DNA from: Fabrea salina
Lineage: Eukaryota; Ciliophora; Heterotrichea; Heterotrichida; Fabreidae
Assembly: GCA_022984795.1 (NCBI GenBank)
Contig: JALIHJ010000048.1
Span: 62,001 to 126,000 of the forward strand
Reading direction: 5' to 3'
DNA: 64,000 bases
The notes under the pieces are model-generated. The model saw only the letters and a program-made list of their open reading frames with translations. It was not told where the DNA came from and ran no database searches. A program made the position numbers and the translations under genes. The stretch's first letter is position 1. Every line of letters starts with the position of its first letter. Below are positions 1 to 64,000 of this stretch, one piece after another.

Positions 1-1084
1 TGAAAGAGAAAACAAACTAAAGGCCTTTTCCAAAGAGGGCTTAGCTATCGGGACCAGAACAGACCCCTACGAAGAAGAAAAAGACACTGCAAGAGACTGG
101 ATCAGAAGTGCCCAACAGCAACTCCAAGACGCAGTAAACTCCCACGAAGTTGAAATTGAAAAAATTTCTAAAGCCAAAAAACCCGATCCCGCCAGAGTCA
201 ATGAGCTCAACAGACAAGTAGTTCGTTTCAAATTCCACTACGACCAACTCGACCTTGTGCTGCGTTCACTTGAAAACGAAGTAATTAGCGTTGAAAACAT
301 TTGGGAACTCAAAGACACTTTTGACTTGTTTATAGAAAAAACAGATGACCAGTTTCTTGAAGGAGACCTAGAACGCATTTACGAAGAACTTGAAATAGGA
401 ATTAAACACTCTGATGCCTACTCTGAAGAAGAAAACAAGAAAAACCCCAAAAAACCAGAACCTCCCAAAGTAATTTCGCCTGCCCCCAAGTCCACGAGTC
501 CTCCTCCTCTAGGAAAGTCTCAGCCTCCCAGGTCTGCTTGGGACAGCAAAGATGCTTTGGTAAAGATTGCAGGTGAAAAGTTCGCACAAGAAATTAAAGC
601 TGAAGAGTCTGAAGAACACGAAACAGTAAGACCCACAAAGGAAACCTGGGAGTATGAAGACCTTGAAGTTGCAAGGCAAAGAATAGAAGCAGGGTTCCAA
701 GAAAAAACTAGGTCTGAAGACAGAATTAAGTCCCGGTTGCAAATAGTTAAGTCAAGGTACCAGTCTCACTCCTCCTTTCCTACTAAACCCTTGACAGTGA
801 AGCCTGCGCATATTTCCAAACTTGAACTAGACACTTTGTTCTTTATATTCTACCACCAACCTGGAACTTACCAGCAACTCTTAGCTGCAAAAGAACTTAA
901 AAGGAAAGACTGGATGTACAACAAACGGTTCCAAACCTGGTTCCAAAGACAGTCCGAACCTGTGTTAAAAACAGCTGAAAAAGAAAAAGGCACATACATG
1001 TACTTTGATTATGAGAAAAATTGGTCTCAAAGAGGAAAAGCAGATTTTGAGTTTGAGTATTCTTACTTAGAAAATGAACTTTAG
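1..1084 (+). CDS. CNOT3: CCR4-NOT subunit 3 (CNOT3/Not3-5), 5' truncated by window edge
   Basis: The frame is open from base 2 with no start, so the N-terminus lies outside the window. The first residues (KAFSKEGLA, then a basic and acidic helical stretch, then LRSLENEVISVENIWELKD) match the Not3 N-terminal coiled-coil domain. A proline-rich linker follows (about 480-540). The end is a NOT box: LDTLFFIFYHQPGTYQQLLA, then WFQR, GTYMYFDYEKNW and FEYSYLE. CNOT3 is a scaffold subunit of the cytoplasmic CCR4-NOT deadenylase; the NOT box pairs with CNOT2. The linker is much shorter than in animals. The convergent RING gene begins its stop 29 bases downstream. A Pumilio protein, a typical recruiter of CCR4-NOT, lies at 18681-19982. 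Confidence 0.9.
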   Translation, partial: ERENKLKAFSKEGLAIGTRTDPYEEEKDTARDWIRSAQQQLQDAVNSHEVEIEKISKAKKPDPARVNELNRQVVRFKFHYDQLDLVLRSLENEVISVENIWELKDTFDLFIEKTDDQFLEGDLERIYEELEIGIKHSDAYSEEENKKNPKKPEPPKVISPAPKSTSPPPLGKSQPPRSAWDSKDALVKIAGEKFAQEIKAEESEEHETVRPTKETWEYEDLEVARQRIEAGFQEKTRSEDRIKSRLQIVKSRYQSHSSFPTKPLTVKPAHISKLELDTLFFIFYHQPGTYQQLLAAKELKRKDWMYNKRFQTWFQRQSEPVLKTAEKEKGTYMYFDYEKNWSQRGKADFEFEYSYLENEL

Positions 1085-1113
1085 ATAATAGATATAATCA
1101 ATATTCTTAGTAA

Positions 1114-2508
1114 TTAAGTTTCAGAGTCACAGGGGTTTTTGCACGTGGGACAAAGTCGTGAGTGAGGAAGCCACTGGTCTATGCATTCCTTGTGGAACAA
1201 GTGGAAGCAGGGCAAAACCTTCACCTCGTTTCCAATGCCGAACTCGTTCATGCAAACTAAACAGCTTTTTTGTTCGTCGTTGCTGGGCAACTTTTCAAGT
1301 TGGAAGCAAGGAAGTTGTTGGATTAGGTTCTGGGACAGTTCGGAAGATATCACTCTCATTGTGTGCATGATTTGCGTGAGTTGACTCAAAAGAGCCCTGT
1401 TGTGCACTATTATTGAGTCAGAACGTCTTCTGCGCAGGAGTTTGCCGTCGTAAACTACTCTAGTTTCAGGACTTACTACTCCGTAGCCAGGTCGGGAGGC
1501 ATCTACTCTGAAGTCTATTCCCTGGATGCTAACTACTTTTCCTTGGTATAAAACTCGATTCCACCCTTTCAGGTAAGGCATTACAAAACAGTCTACTACA
1601 CTAGGAATAAGATCTTCTCTGTCCATAGTTCGGAATTCCAAAGGCACACTGTCTGCAAAAGGAATTAAAGAAACTCTTTGGAGCGGGTCTGCAGGGTGTT
1701 CCACGTACTCAAGAAGGGTTTCCTGGGTAAATATTCCGTTGGAAGGGACGCATCTAGCCACCACGCACTCCAAGCCCCTGATGTTAAGGTGCTGTTCTTC
1801 GTGTAGGTGTTTAGGCTGCTCTTGCAAGTAGGGAAATATAACATCTTGAAAGATGTCTGTTGTTATTGAATGGGGCGCTAGTGGAACTATTTTAACTCTT
1901 TCTAAGCTAGAGTCACTCATTTCAGAGTAGCAGTGAATTCTAGTGTTCTTAGTTACGAAGCCCTGGGAAGGATGTGCAGCCAGTACCTTGAAACTGCAGT
2001 CCCCTATTTTCAAAAAGTCGTTTTCACTGATGCACCTTTGCCTGTGAGTGAAGTAAGGTTTCAGAACCCTTCCGTAAATCCGGTTGTAGTTAACAGAAAT
2101 CCCACTGTACATAGAAGTGGGTATAGTGTTTTCAAACACACCAAGCGTCAAAGAGCTTAGTTCAGCCTTTTCTCCATAAAAAGTTGAGTTGCACTGCTCG
2201 AAAACATCAATAAAAGATCCTAAGTTAGGGTGTGAGTAACTAACGACGTTATTTTCGTTCCTTCTGATGTTGACTCCGCAAGGACACTTAACTACCTGGC
2301 ACATTCCTCCGTCGTAGTTTTCTCTTTTACAGTCCAAGCATTTAAAAGTGGGTTTAAAGCTCCTGGGGTTCTCACCCAGTGCCTTGCCTGAAAACTCAGG
2401 TGAAAAAACATAGTTGTCTTGCCCTCTGGGCCACCTGTGGGACCTGATCCTAACAGCTACTCTTTCTGTGCTTTCTTCGCCCAGGCCAGAAGTGTTTGCG
2501 TTCCCCAT
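1114..2508 (-). CDS. RING-H2 protein with N-myristoylation-like start and three internal repeats
   Basis: 464 residues. The start MGNANTSG has Gly2 and Ser7 as expected for N-myristoylation (inferred). The C-terminus is a RING-H2 finger: CLVCMNEF, LPCFHLFHKECIDQWL, CPTC. The middle holds three similar units of about 90 residues, each with a hydrophobic core and a turn: DCSFKVLAAHPSQGFVT, LECVVARCVPSNGIFT and GIDFRVDASRPGYGVVS. An N-terminal Cys cluster (CLDC, CQVVKCPCG) may bind zinc. The family suggests a membrane-associated E3 ubiquitin ligase; the substrate is unknown. Only 10 bases separate its start from the stop of UTP13 upstream on the same strand. Confidence 0.75.
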   Translation of the reverse strand: MGNANTSGLGEESTERVAVRIRSHRWPRGQDNYVFSPEFSGKALGENPRSFKPTFKCLDCKRENYDGGMCQVVKCPCGVNIRRNENNVVSYSHPNLGSFIDVFEQCNSTFYGEKAELSSLTLGVFENTIPTSMYSGISVNYNRIYGRVLKPYFTHRQRCISENDFLKIGDCSFKVLAAHPSQGFVTKNTRIHCYSEMSDSSLERVKIVPLAPHSITTDIFQDVIFPYLQEQPKHLHEEQHLNIRGLECVVARCVPSNGIFTQETLLEYVEHPADPLQRVSLIPFADSVPLEFRTMDREDLIPSVVDCFVMPYLKGWNRVLYQGKVVSIQGIDFRVDASRPGYGVVSPETRVVYDGKLLRRRRSDSIIVHNRALLSQLTQIMHTMRVISSELSQNLIQQLPCFQLEKLPSNDEQKSCLVCMNEFGIGNEVKVLPCFHLFHKECIDQWLPHSRLCPTCKNPCDSET

Positions 2509-2518
2509 ACTTTTACTA

Positions 2519-4708
2519 TTAGACTTTTGGTTTCTTAGTTACTTTAAGTGTGTGTGTGTTGTTTCTTTTTTGAGGCAGTACTTCCATGTCGTTTAGAACG
2601 TGCTCCATGTAAAAGGCTTCTTTGTAGAGCTTTTCAAACCGACTGTAGTGCTTTTGGGAATAAGTCATTATAGCTTGGAGTTCTTCAGTGTACCCAGACA
2701 AGTTTTCCCAAGAAACTCTTTCAAAAAGCTCACTTAACAGTTTTTGAGCTAAGTTGGAAAACTTCTTAAAAGCGTTCCAGTCCCGGATATTTACCAAAAG
2801 TTTGTCTAGTCCTTCTTGGACTACTTGGTCCACAAACACTGTTAGCTCCTTCGGACTCATCTCAGTTAAGATTCCGTAAAGCTTCTCGTGGCGTCCTAAA
2901 CCAAAGGCAACAATAGCAGCTTCATGCAAGTTGCCTGCTTTTAAGTAGTTAGCTAAGTTTTGCTCTTGCTTCACCACTTCTCTTTTCTGGGTAAGTTCTT
3001 GTTCTTCTACTTCTTCTTTAACGTCTTTCCACAGTTTAACTTCTGCTGCTCCACTTGCCAAAGTGTCCTTGCCTCCAACTTTCCTTGTGCACAGTCCCCA
3101 CACCTTGTTGGTGTGGCCCTCCAAAGTTTCTACACACGCCCCTGACTTGTAGTTCCATATCTTTATAAGACCGTCTGAACTAGAAGAAGCCACTCCTCCT
3201 GTTATAAAGCACACTTTCAGTACTGAGTTCGTGTGTCCTTCAAGAGTTCTAATGCAAGTTCCTGTTTTAAGTTCCCATAACTTAATAGTCATGTCTCCGC
3301 TTGAAGAAGCCAAAATCTTTTCTGAGGGGTGGAAACACAGGTCCCACACACCCCTTCTGTGTCCTTCTAGGGTTCCTTTGTGTTCAAGTCTTCTACTCCA
3401 TATTTTGATTTTTTTGTCCTCTGAACCAGAGTAAATTGCTTTGTGGTCAGGAGAAAGCTTGACAACAGAAATGTCTTTGTCGTGCGCTATGCAGGTGTAA
3501 CTAGCACTTTCAGTTGTTCCTTGGGCTTTTTCCCAGACTTTCAGAGTTTGGTCAGCACTCCCTGACACAATAAAGTTCCTTCTGCTTAAAGCCACGCAGG
3601 TAACGTCGTTGGTGTGTCCATAGTAAGTTCCTACCATCTCAGTTAGCTTCCAGTACTTCACTGACTGATCTTTAGAGCCTGTTGCAATGTAATCCTCAAA
3701 AACGTCTACACACAAAATGTTGTCACTATGTCCGCGCAAACTGCTGACTTTAGAAGTTTCAATGTCTACTAACTTGGCTTCATAACTGTTGAGGGCTACC
3801 AACAAGTTAGTATCGTTCATCCACTTTATGTCAGTAACTTCGTCAACGTGGCCTATAAACTCATAGCTAACGTTGAGTTTTTTTCCGATGCAGAAAACAT
3901 AGAACTCTTCGTTAGTAGCAATGATTTCTCCGTTTTCAAGCGTACTTAGGCTGACTATAGGGAAGCTTGAAACTTGTCTGTGTTTTTTTGCTTCTAAGTT
4001 TTTAGGTGAGAGAAGGTAAATGAACCCACCAGAGTCCCCCACTACAACTCTTTTGCTGCACTGCATTGAAGTGATTTCATTCTCAGCTTTGTAGCTTTGT
4101 TTGAGTTTCCAAGTTTTAAGGCTCCACCTGCAAGTTTGGTTGTTCATGCAGGTAATTAAGGACTTATTTAGGAACCCTAGGTGTCTTACTGAGTTCTCGA
4201 AACTAAGAGTTTTCACGCAGGAGTACTTAAGCAAGTCAAAAACCTTTACGGTGTAGTCGCTGGAAGCAGAGACCAGCAGCAACTCAGATGGATGGAAAGC
4301 AAGAGCTAAAACAGGTCCTTTGTGCTGCTTGAAAGAGTGAGTGAGGTAAGCATGCCCAAGTTGGTAAACCCTTACAGAGTTGTCAGAACCTCCTGTGGCT
4401 AAAAGGGCATCTTTGGGGTCTACTTTCATGACTCTTACAACTGAGTCACTTTTCCACTCACTACCTGCTTGTTCTCTAAGCATGTTGTCTTCGCTGTAAG
4501 TAATGACTTGTTCTTTTGAGTTGACTGTGAAGCACTTAACATCCTGTCCTTCTTCAGAAAGCACTTTTCCGTCAGCTAAGGAGAAGTTAACTACTTTGCC
4601 TTCAAAAAGTGACCAGCCCAAAGTCCCTGCTTTGTTGGCGTAAACTTCTCCTCCGGCATAAATAGTTGAAATGGTTTTGTAAGACTCCCAGTGCTTAGAA
4701 ACTTTCAT
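2519..4708 (-). CDS. UTP13: U3 snoRNP / SSU processome WD40 protein UTP13 (TBL3)
   Basis: 729 residues with two WD40 propellers. Repeats are visible as KDALLATGGSDNSVRVYQL, LLVSASSDYTVKVFDL, FIVSGSADQTLKVWE, AIYSGSEDKKIKIWS, ILASSSGDMTIKLWE and VASSSSDGLIKIWN. After the propellers comes the helical Utp13 tail (LANYLKAGNLHEAAIVAFGL...). This order is that of TBL3/Utp13, a UtpB component in the nucleolar SSU processome that assembles the 18S precursor. UTP11 (24718-25410) is in the same window. The start at 4708 is preceded by an AT tract and lies 22 bases from the divergent gene at 4731. Confidence 0.9.
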   Translation of the reverse strand: MKVSKHWESYKTISTIYAGGEVYANKAGTLGWSLFEGKVVNFSLADGKVLSEEGQDVKCFTVNSKEQVITYSEDNMLREQAGSEWKSDSVVRVMKVDPKDALLATGGSDNSVRVYQLGHAYLTHSFKQHKGPVLALAFHPSELLLVSASSDYTVKVFDLLKYSCVKTLSFENSVRHLGFLNKSLITCMNNQTCRWSLKTWKLKQSYKAENEITSMQCSKRVVVGDSGGFIYLLSPKNLEAKKHRQVSSFPIVSLSTLENGEIIATNEEFYVFCIGKKLNVSYEFIGHVDEVTDIKWMNDTNLLVALNSYEAKLVDIETSKVSSLRGHSDNILCVDVFEDYIATGSKDQSVKYWKLTEMVGTYYGHTNDVTCVALSRRNFIVSGSADQTLKVWEKAQGTTESASYTCIAHDKDISVVKLSPDHKAIYSGSEDKKIKIWSRRLEHKGTLEGHRRGVWDLCFHPSEKILASSSGDMTIKLWELKTGTCIRTLEGHTNSVLKVCFITGGVASSSSDGLIKIWNYKSGACVETLEGHTNKVWGLCTRKVGGKDTLASGAAEVKLWKDVKEEVEEQELTQKREVVKQEQNLANYLKAGNLHEAAIVAFGLGRHEKLYGILTEMSPKELTVFVDQVVQEGLDKLLVNIRDWNAFKKFSNLAQKLLSELFERVSWENLSGYTEELQAIMTYSQKHYSRFEKLYKEAFYMEHVLNDMEVLPQKRNNTHTLKVTKKPKV

Positions 4709-4730
4709 TTATCTGAATGGTTACTTTTTA

Positions 4731-5183
4731 ATGAAGCAAAGAAGAACCCCAACTCAAAAAAACACTCGGAAACTTTTAACTGCCAGTCCCATTAACTTAT
4801 ACAATGTTTCTTTTTACTCACTTGAAAGAAGCTTTGGAAAACCCTCTGATAAATTTTTGCCTCGTATACATAGAGAACAAACCTTTAGTCCACTCTTAAC
4901 TTCTTATGATAAAAAGAAGTTCAGAAACCATAAACCCTCTACTCCAGATTTAACTACTCACCACTTAAGTTTGTTCACACCTAAAACCAGACTGTCCCCG
5001 GTTGGCTATATCCAAAAAAAAACACTGGACCCTAACAAGAAACCTTTTTTTGAAGAAGTTGTTAAGGCTTCTCCTATTTCTTTGGTCAACAAGAGCTCTA
5101 AACAAAAGCAGTTGAAAGTTTCCGTTTCAAAAGTAATTAAAGTAGAAGTGCCCACTGGCAAATTAAAACTTAATTGTGCATAA
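4731..5183 (+). CDS. hypothetical basic protein, 150 aa
   Basis: I do not recognise this protein. It is rich in Lys, Arg, Ser, Thr and Pro (start MKQRRTPTQKNTRKLL), with no signal peptide or membrane segment and probably much disorder. It is kept as a gene because it exactly fills the space between two well-defined neighbours, starts after an AT-rich tract, is divergent from UTP13 (22 bases between starts), and its TAA abuts the stop of the convergent gene at 5184. Stop and antisense stop together form TAATTA. Confidence 0.6.
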   Translation: MKQRRTPTQKNTRKLLTASPINLYNVSFYSLERSFGKPSDKFLPRIHREQTFSPLLTSYDKKKFRNHKPSTPDLTTHHLSLFTPKTRLSPVGYIQKKTLDPNKKPFFEEVVKASPISLVNKSSKQKQLKVSVSKVIKVEVPTGKLKLNCA

Positions 5184-5732
5184 TTAACTTACTTCTATGT
5201 AATCTGTATCAAGTATTTGGACTTCTCTTTCCATAGGTTTGGTTTGTTTGAGCAAAACCTTAGTGAAATAGTAGTTGTCAATTGAAATAAACTGCCCCTC
5301 ACAAAAAGCAGTCCCTTCTCCTTGGTACTTAACGTCTTTGAAGTAACTACTCATGTAGAACTTAGTGTCTTTGGAGTTCTTTTCTAGATTAAAGTAAGAC
5401 TTTATAAACCCTATAATGCCTTGGTCTTCAAAGGATATGTTAGGAAGTGCCACTAACAAAGTGTCTGACTTAGAATACCTCTGCATGTCGGGACTTTGCA
5501 AAATGTGGTACCTAAGCAGTTCCCCAGCTCTTTTTTTCCTTTCGTGTTTGTCCAAAAGAAAGTTTACTTGCAGCACTCCCATTCTTTCCAGAACATTATA
5601 CAGCAAACACGCTGAGGACACTGCTGTTACTGTCGGGTAGGGCTGCAAAAAACTTGCCGCCAACAAAGCTGAAGACCCCAGCCAGTACTTTTCTCTGTTT
5701 AAACCAAAAGGCCGTATGTAAGGCTTCCACAT
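5184..5732 (-). CDS. hypothetical protein with an N-terminal membrane hairpin, 182 aa
   Basis: Not recognised. Residues 18-50 are hydrophobic (WLGSSALLAASFL, then TVTAVSSACLLYNVL), suggesting one or two membrane segments. A basic stretch (KHERKKRAGELLRYH) and a soluble mixed region follow. No motif or Cys cluster is seen. It is squeezed between the convergent gene ending at 5183 and the divergent start at 5740, with only 7 bases (TTATATA) between the two starts. Confidence 0.6.
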   Translation of the reverse strand: MWKPYIRPFGLNREKYWLGSSALLAASFLQPYPTVTAVSSACLLYNVLERMGVLQVNFLLDKHERKKRAGELLRYHILQSPDMQRYSKSDTLLVALPNISFEDQGIIGFIKSYFNLEKNSKDTKFYMSSYFKDVKYQGEGTAFCEGQFISIDNYYFTKVLLKQTKPMEREVQILDTDYIEVS

Positions 5733-5739
5733 TTATATA
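5733..5739. promoter_or_regulatory. 7-bp shared divergent start region
   Basis: TTATATA between two divergent ATGs (5732 minus, 5740 plus). Any 5' UTR or promoter of one gene must lie inside the coding region of the other. Confidence 0.6.
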
Positions 5740-5982
5740 ATGCAAAGCTTAGTTTTTCTCAGTCAGATTTTTCTGATTCGCAGTCAAGAGACTTCGTTCA
5801 ACTTTTACGATTTGTTCCAAACAGTACAGCTAAACTTTTCCTATGGAACAGAAATTGTTTTGTGTATTGCTAGCATTGTTTTATGTGGAATCTTTTATGT
5901 TTATTTACAGAAAAGAAGACTCAGTTGTGGGTTCCCTAAGCCTATTGAAAACAAAAAGTCAAGCAAACCTCACAATCAGTAA
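5740..5982 (+). CDS. small single-pass membrane protein, 80 aa
   Basis: Not recognised. A mildly hydrophobic N-terminus is followed by a clear transmembrane segment, IVLCIASIVLCGIFYVYL, then a basic tail (QKRRL...KPHNQ), which suggests the tail is cytosolic. It fits exactly between the divergent start at 5732 and the SF3A2 ATG at 5999. A second ATG at 5843, in the SF3A2 frame, lies inside this gene and is not needed for SF3A2. Confidence 0.5.
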   Translation: MQSLVFLSQIFLIRSQETSFNFYDLFQTVQLNFSYGTEIVLCIASIVLCGIFYVYLQKRRLSCGFPKPIENKKSSKPHNQ

Positions 5983-5998
5983 TTGTAAATATTCTAAA

Positions 5999-6664
5999 AT
6001 GGACATGCAGAACAGAGCAGGTGCCAAAGCTGGCGGCGGAGGAATAGCAACTCAAGCAATGCTGCACGCTGAGCGCAGGGAACGCCAAAGACGCCTTGCA
6101 ATGGAAACTTCGGACATCAGCAAAGACCCTTACCTGATGAAAAACCATTTAGGAACCCTAGAGTGCAGGTTGTGTTTAACACTCCATACAAACGAGGGTT
6201 CTTACCTTGCACACACTCAAGGCAGAAAACACCAAACTAGCCTTCAAAGAAGAAAAAACAAAGAAGGAAGAGACATTGCACACTTTCCTGCACCCAAACC
6301 TAGGACTTACCCTAAAAGACTCATCAAAATAGGAAGACCAGGCTACAGAGTTACTAAGCAAATGAACCCCGAAACTTACCAAAAAAGTCTTTTGTTTGAA
6401 ATCGACTACCCCGAAATCGAACCTGAAATTAAACCAAGACACAGAATTATGTCTACTTACGAACAAAACAGAGAACCCGTTGACCCTAAGTACCAGTACT
6501 TGTTGTTTGCAGGGGACCCTTACGAAGTAATCGCTTTCAAAATTCCCAACTTGCCAGTAGACTCTGGTCCTGGAAAGTACCTGTGTGAGTGGGACCACAT
6601 CAAAAAGATATACACTGTCCAAATTACATTTAAGCAATTCACTGATAATAATAATGGAAAATAA
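5999..6664 (+). CDS. SF3A2: splicing factor 3A subunit 2 (SF3A2/Prp11)
   Basis: 221 residues. The start [15 protein letters not shown] copies the family start. Then come the conserved [18 protein letters not shown] and [20 protein letters not shown], a C2H2 U1-type (matrin-like) zinc finger. The C-terminal half ([28 protein letters not shown]) is the SF3a66 fold. The protein is part of the U2 snRNP and supports branch-site recognition. The proline-rich tail of animal SF3A2 is absent. An upstream ATG at 5843 is rejected because it lies inside another gene and adds non-homologous sequence. The end overlaps the MSRB start by 11 bases. Confidence 0.93.
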
Positions 6665-7031
6665 AGAATCCCTTCGACAGCGCTTAACTCCACTGCAGTT
6701 CAGTGTTACTCAAGAAAAAGGAACAGAACGTCCTTTTTCGTCTGAACTCAACAAAAACAAGCAGGCAGGGGACTACTTGTGCATAGTTTGCGGAATCAAA
6801 CTGTTTTCTTCCCAAACTAAGTTTGACTCCGGAACAGGTTGGCCTTCTTTTTACCAACCTGAAAATGGGTCAGTAAAGTCAGAACAAGACCGCTCCCATG
6901 GAATGGTAAGAACTGAGGTTACGTGCAACAACTGTGGAGCCCACCTTGGACATGTCTTTGATGACGGTCCCCAGCCAACAGGCTTGCGTTACTGCATAAA
7001 CGGAGCTAGTCTTTCTTTTAATAAAACTTAA
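6654..7031 (+). CDS. MSRB: peptide-methionine (R)-S-oxide reductase MsrB
   Basis: 125 residues. Conserved blocks in order: [18 protein letters not shown], two zinc CxxC pairs (CIVC and CNNC), [25 protein letters not shown] and the catalytic [11 protein letters not shown] with Cys at the active site. It repairs methionine-R-sulfoxide. The ATG at 6654 is the only one that keeps the conserved N-terminal block, which starts four residues in. This forces an 11-base overlap with the end of SF3A2 in another frame. No signal peptide is visible, so it is probably cytosolic. The TAA at 7029-7031 is directly followed by the PI4KA ATG. Confidence 0.93.
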
Positions 7032-10000
7032 ATGGACCCTTTTGAACTTATTGAAGAACTTATACACGAAGGAGAAGGTGAGCAGCTTCTGTATACAATG
7101 CAAGCAACTCCCAAACTTACCTTTTCAGAGGCTAAAAAGGTGATTTTAGTTGGAAAGTCTTTGAAAAACACCCCTAACTTGACCAGACTAGGTGAGTTTT
7201 TAAAGTTCCTTCCTTTACTTGACAACTTAGAGATCAAAGGAGTGCATCCCAAACTAGCCCAAGAGAAACTTCAGAACTGGATCCAGCAGTATTTTGTTGC
7301 TTTGCAGGAGATCCAAGAATCCCACGAAGTTGCTCAAAAAACCATACAGAAAAAACTAAAGAAGCACATTATGGAAAAGGCCAGAAGCTTCTTTGAACAG
7401 TTAGTTGCTGCAAACAAGCACAGCAAACAACTCAAAAACGTGATAGCTTACGAGTTTGAAGCATGGAGTCACTTAAACTTGTACTCAATGAAGTTGGCAG
7501 GATTTTACTTTAACTTAGTGCAAGAGTTTTACTCCGACAAGAAAAAACAATCTTCTAGGTATGAGTCACTCCACTTACTAGTGTTTAAGTTAGCTACTAA
7601 GTTGCTGGACTGCAACCCAGAGTTATTTGAAAAGGGCCACGACTTAGTGTCTGACTTGTTTGAAGTAGCCAGAGCCCTAGCCAAAAAGTACATGAGCAAA
7701 AAAACTAATTCTGAAAGAATGTTTTTAGTTACTTTGGAGTACCTTTTCTGTTGCTTGTCCAATCCACTGATCACTGAAAAAGGAATCAGAAACACTAAGC
7801 TAGGGACTTTCCTTAAAATAGTAGGGAAGGGCTTTTCTTACCCCTTGGAAAACTTTATCAATTACTTCGTCAAAGAAGGAATCACTACCCTGAAAAAGCC
7901 TTTGTTGGTGAAGTCCATTATCAACCTAAGTTCTCACTACCTTTTGAATTTCCTTGAAAAGCACACAGAGTACTTATGGAGCACTGTGAACTTTTTCCAC
8001 AAGTTACTTTTGTTTTTAGCTGAACACTGCATAGACCAAGACATCATTATTGACATAGTCCACTTAATAATAGTGCTTTTGAAAGAAGACGCAGTGCTGC
8101 ACGAAGGCACTTATGAAAACTCTTTAGCAATGACTTACTTGCAACAAGATATTTTGCCCTGCTTAGACTTCAGAGCTAACGTGGAACTGCTCAAAGAAAT
8201 CTTGGGGTTCCTGAAGTCTTCTAGACTAGAGTCCATTGTGGTGGAGCAGATCTTTTCGGAGTTCGAAGACAACAACACCGAAAAGTCAGTGAAAACTCTA
8301 GGTTCCCTAGCTGACGTTTTTGAAAATGAAAAACTTCTGCTGTCAATAATTCAAAGGCTACTTGCTGAGTTTGCTAGAGTGGAAGACGAGGACGAGTCTA
8401 GAAGGTTCATAGTCCAGGAAGTCCAAGACATTGCATCTACCCATCCCTCTCTTGTGTTTTCTGAAACTTCGTCTATGGTCACTTCTATTTTGATTAACTA
8501 CGAAAAAGACGAGTGGATCAGAAAGTCAAGTCCTAGTTTAAAGGAAGTAGCTATGAAAGTGCTGAACTTACTCCGAATGATCAAAGCAGGCTGCACTAAG
8601 CCTTTTGTACTTAACTCCAAACTTGAAAAGTTCAAAGAGTTCTGGTGCGTGATGAACCACTTTTCTGTGCAGTACCAAAGTGAATTAGAAAAGTTCCAAG
8701 TAACTGTTGAAATCAACCAAGCTTTAGCTACAGTAGCCAAAAATACTCCTATGCTTCTTGAAGCAGTTAACAAACTTGAGAGTCAGCCCAAAGCCCTAAT
8801 CAACTGCTATGAAAGCGAACAGTATACCCACACTTTTTATCCCAAACTAAAACAAAAACTTGTTTCTATAATAGGCAGCAAGCGGTCCTTAAGCAACCTC
8901 GACTACGGACAGTTGCTTTTGAGTTACTCTATTTACAGACACATTACTTGGAAAGCTAAGTCCCAGTGCATATACGAAGACTGCTTTAAATACATTGAAA
9001 TGGAAAATGCAGGATGCTTCACTAAGATTCTGAACAAACTGCTCATAAGTGTGATCCACGAGTACTTTGACAAGATTTTGGAACCTAAAGACTACCCAAA
9101 AGAGCACACCATAGCAAACGACGTAATAGTGCTTTTAAGGTACTGCAGTTCGCCCAACAAAACAATTAGGGACATCAGTCACGAGCTGTTGCTTTTATTT
9201 GTTTCAAGGGAAAAAAAGAAGTCCAAACTAAAACTCAGTTCTTGCTACTCCTTTAAGTTTCCTTATATTTTGCAGGACAAAAAGGTCCTTGCACTGTCTT
9301 TGGACCTAATGGGCTGTATAAACCTTGAACTCAACAAACCTTTTAGTTCTGTGTGTCCTGTAGTTACACTGCCTCACACTGGAATTGCTGTGCAACTTCC
9401 TTCCACTAAAAGTGCTAAGCAAGAGGTATTTCACTTTCTGAACAGTTTTATCAGTGAAACTCTAGGAAAAGCCCTTTATATGGCTCCTAGGGACATAATG
9501 GGTGCGTTTGCTTTTTACATTTTCAACTCAAATAAAATACTTAAGTCCAATTCTGCTGGTTCAGATCAACAAAAGATTTACGCCATCACTAACTTTAGCA
9601 TTTCTTATGTCAACAAGCACATTTATTCTTACAAACTCCACCCTAAATGCCCCTACACCTTGCTTTGCATCTACACAAAACCTACTAAGTTCCACGCTTG
9701 GTACCTCAAGCACTGCAACAAGTACTCTTCGCAAACTGACGAACAGCTTTCAAAGGAGTTCTCTTTTAGTTTAAGTGACATCTTCAAGAACGACCCTCAA
9801 ATAGTTCAAATGCAAGTGAACTACTTAACCCTAGCTGACTCACTACTGACTGACCACGAACTTTCCTTAGACTTGCTTTTAGAGCAACTAAACAACTACA
9901 CTTCAGAAGAAAGTCGTGAGGGTCCTATTCTGCTCAATGAACACGCTACTAAAACTCTGCCTTCAATCTTTGACCAGCTGGGCAAAGTGACCTCTGGAAT

Positions 10001-12650
10001 GATTCTGAAAAGGGATTCAATGGACTTAGCTGCTTACATCCACTACTTAGTTTGGGCACCTATTGTAGAGATGAAACTTAGTTCTATTTCAGCAGGAGTG
10101 TTTTGTTGGGAGTGGGTGATGGCAGCAGTTCCTGCTACAAAGGAGATTCTTTTTGAGGAGCTTTGGCTAGCAAGTAGGTACCTGTTCCAGCATGGAGGGC
10201 TGACTAAAGGAAGTTCTCCTTTTAGTCCACAGCCTAAAAGAAACTACATTTCTCCTCTGCTCATACACCCCTACACTCAAGAAACCAAAGTTTCTGACCT
10301 GCGTTTGTCAAGAATCAACATAGAAGAACTCTTGGAAGTTGAGTTGGCTTTAGTTGAGTTTTTGGACAGGCAGTTCTACCCTTGTCTCGTCAGAACAGAC
10401 ACTGCTATCATCTACATTGCCAGGATACTGCTGGACCTGCTTAGTTTAGACCCTAACAATGAAGGACTTAAAATGGAAACGGGCATAGAACTCATGCTTA
10501 AGGTGCTTGACTTGTGTCTAAAAGTTAGCAACGACTTAAAGAACTCTTTTGATGTGGACAAGTCGGAACTCCAAATAAGAGCTATGAAGTTTTTCCTAGA
10601 AAGTTTTTCTTCAAAACTGTTTTGGTGCCAAGTCTCCCACCCTCTAAGGCTAAACAAACTCTACGAAGCCTTTATCTCTTGCTACAACACCTTACTAGAA
10701 ACAGAAGCTTACCCTCAGCAAGCTGCAGATTACTTTCCTTACTTCGCTTCAGTACCTTTTAGGTTTTACCTTCCTAAGTACCTGAACAAATACAGGCCTT
10801 CTTACGAGTTTATGAAAGCACCTAACATTATGGAGCACAGCCAAGTAGACAGACTTAAGTTCGAAACTATAAAAGAGCTAACACTTATCTTCATTGAACA
10901 CGAGTACGAAAGAATAGTTGTGTGGAACTGCCCCACCGAGTTAAACAGACTCAAACACATGCCAGTCAAAGCGTAAGATTTACTTAGACCCAAACCTAGT
11001 TCGCCCACACTCCTTATGCAACAAGCCTGGAGAATCAACCACTCCTTAGCTAAAAGGTTCCTCAGAGCTATGAAGGGGAAACTCAAACCTAAACTCCATG
11101 AAGAAATGCTTTCGCTTTACTACGAAAACGAAGAACACGTCCACCACTTAGACTTTGCTTTAAGAGAAGCCGAGCAGTACCCCAAGATGCTTGAGCACAT
11201 TTCGAGCAAAAACCCAGCTTTAAGGAGTTACGCCATCAAACACTTTGAAAGGGCCCCTAAAGAAACCCAGTTGTTTTACATGCAACAAATAGTTGAGTGT
11301 GGAGGGCCTAGGGACGACTGGAGTTCTTACAAAAGAATTGAAGGACAAGACGACTCTTGGACTTACCTTATACGTGCAGGGGGTTCTTCAGTTATTATTT
11401 TGAACCAACTCGAGTGGGTGCTCAGAGTGAGTTTGATCAAAAACCAAAACGAAGAAAAAATGTCCATAGCCAAGTTTGTGTACTTCAAACTTTTGGAAGA
11501 AATTAAAAAACAGCCTTTAAAGTGGGAGCAGTTTAGTACTGAGCAAAACTTTTTCAAAAGAATTTCCAAAATATCTGCAGAACTGGTTCCAGGGAGCAGC
11601 GAAAACTCTGCCAAGATCAAACAGGGCTTAGAAGAACTAACAGAAGACGGCTACCAAATTCCCAAAGGAATATACCTTCCCACTGACCCCAACCTTTCTT
11701 TAGTCGGAGTCAAAACAGACAGTGGAGTTCCCTTGCAAAGTGCCAAAAGAACTCCAATACTAGTGGTTTTCTACACCACTCCTAAAGTCGGAGAAGCAGA
11801 AAATAGCCAAATAGAACCAAACGAGTCCATGCCTGTTTCAGATGTTTTGGGCACTCCTTGCATATTTAAAGTCAACGACGACGTTAGAAACGATCAACTG
11901 TGCCTTCAGTTCATAGAACTAATGAAAGAAGTCTTTAAAGAAAGAAACTTACCAATATACCTAAGGCCTTACAAAGTCATCAGCACTATAATTGAAAACA
12001 ACTCGGAAGAACAACTCGGAGGCATAATAGAGTGCATTCCTAACTGCAAGTCCAGAGACGAAATAGGCAAGGAAGGGTCGGCTTCTCTTTACGAGTACTT
12101 TGTTGAGAAGTTTGGAATGGAAAACTCAGAACCCTACGAAAAGGCCAAAAAGAACTTTATAGAGAGTTTGGCAGGCTACGCCATAGCTTCGTACATGCTT
12201 CAAATCAAGGACAGACACAACGGAAACATTCTGATAGACGAGTACGGGCACATAGTGCACATAGACTTTGGGTTCATACTAAGTATAAGTCCTGGGGGCA
12301 ACATGCGGTTTGAAAGGCCTGGGTTCAAGTTAACTAAAGAAATGATTGACGTGATGGGCAAAGACGACTCAGAAGCTTTTGAGTACTTCAAAGAGTTAGT
12401 GATTAAGGGCTACTTTGCAATAAGAGACCACTCAGAGTCTTTTATTTCTTTGATAGCTACTATGCAAGACGCTGGGTTTACTTGCTTCAGAAAAAACGCT
12501 GTGAAGAACTTAGTCAAAAGGTTTTACCAAGAGTGCAGTTTCAGTGTTCTTTTGGAAAAGCTGCACTGGAAGATTTCAAGGGCCAACAACTCTATTTTCA
12601 CTGTGTGGTATGACCGAATTCAGTTGATACAGCAACAAATTGAATACTAA
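7032..12650 (+). CDS. PI4KA: phosphatidylinositol 4-kinase type III alpha (PI4KA)
   Basis: Two exons, 7032-10972 and 10988-12650, give 1867 residues, close to animal PI4KA. The N-terminal 1100 residues are helical scaffold; GVFCWEWVMAAVPA lies before the lipid-kinase unique domain. The C-terminus is a PI3/PI4 kinase domain: GYQIPKGIYLPTDPN, IFKVNDDVRNDQLCLQ, the catalytic loop QIKDRHNGNILI, the metal motif HIDFGFI, and the tail FTVWYDRIQLIQQ. It makes PI4P at the plasma membrane. The stop after PVKA is bridged by a 15-nt intron that restores frame exactly. It begins with no spacer after MSRB. Confidence 0.93.
10973..10987 (+). other. 15-nt intron in PI4KA
   Basis: GTAAGATTTACTTAG. Its removal joins codon GC|A and keeps the frame across an in-frame TAA. 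The A at position 10 is the presumed branch point. Confidence 0.92.
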
Positions 12651-12652
12651 GT

Positions 12653-13087
12653 TTAATTAGAAAGGAAATCTCCAGAGTCTACCTTTTCTTGGAATTCTTG
12701 CTCGCTCATAAACTCACTGTCGCTGTTATAAATAACTAAAACTGAGTCTTCGTCGAAGTACCCTAGAAACTGCTTGTAGGTGTTAATGAAGTCCCCAATC
12801 ATTTCTTTGTCATAGTTAAGTCCGTTGAGAACTACGTACTCGTCTTCACTCATGTTAGAGTAGATTCCTTCTAAAGCCGCAATGTCAGCTTCGATCTCGT
12901 GTGGCTCGACGGGGTAAACTCCGTACTCGTTGATTTCGTCATTAACTATTTGTTTAAGACCGTCAACTTCAGCAATATAAGCTTGCATTTCTGGAGAGGA
13001 AGTGTCTACGTGCTTGAGACCTGGGTCAAGTGGTTCCTGCTTTGCAGCGCACAAACTTAGTAGTATAAGCAAGCTTGTTATTTTCAT
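12653..13087 (-). CDS. small secreted acidic protein, 144 aa
   Basis: The start MKITSLLILLSLCAAKQ is a clear signal peptide with a likely cut after Ala. The rest is very acidic and soluble, with no Cys pairs or known domain, and ends EKVDSGDFLSN. It is probably secretory or cortical-granule cargo; this is inference only. Its stop lies 2 bases from the end of the convergent PI4KA gene. The 217-base region upstream is one of the longest spacers in the window. Confidence 0.65.
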   Translation of the reverse strand: MKITSLLILLSLCAAKQEPLDPGLKHVDTSSPEMQAYIAEVDGLKQIVNDEINEYGVYPVEPHEIEADIAALEGIYSNMSEDEYVVLNGLNYDKEMIGDFINTYKQFLGYFDEDSVLVIYNSDSEFMSEQEFQEKVDSGDFLSN

Positions 13088-13304
13088 ATTTATTCGTTTT
13101 CAACTCTATCATATCAAAATTATATCAAAACTAAAAACAACTACTATTTAAAGAACTCCTAAAACTAGCAGATATTGCTAAAGCACACTGTCCTTTTATA
13201 CCTTTAAAAGGCCAGGGGCTTGGGAGAATGAATTTTAGAAATTACTATTCCTAACTCAGAAGCAACCACAATAAATCCCTGTCAAAAACTACACTTGAAT
13301 ATAA
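13088..13304. promoter_or_regulatory. 217-bp divergent intergenic region
   Basis: This separates the starts of the secreted-protein gene and the HLD kinase. It is AT-rich on both flanks, with a more GC-rich centre around 13200-13230. I see no ORF, tRNA or repeat. It is long for this window and may hold two separate promoters or an unrecognised small RNA. Confidence 0.35.
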
Positions 13305-14309
13305 ATGGAACTAAAAGCAGAATTGAACTATTATCCAGAAGAAATAAAAGAAAGGTACATTTCAACCCCTTTCCTGAAGCCTTGTTTCCGTGACAAGAAT
13401 ATACAGAAAAAATGCATAGAAATACTTCCTCCTAGTTTTGGGTCGCACCAACTCATAGACCCTTGCTTGCCACGTCTTAACTCCATATACAAACCCATCC
13501 GCACTATTTACAACGAACCTCTCTCCTCCACTCAAATTGACTTGGTGGAAAACACCCTAACTCACTCTAACTTCATTCTAAAACGAGTAATTAAGTCCAA
13601 ATTACTCTGCACTGAACACTGGAACTCCGCAAAACGTGAAATAAGTATCCACAGCAAACTGCTCCACCCAAACATAGTTCAGATGCAAGCTAGCGGAGAA
13701 ACTCCTGAAGAGTTTTTGCTGTTGCTTGAGTATATTCCGAGTGCAGACTACTTTGTAGAGTCCTTAGAGGTAAACAACGAACCCTTCATGCTGAAAAGAG
13801 ATGGAGGCATTTCTAAACTCCAGTCGTTTTGTTTCGACATTTTGCAGGGCCTTAAGTACCTGCATTCCCTAGATATAGTTCACTTGGACATTAAGCCCGG
13901 CAACTTAATGCTGGAAAAAAGAGTAGGAAACGATGACTATCCCGTAGTTAAAATAGGAGACTTTGGGTTAGCTAGGAACTGCGAAAGGGGCGGAGTGAGG
14001 CTACCTATGAAGTGTGGCACTGAACATTTTATGGCTCCTGAAGTTCGCTCAGGAGGTTGGGTTACTTGTAAAGCAGACATGTGGAGTTTTGGAATTTTTC
14101 TGCACCTACTAGTGGTGGGGTACACTCCTTCAGCATTGAACTGGAGACCTGGAACCAAACTTCCTATGTTTAAAAGGCACTGGCGCAAGTACGAAGGTAA
14201 GGGACTGTTTGAGTTAATAGAGCAGTGCCTGGCTTTGGAGCCCTACGACAGGCTCTCTGCTGAAGAAGCTTTGCAGCAAGAATGGTTCAGAGCTGAACCA
14301 GGTCATTAA
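13305..14309 (+). CDS. divergent protein kinase with HLD catalytic loop
   Basis: 334 residues. C-lobe motifs are clear: IVHLDIKPGNLML (HLD in place of HRD), IGDFGLAR (DFG), CGTEHFMAPEV (APE) and ADMWSFGIFLHLL. Asp, Lys and Asn of the catalytic loop are present, so activity is possible, but the Arg that reads activation-loop phosphorylation is replaced by Leu. The N-lobe is poor: no glycine-rich loop is obvious, and the likely VAIK lysine is in FILKRVIKSK. About 90 residues of non-kinase sequence come first. Family unknown. Its stop lies 2 bases from the convergent CCDC148-like gene. Confidence 0.8.
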   Translation: MELKAELNYYPEEIKERYISTPFLKPCFRDKNIQKKCIEILPPSFGSHQLIDPCLPRLNSIYKPIRTIYNEPLSSTQIDLVENTLTHSNFILKRVIKSKLLCTEHWNSAKREISIHSKLLHPNIVQMQASGETPEEFLLLLEYIPSADYFVESLEVNNEPFMLKRDGGISKLQSFCFDILQGLKYLHSLDIVHLDIKPGNLMLEKRVGNDDYPVVKIGDFGLARNCERGGVRLPMKCGTEHFMAPEVRSGGWVTCKADMWSFGIFLHLLVVGYTPSALNWRPGTKLPMFKRHWRKYEGKGLFELIEQCLALEPYDRLSAEEALQQEWFRAEPGH

Positions 14310-14311
14310 TA

Positions 14312-15928
14312 TTACACAATATTAAAAGTAGAAGCCATGTCTTTTCGAGGAGCTTTGGCAGCTGGGGCTGCCTGCATGACTCTTTTGCCGTACTCAGTGT
14401 TGTAGAGACCTGCCTGGGCTAGAGCACTTGATATTTTGTACCTCATGTCCTTCATTAGGTTTTCTGCAGTGAACCCTGTGTTGAGGAACAGGTTCGCCTG
14501 GTCAGCTTTGTCGTACTTGGTTTTTTTGGCTTTAAGGGACTCAGTGTGCTGGGTGACTCTTTGGGGATCAGCTGGGACTTTTGGAAGGTGTTTGTAGTTT
14601 TGGATGGCAGACTCAATTCGCATTTCGTTGAGTTGTTGTTGGGTTTTTTCTTTTTCTTTGTTTTCGAGTTGTTCTTGGATTCTTTTGGAGGCCTCAGTTT
14701 GTCTTTTTTGGACTTTAGGTTTGTTTTCCTGGATTCTAGACAGTTTCTGGAGGTGTTTTTGTTGTTCTTCTTTAAGTTTCTTTTGGGTTTCTAGGTGGTT
14801 TTGTTCTTGTTTTTGCAGACTGTACTTATGGACTTGTTCTTTGACTGTTTGGAGGTGTTTGTTTCTTTTGTTTTCTTGTTTTTTCTGTTCTTCTGCTTCT
14901 TTTCGGAGTGTTTCTTCTTTGAGTTGGTTTTGTGCTTGTAGTTTTTCGCGGTAAGCAGGCCGCATGCTGAGTAGCTGGTTGTTGATTCTTTTTTGGTGCT
15001 TTTCTTGCTTCACAAACTCTAGTTCTTTGCTGAGTCTTTCAAAGGCACTGTCCATGACTTTAGCTAGTAGGTTTTGCGCAGCTTCTTTGAGGGCAAGTCT
15101 GTGGCGTCTCCAGTCTTTCATGATGTTGCTTTTGTGTTTTTTGTTCCACCTTAGTTTTTCAACTACTCTGTCGTGGCTTTCTAAGTCTTGCCTTGAGAGC
15201 CCTGGGAACTCTATAAACAGTCTTTCCATGTACCTTTCTCTGGGTTTGCCTTCTTCTATGTACATTCTGTACAAGAAAGTGAACTTTTCGTGGTGTTCTA
15301 AGGGCCAGTTGTGTTTGGGTTCTTCTATGCTGGAAAGTTGGGTTTTAAAGACTTCGTCTACTTTTTGTTCGGCTGTTTGGTACTCTTGAACTACTTGTTG
15401 AGTATTTACTCCAGGAATAGTTGGAATAGATTCGTCTAAAAAGGACTCTAAAGGGGGTTCTTCATCCTTGATAAGTAGCGGAACAGTTTCTTCTTGCAAA
15501 AACAAGCTTCTTTCGTGGAGGTCGTTTTTAACTTCTTCCCACAAGTCCTTGATTTTCTCTGCTTGGGATCTGATAAGTTCTTTTCCTTGGCCAGTAGACT
15601 TAAAAGCTTCAAACTGGACAAAGAAGCTCGCCACTATTTCCTTTACCGAGAAAACCTGCTTTTGCAAGTTCTGTTTAAACTCAGTTCTGGCAGTTTGCAA
15701 AGCTGTTTCTTCTTCGTGCACTTTAGGGAGTTTATTTTCAAGAAAGACTGCAAGTTCTTCTTCAAGGGTTTTTTGCTGAGAAGACAGTTTTTGCATTTGC
15801 TGGATAGTTTCGAACTTGTGGTGTTTTTCTTTGGTTGCTTTTTTGCGTGAAGAAGTGATTTTGTTAAGCTTGTTAATGAAATTTTGGGATTCTTGGAACT
15901 GTTGCTGGTAAGACTTGCGTTTGGACAT
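14312..15928 (-). CDS. CCDC148: CCDC148-like coiled-coil protein
   Basis: 538 residues, mostly charged coiled coil (long Lys/Glu/Gln heptads in the C-terminal half). In the middle is a block like that of CCDC148/CCDC112: HNWPLEHHEKFTFLYRMY, then RYMERLFIEFPGLSRQDLESH and EKLRWNKK, which resembles a SANT-type helical unit. Relatives are centrosomal or ciliary. The frame opens at 16003, but the first 25 codons overlap the divergent zinc-finger gene, so the start MSKRKSYQQ at 15928 is chosen. It follows an AT tract and leaves 13 bases to the neighbouring start. Confidence 0.7.
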   Translation of the reverse strand: MSKRKSYQQQFQESQNFINKLNKITSSRKKATKEKHHKFETIQQMQKLSSQQKTLEEELAVFLENKLPKVHEEETALQTARTEFKQNLQKQVFSVKEIVASFFVQFEAFKSTGQGKELIRSQAEKIKDLWEEVKNDLHERSLFLQEETVPLLIKDEEPPLESFLDESIPTIPGVNTQQVVQEYQTAEQKVDEVFKTQLSSIEEPKHNWPLEHHEKFTFLYRMYIEEGKPRERYMERLFIEFPGLSRQDLESHDRVVEKLRWNKKHKSNIMKDWRRHRLALKEAAQNLLAKVMDSAFERLSKELEFVKQEKHQKRINNQLLSMRPAYREKLQAQNQLKEETLRKEAEEQKKQENKRNKHLQTVKEQVHKYSLQKQEQNHLETQKKLKEEQQKHLQKLSRIQENKPKVQKRQTEASKRIQEQLENKEKEKTQQQLNEMRIESAIQNYKHLPKVPADPQRVTQHTESLKAKKTKYDKADQANLFLNTGFTAENLMKDMRYKISSALAQAGLYNTEYGKRVMQAAPAAKAPRKDMASTFNIV

Positions 15929-15941
15929 TTTATAATAATTA

Positions 15942-16112
15942 ATGGAAAAACCAAACATCAGGAAAAGGAGAAAAGAATGGGAAACCATCGAACCTATAGG
16001 CAAAGCTATGCCTGAATTTTGGAAATGCAGTCATTGCTACTTCGACAACCCTTTACACTTCGAAATATGCCAACTCTGTAGAAAGCAACGATTTAGCAGT
16101 CCAACAGGGTAA
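15942..16112 (+). CDS. mini RanBP2-type zinc finger protein, 56 aa
   Basis: A short gene starting MEKPNIRKRRKEWE. It contains one RanBP2-type finger: FWKCSHCYFDNPLHFEICQL followed by CRKQR, with the W-x-C-x2-C ... N ... C-x2-C spacing. Such fingers bind single-stranded RNA or ubiquitin. The protein is just a basic leader plus the finger. Its ATG follows TATAATAATTA, 13 bases from the divergent start at 15928, and it ends 23 bases before TBCEL. The finger motif makes chance unlikely. Confidence 0.75.
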   Translation: MEKPNIRKRRKEWETIEPIGKAMPEFWKCSHCYFDNPLHFEICQLCRKQRFSSPTG

Positions 16113-16135
16113 ACTATAATTTAAATTCGATAAAA

Positions 16136-17422
16136 ATGGAATTCACCAAACTAGTCAGAGAAAGATATGAAAAGTCTTACTCTAAAACTCCCAAGTTCCA
16201 CGGAGTAGAAATTCTTGTAAGCTTCACCTAGGTAAAAAGCATTCCCAAACTGCACGAACTGAAACTAGTGAGTCTAAAAGGTTCTTACGTAGAATCAGCC
16301 GGAAGACCAGGACTCATATCAGAAATCTGTCCGAACATCCAACAACTCGACATTTCCTACACCAAACTCCAAGACTTCTCCCAAGTGCTTCAAATCTGCA
16401 AAGAACTTCCGCAACTAGAGTTCCTAGACATTTCTGGAGTTCCTTTGACTAAGTCTTCTTTTAAGTTCCACCAACAGCGCTACTCAGTCAAAACCCTAGT
16501 AATGAGTAACCTCCAACTTAACGAAAAAGAACTGAAGGTTGTTAGTGACTGCTTCCCAGAAGTGGAAATGCTTGTTCTGGGAAGTCTCAAAACTAACTTT
16601 ACTTCTGTTTTCGACGAGTGTTTTGTAAATATCAAATCTTTGCATTTGCCACAATCCAATGTAACTAGTCCTGAGGACCTGCTAATGCTTGCAAAGCTTC
16701 CTTTCTTGGAAGAGCTAATTTTGGCTGGAAACGACTTGGAAGCTATTCCTGAACTTGAGGACTCTGATTTTCGCAAACTAAAAGAACTCAACCTTGAGAA
16801 TACTTTAGTGTCCTCACTGCATTGTATCAATAACCTCAACTCACTAGAGTCCTTAAAGCACGTCCGACTCAACAACACTCCTGTGCAAAACCGGTTGAGT
16901 TCCCAGTTCCGCACAATCCTGATATCCTACTTGCCTAAAGTCAGCATACTCAACGGAGGCCACATAGACTCTCACGAAAGAACCACAGCTGAAAGGCAGT
17001 TTTTAAGGGACTTCAGTGACCCAGAAAATCCCTCCCTCCACAAACCTGAAAAACCATTGGTTTCATCAGAGCATTCCTTGAATGCAAAAGTCTTTGAAGT
17101 GGTCATTGGCAAAAGAGGAGTTGTTTACAAGTTTGCAGAGGTGAACTTAGCTCCTCCAAAAGAAGCTATGGTGGTCTTTAGGACCGAAGAAACTGAAGAG
17201 CAGTACTGCGTGCCTTTGAACTGGAAACTCCCTAACTTGAAGAAAATGCTGGAGAAGATTTACGGAATTCCAAGCGAGGAGCAAGAGTTGTGGTATGGGG
17301 ACCACGAAGTCATTTTTGCTTTGGGGTTCCAGTTGCTAGAAAACCCTAAAAAGAAACTCTGGGAACTCAAGTTTAAGGATGAAGACATTGTCCTTGTTAA
17401 AAGGGCTGATAGTAAACTTTGA
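16136..17422 (+). CDS. TBCEL: tubulin-folding cofactor E-like protein (TBCEL)
   Basis: Two exons, 16136-16216 and 16232-17422, give 423 residues; human TBCEL is known to be about 424. The start MEFTKLVRERYEKSYS matches the family. LRRs follow (CPNIQQLDISYTKLQD, LPQLEFLDISGVPL, LPFLEELILAGNDLEAIPE, LESLKHVRLNNTPV). A C-terminal ubiquitin-like domain (EEQYCVPLNWKLPNLKKMLE, LWYGDHEV) ends at a TGA stop. No CAP-Gly domain is present, as in TBCEL rather than TBCE. The protein dissociates tubulin heterodimers. Without the intron the gene has no ATG before the LRRs. Confidence 0.88.
16217..16231 (+). other. 15-nt intron in TBCEL
   Basis: GTAAGCTTCACCTAG. It lies between codon CTT and codon GTA. It carries an in-frame TAG and A at position 10. 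Splicing joins the start codon at 16136 to the LRR frame. Confidence 0.92.
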
Positions 17423-17439
17423 ATAATCTTTGGTTAAAT

Positions 17440-18678
17440 ATGTCTAACCAGATTGCAGTCCACTTAAGAGAGAACCAAGAAACCCTTGAAAAAGTGTTTG
17501 ATGGCTTCTCTGAAAACAATTCTGTGAACTTACTCAAACACGCTGAGCCAGTAGTTCAGAGCTTAGTAGACCAACTTGAACTTTCTGCTAGCAACTTAAG
17601 CGCACTTGTGACAGCTTTTGCCAACGAAGTGCTTTCCAAGTTTCCTGAGTCAGAGTCACAAAGCTTCCAAGAGTTCTGTAAAGTAGTGGAGTCCTGGGCG
17701 GTTTCCAACGAACTCCAGTCACTCAAGTCCCTGCAAGTCCAAAGGGTGTTTTTGCAACATCTCGACAACTCCATAAAGCAGTACAAAGTTCTTTTGAAAC
17801 AAACTAAAGACGAAGACGAAATAGACGTTATCAAGCAACTACTTAAGCTTTTAACTGACAAAAGGAAGTCAATTAAAAACTTAACTCCTGCCTCAGAAGT
17901 GAATTTTAGTTTTAGGTCAGAACCCACACTCACCGAAGAAAAAGGCATTCAGGAGATTTTTAACTTCTACAACAAGCAGCACCTCATGCTGGGGAAGTAT
18001 CCTACTTTTGACTACATAGGAGAGGTACTTGCAGTTTTGGACTCTGGAAGCTTTTTGCACTTCTGCAGGGACTTCGGACTATACTCAGACCAAAGACAAA
18101 AGTCCCAACGCACACTTACTCGCAAAGAACTCCTAGACATATTCAAGAAGTGTTCTACTTTGCAGAAAAACATGCACTTCGAAGAGTTCAAAAGAAGCCT
18201 AGACGAAATAGCTGTACTTTACTTCAACGAAGACTACGAAAGACTGGTTTCAGTGCCTTGTTCTCATTTAGGAGTTAACGAAAAAAGAATAATGCTTTAC
18301 GAAGTAATGCGTTGCGGAGACTTAAGATACGTCCACAAAACCTGCAAACCCGTAGGAAAAGCTTTTTGTGCTTCTCTGGACAAAAACCCCAGAATTTCTG
18401 TTGAAGAAGGCAGCAGGAACTACAAATTCAAAGTTTCAGAAGAAAAAAAAGAACAGCTTGAAAGGTTCAGAAAAGAAAGAGAAGAAAAAAAACGCATGGA
18501 ACAAGAAACCAAAGTCAAGGAAAGCCAGGAAAAAGCCAAAGCTGCTAAAAGACGCATTAAAGAAAAACACGAACTCGAAGACATGGTTAAACGGAAAGAC
18601 GCCATCAGCATCCAGAACCTAAACAAGTTTCGTTACGAAGACATAGCAGACGACGACTTAAACCAACTAATAAGTTAA
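17440..18678 (+). CDS. hypothetical helical / coiled-coil protein, 412 aa
   Basis: Not assigned. The first 170 residues are amphipathic helices. Residues about 215-280 look like a degenerate EF-hand or TPPP-like helical pair (FLHFCRDFGLYSD, RKELLDIFKKCS, MHFEEFKRSLDEIAVLYF) without calcium-binding loops. The C-terminus is a highly charged Lys/Glu single helix ending DIADDDLNQLIS. The block order suggests a cytoskeletal or ciliary protein, which is inference. The ATG at 17440 is 18 bases after the TBCEL TGA; the frame opens slightly earlier only with a TTG. Confidence 0.65.
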   Translation: MSNQIAVHLRENQETLEKVFDGFSENNSVNLLKHAEPVVQSLVDQLELSASNLSALVTAFANEVLSKFPESESQSFQEFCKVVESWAVSNELQSLKSLQVQRVFLQHLDNSIKQYKVLLKQTKDEDEIDVIKQLLKLLTDKRKSIKNLTPASEVNFSFRSEPTLTEEKGIQEIFNFYNKQHLMLGKYPTFDYIGEVLAVLDSGSFLHFCRDFGLYSDQRQKSQRTLTRKELLDIFKKCSTLQKNMHFEEFKRSLDEIAVLYFNEDYERLVSVPCSHLGVNEKRIMLYEVMRCGDLRYVHKTCKPVGKAFCASLDKNPRISVEEGSRNYKFKVSEEKKEQLERFRKEREEKKRMEQETKVKESQEKAKAAKRRIKEKHELEDMVKRKDAISIQNLNKFRYEDIADDDLNQLIS

Positions 18679-18680
18679 TG

Positions 18681-19982
18681 TTACTTTCCTTTTTTGATCT
18701 TTTCCAAACAGTTGAGGACGTGGCGACCATAAGGGAAGGTCCTTAAAGAAGCACTGAACTCGTTGACTTTAGAAATAAGGAACTTCTGAAGCTCCCCCCG
18801 TGCTACTTCAAGACCTTTCTGCATCACAAAATTGGCAAATCGGTCCGTCATGAGTTCAAATGCCGCTTCTGAAGTGAAGAGTTCAGTGGTGTAGATCCTT
18901 ACTTCTTCCTGGTTGGCTATCTGAAGGCACTTTTCAATGACGTTAGAAGCAAACTTGTGCTTGGCAAGGTCGCGGAGTCTTCCAGGGTAGGCCCTGATTA
19001 TCAGGCGCTTGTCAATGTTTTGGCCCTTGTCAAGTAAGTGCTGGATCACGTAGTTCCCGTAAGCTTCTTTGGAGATGTCGACCGCTTTATTCTCAATGTT
19101 GGTCAGTATGTCTTGAATGGCTTCACGAGGGCAATACTCAATCATTCGTTGCATGATTCTACAGCCGTATGCGTGCATTGCCCAATGTACAGAGTTCTGC
19201 CGAATGCAGTCCACTATAAAATCTACATGTTGGAAGGGCAGGTTTTCGAAGCACTTCTGAATAACGTGGTTTCCGTTTTGGTCATTCATGCAGCGTTCTA
19301 CATGGCCGCGCAGTTCCTGCACTATCAGTTTGCGTTGCTCGATTTCAGTTACTTCAAGTGACTTCTGAACTACCCTGCACCCGTACATGTGCATAGAAAG
19401 TTCAACGACTTTCCCAGACATTTGGTGGGCAAGTACTCGTTTTTGCTCCCTAGTTCCGAACTCCAGGATTTTCTGCACAACATAGTTGCCAAACACATCT
19501 ATCATGAGGTTGTAGGCAGACCGCAGCACTTCTTCGAAAATTAGTTGCTTGTCAGCAGGGCAGGCAGTTGGGTACTTTTGTTGCAGGAAGCGAGACCCGG
19601 ACTGGTCTTGGGACATTTCTATCACTCGGCCACGCAGATCCGAAAGTTCGGTTTTGGCTGGTTGAGGGGGGCTAGGTGCAGGGGAGTAGAAAGATGGTAC
19701 GAATTCGGGGGCTTGTATGTCCAAGTTCGGCTCAAACCCTGGAGGCGAGGTGTAGAGTGACGCGTAGGACTCCTGCTCTTCGGGAAGTGAGTAAGGTTCC
19801 CAGTAAGAGTGTGGAAAAGGAATAAAGTTGGCTGGGGCTGATGTCGAACGCAACTGAAGTTGGGAAAGTTCGTCCTTATCAAGCAGGATGTGCCTTTTGG
19901 TTTTGGCGTACCTCGAGACGGTTTCTTCGTCGGAGTCGTTTTCCTCAGCGAGGATGTTACCTATTAAGTTTCTTTCGTTCAT
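18681..19982 (-). CDS. PUM: Pumilio/PUF RNA-binding protein with eight repeats
   Basis: 433 residues. About 110 disordered residues, including a Pro/Ser-rich stretch, precede eight PUF repeats. The base-contact triplets read S-R-Q (SGSRFLQQ), N-Y-Q (FGNYVVQ), C-R-Q (YGCRVVQ), N-H-Q (NGNHVIQ), C-R-Q (YGCRIMQ), N-Y-Q (YGNYVIQ), S-N-E (FASNVIE) and N-F-Q (FANFVMQ). Apart from Phe in repeat 8, these are the triplets of human PUM1/2, so UGUANAUA is the predicted target. The role is to repress or destabilise mRNAs through CCR4-NOT. Its stop lies 2 bases from the convergent gene. Confidence 0.95.
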   Translation of the reverse strand: MNERNLIGNILAEENDSDEETVSRYAKTKRHILLDKDELSQLQLRSTSAPANFIPFPHSYWEPYSLPEEQESYASLYTSPPGFEPNLDIQAPEFVPSFYSPAPSPPQPAKTELSDLRGRVIEMSQDQSGSRFLQQKYPTACPADKQLIFEEVLRSAYNLMIDVFGNYVVQKILEFGTREQKRVLAHQMSGKVVELSMHMYGCRVVQKSLEVTEIEQRKLIVQELRGHVERCMNDQNGNHVIQKCFENLPFQHVDFIVDCIRQNSVHWAMHAYGCRIMQRMIEYCPREAIQDILTNIENKAVDISKEAYGNYVIQHLLDKGQNIDKRLIIRAYPGRLRDLAKHKFASNVIEKCLQIANQEEVRIYTTELFTSEAAFELMTDRFANFVMQKGLEVARGELQKFLISKVNEFSASLRTFPYGRHVLNCLEKIKKGK

Positions 19983-20086
19983 ATCTACACCTATCTACAC
20001 CAAATTATTATCACCACATATTGTTAGAAGCTTAAGATGGAATTAGCTCATCTTACTAATTTGTGTTAAAAATGGTGTAAGTTAAA
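19983..20086. other. 104-bp spacer between Pumilio start and CDPK stop
   Basis: AT-rich sequence between two minus-strand genes, presumably the Pumilio promoter. It contains no ORF or RNA gene that I can recognise. Confidence 0.4.
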
Positions 20087-21496
20087 TTACTTTTGACTCG
20101 CTAACAGCAAGTTCGAAACAAGGTTTTTGAACTGGTAAAAGTTCATTGAGCAACCCTGTGTAAAAGCAGATTCACCCTTGATGTGGTTTAGTTCAGACTC
20201 AGTTAGGGTTTGGTCTATTGAATCAAAGTAGTACTGCAGATCTTGAGTACTGAGATAACCGTCGTTATCCCAATCAAACAATTCAAAAGCTGTTTTGAAG
20301 TAGGTTTCTTCTGTGAATGTTTGAATATTTTTAATCAAAAACTCTCTAAAGTACACTCTGTCAGTGAGTTTGGTGCTTTTGCACAACCCTATTTGGTGAG
20401 TTTTGGCATACTTTTTAACGTCACTGAATGTGAAGTAACCTTTGTTGCTTTGGTCTAAGGTGGTAAAAGCCTTGATTAAGCTTTTTAGTTCTTTAGTTGG
20501 AATTGCGTTAGTTGCTATTTTTAGTGTTTCTTTGATGAACTTGTTTTGAGTACTGGGATTAAATACTGAACCAAGAATTGCAGGATCAATAGTGAGTGAA
20601 GGACTTGCGAGCCAAGGATGACTTAAAGCTTCTGAGGCTGAAACTCGTTTGGAAGGCTTAGGATGCAGTAACTTGGTCAAGAAGTCTTTACCAGAAGCAC
20701 TGATGTTTTCCAACTTGCCTAAGTCAAAGCCTTCTTTAGTGATTTCTGAAAACAAGTCATCCAAATCTTCAGACTCAAAAGGAAAGCACCCAGTGAGCAA
20801 AAAGTACCCAACCACTCCTAAGGACCAAACGTCGCATTTGTTGGAGTAACTGTCAGAAATAACTTCTGGAGCCATGCAAACTGGAGTTCCTACACGGCCT
20901 TTCATCTTTTCTTTACTTGAAAAGTGTCTGGAAAGCCCGAAGTCTATCACTCTGAGTTCTGAAAGGTCCTCAGAAACCATGATGTTTTCCGGTTTAATGT
21001 CTCTGTGGGCAATTCCGTGTGCGTGCAAGTAGTTCAGAGCTTTTAGTACCCTTGAAAGCACTGAAGCTGCTTCAGCTTCACTTAGTTTTCCTTTAGTTGA
21101 AACAAACTGGCGTAAGTTAACGCCCTTTACCAATTCTGTTACAAAATGGAACAAGTAACCTTCGTCAATGAACTCAATAAATCTTATAACAAATGGGTGG
21201 TCTATTTCCCTTAGAATTGCTAGTTCTTTGTATATGAACTTTTTATGAGGAACTCTTCCCAGAGAAACAGACTTTACAGCTACTTTGTAGCTTTTGGCAC
21301 TGCTTTCATTCTTAGTGAGTCTTACTGCTTCTCTGATAAATGAAAATTTTCCCTCTGCAATTTTATCAGTAACTTTGTAATGCCTATAGAGCTCTGTTTA
21401 TAGTTTACTTTTAGGTTTAAAGGCCTTTGTAACTCTTTGGTTTTTTCTATTCTGGTTAGTGATATGCGGATTATCCTTAGAAACCTTCACACCCAT
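20087..21496 (-). CDS. calcium-dependent protein kinase (CDPK), N-myristoylated type
   Basis: Two exons (21496-21409 and 21393-20087), 464 residues. Exon 1 starts MGVKVSKDN, a myristoylation signal. After the intron comes the glycine loop IAEGKFSFIREA, VAVKS lysine, HRDIKPENIM, VIDFGLSR, APEV and a full C-lobe. The C-terminus has EF-hand pairs; the clearest loop is DWDNDGYLSTQD, and another is degenerate (LDQSNKGYFTFSD). The frame is open only to a TAA at 21398-21400, and the intron supplies the N-lobe start. A second CDPK lies at 44422-45813. CDPKs couple calcium to phosphorylation in alveolates and plants. Confidence 0.88.
21394..21408 (-). other. 15-nt intron in CDPK
   Basis: On the minus strand GTAAACTATAAACAG, A at position 10. 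It splits codon A|AG and links the myristoylated leader (MGVKVSK...) to the kinase N-lobe. Confidence 0.9.
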
Positions 21497-21547
21497 CTTA
21501 GTATTGAATTATACTGTTCTAGAAGGTTCCATTTATTTACACAGAAG

Positions 21548-22711
21548 TTAGTCTGCCTGGGACTCTTCAAAGTTGAAACGACTCCTAGGCTTGTTTATAT
21601 CGTAGTTGCACAAATAGAGCAACCAGTCCCTTAAAAACTGAGGCTTGAGACCAAAAGGAACTTTTTTGAAGTCGTCAATAGTTATGGCTTCAGGTTTGTT
21701 AGGGTTGTAGTGAGGTAGTTTTTTGGCCTGTTCTTCTTTTTGTTGGATTTCAGCAGACACACTAGGAACAGGGCTTCTTTGCTTGTTTTTATTAGGTTGT
21801 TTGATGGTAGGAATCATTCCTTTCTTCTTGAGTTCCATTGTGTCCTTAATCTTAATTAAGTCGGAGTCGTAAATGTTTGATTTTCGTGCAGTTATAAGGT
21901 TAAAAATGTCTTCGAAACAGATGTACTTGTCTTTATTGGTGTCAAAGATGTCAAACACAACGGACAACTGTTTGTCTTTAGTAGAGTTAATGAGTTTGTC
22001 TATTTCGTTACAGAAGTCTTCGAAGGTAGTGTTTTTAAGGTCGAGGTGCTTCATCATAGTTTCAACTAAGAACTCTGGGTACCTGGAAACTAAGTATTCT
22101 TTGTAGTTTTCTACTTCTAGTTTCAGGTGCTTTGAACTGTGGTTTTTGCAAATACTTGCAAACTTGTCTTTAAGCTCAGGGTCGTTTTTGTCAAGTGCAG
22201 GGGGTTTAATGGCTGAAAGGTGACGGAGCATACTGCTAGGTCTGCTGGAAGCGCTGAAGTTTTCTGCAGTAGGAGAAATGCTGACACTTCTAGGGAACTT
22301 TTCCATTTTCAGGCTTTCTGGAAGGGTAGTTTCTTTGTTTGTTTGGTTTTCGGGGGAAGGCGAGCTTGGCTCTAAAACATTGATTTCTGGTTTAGGGGTT
22401 TTTTGGCTGGAAGCAATTCTGACGTCAAAACTGCGGTTCATTCTGTGGAACCTGGGCTTCTTAGGGGACTTTTCAGAAAGCCGAGCCACAAATCCTTTGT
22501 AAATGTCTAAGTAACGTCTTGGTTTCATAAAGTAGTTTCTGTAAAACTCAAGGTCGTCCATTTCCGACTCCTTTCGAATAACTAGCTTCTTGGTTTTATT
22601 GATTTTAGGAAGTTTGGTTAGGTAAAGTGAGTTCTCTCTGGGATCCTGCACTTCAGTTAAGTTGCGCTTTTTTTGGGGCAAGTTTCTTCTAACGAGTCTT
22701 TTATTGTTCAT
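21548..22711 (-). CDS. EF-hand protein with basic, disordered N-terminus, 387 aa
   Basis: Family not recognised. The N-terminal half is basic and Ser/Pro-rich (MNNKRLVRRNLPQKKR...). Residues about 200-285 are helical, with one canonical EF-hand loop, DTNKDKYICFED, inside VVFDIFDTNKDKYICFEDIF. The C-terminus is unusual: it ends DWLLYLCNYDINKPRSRFNF. A calcium-responsive adaptor is plausible. Its stop lies 51 bases from the CDPK start, and its start is 2 bases from the stop of the RING gene upstream on the same strand. Confidence 0.7.
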   Translation of the reverse strand: MNNKRLVRRNLPQKKRNLTEVQDPRENSLYLTKLPKINKTKKLVIRKESEMDDLEFYRNYFMKPRRYLDIYKGFVARLSEKSPKKPRFHRMNRSFDVRIASSQKTPKPEINVLEPSSPSPENQTNKETTLPESLKMEKFPRSVSISPTAENFSASSRPSSMLRHLSAIKPPALDKNDPELKDKFASICKNHSSKHLKLEVENYKEYLVSRYPEFLVETMMKHLDLKNTTFEDFCNEIDKLINSTKDKQLSVVFDIFDTNKDKYICFEDIFNLITARKSNIYDSDLIKIKDTMELKKKGMIPTIKQPNKNKQRSPVPSVSAEIQQKEEQAKKLPHYNPNKPEAITIDDFKKVPFGLKPQFLRDWLLYLCNYDINKPRSRFNFEESQAD

Positions 22712-22713
22712 AT

Positions 22714-23271
22714 TTAGTTTATTTGGGTTTTGCAGATTGGACAGTTTGGAGCTTGGTTAAGCCAGCTGTTTATGCAGTTCGCGTGGAAATTATGGAAGCA
22801 AGGAAGGGTTTTGTACTGGTTTTGAAAAGTAATGTCTTCAAGGCATATAGTGCAGTTTTCACTGTAGTCTCTTTCCCAGATGTTTGAGTTTAGTTCTGAA
22901 CGCATAACTGGCTCTATAGCTGGTTCCGCAACTGGCTCTATACGCGGTTCCACAACTGGTTCTGGAATTGGTTGTATTCTTCCAAAGCTCTGAGAATTAA
23001 TAGCAATTCTCAAAAAACTCTCTAGTGGACTTGAGCTAGCGCGGTCGGAAACTCCTCCTACCAGCAAACTTCTAAGTAGTAGTTACTCAAGGTGCCTAGG
23101 AACTTGTATTCTAAAGTTCTGGGGAGAGTGTACGTGGTCTTCAATTTGACTGATAGGAATTACTTGGTTGCACACATCACACACAATGAACTCAGTGCAT
23201 TCTTGAAAGTGCTGCTCAAGGTTGATTACTCGTTGCAAGCAGTAATCACACAGCAGAATTTCTTCATTCAT
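22714..23271 (-). CDS. zinc-finger plus RING-H2 protein, 180 aa
   Basis: Two exons, 23271-23087 and 23071-22714. Exon 1 (MNEEILLCDYCLQRV) has Cys/His pairs CDYC, HFQEC, CDVC and H, like a TRAF-type or C2HC finger. Exon 2 has a repeat of acidic EPxxEP units (PEPVVEPRIEPVAEPAIEPV) and a RING-H2: CTICLEDI, LPCFHNFHANCINSWL, CPIC. It is probably an E3 ubiquitin ligase. Exon 2 alone has no ATG at a plausible place; the intron fixes this. Confidence 0.85.
23072..23086 (-). other. 15-nt intron in RING gene
   Basis: Minus strand GTAACTACTACTTAG, A at position 10. It splits codon GA|A and removes an in-frame TAA and TAG. Confidence 0.92.
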
Positions 23272-23281
23272 TAATATTTAA

Positions 23282-24382
23282 ATGTCTACACTGGATGCTT
23301 TCTGGGAAAAGTACAAGCAAAAAAACACTAACGAAAGCTTTTGGAATAACACAGGAGTTAACAACAAAGCCTACACTTCTTTTCTTGAAACACAATTTGA
23401 AAAGGTAGCCCAGGCGGTCGGCATCACTCAAAAGTTTTCAGAAAGGATTGAAACCTTGGAAACTCAGTTAACCACTGCTGAAGACAGAATTGCCCACTTA
23501 ACCAAACTTGTTAAGTTGCAGCAAACTTATGCTGAGTCACAAGATGAAAAAATAAACCAACTGCAAACTACTTACACTCAAGAATTCGAAAGGAGACTGT
23601 ACAACTTAGAGGAGCTACTTAGGATCAACCTGTCCAAAAAAGAGTCCCAGCAAGTTACTGAGTCTTGTGAACAAAAGTTCCTAAACGAACTTGAAAAACT
23701 TAAGTCTTACATAGACAATACGGGCCACTCACTTGACGAAAAACTTAGTTTTCTACAAAAAAAGATCCAAACTGTCGCGGAGCAGTTTAGAACTGACCTG
23801 CAGAGTGACTACAAAGACCTTTCCCAGAAAATCAAAAAGGTCAGTAACTCCGAAATTCTAGAAACTCCACACGAAGAAAGTACCGACTTCTACCGAAAAA
23901 CCAGAGTGAAACTCAACAACTTTTCTTACAGAATTCAGAGCTTAGAAGACTTCAACTACAACCTAGACGCTAACATCCAGAAAAGGAACCAAGAAGTTAA
24001 AGAACTAGGAGAAATAGTTTGGGAAGGACAAAGCGTTATAAACAAACTAGCCCAAGACACAGCTACCAGGATTTCCCAATCGGAAACTAGAATCGACAGT
24101 CTGGAAGAGTTCCTAGTAACCACTGCTAAAGACGTTTCCTTCCTCAGAAACAAACTTGAAGACACCCGAACACCCACCCCTGCTTTTTCAAATGCACGCC
24201 TTAAAGAAACCACCTCTGAGCAGCCTAGTGAGTCCTCCCTGTCGCCCAGGTTCCCTTCACCTGAAAAGTCTAACTCCCAAAAACTAAGGCGTCCTCTTAG
24301 TTCCATCAGTGTTTCTGTAAAACCCAAAAAGAAGCCCAAAAAACAGAAACCCCTCAAAAAAAGGACCCAGAAAACTAAGTAG
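23282..24382 (+). CDS. coiled-coil protein, 366 aa
   Basis: Not recognised beyond structure. After MSTLDAFWEKYKQK, residues about 50-290 are nearly continuous heptad coiled coil (ETLETQLTTAEDRIAHLTKL and so on). The tail is Ser/Pro-rich then strongly basic, ending KPKKKPKKQKPLKKRTQKTK, which could bind nucleic acid or microtubules. The start is 10 bases from the divergent RING gene. Confidence 0.65.
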   Translation: MSTLDAFWEKYKQKNTNESFWNNTGVNNKAYTSFLETQFEKVAQAVGITQKFSERIETLETQLTTAEDRIAHLTKLVKLQQTYAESQDEKINQLQTTYTQEFERRLYNLEELLRINLSKKESQQVTESCEQKFLNELEKLKSYIDNTGHSLDEKLSFLQKKIQTVAEQFRTDLQSDYKDLSQKIKKVSNSEILETPHEESTDFYRKTRVKLNNFSYRIQSLEDFNYNLDANIQKRNQEVKELGEIVWEGQSVINKLAQDTATRISQSETRIDSLEEFLVTTAKDVSFLRNKLEDTRTPTPAFSNARLKETTSEQPSESSLSPRFPSPEKSNSQKLRRPLSSISVSVKPKKKPKKQKPLKKRTQKTK

Positions 24383-24497
24383 TTATTTAAGTTAACTTTC
24401 AAATTTCAAACCAGAAACTAGTTTCATCCATTTTTTGGTTGAAGAAATTAGTTAAACTTTGGAAGTCCAAGCTAGTTGTTTTGTACTTCATAAAACT
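24383..24497. other. 115-bp spacer between convergent genes
   Basis: This holds no gene I can support. A 30-codon minus-strand frame (24399-24491) exists but has no supporting motif. Confidence 0.35.
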
Positions 24498-24680
24498 CTA
24501 AGGCGGCGGAAGGTCTTGGGGGTTAGGCAGAGACTCCAACCTAGGGGGAGGCAAAGAAGAGGGAGCAGGGGGTAGGCTCCAAGCAGCCTGGAAGTAGTAA
24601 ATTTCCAGAGTTTCGTTGGAATGGCTAGAAGCTGTGGACACGTTGCTTGGGCTTCTGTTAATGTTCTTTTTCAATTCCAT
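24498..24680 (-). CDS. small proline-rich protein, 60 aa
   Basis: Starts MELKKNINRSPSNVSTASS and ends in a proline-rich tail (LPPAPSSLPPPRLESLP...PPP) before TAG. No known domain; the tail could be an SH3, WW or profilin ligand. It follows UTP11 on the same strand with a 37-base gap. Probably real because it fills a slot and starts with ATG, but unsupported by homology. Confidence 0.45.
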   Translation of the reverse strand: MELKKNINRSPSNVSTASSHSNETLEIYYFQAAWSLPPAPSSLPPPRLESLPNPQDLPPP

Positions 24681-24717
24681 GTTGGTTTTTAATATCTAGC
24701 CATTTAATTACACTGAC

Positions 24718-25410
24718 TTACCTCTTCCTTTCCCAGAACCATTTATAAACTTGGTGGTCTTCATCTACAAGTTTTTTTTTGCCTGGTTTCATGAGTTCTT
24801 TTTGCTTGTGGATTTTTCTGAGGTGCTCTTGGAGTTGTTGTTGTTCTTTTGTGATTTCTTCTAGTTTGTGGTAGTCAGGATTCGCTTCTTGGTCAGTGAG
24901 TTCAACTGTTTTCAGTTGGTCTTTTGTAAGTCTGTTTGAGGGGTTTCCTATTAGTTGGGTGTCTGTGTTAAGTTTTTCAGCCAAGTCGAGGCTTCCAGCT
25001 TCTTCTTTGGAGACGAAAATAATGTGTGTGTTGGGTTTGGGAGTTTCTGTTTCGTGGAGGGTGCTTTTGAGTTGGGCAGCTTGGCTGGTTTTGCTAAGTA
25101 GTCGCATGATGACTAGACTTTCGTCTTGAGTTTTGCGTTTTTTAAGGGCGTGGATGGGCTCTTCTTCTTGGAGGGGTTGGTGCTTGCCGTTGACTACTTG
25201 GGCTCTGATCATTTTGAAGTTGAATTCTTCAGGGTTTCTGAAGTAAGCTTCTTCGCGCAAAGTGTTGAGTTGGTCTTGTTTTTTGTGGTAGTCAACAGCT
25301 CTTTCTTTGTAGTCTTTTTTCTTTTCAAGCATGCCGAGTTTCCTTCTATGCTGAGGTTGGGCTCTTTCTCTGTACTTCCTTTTAGGGATTTCTTTGTGGA
25401 GGTTTGACAT
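24718..25410 (-). CDS. UTP11: U3 snoRNP protein UTP11
   Basis: 230 residues. The N-terminus is diagnostic: KRKYRERAQPQHRRKLGMLE, then KKDYKERAVDYHKKQD and LREEAYFRNPEEFNFKM. The C-terminal half is Lys/Gln-rich helix. UTP11 (U3 snoRNP-associated 11) works in the nucleolar SSU processome that cuts the 18S precursor. It is divergent from the eS30 gene with 22 bases between starts, an apt pairing of an assembly factor and a small-subunit protein. The start MSNLHKE is preceded by TATAA. Confidence 0.93.
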   Translation of the reverse strand: MSNLHKEIPKRKYRERAQPQHRRKLGMLEKKKDYKERAVDYHKKQDQLNTLREEAYFRNPEEFNFKMIRAQVVNGKHQPLQEEEPIHALKKRKTQDESLVIMRLLSKTSQAAQLKSTLHETETPKPNTHIIFVSKEEAGSLDLAEKLNTDTQLIGNPSNRLTKDQLKTVELTDQEANPDYHKLEEITKEQQQLQEHLRKIHKQKELMKPGKKKLVDEDHQVYKWFWERKR

Positions 25411-25432
25411 TTATAGCCTCAGGTAATAAACT

Positions 25433-25624
25433 ATGGGAAAGATGCACGGAGGACTTGCGCGTTCTGGCAAAGTTCGCAACCAAACTCCTAAAGTCGAGAA
25501 GCAGGAAAGAACTAAAAAGCCACTCCAGGGCCGGGCCAAGAAGCGGATGCTTTACAAGCGTAGATTCTTAAACATAGTGAAAACTCCAGGCAAGAAGAGA
25601 GGACCCAATGCCCAGTCTAAGTAA
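25433..25624 (+). CDS. RPS30: 40S ribosomal protein eS30
   Basis: 63 residues: [20 protein letters not shown], then [36 protein letters not shown]. This is complete eS30, a basic protein of the small subunit near the decoding region. In animals it is made as a fusion to the ubiquitin-like FUBI; here the gene begins directly at eS30 with its own ATG and no ubiquitin-like leader. Confidence 0.95.
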
Positions 25625-25699
25625 TCATTTTCTTATTAGGCTAGATCAGTATATATAATAGGTATTAACTTCATATTTGAGAATTATTGGTATATAATA
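25625..25699. other. 75-bp AT-rich spacer
   Basis: Contains TATATAATA twice (near 25655 and 25690), the second just before the ATG at 25700. A likely core promoter for the CBM20 gene. Confidence 0.4.
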
Positions 25700-26693
25700 A
25701 TGGGTGGCAAGAACAAAAACAAAAGGAAAGCACAGAATCTGGAACAGCAAGCAAATCCAGAGTCTTCTGTTGCTGAAAAAACCCAGCCTGAGGCACCTCC
25801 TAAGCCTGTGGAAAAGGAGTCCTTAAGTACTGAAGAAAGTAAAACTTCTTCTGAAAGTGTTCAGGAGACCACTAAACCTCGTGAAGAGGAAAAGACTGAA
25901 CCAGAACACCAGAAAACAAAGGCAGAGGAGTTTAAGGTAGAAAAACCTGAGGAAACCAAAGAACAGGTTATAACACAAGAGCCTAAGACTGAGGAAGTCA
26001 AGCATCAAGAACCTAAACCTCAGGAAGTCAAGCATCAAGAACCTAAACCTCAGGAAGCCAAACCTCAGGAACCTAAACCTCAGGAACCTAAGCCTCAGGA
26101 ACCTAAGCCTCAGGAAGTCAAACCTCAGGAAGCCAAACCTCAGGAACCTAAACCTCAGGAACCTAAACCTCAGGAACCTAAGCCTCAGGAACCTAAACCT
26201 CAGGAACCTAAGCCTCAAGAATCTAAACCTCAAGGAACCTAAGCCTCAGGAACCCAAATTCGAAGAAAAGAAAGACCAAGCCCCAACACAAGAGAAAAAG
26301 CTCGAAGGTAAAACTCCACCTAAACAACAAAAGCTAGAGGAAAAAGCAGAAGCCCCTAAACCCATAGAAAACACCTACCAAATTAACTTTTCAATAAAAT
26401 ACGATACCTCCTTTGGAGACAAAATAAAGATAACAGGGAACAAAGAACAACTGGGGAATTGGGACCCCGAAAAAGCAATTGAACTGGACTGGAACCCTGA
26501 AAACCTATGGAAGAAGTCCCTCAACATCCAAAAAGAGAACCTCAAAGACCTAGAGTTCAAGTACGTGTGCCAAAAGGCCAATGGAGAAGTGGTATGGGAA
26601 TCTGGAGACAACAGAGACTTGTCAGATGAAGCAACTCAAGTAGGAGGCTCAAACTTAGTCTGTGACAGACACGACGCCTGGCAGGTTTGCTAG
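25700..26693 (+). CDS. PKPQE-repeat protein with C-terminal CBM20 starch-binding domain (frame broken by 1 base)
   Basis: Read from MGGKNKNKRK, a Glu/Lys/Pro-rich region leads into about 17 five-residue units (PKPQE, VKHQE, AKPQE). The frame then reaches TAA at 26240. In the +1 frame the repeat continues and runs into a CBM20 domain: YQINFSIKYDTSFGDKIKIT, NKEQLGNWDPEKAI, FKYVCQKANGEVVWESGDNR, ending TAG at 26691. An extra G within CAAGGAACC (about 26234) explains the shift. No 16-nt intron fits well, because wobble variation keeps PKPQE the coding frame on both sides. The cause could be sequencing error, an indel, or frameshifting. CBM20 binds alpha-glucan, so a glycogen-binding scaffold is likely. 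About 330 residues if continuous. Confidence 0.75.
25997..26254 (+). repeat. 15-nt tandem coding repeat (PKPQE units)
   Basis: About 17 copies of a 15-base unit like CCTAAACCTCAGGAA. Differences fall mainly at third positions (AAA/AAG, CAG/CAA), which shows which frame is under selection. The repeat is prone to slippage and assembly error. Confidence 0.9.
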
Positions 26694-26739
26694 GAATAAC
26701 CCTAATAAGCCTTAAAACCATAAATAGTTGCAAACTTAA

Positions 26740-28491
26740 ATGGCATATCAAACGCTTTATCGAGAACTTGCAATAATCGGACGTGGCAATTTCGGTAAGA
26801 CTTACTTAGGAGCGGCTATCCTCGTAGAACACCTCCAAGAACGAACGAAGTACGTAGCTAAGAAAATAATCTTAGCAGGACTCTCTGAAAAAGAAGTTGA
26901 AGGGGCACACCAAGAAGCACAGTTACTCAGCATGCTGAGCCACCCCAACATAGTTAAGTACAAAGAAAGTTTCTGCCAAGAAGGCCTACTTATCATCATC
27001 ATGGAGTACTGTGAAGTAGGTGATCTTGCCTTCCATGTGCAGCAAAAGAAGAAGAAAGGCGAGTATTTCACTGAAACGGAGATAATGAACTGGTTCGTCC
27101 AGATGTGCTTGGCTCTGAAGCATATTCACGTTGCAGGGATTCTTCACAGAGACATTAAAAGCTCCAATGTTTACTTGACTGGCAACAATACAATCAAGCT
27201 TGGGGATTTTGGAATTTCTAAGATCCTTCAAGGCTCTGAAGCTGCTATGACTGTAGTTGGGACTCCTTACTACATGAGTCCTGAAGTTTGCGAAAACAAA
27301 CCTTACAGTTACAAAAGTGACGCTTGGTCTTTGGGGTGTGTTTTGTATGAACTGTGCACACTGAAGCATGCTTTTACAGCTGACAACTTGTTAGGTTTAG
27401 TTTTCAAGATAGTTACTGACAAAGCTGACCCCATCCCTTCAATTTACTCAAAAGAACTCAGTGACTTGGTTCAGTAACTTCTATCTAGGGCCTTACTTGT
27501 CAAGGACGCTGGGTCTAGACCCTCTGTTTCGCAGATCCTTAAGCACCCCTACTTGATCTCTTACATGCAGAGTTTTGTAGACTCCCAAGGAAACAACCTT
27601 TCCCTAATTAGAACTCTAAGCAACCGCAAGACCGTAGTTAACAATGCAACTCCAGCAGCACCAAATCACAAAGAAACTCCCAAAGAAAGACTTGCTCGCC
27701 AGAAAAGAGAAAAAGCCGAGATGGAAGCTGAAAAGCTCAAACAAGCTACTCGCGAAGCCTTTATAGATAACCAAGTGTAACTTATAGCCAGAAACAAAAT
27801 CAGAAGGCAGGACATGCTTTACTCGTCCCCTTCGCAAAGAGCAGAACACCAAGACTACATGCAAAAAGTCATGTCACCTCCTAAACAAATGAGCGGAAGC
27901 GGAAGCACTATAGCTTCCATAGCCTTCACACACCAAAAAAGCTATGAAAAGAGGTTTTCAGACTCAGTGGTGTCCCAGGACTTCGCCAACTTAACCATGG
28001 AAGAAGAGTACCCAGACGAGTAAGTTCTAGTTAGTTTCGAAGACACGTTTTCTTACTCCCACACCCAAGGGAGCTTCTATGAAGACGATAGACCTATCAG
28101 ATCCCAAGGCAGGTACGACCTGAGTTTCCTCAACGAGGAGTCTTCAGAGCCTGCAGTTCCTAACTGCGAAGAACTCACTAAAGTAGTAGACGTGTACAAG
28201 TACCAACTGGACAACGCAGAAGAGTCCAAAGACGCCACTGACAGCAGTTTTGCTGACTCAGAACCCAGAAACATATTCCAGGACAAAAAGCAACGCCTGT
28301 ACAAAAAGTGCCTGGACTGCATGGGAGAAGGAGTGTTTGAAGAAGTATACCAGTTCTTCAGAAGCCATAGAGAAGCAGGAACCAGTGATGATGTTATTAG
28401 TCAGCAAGCCAAAGCCAGATGGGGCAAGCAAGCTACCACATACTGCTTATTGGTAGAACAGCTTATTTTCTTGGACTATTTCAGTAATTAA
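26740..28491 (+). CDS. NEK: NEK-family protein kinase, four exons
   Basis: Exons 26740-27473, 27489-27776, 27792-28019 and 28035-28491 give 568 residues. The kinase domain is complete: IIGRGNFGKTYLG, VAKKI, HPNIVKYKESF, ILHRDIKSSNVYL, LGDFGISKIL, VGTPYYMSPEV, SDAWSLGCVLYEL, ending KHPYL in exon 2. The LHRDIKSSN loop and GTPYYMSPE are typical of NEKs, which act at cilia and basal bodies and are expanded in ciliates. A basic coiled coil (KERLARQKREKAEMEAEKLK) and a C-terminal helical domain (CLDCMGEGVFEEVYQFF) follow, the latter like the tail of NEK1-type proteins. The TAA shares a base with the TRAPPC13 ATG. Confidence 0.9.
27474..27488 (+). other. 15-nt intron 1 of NEK
   Basis: GTAACTTCTATCTAG. 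Splits codon CA|G and removes an in-frame TAA within the kinase C-lobe (LVQ|ALLVKDAGSRPSV). A at position 10. Confidence 0.93.
27777..27791 (+). other. 15-nt intron 2 of NEK
   Basis: GTAACTTATAGCCAG. Splits codon GT|A. Ends CAG rather than TAG. A at position 10. Confidence 0.9.
28020..28034 (+). other. 15-nt intron 3 of NEK
   Basis: GTAAGTTCTAGTTAG. Splits codon GA|T and links YPDD to FEDTFSY. A at position 10. Confidence 0.92.
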
Positions 28492-29630
28492 TGTCTAAAA
28501 GGGATTCCAACATCATAGAAATCAAGCTTGAAAGAGTGGGAAAGCGCAAGTTCAACTCTGGGTTCAACACTAACCTTAAGTCAATTCCGGGACACCCAGC
28601 TTCAGTGTCGCCTCTGTGGCCTATTGGGAACGAAACTATGACTGAGGAGTACCAGATAATTTCTTCTTTTGGCAAAATGTACGTAGGGGAAAGTTTCACT
28701 GCTTCTCTTAGAGTTGCTAACGTTTCCCCAACAACAGTCCTTGAACACGTAGTTATTACTTGCCAACTTAAGTACTCAAACGTCAAGTCAGTTCCTTTGT
28801 TGTTCCAAACAGAGATTCCAAGTATCCGCCCAGAACAGGTAAAGCGCTTTGCGTTCACTTTGAACGTAGAAACTCCAGACGTGTACTACTTGAGTTTCCA
28901 GATAAGTTTTGGCTTGCCTGAGATCCCAGAACCAATCACAATGGGCAAACTTTTTAAGTTTGAAGCCAAGATGCCCCTTGAGTGCAACAACATGATTTAC
29001 AGGTCCCAAGAAGGCTTCTACATACAGTGCAGACTTACCAACTGCACTATTTACCCTATTAGTTTAGACTTTGTGAACTTTATGGCTTCTTCAATGTTTA
29101 CCTCTAAGTCTTTGAACAGCCAGGAAAAGTACACTGTGTTCAACCCAGGCGAAGTCAGGAGTTACTTGTACTTAGTCAGTGAAAAGATGCCTTTAGGAAT
29201 GCAGGTTGAACTGGGCAACTTAGCTGTAAGCTGGCACAACACTACCGGAGATGCCGGACAAATAGCTTCCCAGACCCTATCGCACTCGTTTAAGATTTAC
29301 AAAATAGTAAGTCTTAAGATCATAGAAAAGCCAGACTACTTTGTTTTAGAAAAGCCAGTCCCAGTTAAAGTCAAACTTACCAATCTGTCCTACAACTTCT
29401 ACATGGAAGACCTTAGACTTGAAGTAGACGAAACCCAAATGAAGAATGTGGTTTTAACTCCTCTCAGTTCTTTGTACTTAGGTAAGCTGCCTCCTCAAGA
29501 CAGTAAAATAGTTGACTTTGCACTTATGGCAAAAGTTCCTGGAATCCACAAGATCGAAGGAATTAAAATCTCCAGTGGACAGAAGTACTGGGACTTTGAC
29601 ACCTGCCAAATTTGCTGCAAAAACGAATAA
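28491..29630 (+). CDS. TRAPPC13: TRAPP complex subunit 13
   Basis: 379 residues built of beta-sandwich repeats. Family blocks: GKMYVGESFTASLRVANVSP, LFKFEAKMPLECNNMIY, FYIQCRLTNCTIYPISLDFV, LEKPVPVKVKLTNLSYNFYM and a C-terminal YWDFDTCQICCK. TRAPPC13 is a TRAPPIII subunit, part of a Rab1 exchange factor for ER-Golgi traffic and autophagy. TRAPPC1 is at 59351-59767. The ATG overlaps the upstream NEK stop as TAATG (1 base). The next gene begins 10 bases after its stop. Confidence 0.88.
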   Translation: MSKRDSNIIEIKLERVGKRKFNSGFNTNLKSIPGHPASVSPLWPIGNETMTEEYQIISSFGKMYVGESFTASLRVANVSPTTVLEHVVITCQLKYSNVKSVPLLFQTEIPSIRPEQVKRFAFTLNVETPDVYYLSFQISFGLPEIPEPITMGKLFKFEAKMPLECNNMIYRSQEGFYIQCRLTNCTIYPISLDFVNFMASSMFTSKSLNSQEKYTVFNPGEVRSYLYLVSEKMPLGMQVELGNLAVSWHNTTGDAGQIASQTLSHSFKIYKIVSLKIIEKPDYFVLEKPVPVKVKLTNLSYNFYMEDLRLEVDETQMKNVVLTPLSSLYLGKLPPQDSKIVDFALMAKVPGIHKIEGIKISSGQKYWDFDTCQICCKNE

Positions 29631-29640
29631 TGTAATAATT

Positions 29641-30405
29641 ATGGGCAACAAAGTATCTAAGTTATGTGTTGATTGCTTTATGTCTGTGGAGGAACAGAAC
29701 TACTCCCCTGTAGAGCACCTGGACTCACCTTTGCAAAACTCTGAAGACTCTTTAGACACCAATCTTTTTGAAGGTTCCAACAGAAAGAATTCCAGTCAAA
29801 ACTGGGATGCTAAAATACTCCCAGCATACCAAGAAATAGCTTCATTAGCTATTCAGCCTCCAGAGGACTTGACTCAAATATGCAGCAAAGAAGGAGTGAC
29901 TGTCTTCGGCAAAGAAATTCCTGAAGGTTTCCACATCCAAGCTGAGTGGTTGATTGACTATGACCCCAAGGACTACATTGGTTTTTTCAGAAGCACTGAC
30001 TACAGACTTAGTTGGGACAAAAACTTAGAAAGCATAGAGATTGTTGAAAGAATAGACTCTAACACCTTTGTAGAGCATTTAACTATTAAAAAAGCTATTG
30101 GAGTCTCTAAAAGAGACATGCTTTTACTCACTAAGTTTTTAGAAACAGACAAAGGCTGTGTGCTAGTTAGCAAGTCTTGTGAACACAACTCAAAGCCCAT
30201 TGATTCAAACGTTGTAAGGGCAACTATGATGGTGGCTGGGTACTACATTGAAGAGTATGGGGACAGGTACAAAGTCACTAACGTTACAAAAGGGCACTTC
30301 GGGGGGTCTGTTCCTTCTTCTATAATCAAAAAGATGACTGGCTTGGCTATTCCAAAGCTTGTGAAAGCCCTTAACTCTGCTTACGAAAAGCACCAAAGTA
30401 ATTAA
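29641..30405 (+). CDS. N-myristoylated START-domain lipid-transfer protein
   Basis: 254 residues. MGNKVSKLC carries a myristoylation signal (Gly2, Ser6). Residues about 75-250 are a START domain: FHIQAEWLIDYDPKDYIGFF, RLSWDKNLESIEIVERID, KRDMLLLTKFLE, RATMMVAGYYIEEYGDRYKV, and the C-terminal helix IIKKMTGLAIPKLVKALNSA. It binds a lipid or sterol and probably acts at a membrane. The frame opens earlier, inside TRAPPC13, but the ATG at 29641 gives the lipid-modified start. It is followed with no spacer by another MGN protein. Confidence 0.88.
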   Translation: MGNKVSKLCVDCFMSVEEQNYSPVEHLDSPLQNSEDSLDTNLFEGSNRKNSSQNWDAKILPAYQEIASLAIQPPEDLTQICSKEGVTVFGKEIPEGFHIQAEWLIDYDPKDYIGFFRSTDYRLSWDKNLESIEIVERIDSNTFVEHLTIKKAIGVSKRDMLLLTKFLETDKGCVLVSKSCEHNSKPIDSNVVRATMMVAGYYIEEYGDRYKVTNVTKGHFGGSVPSSIIKKMTGLAIPKLVKALNSAYEKHQSN

Positions 30406-31446
30406 ATGGGGAATTGCTGCAATAGAAGACTGCCTGTAAAAACCACTTTTTTGGAGAAAACAAAGTGCAATACACTGGTTCAGCAGTGCATTAACACTGG
30501 GCCGGCTTTCCAGACTTTGCTTAATTTTAAGTCTAAAATAGTTCACAAAAGAAACACTAAAGCAGCTGAAATAGACGCTGCTTTTCTAGAAAAGGTAGAG
30601 TTTTGTGAGTTCTATGAGTCTGGCGAGTCTTCTGAAAGTTCAGGAAACCTAGAGTACTCTTTAGACTCCCAAGTTCCAGAAACAGTCGACTCAAACAACA
30701 TTGACGGTTTGATTGAAGTTAGTCAAACCTTAAACAACTTAACCGTTCAAAGAAAAGCTGTTGTTACTCTCCACTCACTGTACTTACTAGACTCTGAGGA
30801 CCAGTCTTTAGTTTGCAAAGTTCCTTTGAGCAAAATAGTGCTTTTCTTTATATCTGAAGACTTAGAAACTGCACTAATAGTTGTAAGGTCAGAAACTGAC
30901 TTTTGCGTTACGACCAAAAACTTAAGAAATCTAGTTTTAGCGCTAGAGCAGAACTATTACGAGTCCCACAGAGTGTTTATTCCTTGGGTCAAAAAGGGCT
31001 CTCGAAGTTACTTGTTGTGCCAGATCAACAAAACTAACTCTTCAAAGGCCAAAGCTGAGTTTTGGACCCACAGAAACTTAAAAGTCACTGAAGTTCTTTT
31101 AAGACACGGAAACTTCGGTGACAAAGAACTAAACTTAGTGCCTTTTAAAAAGTTTCCTGAACTTCCAGACTTTGACTCTTACTTTTTGCTTTCAGAAAGT
31201 GCTATTTACATACTGGACTCTGAATACACTCCTAAAAAGACAATACACCTTGAAGAGATAACTAAAGTAGGAATCAATACCTTAGATGAGTCCTTGTCAG
31301 TGTCCACTAAAAACCGCACAGATTCCTGGAACCTTCCACACTACTTAATAGAGAAGATCTACAGAGCAGCCAAGTTACAGGATAACACTAGCATTGTTGT
31401 AAGCTGGCTAAACACACAACTTTCTTCGAAAGAAATAATAACCTAA
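30406..31446 (+). CDS. dually lipidated (MGNCC) protein, PH-like fold suspected, 346 aa
   Basis: The start MGNCCNRR predicts myristoylation plus palmitoylation, as in membrane-anchored signalling proteins. The rest is soluble with two stretches of short beta-strands (AVVTLHSLYLLDSEDQSLVC, then SYFLLSESAIYILDSEYTPK) that resemble PH or myosin-TH1 domains reading lipids. This is a weak resemblance. The ATG immediately follows the TAA of the START gene. Two adjacent acyl-anchored genes suggest a shared membrane role. Confidence 0.7.
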   Translation: MGNCCNRRLPVKTTFLEKTKCNTLVQQCINTGPAFQTLLNFKSKIVHKRNTKAAEIDAAFLEKVEFCEFYESGESSESSGNLEYSLDSQVPETVDSNNIDGLIEVSQTLNNLTVQRKAVVTLHSLYLLDSEDQSLVCKVPLSKIVLFFISEDLETALIVVRSETDFCVTTKNLRNLVLALEQNYYESHRVFIPWVKKGSRSYLLCQINKTNSSKAKAEFWTHRNLKVTEVLLRHGNFGDKELNLVPFKKFPELPDFDSYFLLSESAIYILDSEYTPKKTIHLEEITKVGINTLDESLSVSTKNRTDSWNLPHYLIEKIYRAAKLQDNTSIVVSWLNTQLSSKEIIT

Positions 31447-31785
31447 ATGTATTTTATTTTGCGCAGAATGCAATCATCAGTTCCTAACTGCATTACACAA
31501 CAGGCAAACAAAATAAGGATTTCTGTTCAGGCAAAGCCTAACTCCCGGGCAAACGCAATTTCAGAAATCAGCCAAGAATGCATTGCAGTCAGCATAGCAG
31601 CCCCTCCTAAAGAAGGAGAAGCTAACAAAGAACTCTGCAGCTTCTTAGCACAAGTTTTAAGTGTTCGCAAAAGCCAAGTGAGTGTAAAGCCTGGAACTCA
31701 AAAGTCAAGATGCAAGATTCTAGAACTAGAAGCTCAGTTAAGTCCTAGCGAAGTATACCAAGCTTTGGTTAACTACTCTAATTAA
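31447..31785 (+). CDS. DUF167 / UPF0235 (YggU, C15orf40-like) protein
   Basis: 112 residues. [20 protein letters not shown], then [40 protein letters not shown] is the DUF167 fold. Function is unknown across the family, which occurs in bacteria and eukaryotes. The first 25 residues ([11 protein letters not shown]) may be a targeting leader or mis-start; an internal ATG at residue 8 is possible. It starts directly at the previous TAA, and its end overlaps the convergent gene by 8 bases. Confidence 0.85.
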
Positions 31786-32287
31786 GCTTATTAGCTTTTA
31801 TTTTTGGTAAAATCTTTCTATTAGAAAGCCTTTTTTGGTTTCTGGGGTTTTGAGGTAGTTTCTTGTATGTTTTACTGCTATTTTTTGTCTTTAAGTTAGA
31901 AGAAATTGGGCTTTTCATGATTTCGTCGAGTAAGCAGAACTTTCTTGCTTTTTCAGTGCCAGGTTGGTTAGTATAGATTCCAAACTTCAAAGGCTTTTTC
32001 TGGACACCCAAACTTATAGACTGGATGTGGGTGCTTCTTTGGATTTTGTTAGACACACTCTTCATCTCTCGTTCTAGTTCTTGCTTGTCAGGAGAAATAC
32101 GTATGTTTCTAAAAGAGTTTTTGGACTTAAAAGATTCTCTAGATATAAGTTCTAAAAAGTCGGAATTCGGATAACTAACTTCTTCAGAGTCAAAGTTTTT
32201 TGTGTTCTGCTTGTTAGGGATGACTGTTAGTACTCTTCTCCTTGGAACTCTCCTAGCTTTTTCTGGGTTACTGACTAAGTCAGACAT
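31778..32287 (-). CDS. hypothetical basic protein, paralogue of 32779-33234
   Basis: 169 residues, strongly basic, rich in Lys, Arg and Ser. It shares blocks with the gene at 32779-33234: [10 protein letters not shown] against [30 protein letters not shown] against ISPSDKQLKCKMNELLRKIQ, and a C-terminal [20 protein letters not shown] against IKNPVSTSISAKNSCRKSKK. No known domain. The frame opens at TTG 32299, but the ATG at 32287 ([10 protein letters not shown]) is preferred. It leaves 12 bases to SPC24. The stop is TAG inside the end of DUF167. Confidence 0.65.
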
Positions 32288-32299
32288 ATTTACTTTCAA

Positions 32300-33085
32300 A
32301 TGGATTTTGAACTAAAGAAGTCACTCGGAGCTTGCCAAGAGATTCTTTCCGACCTCCCTAAAATGCTCCAGAACTCCATAAGTGAACTAGAAGAAGACCT
32401 TAAGTTCGTAACTAGCAAACTTTCTTGTGACAAAAGCGAAATCCTCAAACAACTCATGTCCCAAGAAGAGTACTTAGAAAAGCTTTGCAAAGAAAAGCAA
32501 AATCTAAAAGCTCAACTTAGCAAAGCTGAAAACCCAGAAGTGCTGCAAGAAACCGAAACCAACCTTCAACAAGAGCCTGAAGACTTGAGTGAAGACCTTA
32601 AGTACTACAAAGGCATGCTTAACTACCTCAAAAGCAAAGTAAGTCTTTACTACCTGTGCACCAAAATCAGATGGGACCTAGACTCCTCTGGAATTCAAGG
32701 CAGAATTCAAGACAAACCCTTCAGAATTGAAGGTGAGGTTTCCTTTGAAACTGTAAATAAGCTTTGGGAATTATTAGATTATATAGGTCTATATAACTTA
32801 GTTAGGGCTTTTTTGGATTTTCTACAGGAATTCTTAGCACTTATAGAAGTAGAAACAGGGTTTTTTATAGCTTCTAGTGCAAGAGAAAAGGGTGGTTTCT
32901 TTATCTTTGGTAAAGATGGAGTATTTATAACACCCATAGTAGAGGCCCTGGGTATTTGTTCTTCTTGGATTTTTCTGAGTAGTTCGTTCATTTTGCACTT
33001 AAGCTGTTTGTCGCTTGGAGAAATAACTCTGGAATTCTTAAGCACTTCTCTTGAAACAAGTTCTAAAAAGTTTAAGTTAGAGTAA
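32300..33085 (+). CDS. SPC24: SPC24-like kinetochore protein with antisense-overlapping tail
   Basis: The first 160 residues look like Spc24: a coiled coil (ISELEEDLKFVTSKLSCDKS) and a C-terminal globular part, YYLCTKIRWDLDSSGIQGRI, then FRIEGEVSFETVNKLWELLD. Spc24 is an Ndc80-complex subunit. Homology ends near 32779. The frame nevertheless stays open about 100 codons into sequence antisense to the gene at 32779-33234. No other pair in the window overlaps by more than 18 bases. A 15-nt intron-like GTCTATATAACTTAG at the junction would not change frame. The tail may be overprinted, or the true stop lost. Confidence 0.65.
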   Translation: MDFELKKSLGACQEILSDLPKMLQNSISELEEDLKFVTSKLSCDKSEILKQLMSQEEYLEKLCKEKQNLKAQLSKAENPEVLQETETNLQQEPEDLSEDLKYYKGMLNYLKSKVSLYYLCTKIRWDLDSSGIQGRIQDKPFRIEGEVSFETVNKLWELLDYIGLYNLVRAFLDFLQEFLALIEVETGFFIASSAREKGGFFIFGKDGVFITPIVEALGICSSWIFLSSSFILHLSCLSLGEITLEFLSTSLETSSKKFKLE

Positions 33086-33234
33086 TCTTCTTTTGAAAGT
33101 GACTTTTCTTCAGGCTCGTTCTTAAGTAAGTCCTCAATTTTAGTTTTTAAAGGGTTCAGGGTCAGTTTTTTGGTTCTTTTCCGGTAAAAAACTCTTTTTG
33201 TTGTGGACTTTTGTAGTGTATTCTTAGTTTCCAT
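32779..33234 (-). CDS. hypothetical basic protein, paralogue of 31778-32287
   Basis: 151 residues, starting METKNTLQKST and ending LTKLYRPI. It has the same block order as its paralogue 500 bases away, including FLEL(V/I)SRE, ISP-DKQ, a Ser/Thr-rich MGV/LGV step and a Lys/Ser C-terminus. Function unknown; nothing beyond Lys-rich helices. Probably a local duplication that has diverged. It converges on and overlaps the SPC24 reading frame. Confidence 0.65.
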   Translation of the reverse strand: METKNTLQKSTTKRVFYRKRTKKLTLNPLKTKIEDLLKNEPEEKSLSKEDYSNLNFLELVSREVLKNSRVISPSDKQLKCKMNELLRKIQEEQIPRASTMGVINTPSLPKIKKPPFSLALEAIKNPVSTSISAKNSCRKSKKALTKLYRPI

Positions 33235-33360
33235 TCAAATATTATTGGTCTAATTATATTAATGGCTAAGCATTGCTTTTTAGGAAGTTTATAAATTTCT
33301 AACACGTAATGTTAATGTTTGAGACTCAATAACATAAGCTTAAACTAAATCTGATTTATC
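33235..33360. other. 126-bp AT-rich spacer
   Basis: Upstream of the basic-protein gene and downstream of the EF-hand gene. Contains TTATATTAATGG and other AT tracts. No ORF or RNA gene recognised. Confidence 0.35.
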
Positions 33361-33636
33361 CTATTGAAGAGCTTGTAAGAGCTGCTTGACAAGTTCCTTA
33401 AACTCGTTGACATCAATAGTTCCGCTCATATCGGTGTCGAGTTCTTTGAGAGCCTTTTCTACGTCTTCTTCAGAAGGAGCTGGGATCTCCGCTTCTTGGG
33501 CTACTTGGTTCATTGCGGCCTTAAGTTCAGCCTTATCGATTTGGCCAGATCCATCAGCGTCAACTTGGTCGAAGACTGCCTTGGTTACTGCATTGAGCTT
33601 TCCGTCGTCAGCGAGAATTTCGTCAATGGTTGCCAT
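33361..33636 (-). CDS. small two-EF-hand calcium-binding protein, 91 aa
   Basis: Two canonical EF loops: DADGSGQIDKAE and DTDMSGTIDVNE, each in a helix-loop-helix with the right spacing. The length and layout resemble calbindin-like/S100-size proteins or half a calmodulin. Heterotrichs use such proteins in contractile and cortical calcium responses (inference). The start MATIDEIL is preceded by TATAATAA, and upstream lies a 16-bp repeated motif. Confidence 0.9.
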   Translation of the reverse strand: MATIDEILADDGKLNAVTKAVFDQVDADGSGQIDKAELKAAMNQVAQEAEIPAPSEEDVEKALKELDTDMSGTIDVNEFKELVKQLLQALQ

Positions 33637-33647
33637 TTATTATAAAC

Positions 33648-33663
33648 ACATGACTTGGAAATT
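33648..33663 (+). repeat. 16-bp direct repeat, copy 1
   Basis: ACATGACTTGGAAATT, identical to copy 2 at 33791-33806. Confidence 0.8.
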
Positions 33664-33790
33664 TATTTATTTATTGGAATTGTTGTAAGCCGTCTAGGCC
33701 TCTGCTTCGTGTCTTGGGTAGTTTTTTGGTTGGGTTGTCATTTTCTTCTGCCGTTCTTTTCCTCTTGAGTTCCGGTCGTGTTTCCTCGTG

Positions 33791-33806
33791 ACATGACTTG
33801 GAAATT
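33791..33806 (+). repeat. 16-bp direct repeat, copy 2
   Basis: ACATGACTTGGAAATT, identical to copy 1 at 33648-33663. Confidence 0.8.
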
Positions 33807-33873
33807 AATCCTTATAAATGCCTAACTACTAAGAATATAAGCAAGTACCTACTAATGCACTTGTAATTTAAAT

Positions 33874-35031
33874 ATGCTAGAAGACTCTTACCCGCGAATA
33901 ACGCAGCAGTTTCTTAACAAACTTTTGAGAAGCGACATAAAGAACTACTACAGCACCAGGTACCTGAACGATAAACTGTACTTGCACTACAAAGGTTTCA
34001 AACAAATAGAAAACCTAGAAGAATTCACAGGACTCAAAGTTCTTTACATTGAAGGAAATGCCATTGAAGTCATTTCAGGACTAGAAAACTGCAAGGAACT
34101 AAGGTGTCTTTATCTGCACGAAAACTGCGTCCGAGAAATCTCTGGACTCGAAACGCTTTCAGAACTTAAGATTCTGAACTTAAGTGACAACCTGATCACA
34201 ACCGTCTCTAATCTGCAGTCAAACAAGACTCTAGAAACTTTGAACCTGCAAAGAAACAGAATAGGCACCAACGGGCTAGACGACGTAATTCACCTTGCAG
34301 AACTCCACTCGATAACAGTGCTAGACCTTTCTCACAACAAAATCGAAGACCCCCAGATATTGCCAGAAGTCCTCCAAAAAATGCCTAACCTTGCTGTGCT
34401 CTACTTGCAAGGCAACCCTGTGTGCAAAAAGATCCAAAACTACCGCAAAACTTTAGTAAACCAACTGCCCTCTCTAAAGTTCCTGGACGACCGGCCTGTT
34501 ACCCCTGAAGAAAAAAGGTTCGCAGAAGCCTTTGTAAGGGGAGGCATTCAAGCTGAACGTGAAGAAAGAAGGAAGTGGCAAGAAGAAAGAGAACAAGAAC
34601 GCCTTCGCCAGCACAGGGCTTTCAGAGAAATGATTGAAAGCCACAGAAACAGAGACCCCCACTCAGGAGACTCCACACTAGGCAGCGAAGGAAGCAGTGA
34701 CGAGTGGAACAGCACTTCTAGGTCAGAAACTCCAGAAGTGTCCTACATCGGCTACACAAGCAGCGAAAAAGAAGAGTCCCATACTTCTTCTTGCGACGAG
34801 CACAGCCAAAAAGAAGAGGAAATTCCTTATTTAGAAGCACCTAAAGAGCCTCAAGAAACTTCCCAAGAAGTTGTTCAAGAAACTCCTAGCAAATTTCTGA
34901 TCGAAAACACTGAAGAAGAAATCCTAGACGAGTCAGAACACCAAAAAAGGCCTTTCCAAGAACAAGCTGTTCAGAACAAAATAGAAGAAATTGTAGCCAA
35001 ACAACAAGAAGAACTGGACGAATTAGATTAA
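33874..35031 (+). CDS. DNAAF1: dynein axonemal assembly factor 1 (DNAAF1/LRRC50/ODA7)
   Basis: 385 residues. The leader [20 protein letters not shown] is diagnostic. LRRs follow ([79 protein letters not shown]), then an LRR cap with [20 protein letters not shown] and [18 protein letters not shown]. The tail is acidic, ending EELDELD. DNAAF1 preassembles outer- and inner-arm dyneins in the cytoplasm, so this gene serves the cilia. Animal versions are longer by disordered tail only. Confidence 0.92.
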
Positions 35032-35050
35032 GTTACTAATAGACAGCTAA

Positions 35051-37426
35051 CTACTTAGTTTTGTTAATAGCTCTTCTTGTAACAACTCCTTCCTTCAAGT
35101 CACTCATGATGGCTCCCTTGTTTAGGTACTTCATGTTGAAAGCTCCGTTGTTTTTTTTCCTGTTAGATCTGTTGATACAGTTAGGGCACTTCCAAATGTC
35201 GTCGAAGCAAGCCTCTTCGCCTGTGCCAGGGTAGTCCACACACACAAGGTGGAACCAGTTGCCACAGCAGGTGCAAGCAATCATTTCGTTTTCTTTAAGT
35301 TTCTGTTCGTAGAATTCTTCGCTCCAAGAAGGGTCTTTGGGCAAGCTGTAGAAGTAAGGGCGGTCGCAGAAGCAGTACTTTTCTTTGCTCTGTTTGGGAG
35401 TAGGTCTTCTTTTCTTTTTGGAGGACCTGCGGGAATCCTTTCGGAAACAAACTAAGTCTAGCCCGTGGTAGATGTTGAGTCTTTTGCCCCTTAACAAAAT
35501 GTCGTTTCTGAGACGGCTGTACAGAGTGTCTTGGTACCTTTTAAAGCACTCTTCAGGAGTCCGGTTGGGAATTGAGAGTCTTTCTTCCAGAATAACTTCT
35601 GGGATAATCAACGTGTAGAAGTTAGGACGCGTAATTCCTATTTTGGACTTCCTGGTGCTTGCTTGTAAGTTTATGTGCAGTATGAAGGGGTCTTTTTGAC
35701 TTAGGTTTAGTTTGTAAAGGAACTGCTGGATGCGGAATTCCAAAGTCAGGTCTTCGTCGTTGGTAAAGCTGCGTCCGTTGGAGTTTTTAGGCCGGCTTTC
35801 ACGTTTGCGTTTGACTGGACGCATAGGCACCTGGTACTTTTGCTCCCACTTTTCAAAAGACTTGCAGAACTTAAACAAGTCGTCCACTATCTTTTTTTCG
35901 CTGCTTTCAAGCATTTTGCGTAGTTGAAGAGGTCTGTGCAAAGGGCAGTATATTTTGTCCTCAGAAGTCCGAGTAGTTACGTAATAGCCTTTGCCGCACT
36001 CAGGGTGGAAAGCTGCGTTGCACCTTGCGAAGCAACACTTAACACAAGCTCCTTTGCAAGTTCTGCAAACTTCACATTCGTAGCAAAAGTCTGCTGGGTC
36101 TATTTGGGATAAGTCTATCCCTTCGAGATTTGTTAAGTCTTGGAAAACTACTTTTTCAATGTGCAGTGCACAGAACACGTGGCACCAAACGTACAGAATT
36201 TTTTCGTTTTTAGACCGACTTGGGTAAGGCAGAGTGTAATTAGGCAGGTTCATACTTCCGTCGTTTTTGTGAACTGTAGGTTTCAAAGCACCTCCTTTTT
36301 TAGGACACAAAGCACAGTGCAGGCTTTGTGTTTGTTGTTTGGAGTAAATTTGGCAGGGGTCGCACTTCCAGCTATGAGCAAACTGAGGAACTCCGTAGCA
36401 CTTCAAGTGGACGTTTATGGAACAAGACTCGCAGGTGACAAAAGGGTCTAAGTCAGGGCATTCTTTTTCGTTGCAAACTGCACAAGTAACTTGTTGTGTT
36501 CTTTTGTCTTGGTGTTTTCTCAAGCCTGCGAAAGAATTTACTTCTTTTTCTTGGGGTTCGAAGTGGGAGTTTTTTTCGTAGTAACTTAAATACTCGTCGT
36601 TGGCCCACTCGTATTTCAAACACTTGATCTCAGCAATGATTTTTTCGTCTTCACTCATGTCTTTCACGCTTCCCACAGAAATAGGGTGGGTTTTTTCTTT
36701 GATCTCATCTTTGATTTTGGAATTTTTTTGACTTAAATGGCGAAGCTCTCGTTCGTACAATCTTATCAAGTTATCGACAAAATGATTGTCCTTTTTCAAA
36801 GACTCTTCGGATGGCAGCTGTGAGTCGCACTGGACGCCCTGGATGAGTGGGAACTCTGGAAAATAACTGAGGTTAAACCCCTGTGGGAAATATTCCAAGT
36901 TGATAATGAACCAGAAAACGTACCCGTTGCAGTGCGCAGCCGGAGACTCCCTACTTTTGTACTCGGCCTTCCACAAACTAGAATTCGGAATTTTGCGGCA
37001 CTGAGTTTTGATAAAAGTAAGCCGACTGGAGTCCTTTTTGCGTGCTCTAGAATCATGCATGTCGCACAAAACTGTATCTTTGTCAGCAAGTGAATAAGCT
37101 TTTGAGCACCAAGGGTGGATCAAACGACTGCATTCTGGAGCTCCGCACTCAACCAACAGCCCCAAAACTCCACACATACAGCACCCTCTTGAATTTATGC
37201 ACAGCTCATGGGCGCATCCCTGGATGTTAATAATATGGCTCGGCGAGAGGGAGACCAGCGGAGGTGCTGAGCGTTTGCAAAAGTAACATGAGGTTGTTTT
37301 GCCGCTAGTAAAGGGAACGGAACTATTTGCTGTTGGAGTTTCTTGGTTCTGTGGGGGACCAGAGGGGTTGCGCTTGCGAACCGCTTGCTTGCTTGCCAGG
37401 TTGTTCTTTTTGCTTGAACCTTGCAT
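35051..37426 (-). CDS. multi-PHD chromatin reader (JADE/BRPF/AF10-like)
   Basis: 791 residues. A first Cys/His cluster near residues 47-130 (CYFCKRSAPP ... CCMCGVLG ... HPWCSKAYS). Near residue 320 is a PHD, CAVCNEKECPDLDPFVTCES, then HLKCYGVP, followed by a C2HC knuckle and an extended PHD (CALCPKKGG ... VWCHVFCALHIEKVVF ... HPECGKGYYV). This PHD-knuckle-PHD order is that of JADE/BRPF/AF10 proteins. A C-terminal PHD (CFCDRPYF ... CTCCGNWFHLVCVDYPG ... CPNC) resembles those reading H3K4me3. No HAT or bromodomain is seen. It presumably targets a histone-modifying complex. Confidence 0.85.
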   Translation of the reverse strand: MQGSSKKNNLASKQAVRKRNPSGPPQNQETPTANSSVPFTSGKTTSCYFCKRSAPPLVSLSPSHIINIQGCAHELCINSRGCCMCGVLGLLVECGAPECSRLIHPWCSKAYSLADKDTVLCDMHDSRARKKDSSRLTFIKTQCRKIPNSSLWKAEYKSRESPAAHCNGYVFWFIINLEYFPQGFNLSYFPEFPLIQGVQCDSQLPSEESLKKDNHFVDNLIRLYERELRHLSQKNSKIKDEIKEKTHPISVGSVKDMSEDEKIIAEIKCLKYEWANDEYLSYYEKNSHFEPQEKEVNSFAGLRKHQDKRTQQVTCAVCNEKECPDLDPFVTCESCSINVHLKCYGVPQFAHSWKCDPCQIYSKQQTQSLHCALCPKKGGALKPTVHKNDGSMNLPNYTLPYPSRSKNEKILYVWCHVFCALHIEKVVFQDLTNLEGIDLSQIDPADFCYECEVCRTCKGACVKCCFARCNAAFHPECGKGYYVTTRTSEDKIYCPLHRPLQLRKMLESSEKKIVDDLFKFCKSFEKWEQKYQVPMRPVKRKRESRPKNSNGRSFTNDEDLTLEFRIQQFLYKLNLSQKDPFILHINLQASTRKSKIGITRPNFYTLIIPEVILEERLSIPNRTPEECFKRYQDTLYSRLRNDILLRGKRLNIYHGLDLVCFRKDSRRSSKKKRRPTPKQSKEKYCFCDRPYFYSLPKDPSWSEEFYEQKLKENEMIACTCCGNWFHLVCVDYPGTGEEACFDDIWKCPNCINRSNRKKNNGAFNMKYLNKGAIMSDLKEGVVTRRAINKTK

Positions 37427-37701
37427 ATTTTATTAACTTATGTTCTTAAGTATTTAAGGTTCTTATATCATTAAGCAAATGCTTTCGGGAGTTGGAGTGG
37501 TCTGATCTTTAAAAACTCGAGTTTCATATTATAGTTCTGACCGTAAAAATGAAGCGATTCTAAATTTTTACTGTGAAAAGGGAGGCGGGTTAGTTTATAA
37601 AGATTAATGGAATAATTTCACCATGGCTTGCTTGTTTGTTTGAATAGTTGTTAAATATGAAAGTTGTTTTAAGTCCAGTAATTGTATATTGATTAAAAAA
37701 G
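37427..37701. other. 275-bp intergenic region
   Basis: Upstream of the PHD gene and downstream of the minus-strand tRNA. AT-rich with a few GC-richer patches (about 37490-37510 and 37585-37600). I see no ORF of note and no RNA I can name. An unrecognised small RNA cannot be excluded. Confidence 0.35.
37695..37700 (-). terminator. Pol III terminator of tRNA-Val
   Basis: A run of six A on the plus strand, T6 on the coding strand, one base after the tRNA 3' end. Confidence 0.85.
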
Positions 37702-37771
37702 TCTGAGGCCAGGAATTGAACCTGGGATTCTCGCGCGTAAGGCGACCGTGTTCCCTCTACACTACCTCAGA
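37702..37771 (-). tRNA. tRNA-Val (anticodon TAC)
   Basis: 70 bases, no intron. The acceptor stem TCTGAGG/CCTCAGA pairs perfectly. The D arm is GTGT-AGAGGGA-ACAC, the anticodon loop CTTACGC with anticodon TAC (reads GUA), and the T arm CCAGG-TTCAATT-CCTGG. The A box TAGTGTAGAGG fits TRGYNNARNNG, and the B box is GGTTCAATTCC. The anticodon stem GTCGC/GCGAG has a G-G mismatch at its outer pair, and the variable loop is short. CCA is not encoded. Confidence 0.93.
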
Positions 37772-37800
37772 TTTCCAAAGAGTCTCTAATAAACATTACA

Positions 37801-38241
37801 ATGAAAGTAGTAATTCAAAGAGTCCTTAATGGAAGTGTGCACGTAGGACAAGAGTGCGTAGGAGCAATAGGGCCTGGCCTAGTAGTTTTGCTTGGAATTA
37901 GCAGAAACGACACTTTAGAAGACGTTCAAAAACTAGCTAGGAAAGTACTTAGTGTGCGTCTTTGGTCCGGTGAAAAAAGGTGGAGTCTCAACGTGACTCA
38001 AAAAGACTTTGAAGTGCTTGTGATCTCCCAGTTCACTTTGTACGGAGTTTTAAAAGGAAACAGACCTGACTTTCACATGGCCATGCAACCTGAACAAGCC
38101 CAAGAGCTTTACTTGCAGTTTGTGGAGGAGCTTAAAAAGAGCTACTTCCCCAACAAAATACAAACAGGGGCTTTTGGCCAGTACATGAACATCCATATGA
38201 CCAACGACGGCCCTGTTACTATAGAACTCCAGTCGAATTAA
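37801..38241 (+). CDS. DTD1: D-aminoacyl-tRNA deacylase (DTD)
   Basis: 146 residues, full length. MKVVIQRVLNGSVHV is the family start. The two active-site signatures are SQFTLYG and MTNDGPVTIEL. The enzyme frees tRNA from D-amino acids and misplaced glycine; cytosolic. It is 29 bases downstream of the tRNA-Val gene, which is divergent, so the two have separate promoters in a tiny space. The stop is followed 11 bases later by the next gene. Confidence 0.95.
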   Translation: MKVVIQRVLNGSVHVGQECVGAIGPGLVVLLGISRNDTLEDVQKLARKVLSVRLWSGEKRWSLNVTQKDFEVLVISQFTLYGVLKGNRPDFHMAMQPEQAQELYLQFVEELKKSYFPNKIQTGAFGQYMNIHMTNDGPVTIELQSN

Positions 38242-38252
38242 TAAGTATAATC

Positions 38253-39188
38253 ATGGAAGTCTGGAGTCACACCTTTGAATTCTTAAAGTCTTTAGGACTG
38301 CCTGAACTCTCTCTTACACTCACAGTTCAAAACTCAACCCTTAACCTTAGGTCTAAGATTATATACGCTTTGGCAGCTTACTCTGCAGTGAGTTTGGGCA
38401 AAAAAGCAATAGAACTGGTGATTCAGGGCATTCAGTGCTCAGTGCCCAGTAAGTACGCTAAACTTAGCCGTAGTGACTCTGAGGAGGACTTTGTGCCCAA
38501 GTGGGCTTTGATTCTGGGGGCAGACACTGCAATAGGTCAAGGATTTGCTGCAGAACTAGCTGAAAGGGGGTTCCAACTAGTTTTTGTAGGCAAAGACATG
38601 AACTCTATGGAGAACTACGCAAAGAGTCTTTGCGCTTCAAAGCTAGTGAACGTGAACTTTCTAGAGCTTTCTTACTCAGAAGACCACGACTTAAACAAGC
38701 TACTGGAAGAACTGGACATCACCATAAACGGAGTGGACATCCACTTAGTGGTCAACGCTTACAGCCACATGTCTCTGCTTGAACTTAAAGAGGACTCAGA
38801 CTACAAAGTGTTTAGTGAAACTTGTGACAAACAAATAATAGTGCCTTCTGTGGTCATCTCAAAAGCAATACAGAAGATGCAGATTCTGAACCATGGAGGT
38901 TTGGTTTACAACATAAGTTCTGGGTTTGTTGAGAAGCCTTCTAAAAAGTACTACTTGTTTGGAGCTTGTGCTAACTTTTTGGACTACTATTCGCAGGCAT
39001 CCTTTAAAAACCATGCCAAAAAAGGAGTATTTGTCCACACAGTCAGGCATTTCTTAAGCAAGCAAGCTTCTCCTGAAGAGCATCAACGACTAGCTAAGAA
39101 CTGCTTAAAGTGGGCAGGCCAGAAACCAGTGATATACGGGGGTTTCAAAGACTCACTTAAATCCAAGCTTTACTACTACTTCCTTTAA
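38253..39188 (+). CDS. SDR-family protein, HSD17B12/HSDL1-like, catalytic motif lost
   Basis: 311 residues. An N-terminal hydrophobic stretch (about 25-55, IIYALAAYSAVSLG) is followed by a Rossmann SDR domain: WALILGADTAIGQGFAAELA with the glycine pattern G-x3-x2-GxG, and NAYSHMS in place of NNAG. The Ser is present (YNISSGFVEKPS), but the YxxxK motif reads YYLFGAC, without the Lys. The layout matches ER-membrane HSD17B12 or HSDL1, and HSDL1 is itself inactive. So it may bind NAD(P) or a sterol without catalysis. Confidence 0.75.
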   Translation: MEVWSHTFEFLKSLGLPELSLTLTVQNSTLNLRSKIIYALAAYSAVSLGKKAIELVIQGIQCSVPSKYAKLSRSDSEEDFVPKWALILGADTAIGQGFAAELAERGFQLVFVGKDMNSMENYAKSLCASKLVNVNFLELSYSEDHDLNKLLEELDITINGVDIHLVVNAYSHMSLLELKEDSDYKVFSETCDKQIIVPSVVISKAIQKMQILNHGGLVYNISSGFVEKPSKKYYLFGACANFLDYYSQASFKNHAKKGVFVHTVRHFLSKQASPEEHQRLAKNCLKWAGQKPVIYGGFKDSLKSKLYYYFL

Positions 39189-39195
39189 TCTCACA

Positions 39196-42147
39196 CTAAG
39201 AGTTAATTAGTAAGGGAGTTTCTTCTTTGGACTTTTGTTGTGACTTAAACTTAAATGAAGTTGCACAAATTCTAACAATCAGAGCCACCAACAACCCTGC
39301 AGCTCCTACCAGAATACAAGCTGCATGCTGCTCCAGACTTAAAGGAGAGCACTTCAAGGGTTCTCCGCCTAGTTCTACCAGCATAAGTTGAATTGCTACT
39401 GTTGCCACAAGTATTACAGCGAACATCATGTTTTGGAAGAAGTTTTTGAAGAAGTTCCACTCTTTCAAACTGAGTTTTCTGCAGTTTATTTCGTTGAAAA
39501 CTTGTAGCATCACAAAAGTGTGGAAAAACATTGTGAAGTGCCTTCCGTTGTCTTCTGTCCATTCGTCCTTTCCAAAGCTTTCTTCAATGTCAAAGATGCT
39601 CGGGCCTAAGTACAACAGAACCAACAACACAGCTACTTGGTAAACTGTTTGTGAAACTATTGTAGCGTACATGTCAGAGTTGATGATGCTCTCGTTCCTT
39701 CCAAAGGGTTTGGAGTCAAAAAGGTCCTCTGTAGGCTGCTCTGTAGCCAAAGCTAACGCTGCCAATGAGTCCATTATCAAGTTCACCCAAAGCATCTGCA
39801 CAGCTGTTAAAGGCGAGTCTTCTACAGTCAAAGCCCCCACTATGCTTACTACTAAAGCCACAACGTTCACAGTTATTTGGAACTGTAAAAACTTTCTAAT
39901 GGATGAGTACACGTTTCTGCCCCACTTCACAGAGTTAACCACCGACATAAAGTTGTCGTCAATTAGTATAATGTCAGCACTTTCCTTCGCAAGTGCAGTT
40001 CCAGACATCATAGCTAGTCCAATGTCACTTTGTTTAAGTGCAGCTGCATCGTTGGACCCGTCTCCAGTAACTCCTACAACCTCTCCTAGTTGCCTTAACC
40101 CCATTACTAGCAGAAGCTTGTCCTCTGGAGAACACCTAGCTATGACTTTTAAGCCTGAAGCCATTTCTTTAAAGGCTTCTATGTCGCCTACTTTGAACCC
40201 AGACACTTTTTCGTTTTCGTCAAACTGAGTCACAAGGCCACCTGCTCTTTGTCGGAACTCGTAGCCTTCCATAGCTTGGGACTCTTCGTTAGTGAAGCTT
40301 GGTTCTAAAATGCCTGACTCCTTTGCTATTTTAATAGCGGTTTCTAGTGAGTCACCTGTAACCATAACTACTTTAACGCCTGCGTGCTGGACTTTGTCAA
40401 CTGCATTTTTAGCTTCGCTCCTAAGTGGGTCTTCGATTCCTAGTAAGCCTAGAAACACCAAGTCTTTTTCGAATTCTTCTTGAGAAACATCTGGTTCGTA
40501 AACTTCTTGGGTTGTTTTGCAAGCAAGAGCTAAAACCCTGAGTCCGTCTTTAGAAAAAGAAGCTATTTCTTCTTTGATTTCAGCAGTTAACTTTTCGTCA
40601 AGGACAGCCACTGAGTCATCAGGCATTGCTAAGTACTTGCAATACTTTAAAACTACTTCTGGAGCTCCTTTAGTGTAGACAACTGTTTTTCCCTGGTACC
40701 CATACACTGTTGTCATTCTCTTGCTTGAAGAGTTAAAAGCAAACTGCACTTTGATGGAATTGATGTCCCTCAAAAGCTGGTACTTTTCTCCATAGGTTTC
40801 CACAAGCTGGAGCATAGCACACTCAGTTCTGTTTCCTATGAGCTCCTGAATTCCGTCTTTAAGAGTTATAAAAGCTGTGGTGTTCCGAGAAATGCTTTGG
40901 CATACTACCTTTTTTTGGTGCTCTGTAAGGTGAGTGCCTTGGGTCCTGTAGAACTTAGACCTAGTAACTTTCATTCTGTTTTCTGTAAGAGTTCCAGTTT
41001 TGTCTGAGCACACATAAGTGGCTGCTCCCATTGTTTCGCACCCTTTGATGTGCCTCACAAAGATGTTTTCTTCCTTCATTCTGAAAACTGAGTAAGCCAT
41101 TGCTAGTGTCAGGGCTAAAGGTAGTCCTTCGGGAATAGCTACTACCAGTATAGTAATTCCTAAAATTACCGCCGAAACCAAACCTTCGGTTGCTTCTTTG
41201 TCCCACTTTCCATCCACAACTGAGTCAAAAGAAATGTGCCCAATAAGCACAAGAGTAAGAACCAAACCAGCATAGAAACCTAGTTTTCCCAACCCAGCAG
41301 CAATGCCTGTGAGTGACTCTTGCAAGGGGGTTTCTTGGTCCTCTTCTAGGTGGTCTGTGAGTCTTTTGTTTTTGCCCTGCACTGAGTGAGGCCCAACAGC
41401 ACACACCAAAACTAGCCCATTGCCCTCTATTACTTTGGAACCTGATATCAAAAAAATGTCACTGTTGTAGTCACTGCCTCTGAGTTCGCTTTTCTTCACA
41501 GTATCAGATTCTCCAGTAAGTGCACTTTCGTCAACAACTATGTTTGAACCTTTTACAAGTAACCCGTCAGCAGGAAGGATCTCTCCAGGACCTATGCACA
41601 TGATATCTCCAACCAGCAACTCTTTTGCTGAGATTTCTTTTTCAGAGCCATCGCGAGTGACTACTACTTTGTGAGTGTCTACCTGCTGGTTCAGTTTTAT
41701 GAACTGCTTTTCTTTCATAGAGTCATTGACAGCAGTAACTACCACCACAATAACTACGGCAGAAAGAATTGCTACTCCTTCGAGCCAGCCTGAAGAAGGT
41801 TTTTGGGCAAACCCTATTACTAGGGATACCACCGCTGCCACTATTAAAATTTGTAAAACTGTGTCTTTTAATGACTCCCAAACAAAAAACCAAAAACCTT
41901 TCCGCTCCCTCACATAGGGCTGGTTGTTTCCAAAGTGTTCTTCACGCATTTTCAAGCTTTCAGGCTCACACGAGATGCCTCTCATCAAGTCGGACTTTAG
42001 GGTTTGCGTGATGCCTAGTAGTCCATTGTGCTTTTTCAAAATAGCTAAGCTTTTGCCATTTCTAATGTGATCTTGAACCAGCATGTCTCCTATTTCTTCA
42101 GGGGTGATTGCAAACCTGTTCCACTCCAACTTGTCCTTAGACGACAT
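39196..42147 (-). CDS. PMCA: plasma-membrane-type Ca2+-ATPase (P2B, PMCA)
   Basis: 983 residues with about ten membrane segments. A-domain TGES (SALTGESDTVKK), M4 calcium motif PEGLPLALTLAM, phosphorylation site CSDKTGTLTENRM, nucleotide site TKGAPEVVLKYC, hinge VTGDGSNDAAALKQSDIG (Ser where Thr is usual, Ala where Pro is usual). The C-terminal tail after the last helix is short (about 20 residues), so the long calmodulin-binding tail of animal PMCAs is absent. The N-terminal block ILKKHNGLLGITQTLKSD could be the regulatory site as in plant ACAs. It pumps calcium out of the cytosol or into cortical alveoli. Confidence 0.92.
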   Translation of the reverse strand: MSSKDKLEWNRFAITPEEIGDMLVQDHIRNGKSLAILKKHNGLLGITQTLKSDLMRGISCEPESLKMREEHFGNNQPYVRERKGFWFFVWESLKDTVLQILIVAAVVSLVIGFAQKPSSGWLEGVAILSAVVIVVVVTAVNDSMKEKQFIKLNQQVDTHKVVVTRDGSEKEISAKELLVGDIMCIGPGEILPADGLLVKGSNIVVDESALTGESDTVKKSELRGSDYNSDIFLISGSKVIEGNGLVLVCAVGPHSVQGKNKRLTDHLEEDQETPLQESLTGIAAGLGKLGFYAGLVLTLVLIGHISFDSVVDGKWDKEATEGLVSAVILGITILVVAIPEGLPLALTLAMAYSVFRMKEENIFVRHIKGCETMGAATYVCSDKTGTLTENRMKVTRSKFYRTQGTHLTEHQKKVVCQSISRNTTAFITLKDGIQELIGNRTECAMLQLVETYGEKYQLLRDINSIKVQFAFNSSSKRMTTVYGYQGKTVVYTKGAPEVVLKYCKYLAMPDDSVAVLDEKLTAEIKEEIASFSKDGLRVLALACKTTQEVYEPDVSQEEFEKDLVFLGLLGIEDPLRSEAKNAVDKVQHAGVKVVMVTGDSLETAIKIAKESGILEPSFTNEESQAMEGYEFRQRAGGLVTQFDENEKVSGFKVGDIEAFKEMASGLKVIARCSPEDKLLLVMGLRQLGEVVGVTGDGSNDAAALKQSDIGLAMMSGTALAKESADIILIDDNFMSVVNSVKWGRNVYSSIRKFLQFQITVNVVALVVSIVGALTVEDSPLTAVQMLWVNLIMDSLAALALATEQPTEDLFDSKPFGRNESIINSDMYATIVSQTVYQVAVLLVLLYLGPSIFDIEESFGKDEWTEDNGRHFTMFFHTFVMLQVFNEINCRKLSLKEWNFFKNFFQNMMFAVILVATVAIQLMLVELGGEPLKCSPLSLEQHAACILVGAAGLLVALIVRICATSFKFKSQQKSKEETPLLINS

Positions 42148-42168
42148 TTATTTAAAACGGATATTAGA

Positions 42169-44400
42169 TTAACCCTGTGTATAGGCTGCAAGTTCAACTG
42201 TAACATTCTCCACGGGGTAGTGGTCTTCAAACCGAGCTACTACTTGGTCTCCTTCGTACTCCACTGCGTCGAACTTCAAAGCTGTAGGAATGCTTCCTCT
42301 AACAGACCCTTCTAAAAGCTTTAGTTTCACGTAAACCTTGCCTGAGGCCTGCTTTTGAACTTCTTTGCAAGGGTAAATCTCGATTCCGTCGTCTTCAACT
42401 AGGAGCTGCTCTAAAGGTGTTCTTTCGAACTGCATGTCAGCCATTACGTTTTCAAGGCTTTGTGTTTCTAAGGTGTTTTCTACTGTGAAGTCCAGTACTA
42501 CAAAGTCTTCGAAGTAGTGGGTTGCGTAAGACACCAAGAACTCTGCAGTCTTCTCAGTGAGTGGAGAAGAGTTAGTTGAAACTATTGGCGGGCCTAACTT
42601 AGAAAGGTCAGGAATGCTTTGGAGTCCAGTAGGTTTGGGTTTTTCAGGAAGTTTGCCCTGGGTTTTAGTTTCTTCAGGTTTTTCTTTGACAGTTTGGGCT
42701 TCTTCAAGTGAGAAAGGCTTGCCTGACTCTTGGCACTTTAAGACTCCTGCTTCAAGTTGCGAAATAGAAACAGGCATGATTGATGAGGGCAAGTGGTCTT
42801 TTTCCAAACAATTTAGGTAAAACTTAGCTCTTTCTCTAACTTCGTCTTCTTTGTCTTCTAAACAGCGCTTCAATAAAACCTGGACGTTTTCAGCTAGTGA
42901 AGTAGTTCTTCCAAACTTAGCTAAAGCAGTCACTGCTGCTGCCCTGACCATTCCTTTTTCCAAAATAAATCTGTTGTAGATGTACCTGATGTACCGCGAA
43001 GGGTCGCTTGTATTAGGGCCTAGTTCCCCTAGAATGAAAAGAACTTTGCACTGCAGGAACTCAAAAGAACAGTCTTCAATGAAGTCTGCCAGCACTGTCA
43101 GAATAACTTCAGAGCTACTTGGAAGTGACTCTATAAGGTTCATTAAGGTGTCCACAATGTTTTGTTTGAGCAAAAACCCTCCTTCTCCTTTCAAAACACT
43201 TCCTACAAAGTTCAACAAAGACTTAGTTTTTTGGGGCATCCGGGCACACAGGGTTTTAACTGACTCAATCAACTCAATCTTAAAGTCGTCTGTGCACTCA
43301 CTCATGAACTGTTCAATCTGACTTAAAAGGTGGTCTACATTGTCTTCTGTGCTGAGTTTGAGCAGGGTTGAAATAGCCATTGTGGCAATCGTTCTGTTAG
43401 ACTCAGAAATAAGGGGTTCGTACTCCCTGGTGGAGGAGTAAAGCAAGTTGGAGTGCTTGACTGCGTAGTTGTTAATAGTTCTGATGCCTGCAAGTTTAGT
43501 TGTATTTTTGTTTGAAGACAAAAATAGCTGGAGAACAGCAATGGCTGCTGAAACATTGTAGCCTTCAAGGATATCTGAGTACTCACAAATAGTTTTAGCT
43601 GCTTCGTAGACTACCATGTCTTGGCTTTGTTTCAAAGCAGACATCAGAAAGTTGCCTATTTTCTGCAGAATTAACTTGTCAAAGGGGATGTTTTTGAGAC
43701 TAATCCTCATGAACCTTATGAGCTGGGTTCTGGCTAAAGGAGACTTTAAGTTAGCTCCAATCATAGACTCAAAAAACTTAGAAAGAGCCAAAGGGTCGTT
43801 TTTCTTCATTTCGTACAAAAGAAGCATAGCGTGGTAGTGCACGTTGAAGTTCTTAGAGTTGAGTTTTTCCTGGACTTCAGTGACCCACTTCTTAACTACT
43901 TCAGGGTGGCTTTTGCTGAGTTTGAGTCCAGTGAGCAAGGCCGAAGCACTTACAGCATCATTCTTGTCAACAATGCAGTTTTTAATGTACCTTTCCATCT
44001 GGAGCAGAAGTGAAGGGTCGATTATTTTGGCCATAACTCTAAGGGCTCCTGCTTTGTAGTAAGGGTTCTCAGCAGTGGAGACGTCCCGAGAAAGCGAACT
44101 AGTGATCATAAAGACCTCCCCCTCCTTGGGGTTCAGGTCTTTCAGCAGCAAGAATAACAGTTTGCGGATGTGGGAGTGCTCTGACTGGTACAGTTTGGAA
44201 ACCCTGAAAAAGATGTCTGTGGTTTCTGTATCAGTGAGTTCAGATCCTTGGTTTAGGAGAAGCAGTACTTTGCTCATAACTGGAATGCACTCGTGAGCTA
44301 TTATAGGAGAAGCTCCGAAACACCTTGACTCCTGCAATACTTGAGTTTTTTCTAGAGTTGACAGCAGGTCTGCTTCTTTTAAGTCTTGAACTCCTTTCAT
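42169..44400 (-). CDS. COPG: coatomer subunit gamma (COPG), short C-terminal appendage
   Basis: 743 residues; animal COPG is about 870. The trunk shows LEKTQVLQESRCFGASPI, MLLLYEMKKNDPLALSKF, LQLFLSSNKNTTKLAGIRTI, SNRTIATMAISTLLKLST, YIRYIYNRFILEKGMVRAAA and AKFYLNCLEKD. The appendage begins (VVLDFTVENTLETQSLENV) but stops after VENVTVELAAYTQG, losing the final subdomain of about 130 residues. The next gene begins 21 bases on, so there is no room for a missing exon. COPI coats retrograde Golgi-ER vesicles. Confidence 0.93.
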   Translation of the reverse strand: MKGVQDLKEADLLSTLEKTQVLQESRCFGASPIIAHECIPVMSKVLLLLNQGSELTDTETTDIFFRVSKLYQSEHSHIRKLLFLLLKDLNPKEGEVFMITSSLSRDVSTAENPYYKAGALRVMAKIIDPSLLLQMERYIKNCIVDKNDAVSASALLTGLKLSKSHPEVVKKWVTEVQEKLNSKNFNVHYHAMLLLYEMKKNDPLALSKFFESMIGANLKSPLARTQLIRFMRISLKNIPFDKLILQKIGNFLMSALKQSQDMVVYEAAKTICEYSDILEGYNVSAAIAVLQLFLSSNKNTTKLAGIRTINNYAVKHSNLLYSSTREYEPLISESNRTIATMAISTLLKLSTEDNVDHLLSQIEQFMSECTDDFKIELIESVKTLCARMPQKTKSLLNFVGSVLKGEGGFLLKQNIVDTLMNLIESLPSSSEVILTVLADFIEDCSFEFLQCKVLFILGELGPNTSDPSRYIRYIYNRFILEKGMVRAAAVTALAKFGRTTSLAENVQVLLKRCLEDKEDEVRERAKFYLNCLEKDHLPSSIMPVSISQLEAGVLKCQESGKPFSLEEAQTVKEKPEETKTQGKLPEKPKPTGLQSIPDLSKLGPPIVSTNSSPLTEKTAEFLVSYATHYFEDFVVLDFTVENTLETQSLENVMADMQFERTPLEQLLVEDDGIEIYPCKEVQKQASGKVYVKLKLLEGSVRGSIPTALKFDAVEYEGDQVVARFEDHYPVENVTVELAAYTQG

Positions 44401-44421
44401 TTTTATAATCTTAAGTTACCT

Positions 44422-45813
44422 TTACACATGCTTGTAAAAAACTTCTTTGAATTGCTCAAAGTTCACTGGAAGCTCTAAGTCAGGCACTCCAGACAGGCTT
44501 TGGAGGTCTTCGTAATTCAGAAGGCCGTCGTTGTCTATATCAAAAGACTTAAAAGCTGCCAGAAGTTCCTTGTCTTGAAGCTCTTGCTTATAGTCAAAAG
44601 TAGCTACTACAAACTCGTTGAAGTAGAGGACTCCTTTTTTAGAACCTGTTAGGTTTAACAGAGCACTTTCAACTTCGTTTAGGGAACCAGCTTTTAAGTC
44701 TTGACTTGACACAAAGCCCTTTTTAGACTTGTCTAAAGCATTGAATGCTCTAGTGTACTTCTTAAGCCTAAAAGTAGGCAAATACTTACAAATGGATTTT
44801 TTAGTTTCTTCTATTAAAGCAAAACTCCTTTTACAGCTCACAAGCGACTTCCAAATTTCATAAGGTACTTGGGTGCTCTCTTGGAACTTAGAAATCCAGG
44901 GGTGTTTCAAGGCTTTTTGCACTGAAATTCTCCTAGAAGGACTCACTGTCAGCATTTCAGAAACTAAGTCAATAGCTTCCGGGCTTATTTTTTGGCGTGT
45001 CTGTTTAGAAAAGCTAGGCCTGAAGTTTCTGATTTCATCGAAAAGCATGTCGTGGGAACTAGAGATAAAAGGCCCACTTCCAAATAGCATAAAGTAAGTC
45101 ATTACTCCTAGCGACCAAACGTCGCACTCCTTACTGTAGTTTCTTTTAAGTACTTCAGGAGCTATAAACATAGCAGTGCCTATTTTATGGATCAAGTTTT
45201 CTCCTTTTTTAAAGAACCTTGAAAACCCAAAGTCTATTACTTTCAGATCTGAGTAGTCCTCTTCGTCACAAATGATTACGTTGTCCAGTTTTAAGTCCCT
45301 GTGGACTATGTTGTGCCCGTGCAAGTAGTTCAAAGCTTCTAGAATACTTCTCACTGCATTTGAAGCTTGCAACTCGTTTAGTGGGCCGCTTTTAGCCAGT
45401 ATTTCTGATAGTGGTCTTCCTTCGCAATACTCAGTAACTATGTGCACACTGCAACCATCATAAAACCCTTCCAGGAGTTTTAAGACTCTGGGATGGTTAA
45501 TGCACTTTAGCATTCCTAGCTCCTTTACACTGTCCTCAGTCTCATGGATTTTTCTGAATTTCAAAGTGCTTTTAATTGCAACTTTAGGTGCTTTTTCTAG
45601 GTCTAGAGCTTGGTCGTTCCTTTCAGAGTTGCTTAGCCTGTAAGCTTCCCTTACTACACCAAATTTCCCACTTCCGACCTGTTTACAAATTCTATAGTAC
45701 TTCAGTATTTCTAATTGAAACTTACTTCTGGACCCAGTTATGCACCAGCTAGTTGTGCTTGAAAGGCTATCCTTTCTAAGGTCTTTTCTTCCTTTGGCTA
45801 CACAAACACCCAT
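44422..45813 (-). CDS. calcium-dependent protein kinase (CDPK), second copy
   Basis: 463 residues. MGVCVAKG predicts myristoylation and palmitoylation. Kinase motifs: VGSGKFGVVREAY, VAIKS, IVHRDLKLDNVIIC, VIDFGFSRF, IGTAMFIAPEV, CDVWSLGVMTYFM. A junction helix and four EF-hand positions follow, but only the last is canonical (DIDNDGLLNYED); ALDKSKKGFVSSQD is degenerate. Compared with the CDPK at 20087-21496, the layout is the same but sequences are well diverged, so this is not a recent tandem copy. No intron is needed. Confidence 0.9.
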   Translation of the reverse strand: MGVCVAKGRKDLRKDSLSSTTSWCITGSRSKFQLEILKYYRICKQVGSGKFGVVREAYRLSNSERNDQALDLEKAPKVAIKSTLKFRKIHETEDSVKELGMLKCINHPRVLKLLEGFYDGCSVHIVTEYCEGRPLSEILAKSGPLNELQASNAVRSILEALNYLHGHNIVHRDLKLDNVIICDEEDYSDLKVIDFGFSRFFKKGENLIHKIGTAMFIAPEVLKRNYSKECDVWSLGVMTYFMLFGSGPFISSSHDMLFDEIRNFRPSFSKQTRQKISPEAIDLVSEMLTVSPSRRISVQKALKHPWISKFQESTQVPYEIWKSLVSCKRSFALIEETKKSICKYLPTFRLKKYTRAFNALDKSKKGFVSSQDLKAGSLNEVESALLNLTGSKKGVLYFNEFVVATFDYKQELQDKELLAAFKSFDIDNDGLLNYEDLQSLSGVPDLELPVNFEQFKEVFYKHV

Positions 45814-45870
45814 TTAACAATGTAAGCCATTCTTATGTATTATTCAGAAAACATATAGATTTACCTTTAA

Positions 45871-46662
45871 ATGGAAAGTTTATCGAGTCCACTAAAGAAA
45901 AGCAGAGGCGAAAACTCAGCAGCAGCCGCAGCCTTAAAAGCTTTGCAGAACCAAATCCAAGACTTAAAAGCCCAAAACTCAGAGCTGAACAACCAACTTA
46001 AGAACTCAGAAAACAAACTCCAAGAAACAAACCAATACTGGGAAAACTATTCACAACAACTAAAAAAAGAGTTTTACTACAAAGAAAAAGAATACAACAC
46101 CCACATAGAGTACCTAGAAGAGAAGCTCAAAACACTAGACAGCAACACTCACGACTTAGAATTCGAAAACCAAGAACTAAGGAACTTAGTTAAAGAGCTT
46201 GAACAAAAAGACTCTCAAATTGTTCTTTACAAAAGAGAAATAGACAGACTCCAAAGAGAAGTCTCCAGCAGAGACCAAGAAAACGAACTCTACAACCAAA
46301 CCATCCAACAACTCGAAAAAGAAAAATCTCTTTTAGAAGAAAACATCGACTACTACTTTACTTCTAGAGCCTTTTTAGGCCACAAAGACTACGAGACAGA
46401 AGAGTCTTTTGTTAGGAAAACTGACCTTTCAGAAGAACCCCAAAAAAGCTTCCAAGAAAAACAACTAGAAAACGAAATTGAAGATTTAAAGTCCGAGTAC
46501 AAAGCACTGATTAACTCTGAAGGAAACTCTTACTTAGGCTCTCAAGAACTTGCACGTCTTAGCAAACTCATTGAACAAAAAAGCGAAAACTTAAACGAAA
46601 TCAGGACGAAAAAGTACCAACTCCTCAACAAAAGGTTCCAAGACACCATAAGCTTTACCTAG
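45871..46662 (+). CDS. coiled-coil protein, 263 aa
   Basis: After a basic leader (MESLSSPLKKSRGENSAAAA), residues 20-170 and 200-255 are continuous heptads rich in Glu, Lys, Gln and Leu. This resembles basal-body or spindle proteins, but no family is recognised. The start is 57 bases from the divergent CDPK. Its TAG abuts the TTA stop of the convergent kelch gene. Confidence 0.65.
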   Translation: MESLSSPLKKSRGENSAAAAALKALQNQIQDLKAQNSELNNQLKNSENKLQETNQYWENYSQQLKKEFYYKEKEYNTHIEYLEEKLKTLDSNTHDLEFENQELRNLVKELEQKDSQIVLYKREIDRLQREVSSRDQENELYNQTIQQLEKEKSLLEENIDYYFTSRAFLGHKDYETEESFVRKTDLSEEPQKSFQEKQLENEIEDLKSEYKALINSEGNSYLGSQELARLSKLIEQKSENLNEIRTKKYQLLNKRFQDTISFT

Positions 46663-49600
46663 TTAATTGTTGTTTTTCCCAAACACAAAAGACTCTAGCC
46701 TGTCTATTTGCGAGTGAATTCCTTTCAAGTTTTCTCTGCTTCTAAGGACTTTGTTGATCTCATGTGACTGCCTTTCAAACAAAACCATCAATAACCTACA
46801 AGCCCCAAATATCCCTACTAAAGACCCCACTAAAGTACTTAAGCTCACCAGTACAGCTTCTTTTTGAGTTCTTGTAGTGATAAGTCCAGAGTTGCTTCTT
46901 TCAATGTTAATTTCAACGTTTAAGTCAGACTCCACACTTAACCTGAATAAAGATTACTCTTCAAGTTTATACTGCGAGCCTTCAATTGGAACTTCTAGTG
47001 CTGAAAGGTGGTAGCCTGTTTCTTCGTAGTCCAAGTCTTGGAATATCTAAGTAAAACCTACGGAAGGAATTAAGTTCACAAAGAACTGAGTAGGTGAGTT
47101 TCCAATGTACACTTTTTGAGGGTCAGCTATTATAGTTTGAAGCACTAAACTGGGCTCATCAGGGATCGAAGAAGTAGAAGTCATGTTCAGTTGTATTGCA
47201 GAAGCATACGCAAACAGCTCGTAAACACTTAAGCTGATTTTGCTTCCAGTGATTGTTCTGCAGTTACTGCAAGTAAAGTTTATGGAGCATCCTTTAGTCT
47301 CAAACACTTCACAAGTAGTTTTTAAGTCCCCTATTATAAAGTCGTAACTAAAACTTATGCTGGGGTGGCACTGTTGGTCCAGTACGCAACTTGCTCCGTA
47401 GTTGTAAAGTTTAAGGTTAATTGCAAAGTCGGCTTTTATATCACTATTTTGCTTTTCAAGAACTACATAAGGCACCAGAGTTTTAGTTTCTTGAGTGTTG
47501 TTCAACCACAAAGCTATTACTGATTCCGTAAGTATAAACACTGAAATCAGCACAAATACTAGTGAAAAGTACCCTCCTAGGAAAGTCTTTTTAAAGACCA
47601 TGGGTTTGTCTGTAGTGTAGTTATGAAAAGACCTGTAAAAGTCAAACTTCTGAATGACTCCTCTAGCTTTTCTAACTCCCAAAAACAACACCAAGCACGA
47701 AAGTCCTAGAGAAATAAAAAAGACTCTGGTGTTTGAACTCAAACTTTGGTACTTTGTGTTTGAGTCAGATAAAAATCCAGGTTGGAAGGTTTGGTAGTTT
47801 TCTTGAACAATTGTTTCGTTGGGCTTTGATGAACCTGGGTAACAAGAATTTGGTCCTGAACACTGTAGGTAGTTAAAACTTCTTTTCTTAGGACAGTAGT
47901 ATCCTTGAGGACAGGGCTTGCACTGGTACTTAGTAGTAGCTCCTTTGTAAGGGTTGTAGGATCCTTCTGGGCAAGGCTTGCAGCTTTTAAGGCCAAACTC
48001 ATCGCTAAAAGTTCCTCGAGGGCATTCTATGCACTGATTGGTGCTTTGGTAAGACCCAGGGCTGCACTTAACTGCTTGGTCTGTTCCGTTGAAGTCTATT
48101 TTCATAAACACGTTGCTTGGAGTGTACTCTCTGATGGCGTAGCCTGAAATAGAACCCCCTCCTTTGATGTAAAAGTAGTTTTTATAGTAAAGAGAAGCTG
48201 CTCCAAAACTAACGTACTCCAAACCTCTGTAGTCAGTGTACTCGCCTGACTCCAAGTCTACCGAGTAAAAAGTATTTGCAGCTTCTAAGTCCCAAACAGT
48301 TCCTCCAGCCACAAAGAGTTTATTCTCTAGCTTGAAAATGCTAGCCTTTGCCCTGCTTCTTTCAAGGCTGTAAATCTTGTCAAGTACTTTGTGCCAAGTT
48401 AAAGTGTTCAAGTCAAAGTAGTGCACGTGCTGCAGAGGCATGCTGCTAGTAGTTTTTCCGTACATAACGTAAAACCTAGAGGTAAGGTAGTCCATGTAGC
48501 AAGTGTGCCCACTCAATGGCCCAGGACCTTTTAAGCTGTTTTTACTAAGCAACTCATATTCTCCTTTGCCCAAATCAAGTTTCCAGAGATCACTGGAGAG
48601 CCCAGACTGGGTAGTTCCTCCATACAAGTAAACTTTGTTTTTAATCATAGCTGCACAAGCGTTTTTTCTAGGAGCGGGAACTGAGTCACTATTAATTTCA
48701 ATGCTTTTCCAAGTTCCTGAAAAGGCATTGTAAACCTTAGCATCACTTAAAAGGCCTACTTGGTTTTGGCCTCCCCAAATAACCATAATGTCAGAGTAAG
48801 CAGCACAGGCGTGACCCATTCTTCTCCCTATGAGTTGTCCTTCTATCTCAGTCCAGGTGTCTGAGCTTTCTTCATACTTCCAAAAGTCTCCTAGGATCTC
48901 TTTGTTGTTTACTCCTCCAAAGACGTAAAAGTAGCCGTTGATCATGACCATTGAGTGTTCTGCTCGACTTAAAGGGCCAAAGTAGTCGTCTGATACTATT
49001 TCGTACTCAAGTGGGTACTTACTTAGGTCAAAAGCTACCAAAGAGTTCCTTAAACTTTCAAAGGAATACCCTCCAAACATGTAGAACTTATCCCCTGCAC
49101 AGGAGTATCCATAAGTAGACCTCAGCAGTTTAGAGTAGTCATTTTCCTTGTTAACAGCTACAGTTTCCCACTTGTAGCTAGGATCGCTAAGGTTTACTCT
49201 TTCAAGGGAGTCAATGTTTACGTTTGCTTTGTTGGACCATCCATAAATGATGTACAAGTAGTCCTCATAAACGCAGGACCCATGAAGGTGTCTGTGGGTG
49301 TAAGTAGAACTACTAGTTAAGTTTTCCCACTTCTGAATAGTTAAGTCGTACCTGTAAAAGTCCGAAGGAAAAGGGTGGTTGGTGACCAAGTCTTCGCCAC
49401 CCGTTAAGTAAAGGGATCCTTCGTAGTAGTTCAAAGAAGGAGACTTCCTTCCAGTGGGGACTTCTCCTTGCCTGGGCAGCTTTTTCCAAACCCAGTTGTC
49501 CAAATCCAGTCTATGTAAGAATTACGCAAAAAGTTCATTCTGGCACTTTGGCGAAGTGTGTCCTCCAAAAACAAAAAAGTAGTTGGTCTCGTTAAATTGC

Positions 49601-50040
49601 GCCTGAAAATAAGAAAATCTGTACGCAGGACAGGGAATACTTCCAGTAGGGTTAACTTCGTACCACTAAGTATAGTTTACTCTTCTTCCTTCTATGCTAA
49701 AGCACCAAATGTCTTGAAGGTCACCCATACTGCCTAATCCACCAAACACACAAAGGTTATCGTTGATCACAAAACTGCCTGAGTTCAGACGCGGCTCTGG
49801 ACTTAATGAAGTATGGGGGTGTATGTGGTCCCATCTGCCCAAACTAGTTTTGTACTCCCAAATTTCTTTGAATGACTCTTCAGAACCCCCTCCAAACACA
49901 AACAAAGAACCAGTAGACGCCACGTAGTTCATTTGGCAGTCAGACCTTATTGAAGGAGGAACTCCAGAGGGAGGCAAATAGTCTAACTGGTAACACAAAC
50001 CCAAACCAGCAAAAATACCTATGAGTAGTTTAAAAGGCAT
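46663..50040 (-). CDS. secreted/membrane kelch-repeat protein with cysteine-rich stalk and transmembrane segments
   Basis: Five exons joined by four 15-nt introns give 1105 residues. The start MPFKLLIGIFAGLGLCYQ is a signal peptide. Kelch repeats follow through exons 1-3 (FVFGGGSEESFKEIWEYK, FFVFGGHTSPKCQNELFALD, YVFGGVNNKEILGDFWKYEE, YLYGGTTQSGLSSDLWKLDL). A Cys-rich stretch like GCC2/GCC3 repeats (CSPGSYQSTNQCIECPRGTF, CKPCPEGSYNP, CKPCPQGYYCPKKR) leads to one or more membrane helices (FFISLGLSCLVLFLGV, GGYFSLVFVLISVFILT). A beta-rich ectodomain and a last helix (VSLSTLVGSLVGIFGACRLL) end the protein. Ciliates carry such large membrane proteins; ligand unknown. Without introns it would be called as three genes. 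Confidence 0.85.
46943..46957 (-). other. 15-nt intron 4 of kelch gene
   Basis: GTAATCTTTATTCAG on the minus strand; splits codon GA|G and removes an in-frame TAA. The last exon has no ATG of its own at its N-end. Confidence 0.9.
47047..47061 (-). other. 15-nt intron 3 of kelch gene
   Basis: GTAGGTTTTACTTAG on the minus strand, containing the in-frame TAG at its end; falls between codons TCC and ATA. The only intron of the twelve that starts GTAG rather than GTAA. Confidence 0.9.
49511..49525 (-). other. 15-nt intron 2 of kelch gene
   Basis: GTAATTCTTACATAG on the minus strand; splits codon GC|A and rejoins the kelch blade LFALDLDNWVW. Confidence 0.92.
49666..49680 (-). other. 15-nt intron 1 of kelch gene
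   Basis: GTAAACTATACTTAG on the minus strand; falls between codons AGA and TGG (EGRR|WYEVNP). Removes an in-frame TAG. Confidence 0.92.
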
Positions 50041-50071
50041 ATTTCTATATTGAATTTTCACTTACCTATAA

Positions 50072-51079
50072 ATGTCTTTAAGAAGAAGAGACTTGCCCGA
50101 ATACGACCTTTCAAAACCCTCACAAGAAGAAATTGCCCTAAACACCCTTAAAACCAAAGCCCAGCTCGAAACCACTATAAACGGGAAAATAGCTGTTTCC
50201 AAAGTAGGCAGTGAAGCTCTTAACTCAGTGCACTCTGCTTACTACTTAGAACACAACTCGAATGGAACCACCAAAGTGATTCAAATGCAAGAACAACAAC
50301 AAGACCCCATGGAACCTGTTAAGTTCAGCCACAGAAGAGTTCCCAGAGCACCAACAGACCAATTAGTTCCCATAAACCGGTCGCCTCCGAGGAAACTCAC
50401 AGCCAAAGACCAGCAAGACTGGAAAATCCCCCCCTGCATTTCTAACTGGAAAAACTCCAAAGGCTACACTATCCCCATAGAAATGAGACTGTCTGCTGAT
50501 GGAAGACACCTTCACACGGCTACGGTGTCGCAAAAGTTCCCTAAGTTCGCTGAAGCCCTTTACACAGCTGAAAAGAACGCCCACGAAGAAGTCAAAGCTA
50601 GAGAAGAACTCCAAAGGAAACTTGCTCTCAAAGAAGCCAAAAAGAAAGAAGAACACATGCGGGAACTTGCCGCCCAAGCACGCGCTGAAAGAGCCAAACT
50701 AGCTGTTGAACCCCACAAAAGGAACCGCGAAGAAGAAGAAAGGAACCAAATCAGGTACATAAGAGCCAAAGAAATCGAAAGGGAAAAAAGACTTGAAAAC
50801 AAAAAAAGGAAAACCGAAAAAGAAAGAGATGTCAGTGAAAAAGTAGCACTGGGCCAAGCCAGACCTACACAGAGTTCAGTGTACGACCAAAGGCTTTTTA
50901 ACCAGAGTGAAGGCGTTGGTGCAGGGTTTGCTTCTGAAGACGAGTACGACGTTTACGACCAACCTCTTTTCACCGACAGAAGTGCAGCTCACATCTACCG
51001 GAACGTTAAAAGTGACACCCAAAAGGAAGGGTCTGCGAGGTCCAAACCTGTTGAGTTCGAGCAGGTTCACGAAGATTAG
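50072..51079 (+). CDS. SNW1: spliceosome/transcription cofactor SNW1 (SKIP/Prp45), short form
   Basis: 335 residues. The SNW core is clear: CISNWKNSKGYTIPIEMRLS, preceded by PPRKLTAKDQQDWKIPPC and followed by a long charged helix. The C-terminus has SSVYDQRLFNQSEGVGAGFA and DVYDQPLFTDRS, the conserved SKIP tail. The N-terminal domain of animal SNW1 is largely missing, so the protein is about two-thirds length. SNW1 stabilises the catalytic spliceosome; SF3A2 is in the same window. The stop TAG overlaps the convergent carrier stop by 4 bases. Confidence 0.93.
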   Translation: MSLRRRDLPEYDLSKPSQEEIALNTLKTKAQLETTINGKIAVSKVGSEALNSVHSAYYLEHNSNGTTKVIQMQEQQQDPMEPVKFSHRRVPRAPTDQLVPINRSPPRKLTAKDQQDWKIPPCISNWKNSKGYTIPIEMRLSADGRHLHTATVSQKFPKFAEALYTAEKNAHEEVKAREELQRKLALKEAKKKEEHMRELAAQARAERAKLAVEPHKRNREEEERNQIRYIRAKEIEREKRLENKKRKTEKERDVSEKVALGQARPTQSSVYDQRLFNQSEGVGAGFASEDEYDVYDQPLFTDRSAAHIYRNVKSDTQKEGSARSKPVEFEQVHED

Positions 51080-51975
51080 CTTGTAATTAGGTTAAAAACT
51101 CTTTCGTAAACAGAAAAGAACAAAGCGTGTGCAGGAACCACCCTTGCAAGGGTTATAGGGAGTCCTCTGTAAAACCCTCTGAAACCCTCGAAACTCAGAA
51201 TTTGTCTGACACAGTCATAAATCCCTCCGTAAATTTCTTTGGAAGCCTTGCTTCTAGTTACTACTTTTGAACTTAGAAGTATAGTTTCTGAGTACTGTTC
51301 TTGTTGGAGCCGAGTCTTCACAAGAGTGATTGGGTAAAACAAACTCGTAGCACACAACTTACTCCCTCCTCCTGCTAAAGCGTTGCACCAAGAGTAGTTT
51401 TCTAGGTTTTCTTTTAAAACTTCGTAAAAAAATATAGTCATGGATCCGTTAAGACTCAAAACTAGTCCAGGCAAGTACCCCCTCCAAAAGCCAGTAACTC
51501 CGTCTACTTTCCACGTTTTAACGCAGGACTCCCATGTGTCCCTTACCCAGTTTTCACTGTTCCTCAGCAACAAAGCTCTAGTTTTCATAACCATAAGAGG
51601 GTTAATGATGAAGTTAGTCACCAACGAAGCACAAGAAGCCAAAGTGAACCTGTACAAATTAGGACTAGAGTGCTTGTAGGTCTCTGGGAACACCTTTTTC
51701 CAAGACTCGTACACAAAAAAGTAAGTAGACCAAGCAACTGAGTTTGCCAAGTGGAAGTGGCAGCCTCTGTAAAGGTTGCGGAATCCCTGGGAGTGCAGTT
51801 GTTTGAAGACCTCAAAAGAATGTTTGTAGTAAGGAATGTAGTTTTTGCTGTGTCCGTCAGAAACCATGATGTGGAGTTTGGCCTTTTCTAAAGGAAACAA
51901 AACTATAGTGCTTGCGCTTGCCACAAAAGCTGCTATGCTTGACTTTGAAGAAGACCTGCTTTCCATAGAACTCAT
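51076..51975 (-). CDS. mitochondrial carrier family (SLC25) protein
   Basis: 299 residues with three carrier repeats. Signature P-x-D/E-x-x-[KR] forms are FPLEKAK, NPLMVMKTR (the acidic residue replaced by Met) and YPITLVKTR, each followed by an arm helix such as GFRNLYRG, GVTGFWRGYLPGL and GFRGFYRGLPITL. The closest look is to the folate/FAD/pyrimidine-nucleotide carrier group, but the substrate cannot be assigned. The ATG at 51975 (MSSMESRSS) is chosen; the frame runs 31 codons further, but those overlap the divergent small gene. Confidence 0.85.
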   Translation of the reverse strand: MSSMESRSSSKSSIAAFVASASTIVLFPLEKAKLHIMVSDGHSKNYIPYYKHSFEVFKQLHSQGFRNLYRGCHFHLANSVAWSTYFFVYESWKKVFPETYKHSSPNLYRFTLASCASLVTNFIINPLMVMKTRALLLRNSENWVRDTWESCVKTWKVDGVTGFWRGYLPGLVLSLNGSMTIFFYEVLKENLENYSWCNALAGGGSKLCATSLFYPITLVKTRLQQEQYSETILLSSKVVTRSKASKEIYGGIYDCVRQILSFEGFRGFYRGLPITLARVVPAHALFFSVYERVFNLITS

Positions 51976-51994
51976 TTGTAAGTGCTTATAATAT

Positions 51995-52165
51995 ATGGAA
52001 AACCAAAAAAAGCACACAGAACAGCCTAAACAAAAGAAAAAGGTAGTACCAGTGCATTCAGCCGCCAAAAAAAGCAGAAGAGGTCTTCAGCCTGGACAAA
52101 CAGAAAAAATCAACCAAAGAAGAAGTTCTGCCAGAAGCAGGTCTGCTTCCCCAGAATCTCCTTAA
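51995..52165 (+). CDS. small basic protein, 56 aa
   Basis: MENQKKHTEQPKQKKKVV at the N-end, then SAAKKSRRGLQPGQ and a Ser/Arg-rich end (RRSSARSRSASPESP). Highly basic, probably disordered and nucleic-acid-binding. It begins after TTATAATAT, 19 bases from the divergent carrier start, and ends 23 bases before the WWE gene. Position and start context support it, homology does not. Confidence 0.5.
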   Translation: MENQKKHTEQPKQKKKVVPVHSAAKKSRRGLQPGQTEKINQRRSSARSRSASPESP

Positions 52166-52188
52166 CATTGGTTTATAGATAATTATAA

Positions 52189-53979
52189 ATGTCAGGTAAT
52201 CCAAATCTTCCCTCGGGGATGACTCCTGCTGAGTACATCAAATCAATATCAATCAGCCAAAGTTCAGGAAATTTAGGACAAGCTCCTAATCCTTCTGGAG
52301 GCAGTGGTGGAATGTTTGGACAAACTCAAACCCAAGCTTCCGAAATGACTCCTGCAGAGTATGTTAGATCAATATCAAGAAATTTGGGACAATCCCAAAA
52401 CGCCCAAGCTTCTATTTCTTCTGTAAGTAGTTCTGGGTCGATTGAGATTCCTATCAACCCTTATCAAAGACAGTTTAACCAACAAGTACCGAGTAACACC
52501 CACACGCCTCAGGGCCCACAGTTTCCTAATATCCAGGCCCCTCAAGGGCCCTCAATAGGAAACCCTTCACAGGCAGTCTACCCAGAAATAAAATTTCCAG
52601 CAAACAGGTTTCCAGGATCTCAGTACAATAGTTCTACTTTATCTGCCAACGATGTTAATCTAGATATGAATCCTAATCCAAGTGCTGCTTTTCAACCTAA
52701 AACTAGCGGGTTTCCACAACAACCCCCGCAGCCTTTCCAACAGACTCCTAACTTTCAAGTGCCACCAATAAGTCAACCTCCAGCTCCAAGTATTCGGCCA
52801 AACCCTCCACAGCCTCCTAACACCCAAGTGCCAGCAATAAATCAACCTCCTGCACAGCATAAATTTCAGGTGCCAGCAAATCATCCCCTTTCAACTCCAA
52901 CTATTCCAGAAAACCCTCCACAGCCTAACTTTCAAGTGCTACCAATAAATCAGCCTCCTCTAGCTCGAAGTATTCGGCCAAACCCTCCACAACCGCCTAA
53001 CTTTCCACAACCGCCTAACTTTCAACAGCCTCCTAACTTTCAACAGCCTCCTAACTTTCCACAACCGCCTAACTTTCAACAGCCTCCTAGCTTTCAACAG
53101 CCTCCTAACTTTCAACAACCTCCTAACTTTCAACAACCTCCTCAGGTACCACCAATAGGCCAACCCCCTCCAAGTATCCGGGCAAACCCACCTAAACAAG
53201 TGCCCGTAGTTCCAAACTTAACAAGCCCCAGCAGTACTCCTCAACAAAGTATTAACAAAATCAGCCAAATGCCCAAACGGGGAGAATTGAAAGAAACCAG
53301 AGTCAACTGCAATAAAAGCACTGCCCAAGAAATCAAATCTCGAAAAGCAGACCAAAGCATCAAAAACAACCACGGTATAAAAACAATAACTTTTGAATCA
53401 AATAATTCGGTTTTTATACTAAAAGGAGAAAACCAACAAAACCTGGACCAAGCTAAAAAAGACTTAGAAAAAAAGATTGAAGAAATAGAGTCACGAAAAG
53501 ACGCTATGTGGGCTTGGCTCAATGACGACGGGTCTTTTGTACCTTACAATGCACAAAATGAAAGGGAAATGGAACAAGCTTACCAAAGAGGCCAAAAAGA
53601 CTGCCCCATCAGTATTAATGGAGTTAACTACAGAATAGAGTTCAAAGACCCTCCTCCCCACAAACAAGTTTTTCCAGGTTCCAAGATCACTAGAACCGTG
53701 AGACGCCTCACTCAAGAAGACCAAGACAAGGTACATACTATACAACCTGGGGATGTTATTTGGTACTGGAGAGACGACGATGGAAAGTTCAAGCCCTACA
53801 CTGCAGAGGCTTCAAGACAGATTGAAGAAGGGTTCCAGTACGGAGTGCCAAAAGTACTTGTGCAAGGTGATAACATCAAAGCTTACTTAATAGACTTTGG
53901 AAACAGGAAAAACGACATGTGCCAGTTCAACGAAGTAACTCAGTTCGAAAGACCTGTCAAAAGGGGTTCTCCTGACTAA
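52189..53979 (+). CDS. proline-rich protein with two C-terminal WWE domains
   Basis: 596 residues. The N-end carries a duplicated MTPAEY(I/V)(K/R)SIS motif (residues 11-20 and about 50-59). A long Pro/Gln/Asn-rich region follows with QPPNFQ repeats, then a KH-like short domain (HGIKTITFESNNSVFILKG ... KKDLEKKIEEIESRK). Two WWE domains end it: MWAWLNDDGSFVPYNAQNER at about 440-490 and VIWYWRDDDGKFKPYTAEAS with FGNRKNDMCQFNE at about 524-590. WWE domains bind iso-ADP-ribose of poly(ADP-ribose) chains, so it may be a PAR-reading condensate scaffold. No PARP or HECT catalytic domain is present. Confidence 0.85.
   Translation: MSGNPNLPSGMTPAEYIKSISISQSSGNLGQAPNPSGGSGGMFGQTQTQASEMTPAEYVRSISRNLGQSQNAQASISSVSSSGSIEIPINPYQRQFNQQVPSNTHTPQGPQFPNIQAPQGPSIGNPSQAVYPEIKFPANRFPGSQYNSSTLSANDVNLDMNPNPSAAFQPKTSGFPQQPPQPFQQTPNFQVPPISQPPAPSIRPNPPQPPNTQVPAINQPPAQHKFQVPANHPLSTPTIPENPPQPNFQVLPINQPPLARSIRPNPPQPPNFPQPPNFQQPPNFQQPPNFPQPPNFQQPPSFQQPPNFQQPPNFQQPPQVPPIGQPPPSIRANPPKQVPVVPNLTSPSSTPQQSINKISQMPKRGELKETRVNCNKSTAQEIKSRKADQSIKNNHGIKTITFESNNSVFILKGENQQNLDQAKKDLEKKIEEIESRKDAMWAWLNDDGSFVPYNAQNEREMEQAYQRGQKDCPISINGVNYRIEFKDPPPHKQVFPGSKITRTVRRLTQEDQDKVHTIQPGDVIWYWRDDDGKFKPYTAEASRQIEEGFQYGVPKVLVQGDNIKAYLIDFGNRKNDMCQFNEVTQFERPVKRGSPD
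52984..53148 (+). repeat. 18-nt tandem coding repeat (QPPNFQ/P)
   Basis: About nine copies of a unit like CAACAGCCTCCTAACTTT, encoding QQPPNF or PQPPNF. Some copies read AGC (Ser) or CCA (Pro). Imperfect, with synonymous variation CCG/CCT. Confidence 0.9.
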
Positions 53980-53993
53980 TTAGCATAATTAAT

Positions 53994-54353
53994 ATGGCCT
54001 CTAAAGACGAATTTCTAGGCGCGTATTTCAGGCTTTTCTATCGTTATGAAGCTTTGAAGCTGAGCAACGGCCAAGCAGAGTCTAGGTTTTCAGAACTATA
54101 CAAAGAACAAAAAAGGAACTTTAATTATTGTTATTGCTCTGGATTCCTAGCTATGTTTTTGTTCAGGAAAAAACTGTTTGTTAGTGAAATTCCCATGCGA
54201 ACCAAATTGTTTAGGGTACTTCTGAGTCTGTCAATAATACAACTGGGTAGCCAAAAACTCTGCAACAACGAAGAACTAGAACAACTAAGCGAAGAACTAG
54301 GATACAAGTATAAAGACCAGATTTCAACTTTGCGTTTTTCAATAGGTCGTTAA
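53994..54353 (+). CDS. hypothetical protein, 119 aa
   Basis: Not recognised. Helical, with a moderately hydrophobic stretch (YCYCSGFLAMFLFRKKLFV) and a second one (LFRVLLSLSIIQLG), so it may be membrane-linked. Starts 14 bases after the WWE gene, MASKDEF, and its TAA overlaps the convergent 46-residue gene. Confidence 0.55.
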   Translation: MASKDEFLGAYFRLFYRYEALKLSNGQAESRFSELYKEQKRNFNYCYCSGFLAMFLFRKKLFVSEIPMRTKLFRVLLSLSIIQLGSQKLCNNEELEQLSEELGYKYKDQISTLRFSIGR

Positions 54354-54490
54354 GCTTTATATTTGTTATAAAGAGCATAGCCAATGATTCCTAAGCCTAT
54401 AGCCGGAAAGATAACTAAGCACCAGGGCACTTGTTGGTTTTGTTTGGAGTAAGGACAGTTGTTGACTGGAGCCGGCTTACGTTCTTCCAT
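54350..54490 (-). CDS. micro membrane protein, 46 aa
   Basis: Short gene starting MEERKPAPVNNCPYS. It has one transmembrane helix, WCLVIFPAIGLGIIGYAL, and a basic tail YNKYKA: a tail-anchored or single-pass protein. A clean ATG, a fully open frame, and a helix of correct length argue for a real gene. Its stop overlaps that of the plus-strand gene by 3 bases (TTAA). Confidence 0.6.
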   Translation of the reverse strand: MEERKPAPVNNCPYSKQNQQVPWCLVIFPAIGLGIIGYALYNKYKA

Positions 54491-54512
54491 TTATACAGTT
54501 ATTACAGTTAGC

Positions 54513-54686
54513 TCAACCGGGCTTTTTGAGCGCTTCAAGAAAGCACCTTAAAAATTCTTTGTCCGGCTTCTGAGAACTAGTTTCTTGTGTTGCTTCAAAA
54601 GCCTTGATAAAACAGCCCAGGAATTCGCTAGTTGCCTTGGAAGAACTCAGTTCAGTGTGCCATTCTTCAAGTTCCAAGCCTTCCAT
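54513..54686 (-). CDS. small protein with duplicated FL-CF motif, 57 aa
   Basis: MEGLELEEWHTELSSSKA at the start, then two similar segments, SEFLGCFIKAFEATQ and KEFLRCFLEALKKPG, before a TGA stop. A paired amphipathic helix is likely; function unknown. The frame extends to 54749, but that overlaps the divergent DDX19 start, so the ATG at 54686 is chosen. Confidence 0.45.
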   Translation of the reverse strand: MEGLELEEWHTELSSSKATSEFLGCFIKAFEATQETSSQKPDKEFLRCFLEALKKPG

Positions 54687-54725
54687 TATTGGCCCCCGTA
54701 GCAATCTAGCTTTGACTGAAAATAA

Positions 54726-55961
54726 ATGGTAAGCAAAAGTTCTGATCAAGAGGTCATTACACTTACGACCTCAGAAGGGGAAACAGTATATGCTTCTTCT
54801 AGGACCTGGGAAGAACTTATGATTCCCGAAAGCATCGAGCGCAATTTAATGCTGAAAGGCTGGACACACCCCACCTTGATCCAAGGCACAGCCATTCCTA
54901 TTATAAACAACGGCAAAAACATCATAGCCCAGTCCAAAAACGGCACTGGCAAAACAGGGACTTTCGTGATAGGGTCTTTGTCGCGAGTTAACCCCGAAAT
55001 CAAAGCCCTGCAAGTAATCTGTCTTTCCCACACAAGAGAACTCAACCAGCAAAACTTTGCTGTGTTCCAAGAAATAGCTAACAACATAGGAGTAGACGTG
55101 TGCCTCGTGCAAAAAGGTGACGTCAACTTGCCCCACTGCCAAGTGCTTTGTGGGACTCACGGGACTATTAAACGAGTTATTAGGGGAAACGACCTAAGCC
55201 ACGTCAAGTGCATCGTTTACGACGAAGCTGACTTTATGTTTTCTCACGAAGACAACCTCAAAACCATCTCAGCCATTAGGAGTCAGATGCCTAGTGCCCA
55301 ACAACTTCTGTTCTCAGCTACCTTTCCCGCGCAAGTTTGGCAGTTCGTGAACCAAAACATCCAGAACCCTTTTCAAATCAAAATTGAAAAGCAAGAAGAC
55401 CTTACTCTGGACAACGTAGGACAGTACGTGATTCAGTGTCGGAAGCAAGAGAAGTTCGAAGTAGTTCACGAAATTATTAGGAAGTCCGACCTGAGGTGCT
55501 GCATTATTTTTATTAACACAAAGAAGTACTTAGACTCTCTGTTCCAGTTCCTCACTCAAAAAGGAAACAAAGTGTTTATAGTAGCCAGTGGAACTGTTTC
55601 AGAAGAAGACAGAGACAAAATCTTAGACAAAGTCAGAAAAGGAGAAGTCAACGTGCTTCTCGCTACAAACTTGCTAAGTAGAGGCATTGACCTCAGAAAC
55701 GTCAACTTGGTAATTAACTTAGACCCACCTACCGGGCCTAACAAAGAACCCGACCCTGTGACTTACCTGCACAGAGTAGGCAGAACTGGACGTTACGGCC
55801 GAGGAGGCATTGCTATTAACATTGTGTCAGACCCTATGAGCCAACAAGTCTTTGCCCAAATACAGGAGCACTACACCCAGAGGTTCGAAGCCATAACTGT
55901 AGATGATCTCTCAGAAAAACTCCAACAGGTCAATAAGGACTATGAAGTTTCAGAAATTTAA
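54726..55961 (+). CDS. DDX19: DEAD-box helicase DDX19/Dbp5-like
   Basis: 411 residues with all motifs: Q motif (GWTHPTLIQ), Walker A AQSKNGTGKTG, YDEADFMF (DEAD), LFSATF (SAT), LLATNLLSRGIDL, HRVGRTGRYGRGG. The arginine-rich C-lobe, the insertion LDPPTGPNKEPDPVTYLHR and the ending IQEHYTQRFEAITVDDLSEK are typical of Dbp5/DDX19, which releases mRNA-protein complexes at the cytoplasmic face of the nuclear pore. The short N-terminal extension of animal DDX19 is reduced. Starts 39 bases from the divergent 57-residue gene. Confidence 0.88.
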   Translation: MVSKSSDQEVITLTTSEGETVYASSRTWEELMIPESIERNLMLKGWTHPTLIQGTAIPIINNGKNIIAQSKNGTGKTGTFVIGSLSRVNPEIKALQVICLSHTRELNQQNFAVFQEIANNIGVDVCLVQKGDVNLPHCQVLCGTHGTIKRVIRGNDLSHVKCIVYDEADFMFSHEDNLKTISAIRSQMPSAQQLLFSATFPAQVWQFVNQNIQNPFQIKIEKQEDLTLDNVGQYVIQCRKQEKFEVVHEIIRKSDLRCCIIFINTKKYLDSLFQFLTQKGNKVFIVASGTVSEEDRDKILDKVRKGEVNVLLATNLLSRGIDLRNVNLVINLDPPTGPNKEPDPVTYLHRVGRTGRYGRGGIAINIVSDPMSQQVFAQIQEHYTQRFEAITVDDLSEKLQQVNKDYEVSEI

Positions 55962-55970
55962 TTACTTCTT

Positions 55971-57215
55971 TTAAAGTGTGTGGATCTTCTCTATTGTCAG
56001 GATCTTGTAGAAGCTGAAGCCTATTGAAAGCGCCAAAGCAAGCAGTCCAAGTAGCACCCAAAAGAACCTCCAGTCTTGGGATACTTGTTGCTTTATGAGT
56101 TCTGTGTGGCCTTCTGAGTAGGTCACTGCGTTTGCTAGTTTCTTAGTTGTTGAGTAAGACTTTTTGTACTCGTTGTCTACGGCGTTGTAAAGGTTCTTAA
56201 GTATTTCTCTTCTGTCTATGTAGTCATGCATAGACTCTACTTTAGTTCCAAGTCCTTGCAAAGTAGTTTGTATAGTCTGTACATGTTGGTTACTGCTTTT
56301 CTCGAACTCATCGGTAAAACTTAAGTCAGCTAGGTTTTCTTTTATGAGTTGAAGTCTTTTTTCTAGGTTCTTCAGTTGAGTCCTTAAGTCAGAGATTTCG
56401 GACTCTAAGCCTTTGAGGTTGGGGTCACTGCTGGCAGCCATAAAGCTGTCGAAGAACTCCATGAGTTCTTGTTTTTGGAGTCTGAGTTCTTCTTCGAACT
56501 CCATCTGCATTATCTGGAGTTCAAATTGGGTTTCAATTTCAGGTTTGATTTCTGTAAAGGAAACTTGAGTGATGTCTACAGCTCCGTTGACTCCTTCTCC
56601 AGTGACTCCGCTTACTCCGAAAAACATTCCTTGGCAGTCTGCAACTGGCATCTACTTATGAGTTACTTCAAAACACAACTGGGCTTCGTTGTCTTTGAGC
56701 CAAGTGTAGACTTTAAGTGCTTCTTTTCTGAATTCCAACTTCAGACTGAACTCAAAGCCCCTCATCGGTACAGTGCAAGTATAGTTAGTTTGCACAGATT
56801 CCAAACTAAGTTTGGCTTTTTCAAAGTAAGAGTAGCCCCAGATACTTTGCTTTAGAGTGTCAACAACAATTCCATTCCCTTTAAAAGTAGGCTTGACTCC
56901 GTAAACAGGTCCTAAGGAGTCCCTAACCTGGCTGCTAGAAGTCCACACAGTAAACCCAGAAAAGTCGCCTTTGTTGCTTCCAGAGATTCTAGTCCTCAAG
57001 TAAATATCTAAGTCCGAAGCAGGCAAAATCGAATTGCTAATTATAGCTCCTTGTTTATTAGATAGAGGAGGAAGCAGACGTATGTACCTTTTGAGAGGAG
57101 CAGAAGAACCTATAACTTCGTACTTAGAACCATGCTCAGGCAAAAAAGGACTGTTGAAAGACAGCTCAGCTATCTCAGCCTCCACACAAACTAGCAACAG
57201 CAGTAAGTATACCAT
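55971..57215 (-). CDS. L-type (leguminous) lectin, ERGIC-53/VIP36-like cargo receptor
   Basis: Two exons (57215-56667, 56651-55971), 409 residues. [14 protein letters not shown] is a signal peptide. The lectin domain follows: [58 protein letters not shown], then across the intron [19 protein letters not shown] long coiled coil ([19 protein letters not shown]) leads to one TM helix ([20 protein letters not shown]) and a short tail ([11 protein letters not shown]). Lectins of this type ferry high-mannose glycoproteins from ER to Golgi. The cytosolic tail lacks the FF exit motif of ERGIC-53. Confidence 0.87.
56652..56666 (-). other. 15-nt intron in lectin gene
   Basis: GTAACTCATAAGTAG on the minus strand; falls between codon GAA and the ATG of the following frame, so without it the gene would be called as two. 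A at position 10. Confidence 0.92.
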
Positions 57216-57247
57216 TTATCAATTGCAAGTGTAATTTGAAATTGGAT

Positions 57248-58318
57248 ATGGCACTTGAAAGAAGGGCGGTTGTTTACTCAGAAGTGAACCTTAACAAAGA
57301 AAAAGACTATCACAACTACGAAGCACTTAAACTCGAGTTTGGAAAACAAGAAAACTACGAAATTTCGAGGAAAATCGGCCGCGGAAAGTACTCAGAAGTT
57401 TTTGAAGGAATGAACACTTCTTCACGCGAAAAAGTAGTTATCAAAATACTCAAGCCCGTCCACAAACGCAAAATCAAAAGAGAAATCAAAATCCTGCAAA
57501 ACTTATCTGGCGGACCCAACATAGTCCAGTTGGTCGATGTTGTCAAGGACGATATGTCCAACACTCCAGCTCTGATACTGGAATACACTGAAAACATAGA
57601 CTACAGAGCACTGTTCCCTACTCTGTCGAGTTTTGAAGTCAAGTACTATATGTACGAGTTGCTCAGAGGACTTGACTACTGCCACTCAATGGGAGTCATT
57701 CACAGGGATGTGAAACCCAACAACGTCATGATTGACCACTCCCAAAGAAAACTCCGACTTATCGACTGGGGACTAGCTGAGTTTTACTTGCCTGGTACTG
57801 CTTACAACGTGAGAGTGGCTTCTAGGTACTTCAAGGGGCCTGAGTTGCTGGTGAACGACCAATACTACGACTACTCTTTGGACATGTGGAGTTTCGGGGC
57901 TACCTTTGCAGGAGTTATTTTCAAGAAGGACCCTTTCTTCCACGGACACGACAACTTTGACCAACTAGTTAAGATCTGCAGAGTGCTAGGTGTGGATGAG
58001 TTGATTGACTACTTGGACAAGTACGAGATCGAAATTGACCCTGGGTTCGAAGGAGTTATTAAAAACATCCCCAAGAAGCCCTGGACCAAGTTCATAACTC
58101 CAGAAAACAGAGACTTAGCTACTCCTGAAGCCTTAGACTTGCTTTCAGGCCTCCTTAGGTACGACCCTTCTGAAAGACTTTCAGCGAGTTCTGCTATGCA
58201 GCACTCTTATTTCGAAGAAGTGAGGCAGATGTGGAAAGTCTTAGAAACTAAAAGAATTCAAGATATAGAAGGAAGTCCTGCTTACGAAACTGCCTGCATT
58301 CTAAGTAAAACTAGTTAA
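57248..58318 (+). CDS. CSNK2A1: casein kinase II catalytic subunit alpha
   Basis: 356 residues, near-complete match of CK2 landmarks: [34 protein letters not shown] with the basic substrate cluster, [43 protein letters not shown] (DWG in place of DFG, as in all CK2), [14 protein letters not shown]. Constitutively active Ser/Thr kinase, pleiotropic. The frame begins at TTG 57236; the ATG at 57248 ([14 protein letters not shown]) is the natural start. Its end overlaps convergent MUS81 by 18 bases. Confidence 0.96.
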
Positions 58319-59335
58319 GTTAAGAAACAAAAGGTCCTGAGTGTCTTTGGGCACCTGGAAGTGCTCTAGGTTCTTTTTAGCCAGTTGGGGGTTCTGAGTC
58401 ATTTCTTTGTGCAAGTGGGAAAAAGTAGGGTAAACAAAGGCCAAGTTAGTAACCTTCTTATAGGACATTCCTGGAAGGTTCCTAAGTATTTGTTGGAACA
58501 CCTCCCCTACTGTACTTAGCTTTTTGTAGCGTTTTTGGAACTCTTGGAAAGAAAACTTGCACTCAAGAGAAGCTAGATTTGCCTGGTAAGTGTTCCAAAG
58601 ACTGCACAGAAAGCTGGCTGAGTGCTTCTGAGAAGTCAACTTAACTACCCTTAGTTGGGTTTGAAGCTCTGCAACAAGTGTGAGGTTAGCCTTTCCTTCA
58701 ACTAGCAGTGTTGGAGTTGAGAAGCTGGATGCTTTAAGTCTCCTAACTTGGTCGTGCAAGTGTAGAGAAAACTGGCTGTTTACTAAGTCACTAGAAGTTT
58801 TTCTTTCGATTACACAGTCAAGCAAGTACTCCTGGTCCCCCTTCTTAACTACCCACAAAAAGTCCCCTAAACTAAGTTTTCTGACTTCGTAGTTAATGCC
58901 CTTCAACGCTTTGAAAAAGGAATCTGATAACTGTTCCCTGCTGTCAATCAGCAGCACCAAACCACTGGAGTGAAAAGGTTTTTCAACCCTGCCAAGTGGT
59001 TTGAGCTTAGTGTTGTTGGCTTTGAAAAAAGAATATAGCATCTTGCACACAGAGTTCCCAACTCCTTGCAAGTCCAAAGCTTGCTTAGGGTGTAGTAGCG
59101 GCAAAGGGTACTTTTGGAAAGACTTAATCGCTTTCCCTAAAGAACAAACTAAGTTTTTATTATGCTGCATAATAGCTTTTTTCCTTTCTTGGATAAGTCC
59201 TTCCACCAAGAACTGGTTATCTCTGCACTGCGCGCGAACAGACCCCTTAAACAGCTCAGAAACAAACCTAAGCTTTTCAATCAACTTAAGTTTCACCACC
59301 AAGAGTTGCTTTGACTGCTCGACGAGTTCTTCCAT
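58301..59335 (-). CDS. MUS81: MUS81 structure-specific endonuclease
   Basis: 344 residues. An N-terminal helix-hairpin-helix-like region ([34 protein letters not shown]) precedes an ERCC4 nuclease domain: [35 protein letters not shown] (GD and ERKx3D present). A C-terminal HhH region follows ([20 protein letters not shown]). With EME1 it resolves recombination intermediates. The protein is shorter than the human one (551). The start MEELVEQSK at 59335 is chosen; an in-frame opening to 59452 would overlap TRAPPC1. Confidence 0.88.
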
Positions 59336-59350
59336 AGGCCCCCTTATAAT

Positions 59351-59767
59351 ATGATCATATACGAGTTTTACATATACAACAACACAGGGTTGTGTGTGTT
59401 CCACGAAGAACTTGAAAGTTACAGAGAACCCCTGCAACGCACATATACCCAACAGTTGTTGTTCGGACTTATCTATTCTTTGAAGTCTTTTTGCAAAAAG
59501 TTCTCGCCTGAGTCCTTAGAGATTTCTCCGTTCACAAGTTACACCACAGACTCCTATAAACTCCATATACTAGAAACCCACTCAGGACTCAACTTCATAC
59601 TAGTGACTGACTCAGAAATCAGGGACCAAACAAGTGCTTTAAAATACGTCTACTCTAACCTCTATTCTCCTTTTGTCCTGAGGAACCCTTTCTACACTCC
59701 TAAGCAGTTCATAACTTCTGGAGTCTTCAGGTCCAAACTCATAGAGTACTTAAAAAGTTTAAGGTGA
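59351..59767 (+). CDS. TRAPPC1: TRAPP complex subunit 1 (Bet5)
   Basis: 138 residues, family length. A longin fold: MIIYEFYIYNNTGLCVFHEE, LLFGLIYSLKSFCKKFSP, SYTTDSYKLHILETHSGLNF and a C-terminal helix ending VFRSKLIEYLKSLR. Bet5 is a core TRAPP subunit, with TRAPPC13 in this window. 15 bases separate it from the MUS81 start. Its TGA abuts the TTA stop of the importin gene. Confidence 0.93.
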   Translation: MIIYEFYIYNNTGLCVFHEELESYREPLQRTYTQQLLFGLIYSLKSFCKKFSPESLEISPFTSYTTDSYKLHILETHSGLNFILVTDSEIRDQTSALKYVYSNLYSPFVLRNPFYTPKQFITSGVFRSKLIEYLKSLR

Positions 59768-62700
59768 TTAATTAGATAAGATCTGTGAAAGCAGTTGCTG
59801 GTTCTCAACAGACAACTTAGAGCCTACTTCTTGGAAAGCAGGGGTGTCCTTCAAGCCTTTGAGTATAGTTTTGATCCTTTGGAGTACTTCGTTGTTAAGT
59901 TTGTACTTGTCAGGTTTTTGACTTTGTGTGATGATTCCGTCCATAAACACCTGGATGGTCAAGCCTTCATTGTTGCCCATTTCATAGTTGTTTTCGTACA
60001 AAAAGACCAAACACTTGAGCACTGTTTCCATTTCTTCGTAGTCTTCTTTTAAAGGGATTTCTTTAAACACGTAAGTGAGCACTTGGGACAAAGGCACTGC
60101 GTTAGGTGAAGTATAAATCATCCTGCACACTGCAGCAACAGCGTTGTCTTTAACTCCAGGTTCTTGTTCTTCAGTAAACAACTTTTCAATGACACCTAAG
60201 TACTGTGAGTAGTTACTAGCTAAGTTAGGCACTACTTCGCAGAGTACTCCTAGCAAGTAAACGGAGTTCCTGTACAAGTAGTCTTCTCCTGACTGGATGT
60301 TTCTGACTGCCAAACCCGAAATTTCGTTAGAGTACTCAGAGGCCAAAGAAGGAATCTGCTTGAGTGTGTCGGCCAAGCACCCTGCAAAGAGGTTCCTGTC
60401 CCTTGAGTTTCTGGAGTCGCCTGTGAACTTGGAGAACAAAGGCAACAACTGCAAAAGGTAAGGCTTGAACCCTTCTCCCCAAGTCTTTGCTAAAGCCTGG
60501 ATAGTGTCAGTGAGGTCTCCCATTATGAGTTCATCGTGGTCTCCCTCAGTTTCGTCGCCTTCTCTCTGACAAGCTGCTGTTTCGTTGAGCAGTGTTTTAA
60601 GCTTTTCTACTAAAGAGTTCATCTGGGCTTCAGGAAGCAAACTAGTTCCCGCTTTGGGACATAAGTTCTCGATAGCTTCTAAAACGCGGCAAACTGCTTC
60701 TTTGGAGTCGTCTTTGTCAAGGATTGTTAAGTACTGAGGATAAGTATAGTTGAACCAGAGCTCCTGGGCGTTAGCAAATCCGTTAGGAAGCTTTATAAGC
60801 CCCTCAATGATCTCTTGAGAAGTAGTTACGCACTGCATGCGGATGTTTTCGTGGAAGTAAGAAAACAAGTCAGACAACTTCTGAGCTATGCTTTCAATGT
60901 AAGGAACTACTTTGGAAGGACACTCCAGAGCTAAGTGGCCAATGGCGTGCATAGCAGCAGTCTTTTCGTCTAGGTAAATTGATCGGAGTTTGAACCCAGA
61001 ATCTTCTTCTTCTTCAGAGTCACTTAAGTCGCCTACTTCGGCAATTCTGAGTCCTTCTTTGGACTCTAGTGACTTGATGGCTTCATTCAAAACTTGGTCT
61101 GCGTAAGCTTCCATGCTTCCTTTGAGCAACTTAGCTAAGTTGTAGAAGAACGCAAAAGCTGCTTCCCTCATTTCTAAAGTTTGTGACTGCAAGTAGCTAA
61201 AAGCTAAGTTGAGTGAGTCTTGCAAGTAAGGGGAAAAGCTCTCAGTAGTGGTGCAGGAAGCCAAAGACCCTAGGCACTGCAAAGCAGTTGACCTTACTGT
61301 GAGGTCTGCTTGTTGAGCGTGAATTATGCTTCCAAGCATTTGGGCAAGCTCTACAAAGTAAGGAGTTATTTTGGACTCAGCTGAAGATATGCACGAAGAC
61401 AAAGCTGAAAGGGACATTTGCTTGACTTGGGTGTCTGGGTCGTTCAGAATCAAACTAGTAAGGGTCTGCACTAAGCCCTGTAGGTAAGTTTCAATTTCTT
61501 CTTCAAAGTTTTCACAGAAACTGTCTATTGCGTAGATGACTTTGTGTTTAGTTTTAGTAGTTGCACTCGAAAGAACCCCTGTGAGAGGAGGAATTATTTG
61601 CTCGTGGAACTCTAAAATGTCGGGTTTTAAGTGCTCTGCACAGTAACCCAAAGACAATCCAGCAGCTTCTTTGACCTGGTTTTCGTCGTTCAAAGCTGCA
61701 ACCAGAGTGTTTACTATCTGCTTTAAGTTTTGCTTTAAGTAGTCAGCACAGCCCTCAGCAATGATTCCGTAAGTAAGCACTCCCACTCTTCTGTAAGCAG
61801 GGTTTTGGCTACCCACTAACTGACTCACAAACTCCATAACCATTGGGTAAATCTTTTTGTTAGGAAGAGCAATAGCAAGGGTGTCTAGGAGCCTAAAGCC
61901 CATGTCACAAGCTGACTCGTCTTCGGAGTTGTAGTCAGACTCCCCAGCAATAGTGAAAATGTGTTGCAGAAGGTACCTCAGAGAGTCAGGTGAGTTGCCT
62001 AGGATCTTAGGGTTGGTATCTGCAAGAGTTTCTAAAAAGTCTATGGCACTTTCACGAGTGTTGATTGAAAGGTCTTTGTTAACTCCTACCTTTTCAATAG
62101 CCACGCGCACTATTAGATCCAAGTGAGGGGCTAAAGAGTGCCCTGAGTCAAGCAAGCCGTCAAACACCACAAAACTAAACACCACTAGTTCTTCGTCACC
62201 TGCCTCCAAGCACTCGTTAAGCACGTTCATCATTTGAGGAATCAAATCTACTATGTACTTAACTGAATCGGTGTCTTCGGCAGAGGCGGAGTGATTGCCC
62301 AGTGCCTTCATAGCGTTTTTTCTGATTTCGCGTGAAGAAGTGTCGCTTAAAGACTTAGCAAACAACTGAACTAGGTTTTCTTGGTAAGGCTTGAGGAACT
62401 CACAGGCCACTTCGCTTTCCATAAGTTCAGCCAGCAAGTAAAGACCGATTTCCTTTGCAGCCATAGAGTCACTTTCCACACAAGTGTTAATGAAAGTAAG
62501 TAACTCAGGCCAAGTTGAGATAATAAAGGCCCCCAAAGCCGCAACTAAACTTGCAATGTTTTTTCGAACTATGGCCTCGGGTTCGTTTGTGATTTGGTTA
62601 ATGAGTGACTGCTTGATGTGTGTTTGGGTCTCAGAAGGAAGGTTCTGCCAGTGGAAGTTGATTTTCTTGCGAAGAAGCACACTAGCGAGTTGGCGAATTT

Positions 62701-62866
62701 GTGGTTCTGTGTTGTTGATCATTTGGTTGAAGAGATCCTGCACGGACTGAGGATTTTTGAGGTACTTTTTGAAGTATTTCTCTAGTTCAGAGGCGTTTTG
62801 GCCTGAAATTATTTGAGACAGGATGGATACTAGCTGCTGTTCGTTCGGGATCTCTGGCAAGTCCAT
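59768..62866 (-). CDS. IPO4: importin-4/5-like karyopherin beta
   Basis: 1032 residues of HEAT repeats from end to end. Start ISGQNASELEKYFKKYLKNP; repeats such as IRQLASVLLRKKINFHWQNL, IRKNAMKALGNHSA, YRRVGVLTYGIIAEGCADYL, VKEAAGLSLGYCAEHLKPDI; a central acidic loop (DLSDSEEEEDSGFKLRSIYL); end NQQLLSQILSN. The LRKKIN block in the first repeats and the overall length are those of IPO4 and IPO5. It imports ribosomal proteins and histones in RanGTP-controlled fashion. IPO4 versus IPO5 cannot be settled by eye. Confidence 0.85.
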   Translation of the reverse strand: MDLPEIPNEQQLVSILSQIISGQNASELEKYFKKYLKNPQSVQDLFNQMINNTEPQIRQLASVLLRKKINFHWQNLPSETQTHIKQSLINQITNEPEAIVRKNIASLVAALGAFIISTWPELLTFINTCVESDSMAAKEIGLYLLAELMESEVACEFLKPYQENLVQLFAKSLSDTSSREIRKNAMKALGNHSASAEDTDSVKYIVDLIPQMMNVLNECLEAGDEELVVFSFVVFDGLLDSGHSLAPHLDLIVRVAIEKVGVNKDLSINTRESAIDFLETLADTNPKILGNSPDSLRYLLQHIFTIAGESDYNSEDESACDMGFRLLDTLAIALPNKKIYPMVMEFVSQLVGSQNPAYRRVGVLTYGIIAEGCADYLKQNLKQIVNTLVAALNDENQVKEAAGLSLGYCAEHLKPDILEFHEQIIPPLTGVLSSATTKTKHKVIYAIDSFCENFEEEIETYLQGLVQTLTSLILNDPDTQVKQMSLSALSSCISSAESKITPYFVELAQMLGSIIHAQQADLTVRSTALQCLGSLASCTTTESFSPYLQDSLNLAFSYLQSQTLEMREAAFAFFYNLAKLLKGSMEAYADQVLNEAIKSLESKEGLRIAEVGDLSDSEEEEDSGFKLRSIYLDEKTAAMHAIGHLALECPSKVVPYIESIAQKLSDLFSYFHENIRMQCVTTSQEIIEGLIKLPNGFANAQELWFNYTYPQYLTILDKDDSKEAVCRVLEAIENLCPKAGTSLLPEAQMNSLVEKLKTLLNETAACQREGDETEGDHDELIMGDLTDTIQALAKTWGEGFKPYLLQLLPLFSKFTGDSRNSRDRNLFAGCLADTLKQIPSLASEYSNEISGLAVRNIQSGEDYLYRNSVYLLGVLCEVVPNLASNYSQYLGVIEKLFTEEQEPGVKDNAVAAVCRMIYTSPNAVPLSQVLTYVFKEIPLKEDYEEMETVLKCLVFLYENNYEMGNNEGLTIQVFMDGIITQSQKPDKYKLNNEVLQRIKTILKGLKDTPAFQEVGSKLSVENQQLLSQILSN

Positions 62867-62893
62867 AATATAAAATGGTAATCTTAAACTTAA

Positions 62894-63097
62894 CTAAAGC
62901 GAAGTGACTTCGTACCAGTTTTCAACAACTATTTGTGGTTCTTCTCTGACTTTGGGTTTTTTTGTTGGGGTTGGTTGGGGCTTGGAAGGGGGCTTGGAAG
63001 AGGGCTTAGCTGCCAAAGTTAGTTTGCTCTTCCAGAGAGTTTGGACTATCAAAACATGCAGGGTTACGAAAAGCAACTTGCTGAGGTATAACTTCAT
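62894..63097 (-). CDS. small secreted or signal-anchored protein, 67 aa
   Basis: MKLYLSKLLFVTLHVLIVQT is a signal peptide or anchor. A Pro/Lys/Ser-rich linker follows (KPSSKPPSKPQPTPTKKPK), then EEPQIVVENWYEVTSL. No known family. Starts 27 bases from the divergent TMBIM gene. Confidence 0.55.
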   Translation of the reverse strand: MKLYLSKLLFVTLHVLIVQTLWKSKLTLAAKPSSKPPSKPQPTPTKKPKVREEPQIVVENWYEVTSL

Positions 63098-63124
63098 CTT
63101 AGATTTAAATCCTACAATACTAAA

Positions 63125-63826
63125 ATGGAAGTGGCATTAAGCCGGGACAGCTTTTCCGAAGTCACTCCAAAACAATACAGAAACAACTTCATAGGCAAAG
63201 TTTACTCAATACTAGCTTTGCAGTTAACTATAACTTCAGTGGTCTGTGGGTTAGTTGTAACTATTGAGGAACTCAAACATGCTATTTTAAAGTCTTACCC
63301 CATTATGTATTCAGCTTTAGGTGTGTCTTTAGTAGTTTTGGTTACTTTGGTGTGTGTGCCTGCGGCTGCCAAGAAGTTTCCTACCAACTATACTCTTCTA
63401 GGAATCTTTACTGTTCTTGAAGCATACGTTCTAGGGTACTTGTGTGCTTCTAGCAACTCCAAGCTTGTTTTATTGGCTTTTTTGATGACTTTGGGGGTAT
63501 CCATTTCGCTGAGTGTTTACGCTTTTAAAACCAAAAAAGACTTCAACACTAAGCAAGCTATGCTTTGTGCCTTGGCAACAGCTTTAGTGGTCTATGGAGT
63601 TTTTTCAGTGGTTTTTGGGGAACTTTGGGCAAGTTTGCTTTACTGCTTCTTGGGTGTGTTGGTTTTTTCAATGTTTATAATATACGACACCCAACTCATC
63701 GCAGGTGGCAGACACAGCCAACTTACTTACGAAGACTATATTGTAGGGGCACTGGTGCTGTACATAGATGTAGTAGGGTTGTTTGTGTACCTTTTGAGCT
63801 TAGTAGGAACTGGAAGGCAGAGTTAA
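63125..63826 (+). CDS. Bax inhibitor-1 / Lifeguard family protein (TMBIM)
   Basis: 233 residues, seven membrane helices. The C-terminal signature is clear: FSMFIIYDTQLIAGGRHSQL, then YEDYIVGALVLYIDVVGLFV and YLLSLVG. The N-terminal leader FIGKVYSILALQLTITSVVC is that of Lifeguard (TMBIM4/GRINA group). The acidic pair of the pH-sensing calcium leak (Asp in IIYDTQ and in LYIDV) is present. It likely controls ER/Golgi calcium. Confidence 0.92.
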   Translation: MEVALSRDSFSEVTPKQYRNNFIGKVYSILALQLTITSVVCGLVVTIEELKHAILKSYPIMYSALGVSLVVLVTLVCVPAAAKKFPTNYTLLGIFTVLEAYVLGYLCASSNSKLVLLAFLMTLGVSISLSVYAFKTKKDFNTKQAMLCALATALVVYGVFSVVFGELWASLLYCFLGVLVFSMFIIYDTQLIAGGRHSQLTYEDYIVGALVLYIDVVGLFVYLLSLVGTGRQS

Positions 63827-63850
63827 TATAAATAGTTATTACTTATCTGT

Positions 63851-64000
63851 CTATACAGAAGGAAGCAATTCTAAAAACACCCTAAGGTAGTTTGTGGAGT
63901 CTTCAAAAAACACAGGCAGAATGTTTTCTGTTTTAAAAACTCTAGCAAACAGTCTGGCGTCTTCTTCAGAGTTCACACTCATGTAAATCTTCTCTGGAAA
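63851..64000 (-). CDS. C-terminal end of an unidentified gene (cut by window edge)
   Basis: The minus-strand frame is open from the window end, encoding 49 residues (FPEKIYMSVNSEEDARLF ... VFLELLPSV) before TAG. The start is off the window. Its convergent neighbour ends at 63826. It is too short to identify. Confidence 0.5.
   Translation of the reverse strand, partial: FPEKIYMSVNSEEDARLFARVFKTENILPVFFEDSTNYLRVFLELLPSV

Follow-up and report, generated by a model that had tools for sequence, protein, structure and literature searches.

Probable 15-nucleotide spliceosomal introns in a 64-kb window of a heterotrich ciliate genome

The stretch of DNA analyzed here (the window; 64,000 nucleotides) lies on contig C46 of a genome of 18.33 Mb assembled in 103 contigs, with a GC content of about 0.42 and long ORFs that follow the standard code. 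The source genome is that of a heterotrich; the genome of Fabrea salina was reportedly described in Mol Biol Evol in 2022. Seven genes in the window are broken by stops within twelve 15-nt GT..AG pieces, which we treat as introns; two further, stop-free pieces bring the set to fourteen, 12 of which contain an in-frame TAA or TAG.

On the forward strand, the frame of a phosphatidylinositol kinase-like gene (7032..12650; named by reading of the sequence) opens only without GTAAGATTTACTTAG at 10973..10987 (phase 2, in-frame TAA), a piece removed in both gene-finder decodes described below. A leucine-rich-repeat-like gene (16136–17422; assigned by eye) holds GTAAGCTTCACCTAG at 16217..16231 (phase 0, in-frame TAG). 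The gene at 26740..28491 encodes a NEK1-like protein kinase, as judged by a Pkinase match and by homologues from Blepharisma stoltei, and has four 15-nt introns: the hidden, stop-free GTAAGACTTACTTAG at 26795..26809 (phase 1; recognized from gaps in homologues), followed by GTAACTTCTATCTAG at 27474..27488, GTAACTTATAGCCAG at 27777..27791 and GTAAGTTCTAGTTAG at 28020..28034, each in phase 2 with an in-frame TAA. The decodes called the last three, and homologue gaps mark the first two of these as well.

The remaining introns lie on the reverse strand. In a CDPK-like gene (20087–21496), GTAAACTATAAACAG at 21394..21408 is in phase 1 with TAA at its positions 9–11; it was identified by the motif-aware decode and by comparison with other CDPK loci. 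A RING-finger-like gene (22714–23271; by eye) contains GTAACTACTACTTAG at 23072..23086 (phase 2, in-frame TAA), and another CDPK-like gene (44422–45813) contains the second hidden intron, GTAAGTTTCAATTAG at 45711..45725 (phase 1, stop-free; motif-aware decode). The gene at 46663–50040, by eye a kelch-like membrane protein, is interrupted by GTAATCTTTATTCAG at 46943..46957 and GTAATTCTTACATAG at 49511..49525 (both phase 2, in-frame TAA) and by GTAGGTTTTACTTAG at 47047..47061 and GTAAACTATACTTAG at 49666..49680 (both phase 0, in-frame TAG). Finally, GTAACTCATAAGTAG at 56652..56666 (phase 0, in-frame TAG) falls in a gene for a lectin-like secretory protein (55971–57215; by eye). The twelve stop-breaking introns are uniform: all are 15 nt long with A at position 10 (A10), eleven start with GTAA (the exception, at 47047, with GTAG), and the 3' ends are TAG in nine and CAG in three. 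An earlier note on this DNA had listed twelve 15-nt introns in seven genes with the same frequencies of A10, GTAA and TAG; every count was reproduced.

Would these lengths emerge if the motif were ignored? We employed a Viterbi gene finder that used codon usage alone and penalized every GT..AG length from 10 to 45 nt equally, and applied it to the window together with positions 1–200000 of contig C1 (264 kb together, 1.4% of the genome). Eleven of the 12 stop-breaking introns came out at 15 nt in this motif-free decode. For 21394 it started at the same GT but took 36 nt, whereas a second, motif-aware decode, which favors 15-nt introns, chose 15 nt; GT..AG pairs of other lengths could thus repair some frames. 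Over the 264 kb, a penalty of -9 yielded 59 introns, 25 of them 15 nt long; lengths of 11, 16 and 19 nt occurred three times each and all others at most twice. The peak persisted at penalties of -12 (19 of 43 introns at 15 nt, no other length above 3) and -7 (26 of 83, no other length above 5). Of the ends of the 25 motif-free 15-nt calls, only GT..AG was imposed; A10 and GTA were present in all 25, GTAA in 23 and TAG in 18. By comparison, of all 628 GT-N11-AG 15-mers in the window, 188 have A10.

The motif was also counted against strand and chance, with gene borders for these counts and for codon shuffling taken from the motif-aware decode, of which the motif-free length tally is independent. 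In the decoded genes of the 264 kb, the 15-nt pattern GTAA-N4-YA-NN-YAG occurred 28 times in sense and 4 times in antisense orientation, about 2.3 matches being expected from codon shuffling; the other lengths between 12 and 25 nt gave 0–3 sense matches apiece. Omission of the pyrimidine before the A weakened the contrast (29 sense matches at 15 nt vs. at most 14 elsewhere: 14 at 13 nt, 12 at 19 nt and 10 at 25 nt), and when the A was shifted to position 5–9, 11 or 12, each placement gave 1–7 sense matches, vs. 29 at position 10. Among 33 introns, a tally that excludes two weak 15-nt calls without A10 (window 62894–62908, with a motif score of 1.8, and a call in C1 that scored 5.9), the base before A10 is T in 30 and the base after it is C in 18; 20 introns follow an exon that ends in A and 3 an exon that ends in G.

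The orientation of the motif bears on the idea that the pieces represent internal eliminated sequences (IESs), germline-limited DNA left in the assembly and normally removed at the DNA level. Ciliates do remove short IESs, many of them within genes in Paramecium according to passages of PMC9942806, and a piece of length 3n within a gene would look alike under such a reading. However, the motif is asymmetric and follows gene direction in the sense-to-antisense ratio given above, and the pieces start with GTA, mostly end in YAG and fit the U1 sequence of the same genome. We therefore consider DNA-level elimination highly unlikely.

Genome-wide searches extended these counts. The pattern GTAAGNNNNANNTAG had 732 matches vs. 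45 for its reverse, and the looser GTAANNNNNANNYAG had 2873 vs. 819; the latter pattern without A10 still had 2901 matches vs. 1806 reversed, so the reversed pattern underestimates chance. GTAAN{0,20}TACTTAG matched 1086 times: 488 matches were 15 nt long and 28 were 16 nt long, and the other 19 lengths averaged 30.0, a per-length baseline that is itself inflated by repeats near contig ends. Fifteen nt accounted for 44 of the 100 matches listed (of 1086). The 488 matches at 15 nt, GTAANNNNTACTTAG, compare with 8 for the reversed sequence. Such recurrence of one 15-mer motif, hundreds of times and with a single length peak, speaks against sequencing errors or pseudogenes, a reading that would otherwise suit good genes broken by single stops; the strong domain match in the NEK gene also disfavors pseudogenes. 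We regard this explanation as barely credible.

Homologues of the NEK1-like protein provided a comparison at the level of residues. The best two among the matches listed for this one protein, both from B. stoltei, are 59% identical to it over 100% of its length, in agreement with a heterotrich source, and the first 290 residues of the spliced protein match Pkinase with 221 bits. Eight homologues, from 120 matches listed, were aligned. A gap of exactly five residues is present in all eight at 27474–27488 and in all eight at 27777–27791, two of the latter being poorly aligned there. At 28020–28034 the homologues are highly variable, and the gap comparison is confined to the other three introns of the gene. 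Against a reading in which stop codons are read through, or the code is altered, with no splicing, the homologues are missing the adjoining residues along with the stop. Stop reassignment is frequent in ciliates, and in-frame TAA or TAG codons in most of the window's pieces would suit it. Nevertheless, the 78 long ORFs terminate at TAA (59), TAG (17) and TGA (2), and we judge readthrough or an altered code to be extremely improbable.

The earlier note had further proposed that more introns probably hide as five-residue insertions, to be checked by comparing the extra residues with homologues. In line with this prediction, two such introns, both in phase 1 and stop-free, were found in the window. 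Left unspliced, the first (26795–26809) adds five residues to the NEK kinase; an alignment with NEK1 (4apc) shows a five-residue gap there, and six of the eight aligned homologues, including both from B. stoltei, lack exactly these five, while the other two lack the whole region. Domain scores gave a mixed picture, which counts against this intron: upon splicing, Pkinase rose from 190.3 to 195.8 bits and PK_Tyr_Ser-Thr fell from 135.5 to 130.1. Since the unspliced kinase still scores high in Pfam, domain scores alone would overlook a hidden intron of this kind.

The second hidden intron (45711–45725) sits immediately before the kinase domain of its CDPK-like gene. We compared eight CDPK loci out of 92 matches. 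Four of them (L033, L034, L035 and L037) carry a 15-nt motif that agrees with this intron in phase and in its spacing to the kinase domain; L037 is the window gene at 20087–21496, and L034 and L035 are near-identical. This motif contains an in-frame TAA in L033 and L037 and is stop-free in L034 and L035. Three of the eight loci (L036, L038 and L039) have no such 15-nt motif at the site. The shared position and phase support the assignment of 45711–45725 as a probable intron.

A simple rule of phase accounts for such concealment. A GTAA..TAG intron yields a TAG stop in phase 0 and a TAA stop in phase 2, and does not necessarily yield a stop in phase 1; phase-1 introns can therefore slip by as five-residue insertions. 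The rule bears on gene annotation, as simple gene finders can miss stop-free introns. Within the 264 kb, 27 strict-motif introns fell into phases 0, 1 and 2 in numbers of 6, 6 and 15, one further match not being decoded as an intron. Three of the six in phase 1 contain an in-frame stop, as do both of two additional phase-1 introns with weaker motifs from the motif-aware decode. Selection through nonsense-mediated decay would be expected to enrich stops in phase-1 introns; the small sample from 264 kb permits no conclusion on this point, because the introns are few and those with stops are easier to detect.

Taken together, we conclude with a probability of about 0.96 that the 15-nt pieces are U2-type spliceosomal introns from a heterotrich, as short as any known in that group. 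We infer that they are spliced from RNA. The assignment to heterotrich-type introns, made earlier from the window's letters, is supported by the fixed length, by A10, by the sense bias, by homologues that lack the residues and by the U1 and U2 snRNAs. The U2 snRNA was found at full length (154.7 bits) with GUAGUA intact, and the U1 snRNA (81 bits) with ACUUACCUG intact; splice-site recognition is therefore probably standard. To our knowledge, 15 nt is the shortest class of spliceosomal intron.

How might the splicing machinery use so short a substrate? U1 would recognize GUAA(G) at the 5' end of the intron. Based on its position and invariance, as in published Stentor work, A10 is most likely the branch point; branching there would produce a lariat loop of 10 nt and a tail of 5 nt, usually with YAG at its end. 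In such an arrangement, U1 pairing (intron positions 1–6) would overlap U2 pairing (about positions 5–11), so U1 and U2 probably bind in turn. The suggestion that donor, branch point and acceptor are packed without slack is supported as the best explanation, with A10 a putative branch adenosine.

The pieces match published introns of Stentor and Blepharisma and thus represent known biology. The Stentor genome paper of Slabodnick et al. (2017, Curr Biol) is said to describe spliceosomal introns of 15–16 nt in Stentor coeruleus. According to passages of PMC9505925, that species shares with the present genome the 15-nt length, GT..AG ends, A10, the standard code, a last exon base that is not usually G, and conserved U1 ACUUACCU and U2 GUAGUA. 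The 3' ends differ: TACTTAG is favored here, whereas the commonest Stentor intron in those passages is GUAAUUUUUAUAUAG. B. stoltei likewise has a compact heterotrich macronuclear genome, with introns mostly of 15 and 16 bp (portions of PMC9942806), and its two NEK homologues also lack the hidden-intron residues. The same source gives UGA as tryptophan in Blepharisma; here TGA ends the two long ORFs noted above.

Beyond the heterotrichs, the likeness is partial. Loxodes magnus, from their sister group, also has very short introns; unlike those described here, whose 15 nt is a multiple of three, its introns have a mode of 17 bp and a mean of 19.3 bp, with a negligible number below 16 bp and 3n lengths depleted (sections of PMC11441545). 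The summary of heterotrichs in that source describes introns of the same kind as ours. In Paramecium and other ciliates, introns are short and 3n length matters for the detection of retention, as it does here; however, short 3n introns are mostly depleted and stop-enriched there (parts of PMC5014332), whereas the whole class is 3n in this genome and some members are stop-free.

Stentor appears to differ in one further respect: passages of PMC9505925 give 92.81% of its introns as 15 nt and 7.19% as 16 nt, with A10 in 90.90% of all introns. Among introns ending in TACTTAG, a minor 16-nt class with A at position 11 is at background in this genome, in that GTAANNNNNTACTTAG had 28 matches genome-wide vs. 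the mean of 30.0 over the 19 other lengths; the TACTTAG-ending introns are therefore apparently of one length. From counting noise, 16-nt introns would amount to less than roughly 2% of the 15-nt class among TACTTAG-ending introns. In the genes of the 264 kb, the strict 16-nt pattern had 1 sense and 5 antisense matches and a loose one, GTAANNNNNNANNYAG, had 3 and 9. Counted genome-wide at 16 nt alone, the loose pattern had 1424 matches (922 reversed), compared with a crude expectation of about 1185 derived from the non-A10 15-mers (2901 matches). This unexplained excess points the opposite way, toward a 16-nt class. On balance, we lean slightly toward a lineage that has narrowed to one intron length, with the 16-nt class lost or nearly so, a spliceosome that acts as a fixed 15-nt ruler, and stop-free phase-1 introns tolerated. 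If so, a single-length genome would offer a cleaner test of tiny-intron splicing than Stentor. Assignment of the pieces to the heterotrich 15-nt introns does not depend on the 16-nt class, which is a minor one.

Passages of PMC9505925 conjecture that changes in Cwc25 and Isy1, including a missing glycine plug in Cwc25, are adaptations to tiny introns. Isy1 of the present genome starts with MSAEKNTTQGEEK, and that of Euplotes (P0195) with MARNEEK. Among 120 relatives listed of 1714, 54 have a MARNxEK-like start, 10 carry such a sequence internally and the other 56 are different; these 56 include at least four fragments, some that are one residue off and many that are distant from the protein of this genome. 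On the question of tiny-intron adaptation, the Isy1 sequence comparison is not decisive. Cwc25 of this genome starts with MGLAFLNKKSW and is without the GGG plug. Among 120 relatives listed of 173, 26 start with MG[GS]GDLN, 66 with M[GS]LxFL and 28 with other sequences, among which two have GGG in a different context; the named GGG proteins among the matches listed are from vertebrates. Amorphochlora (P0111), a rhizarian, shares the LxFL form. Because this form is found outside the heterotrichs, absence of the plug is not confined to lineages with tiny introns, and the Cwc25 comparison weakens a published argument for tiny-intron adaptation.

Homologues of Cwc25 (L030:877-1638) and Isy1 (L031:1471-2124) were located, and the N-terminus of each is altered. 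Loss of the glycine plug from Cwc25 has been published as a possible adaptation to tiny introns; Cwc25 proteins that lack this plug were found in non-heterotrichs as well.

At the 33 introns tallied in 264 kb (the window plus C1:1-200000), the final base of the upstream exon was A in 20 cases and G in only three. That G is this infrequent even though U1 retains a C able to pair with it.

Repeated motifs are shared by the ends of three contigs (C1:878-1155, C1:375187-375493, C7:1022-1048 and C8:1029-1434) and are probably subtelomeric repeats. Their presence raised the 19- and 27-nt counts among genome-wide matches of GTAAN{0,20}TACTTAG.

The decoded genes of the window are tightly spaced, with a median intergenic gap of 24 bases. 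Codon usage was examined in the same 264 kb: codons ending in AC greatly outnumbered those ending in AT for Asp (GAC 2046 vs. GAT 317), Asn (AAC 2362 vs. AAT 420), His (CAC 941 vs. CAT 158) and Tyr (TAC 1651 vs. TAT 264). It is these four amino acids whose codons queuosine tRNAs read. Several other amino acids, e.g., Ala, Pro and Thr, displayed the opposite preference, for T-ending codons. Among 78 long ORFs in this sequence, TAA was the stop in 59 and TAG in 17; TGA, with two, hardly ever serves in this role.

Elsewhere in the genome, eight CDPK-like matches span ~32 kb (C92:247797-279388), arranged as in a tandem array.
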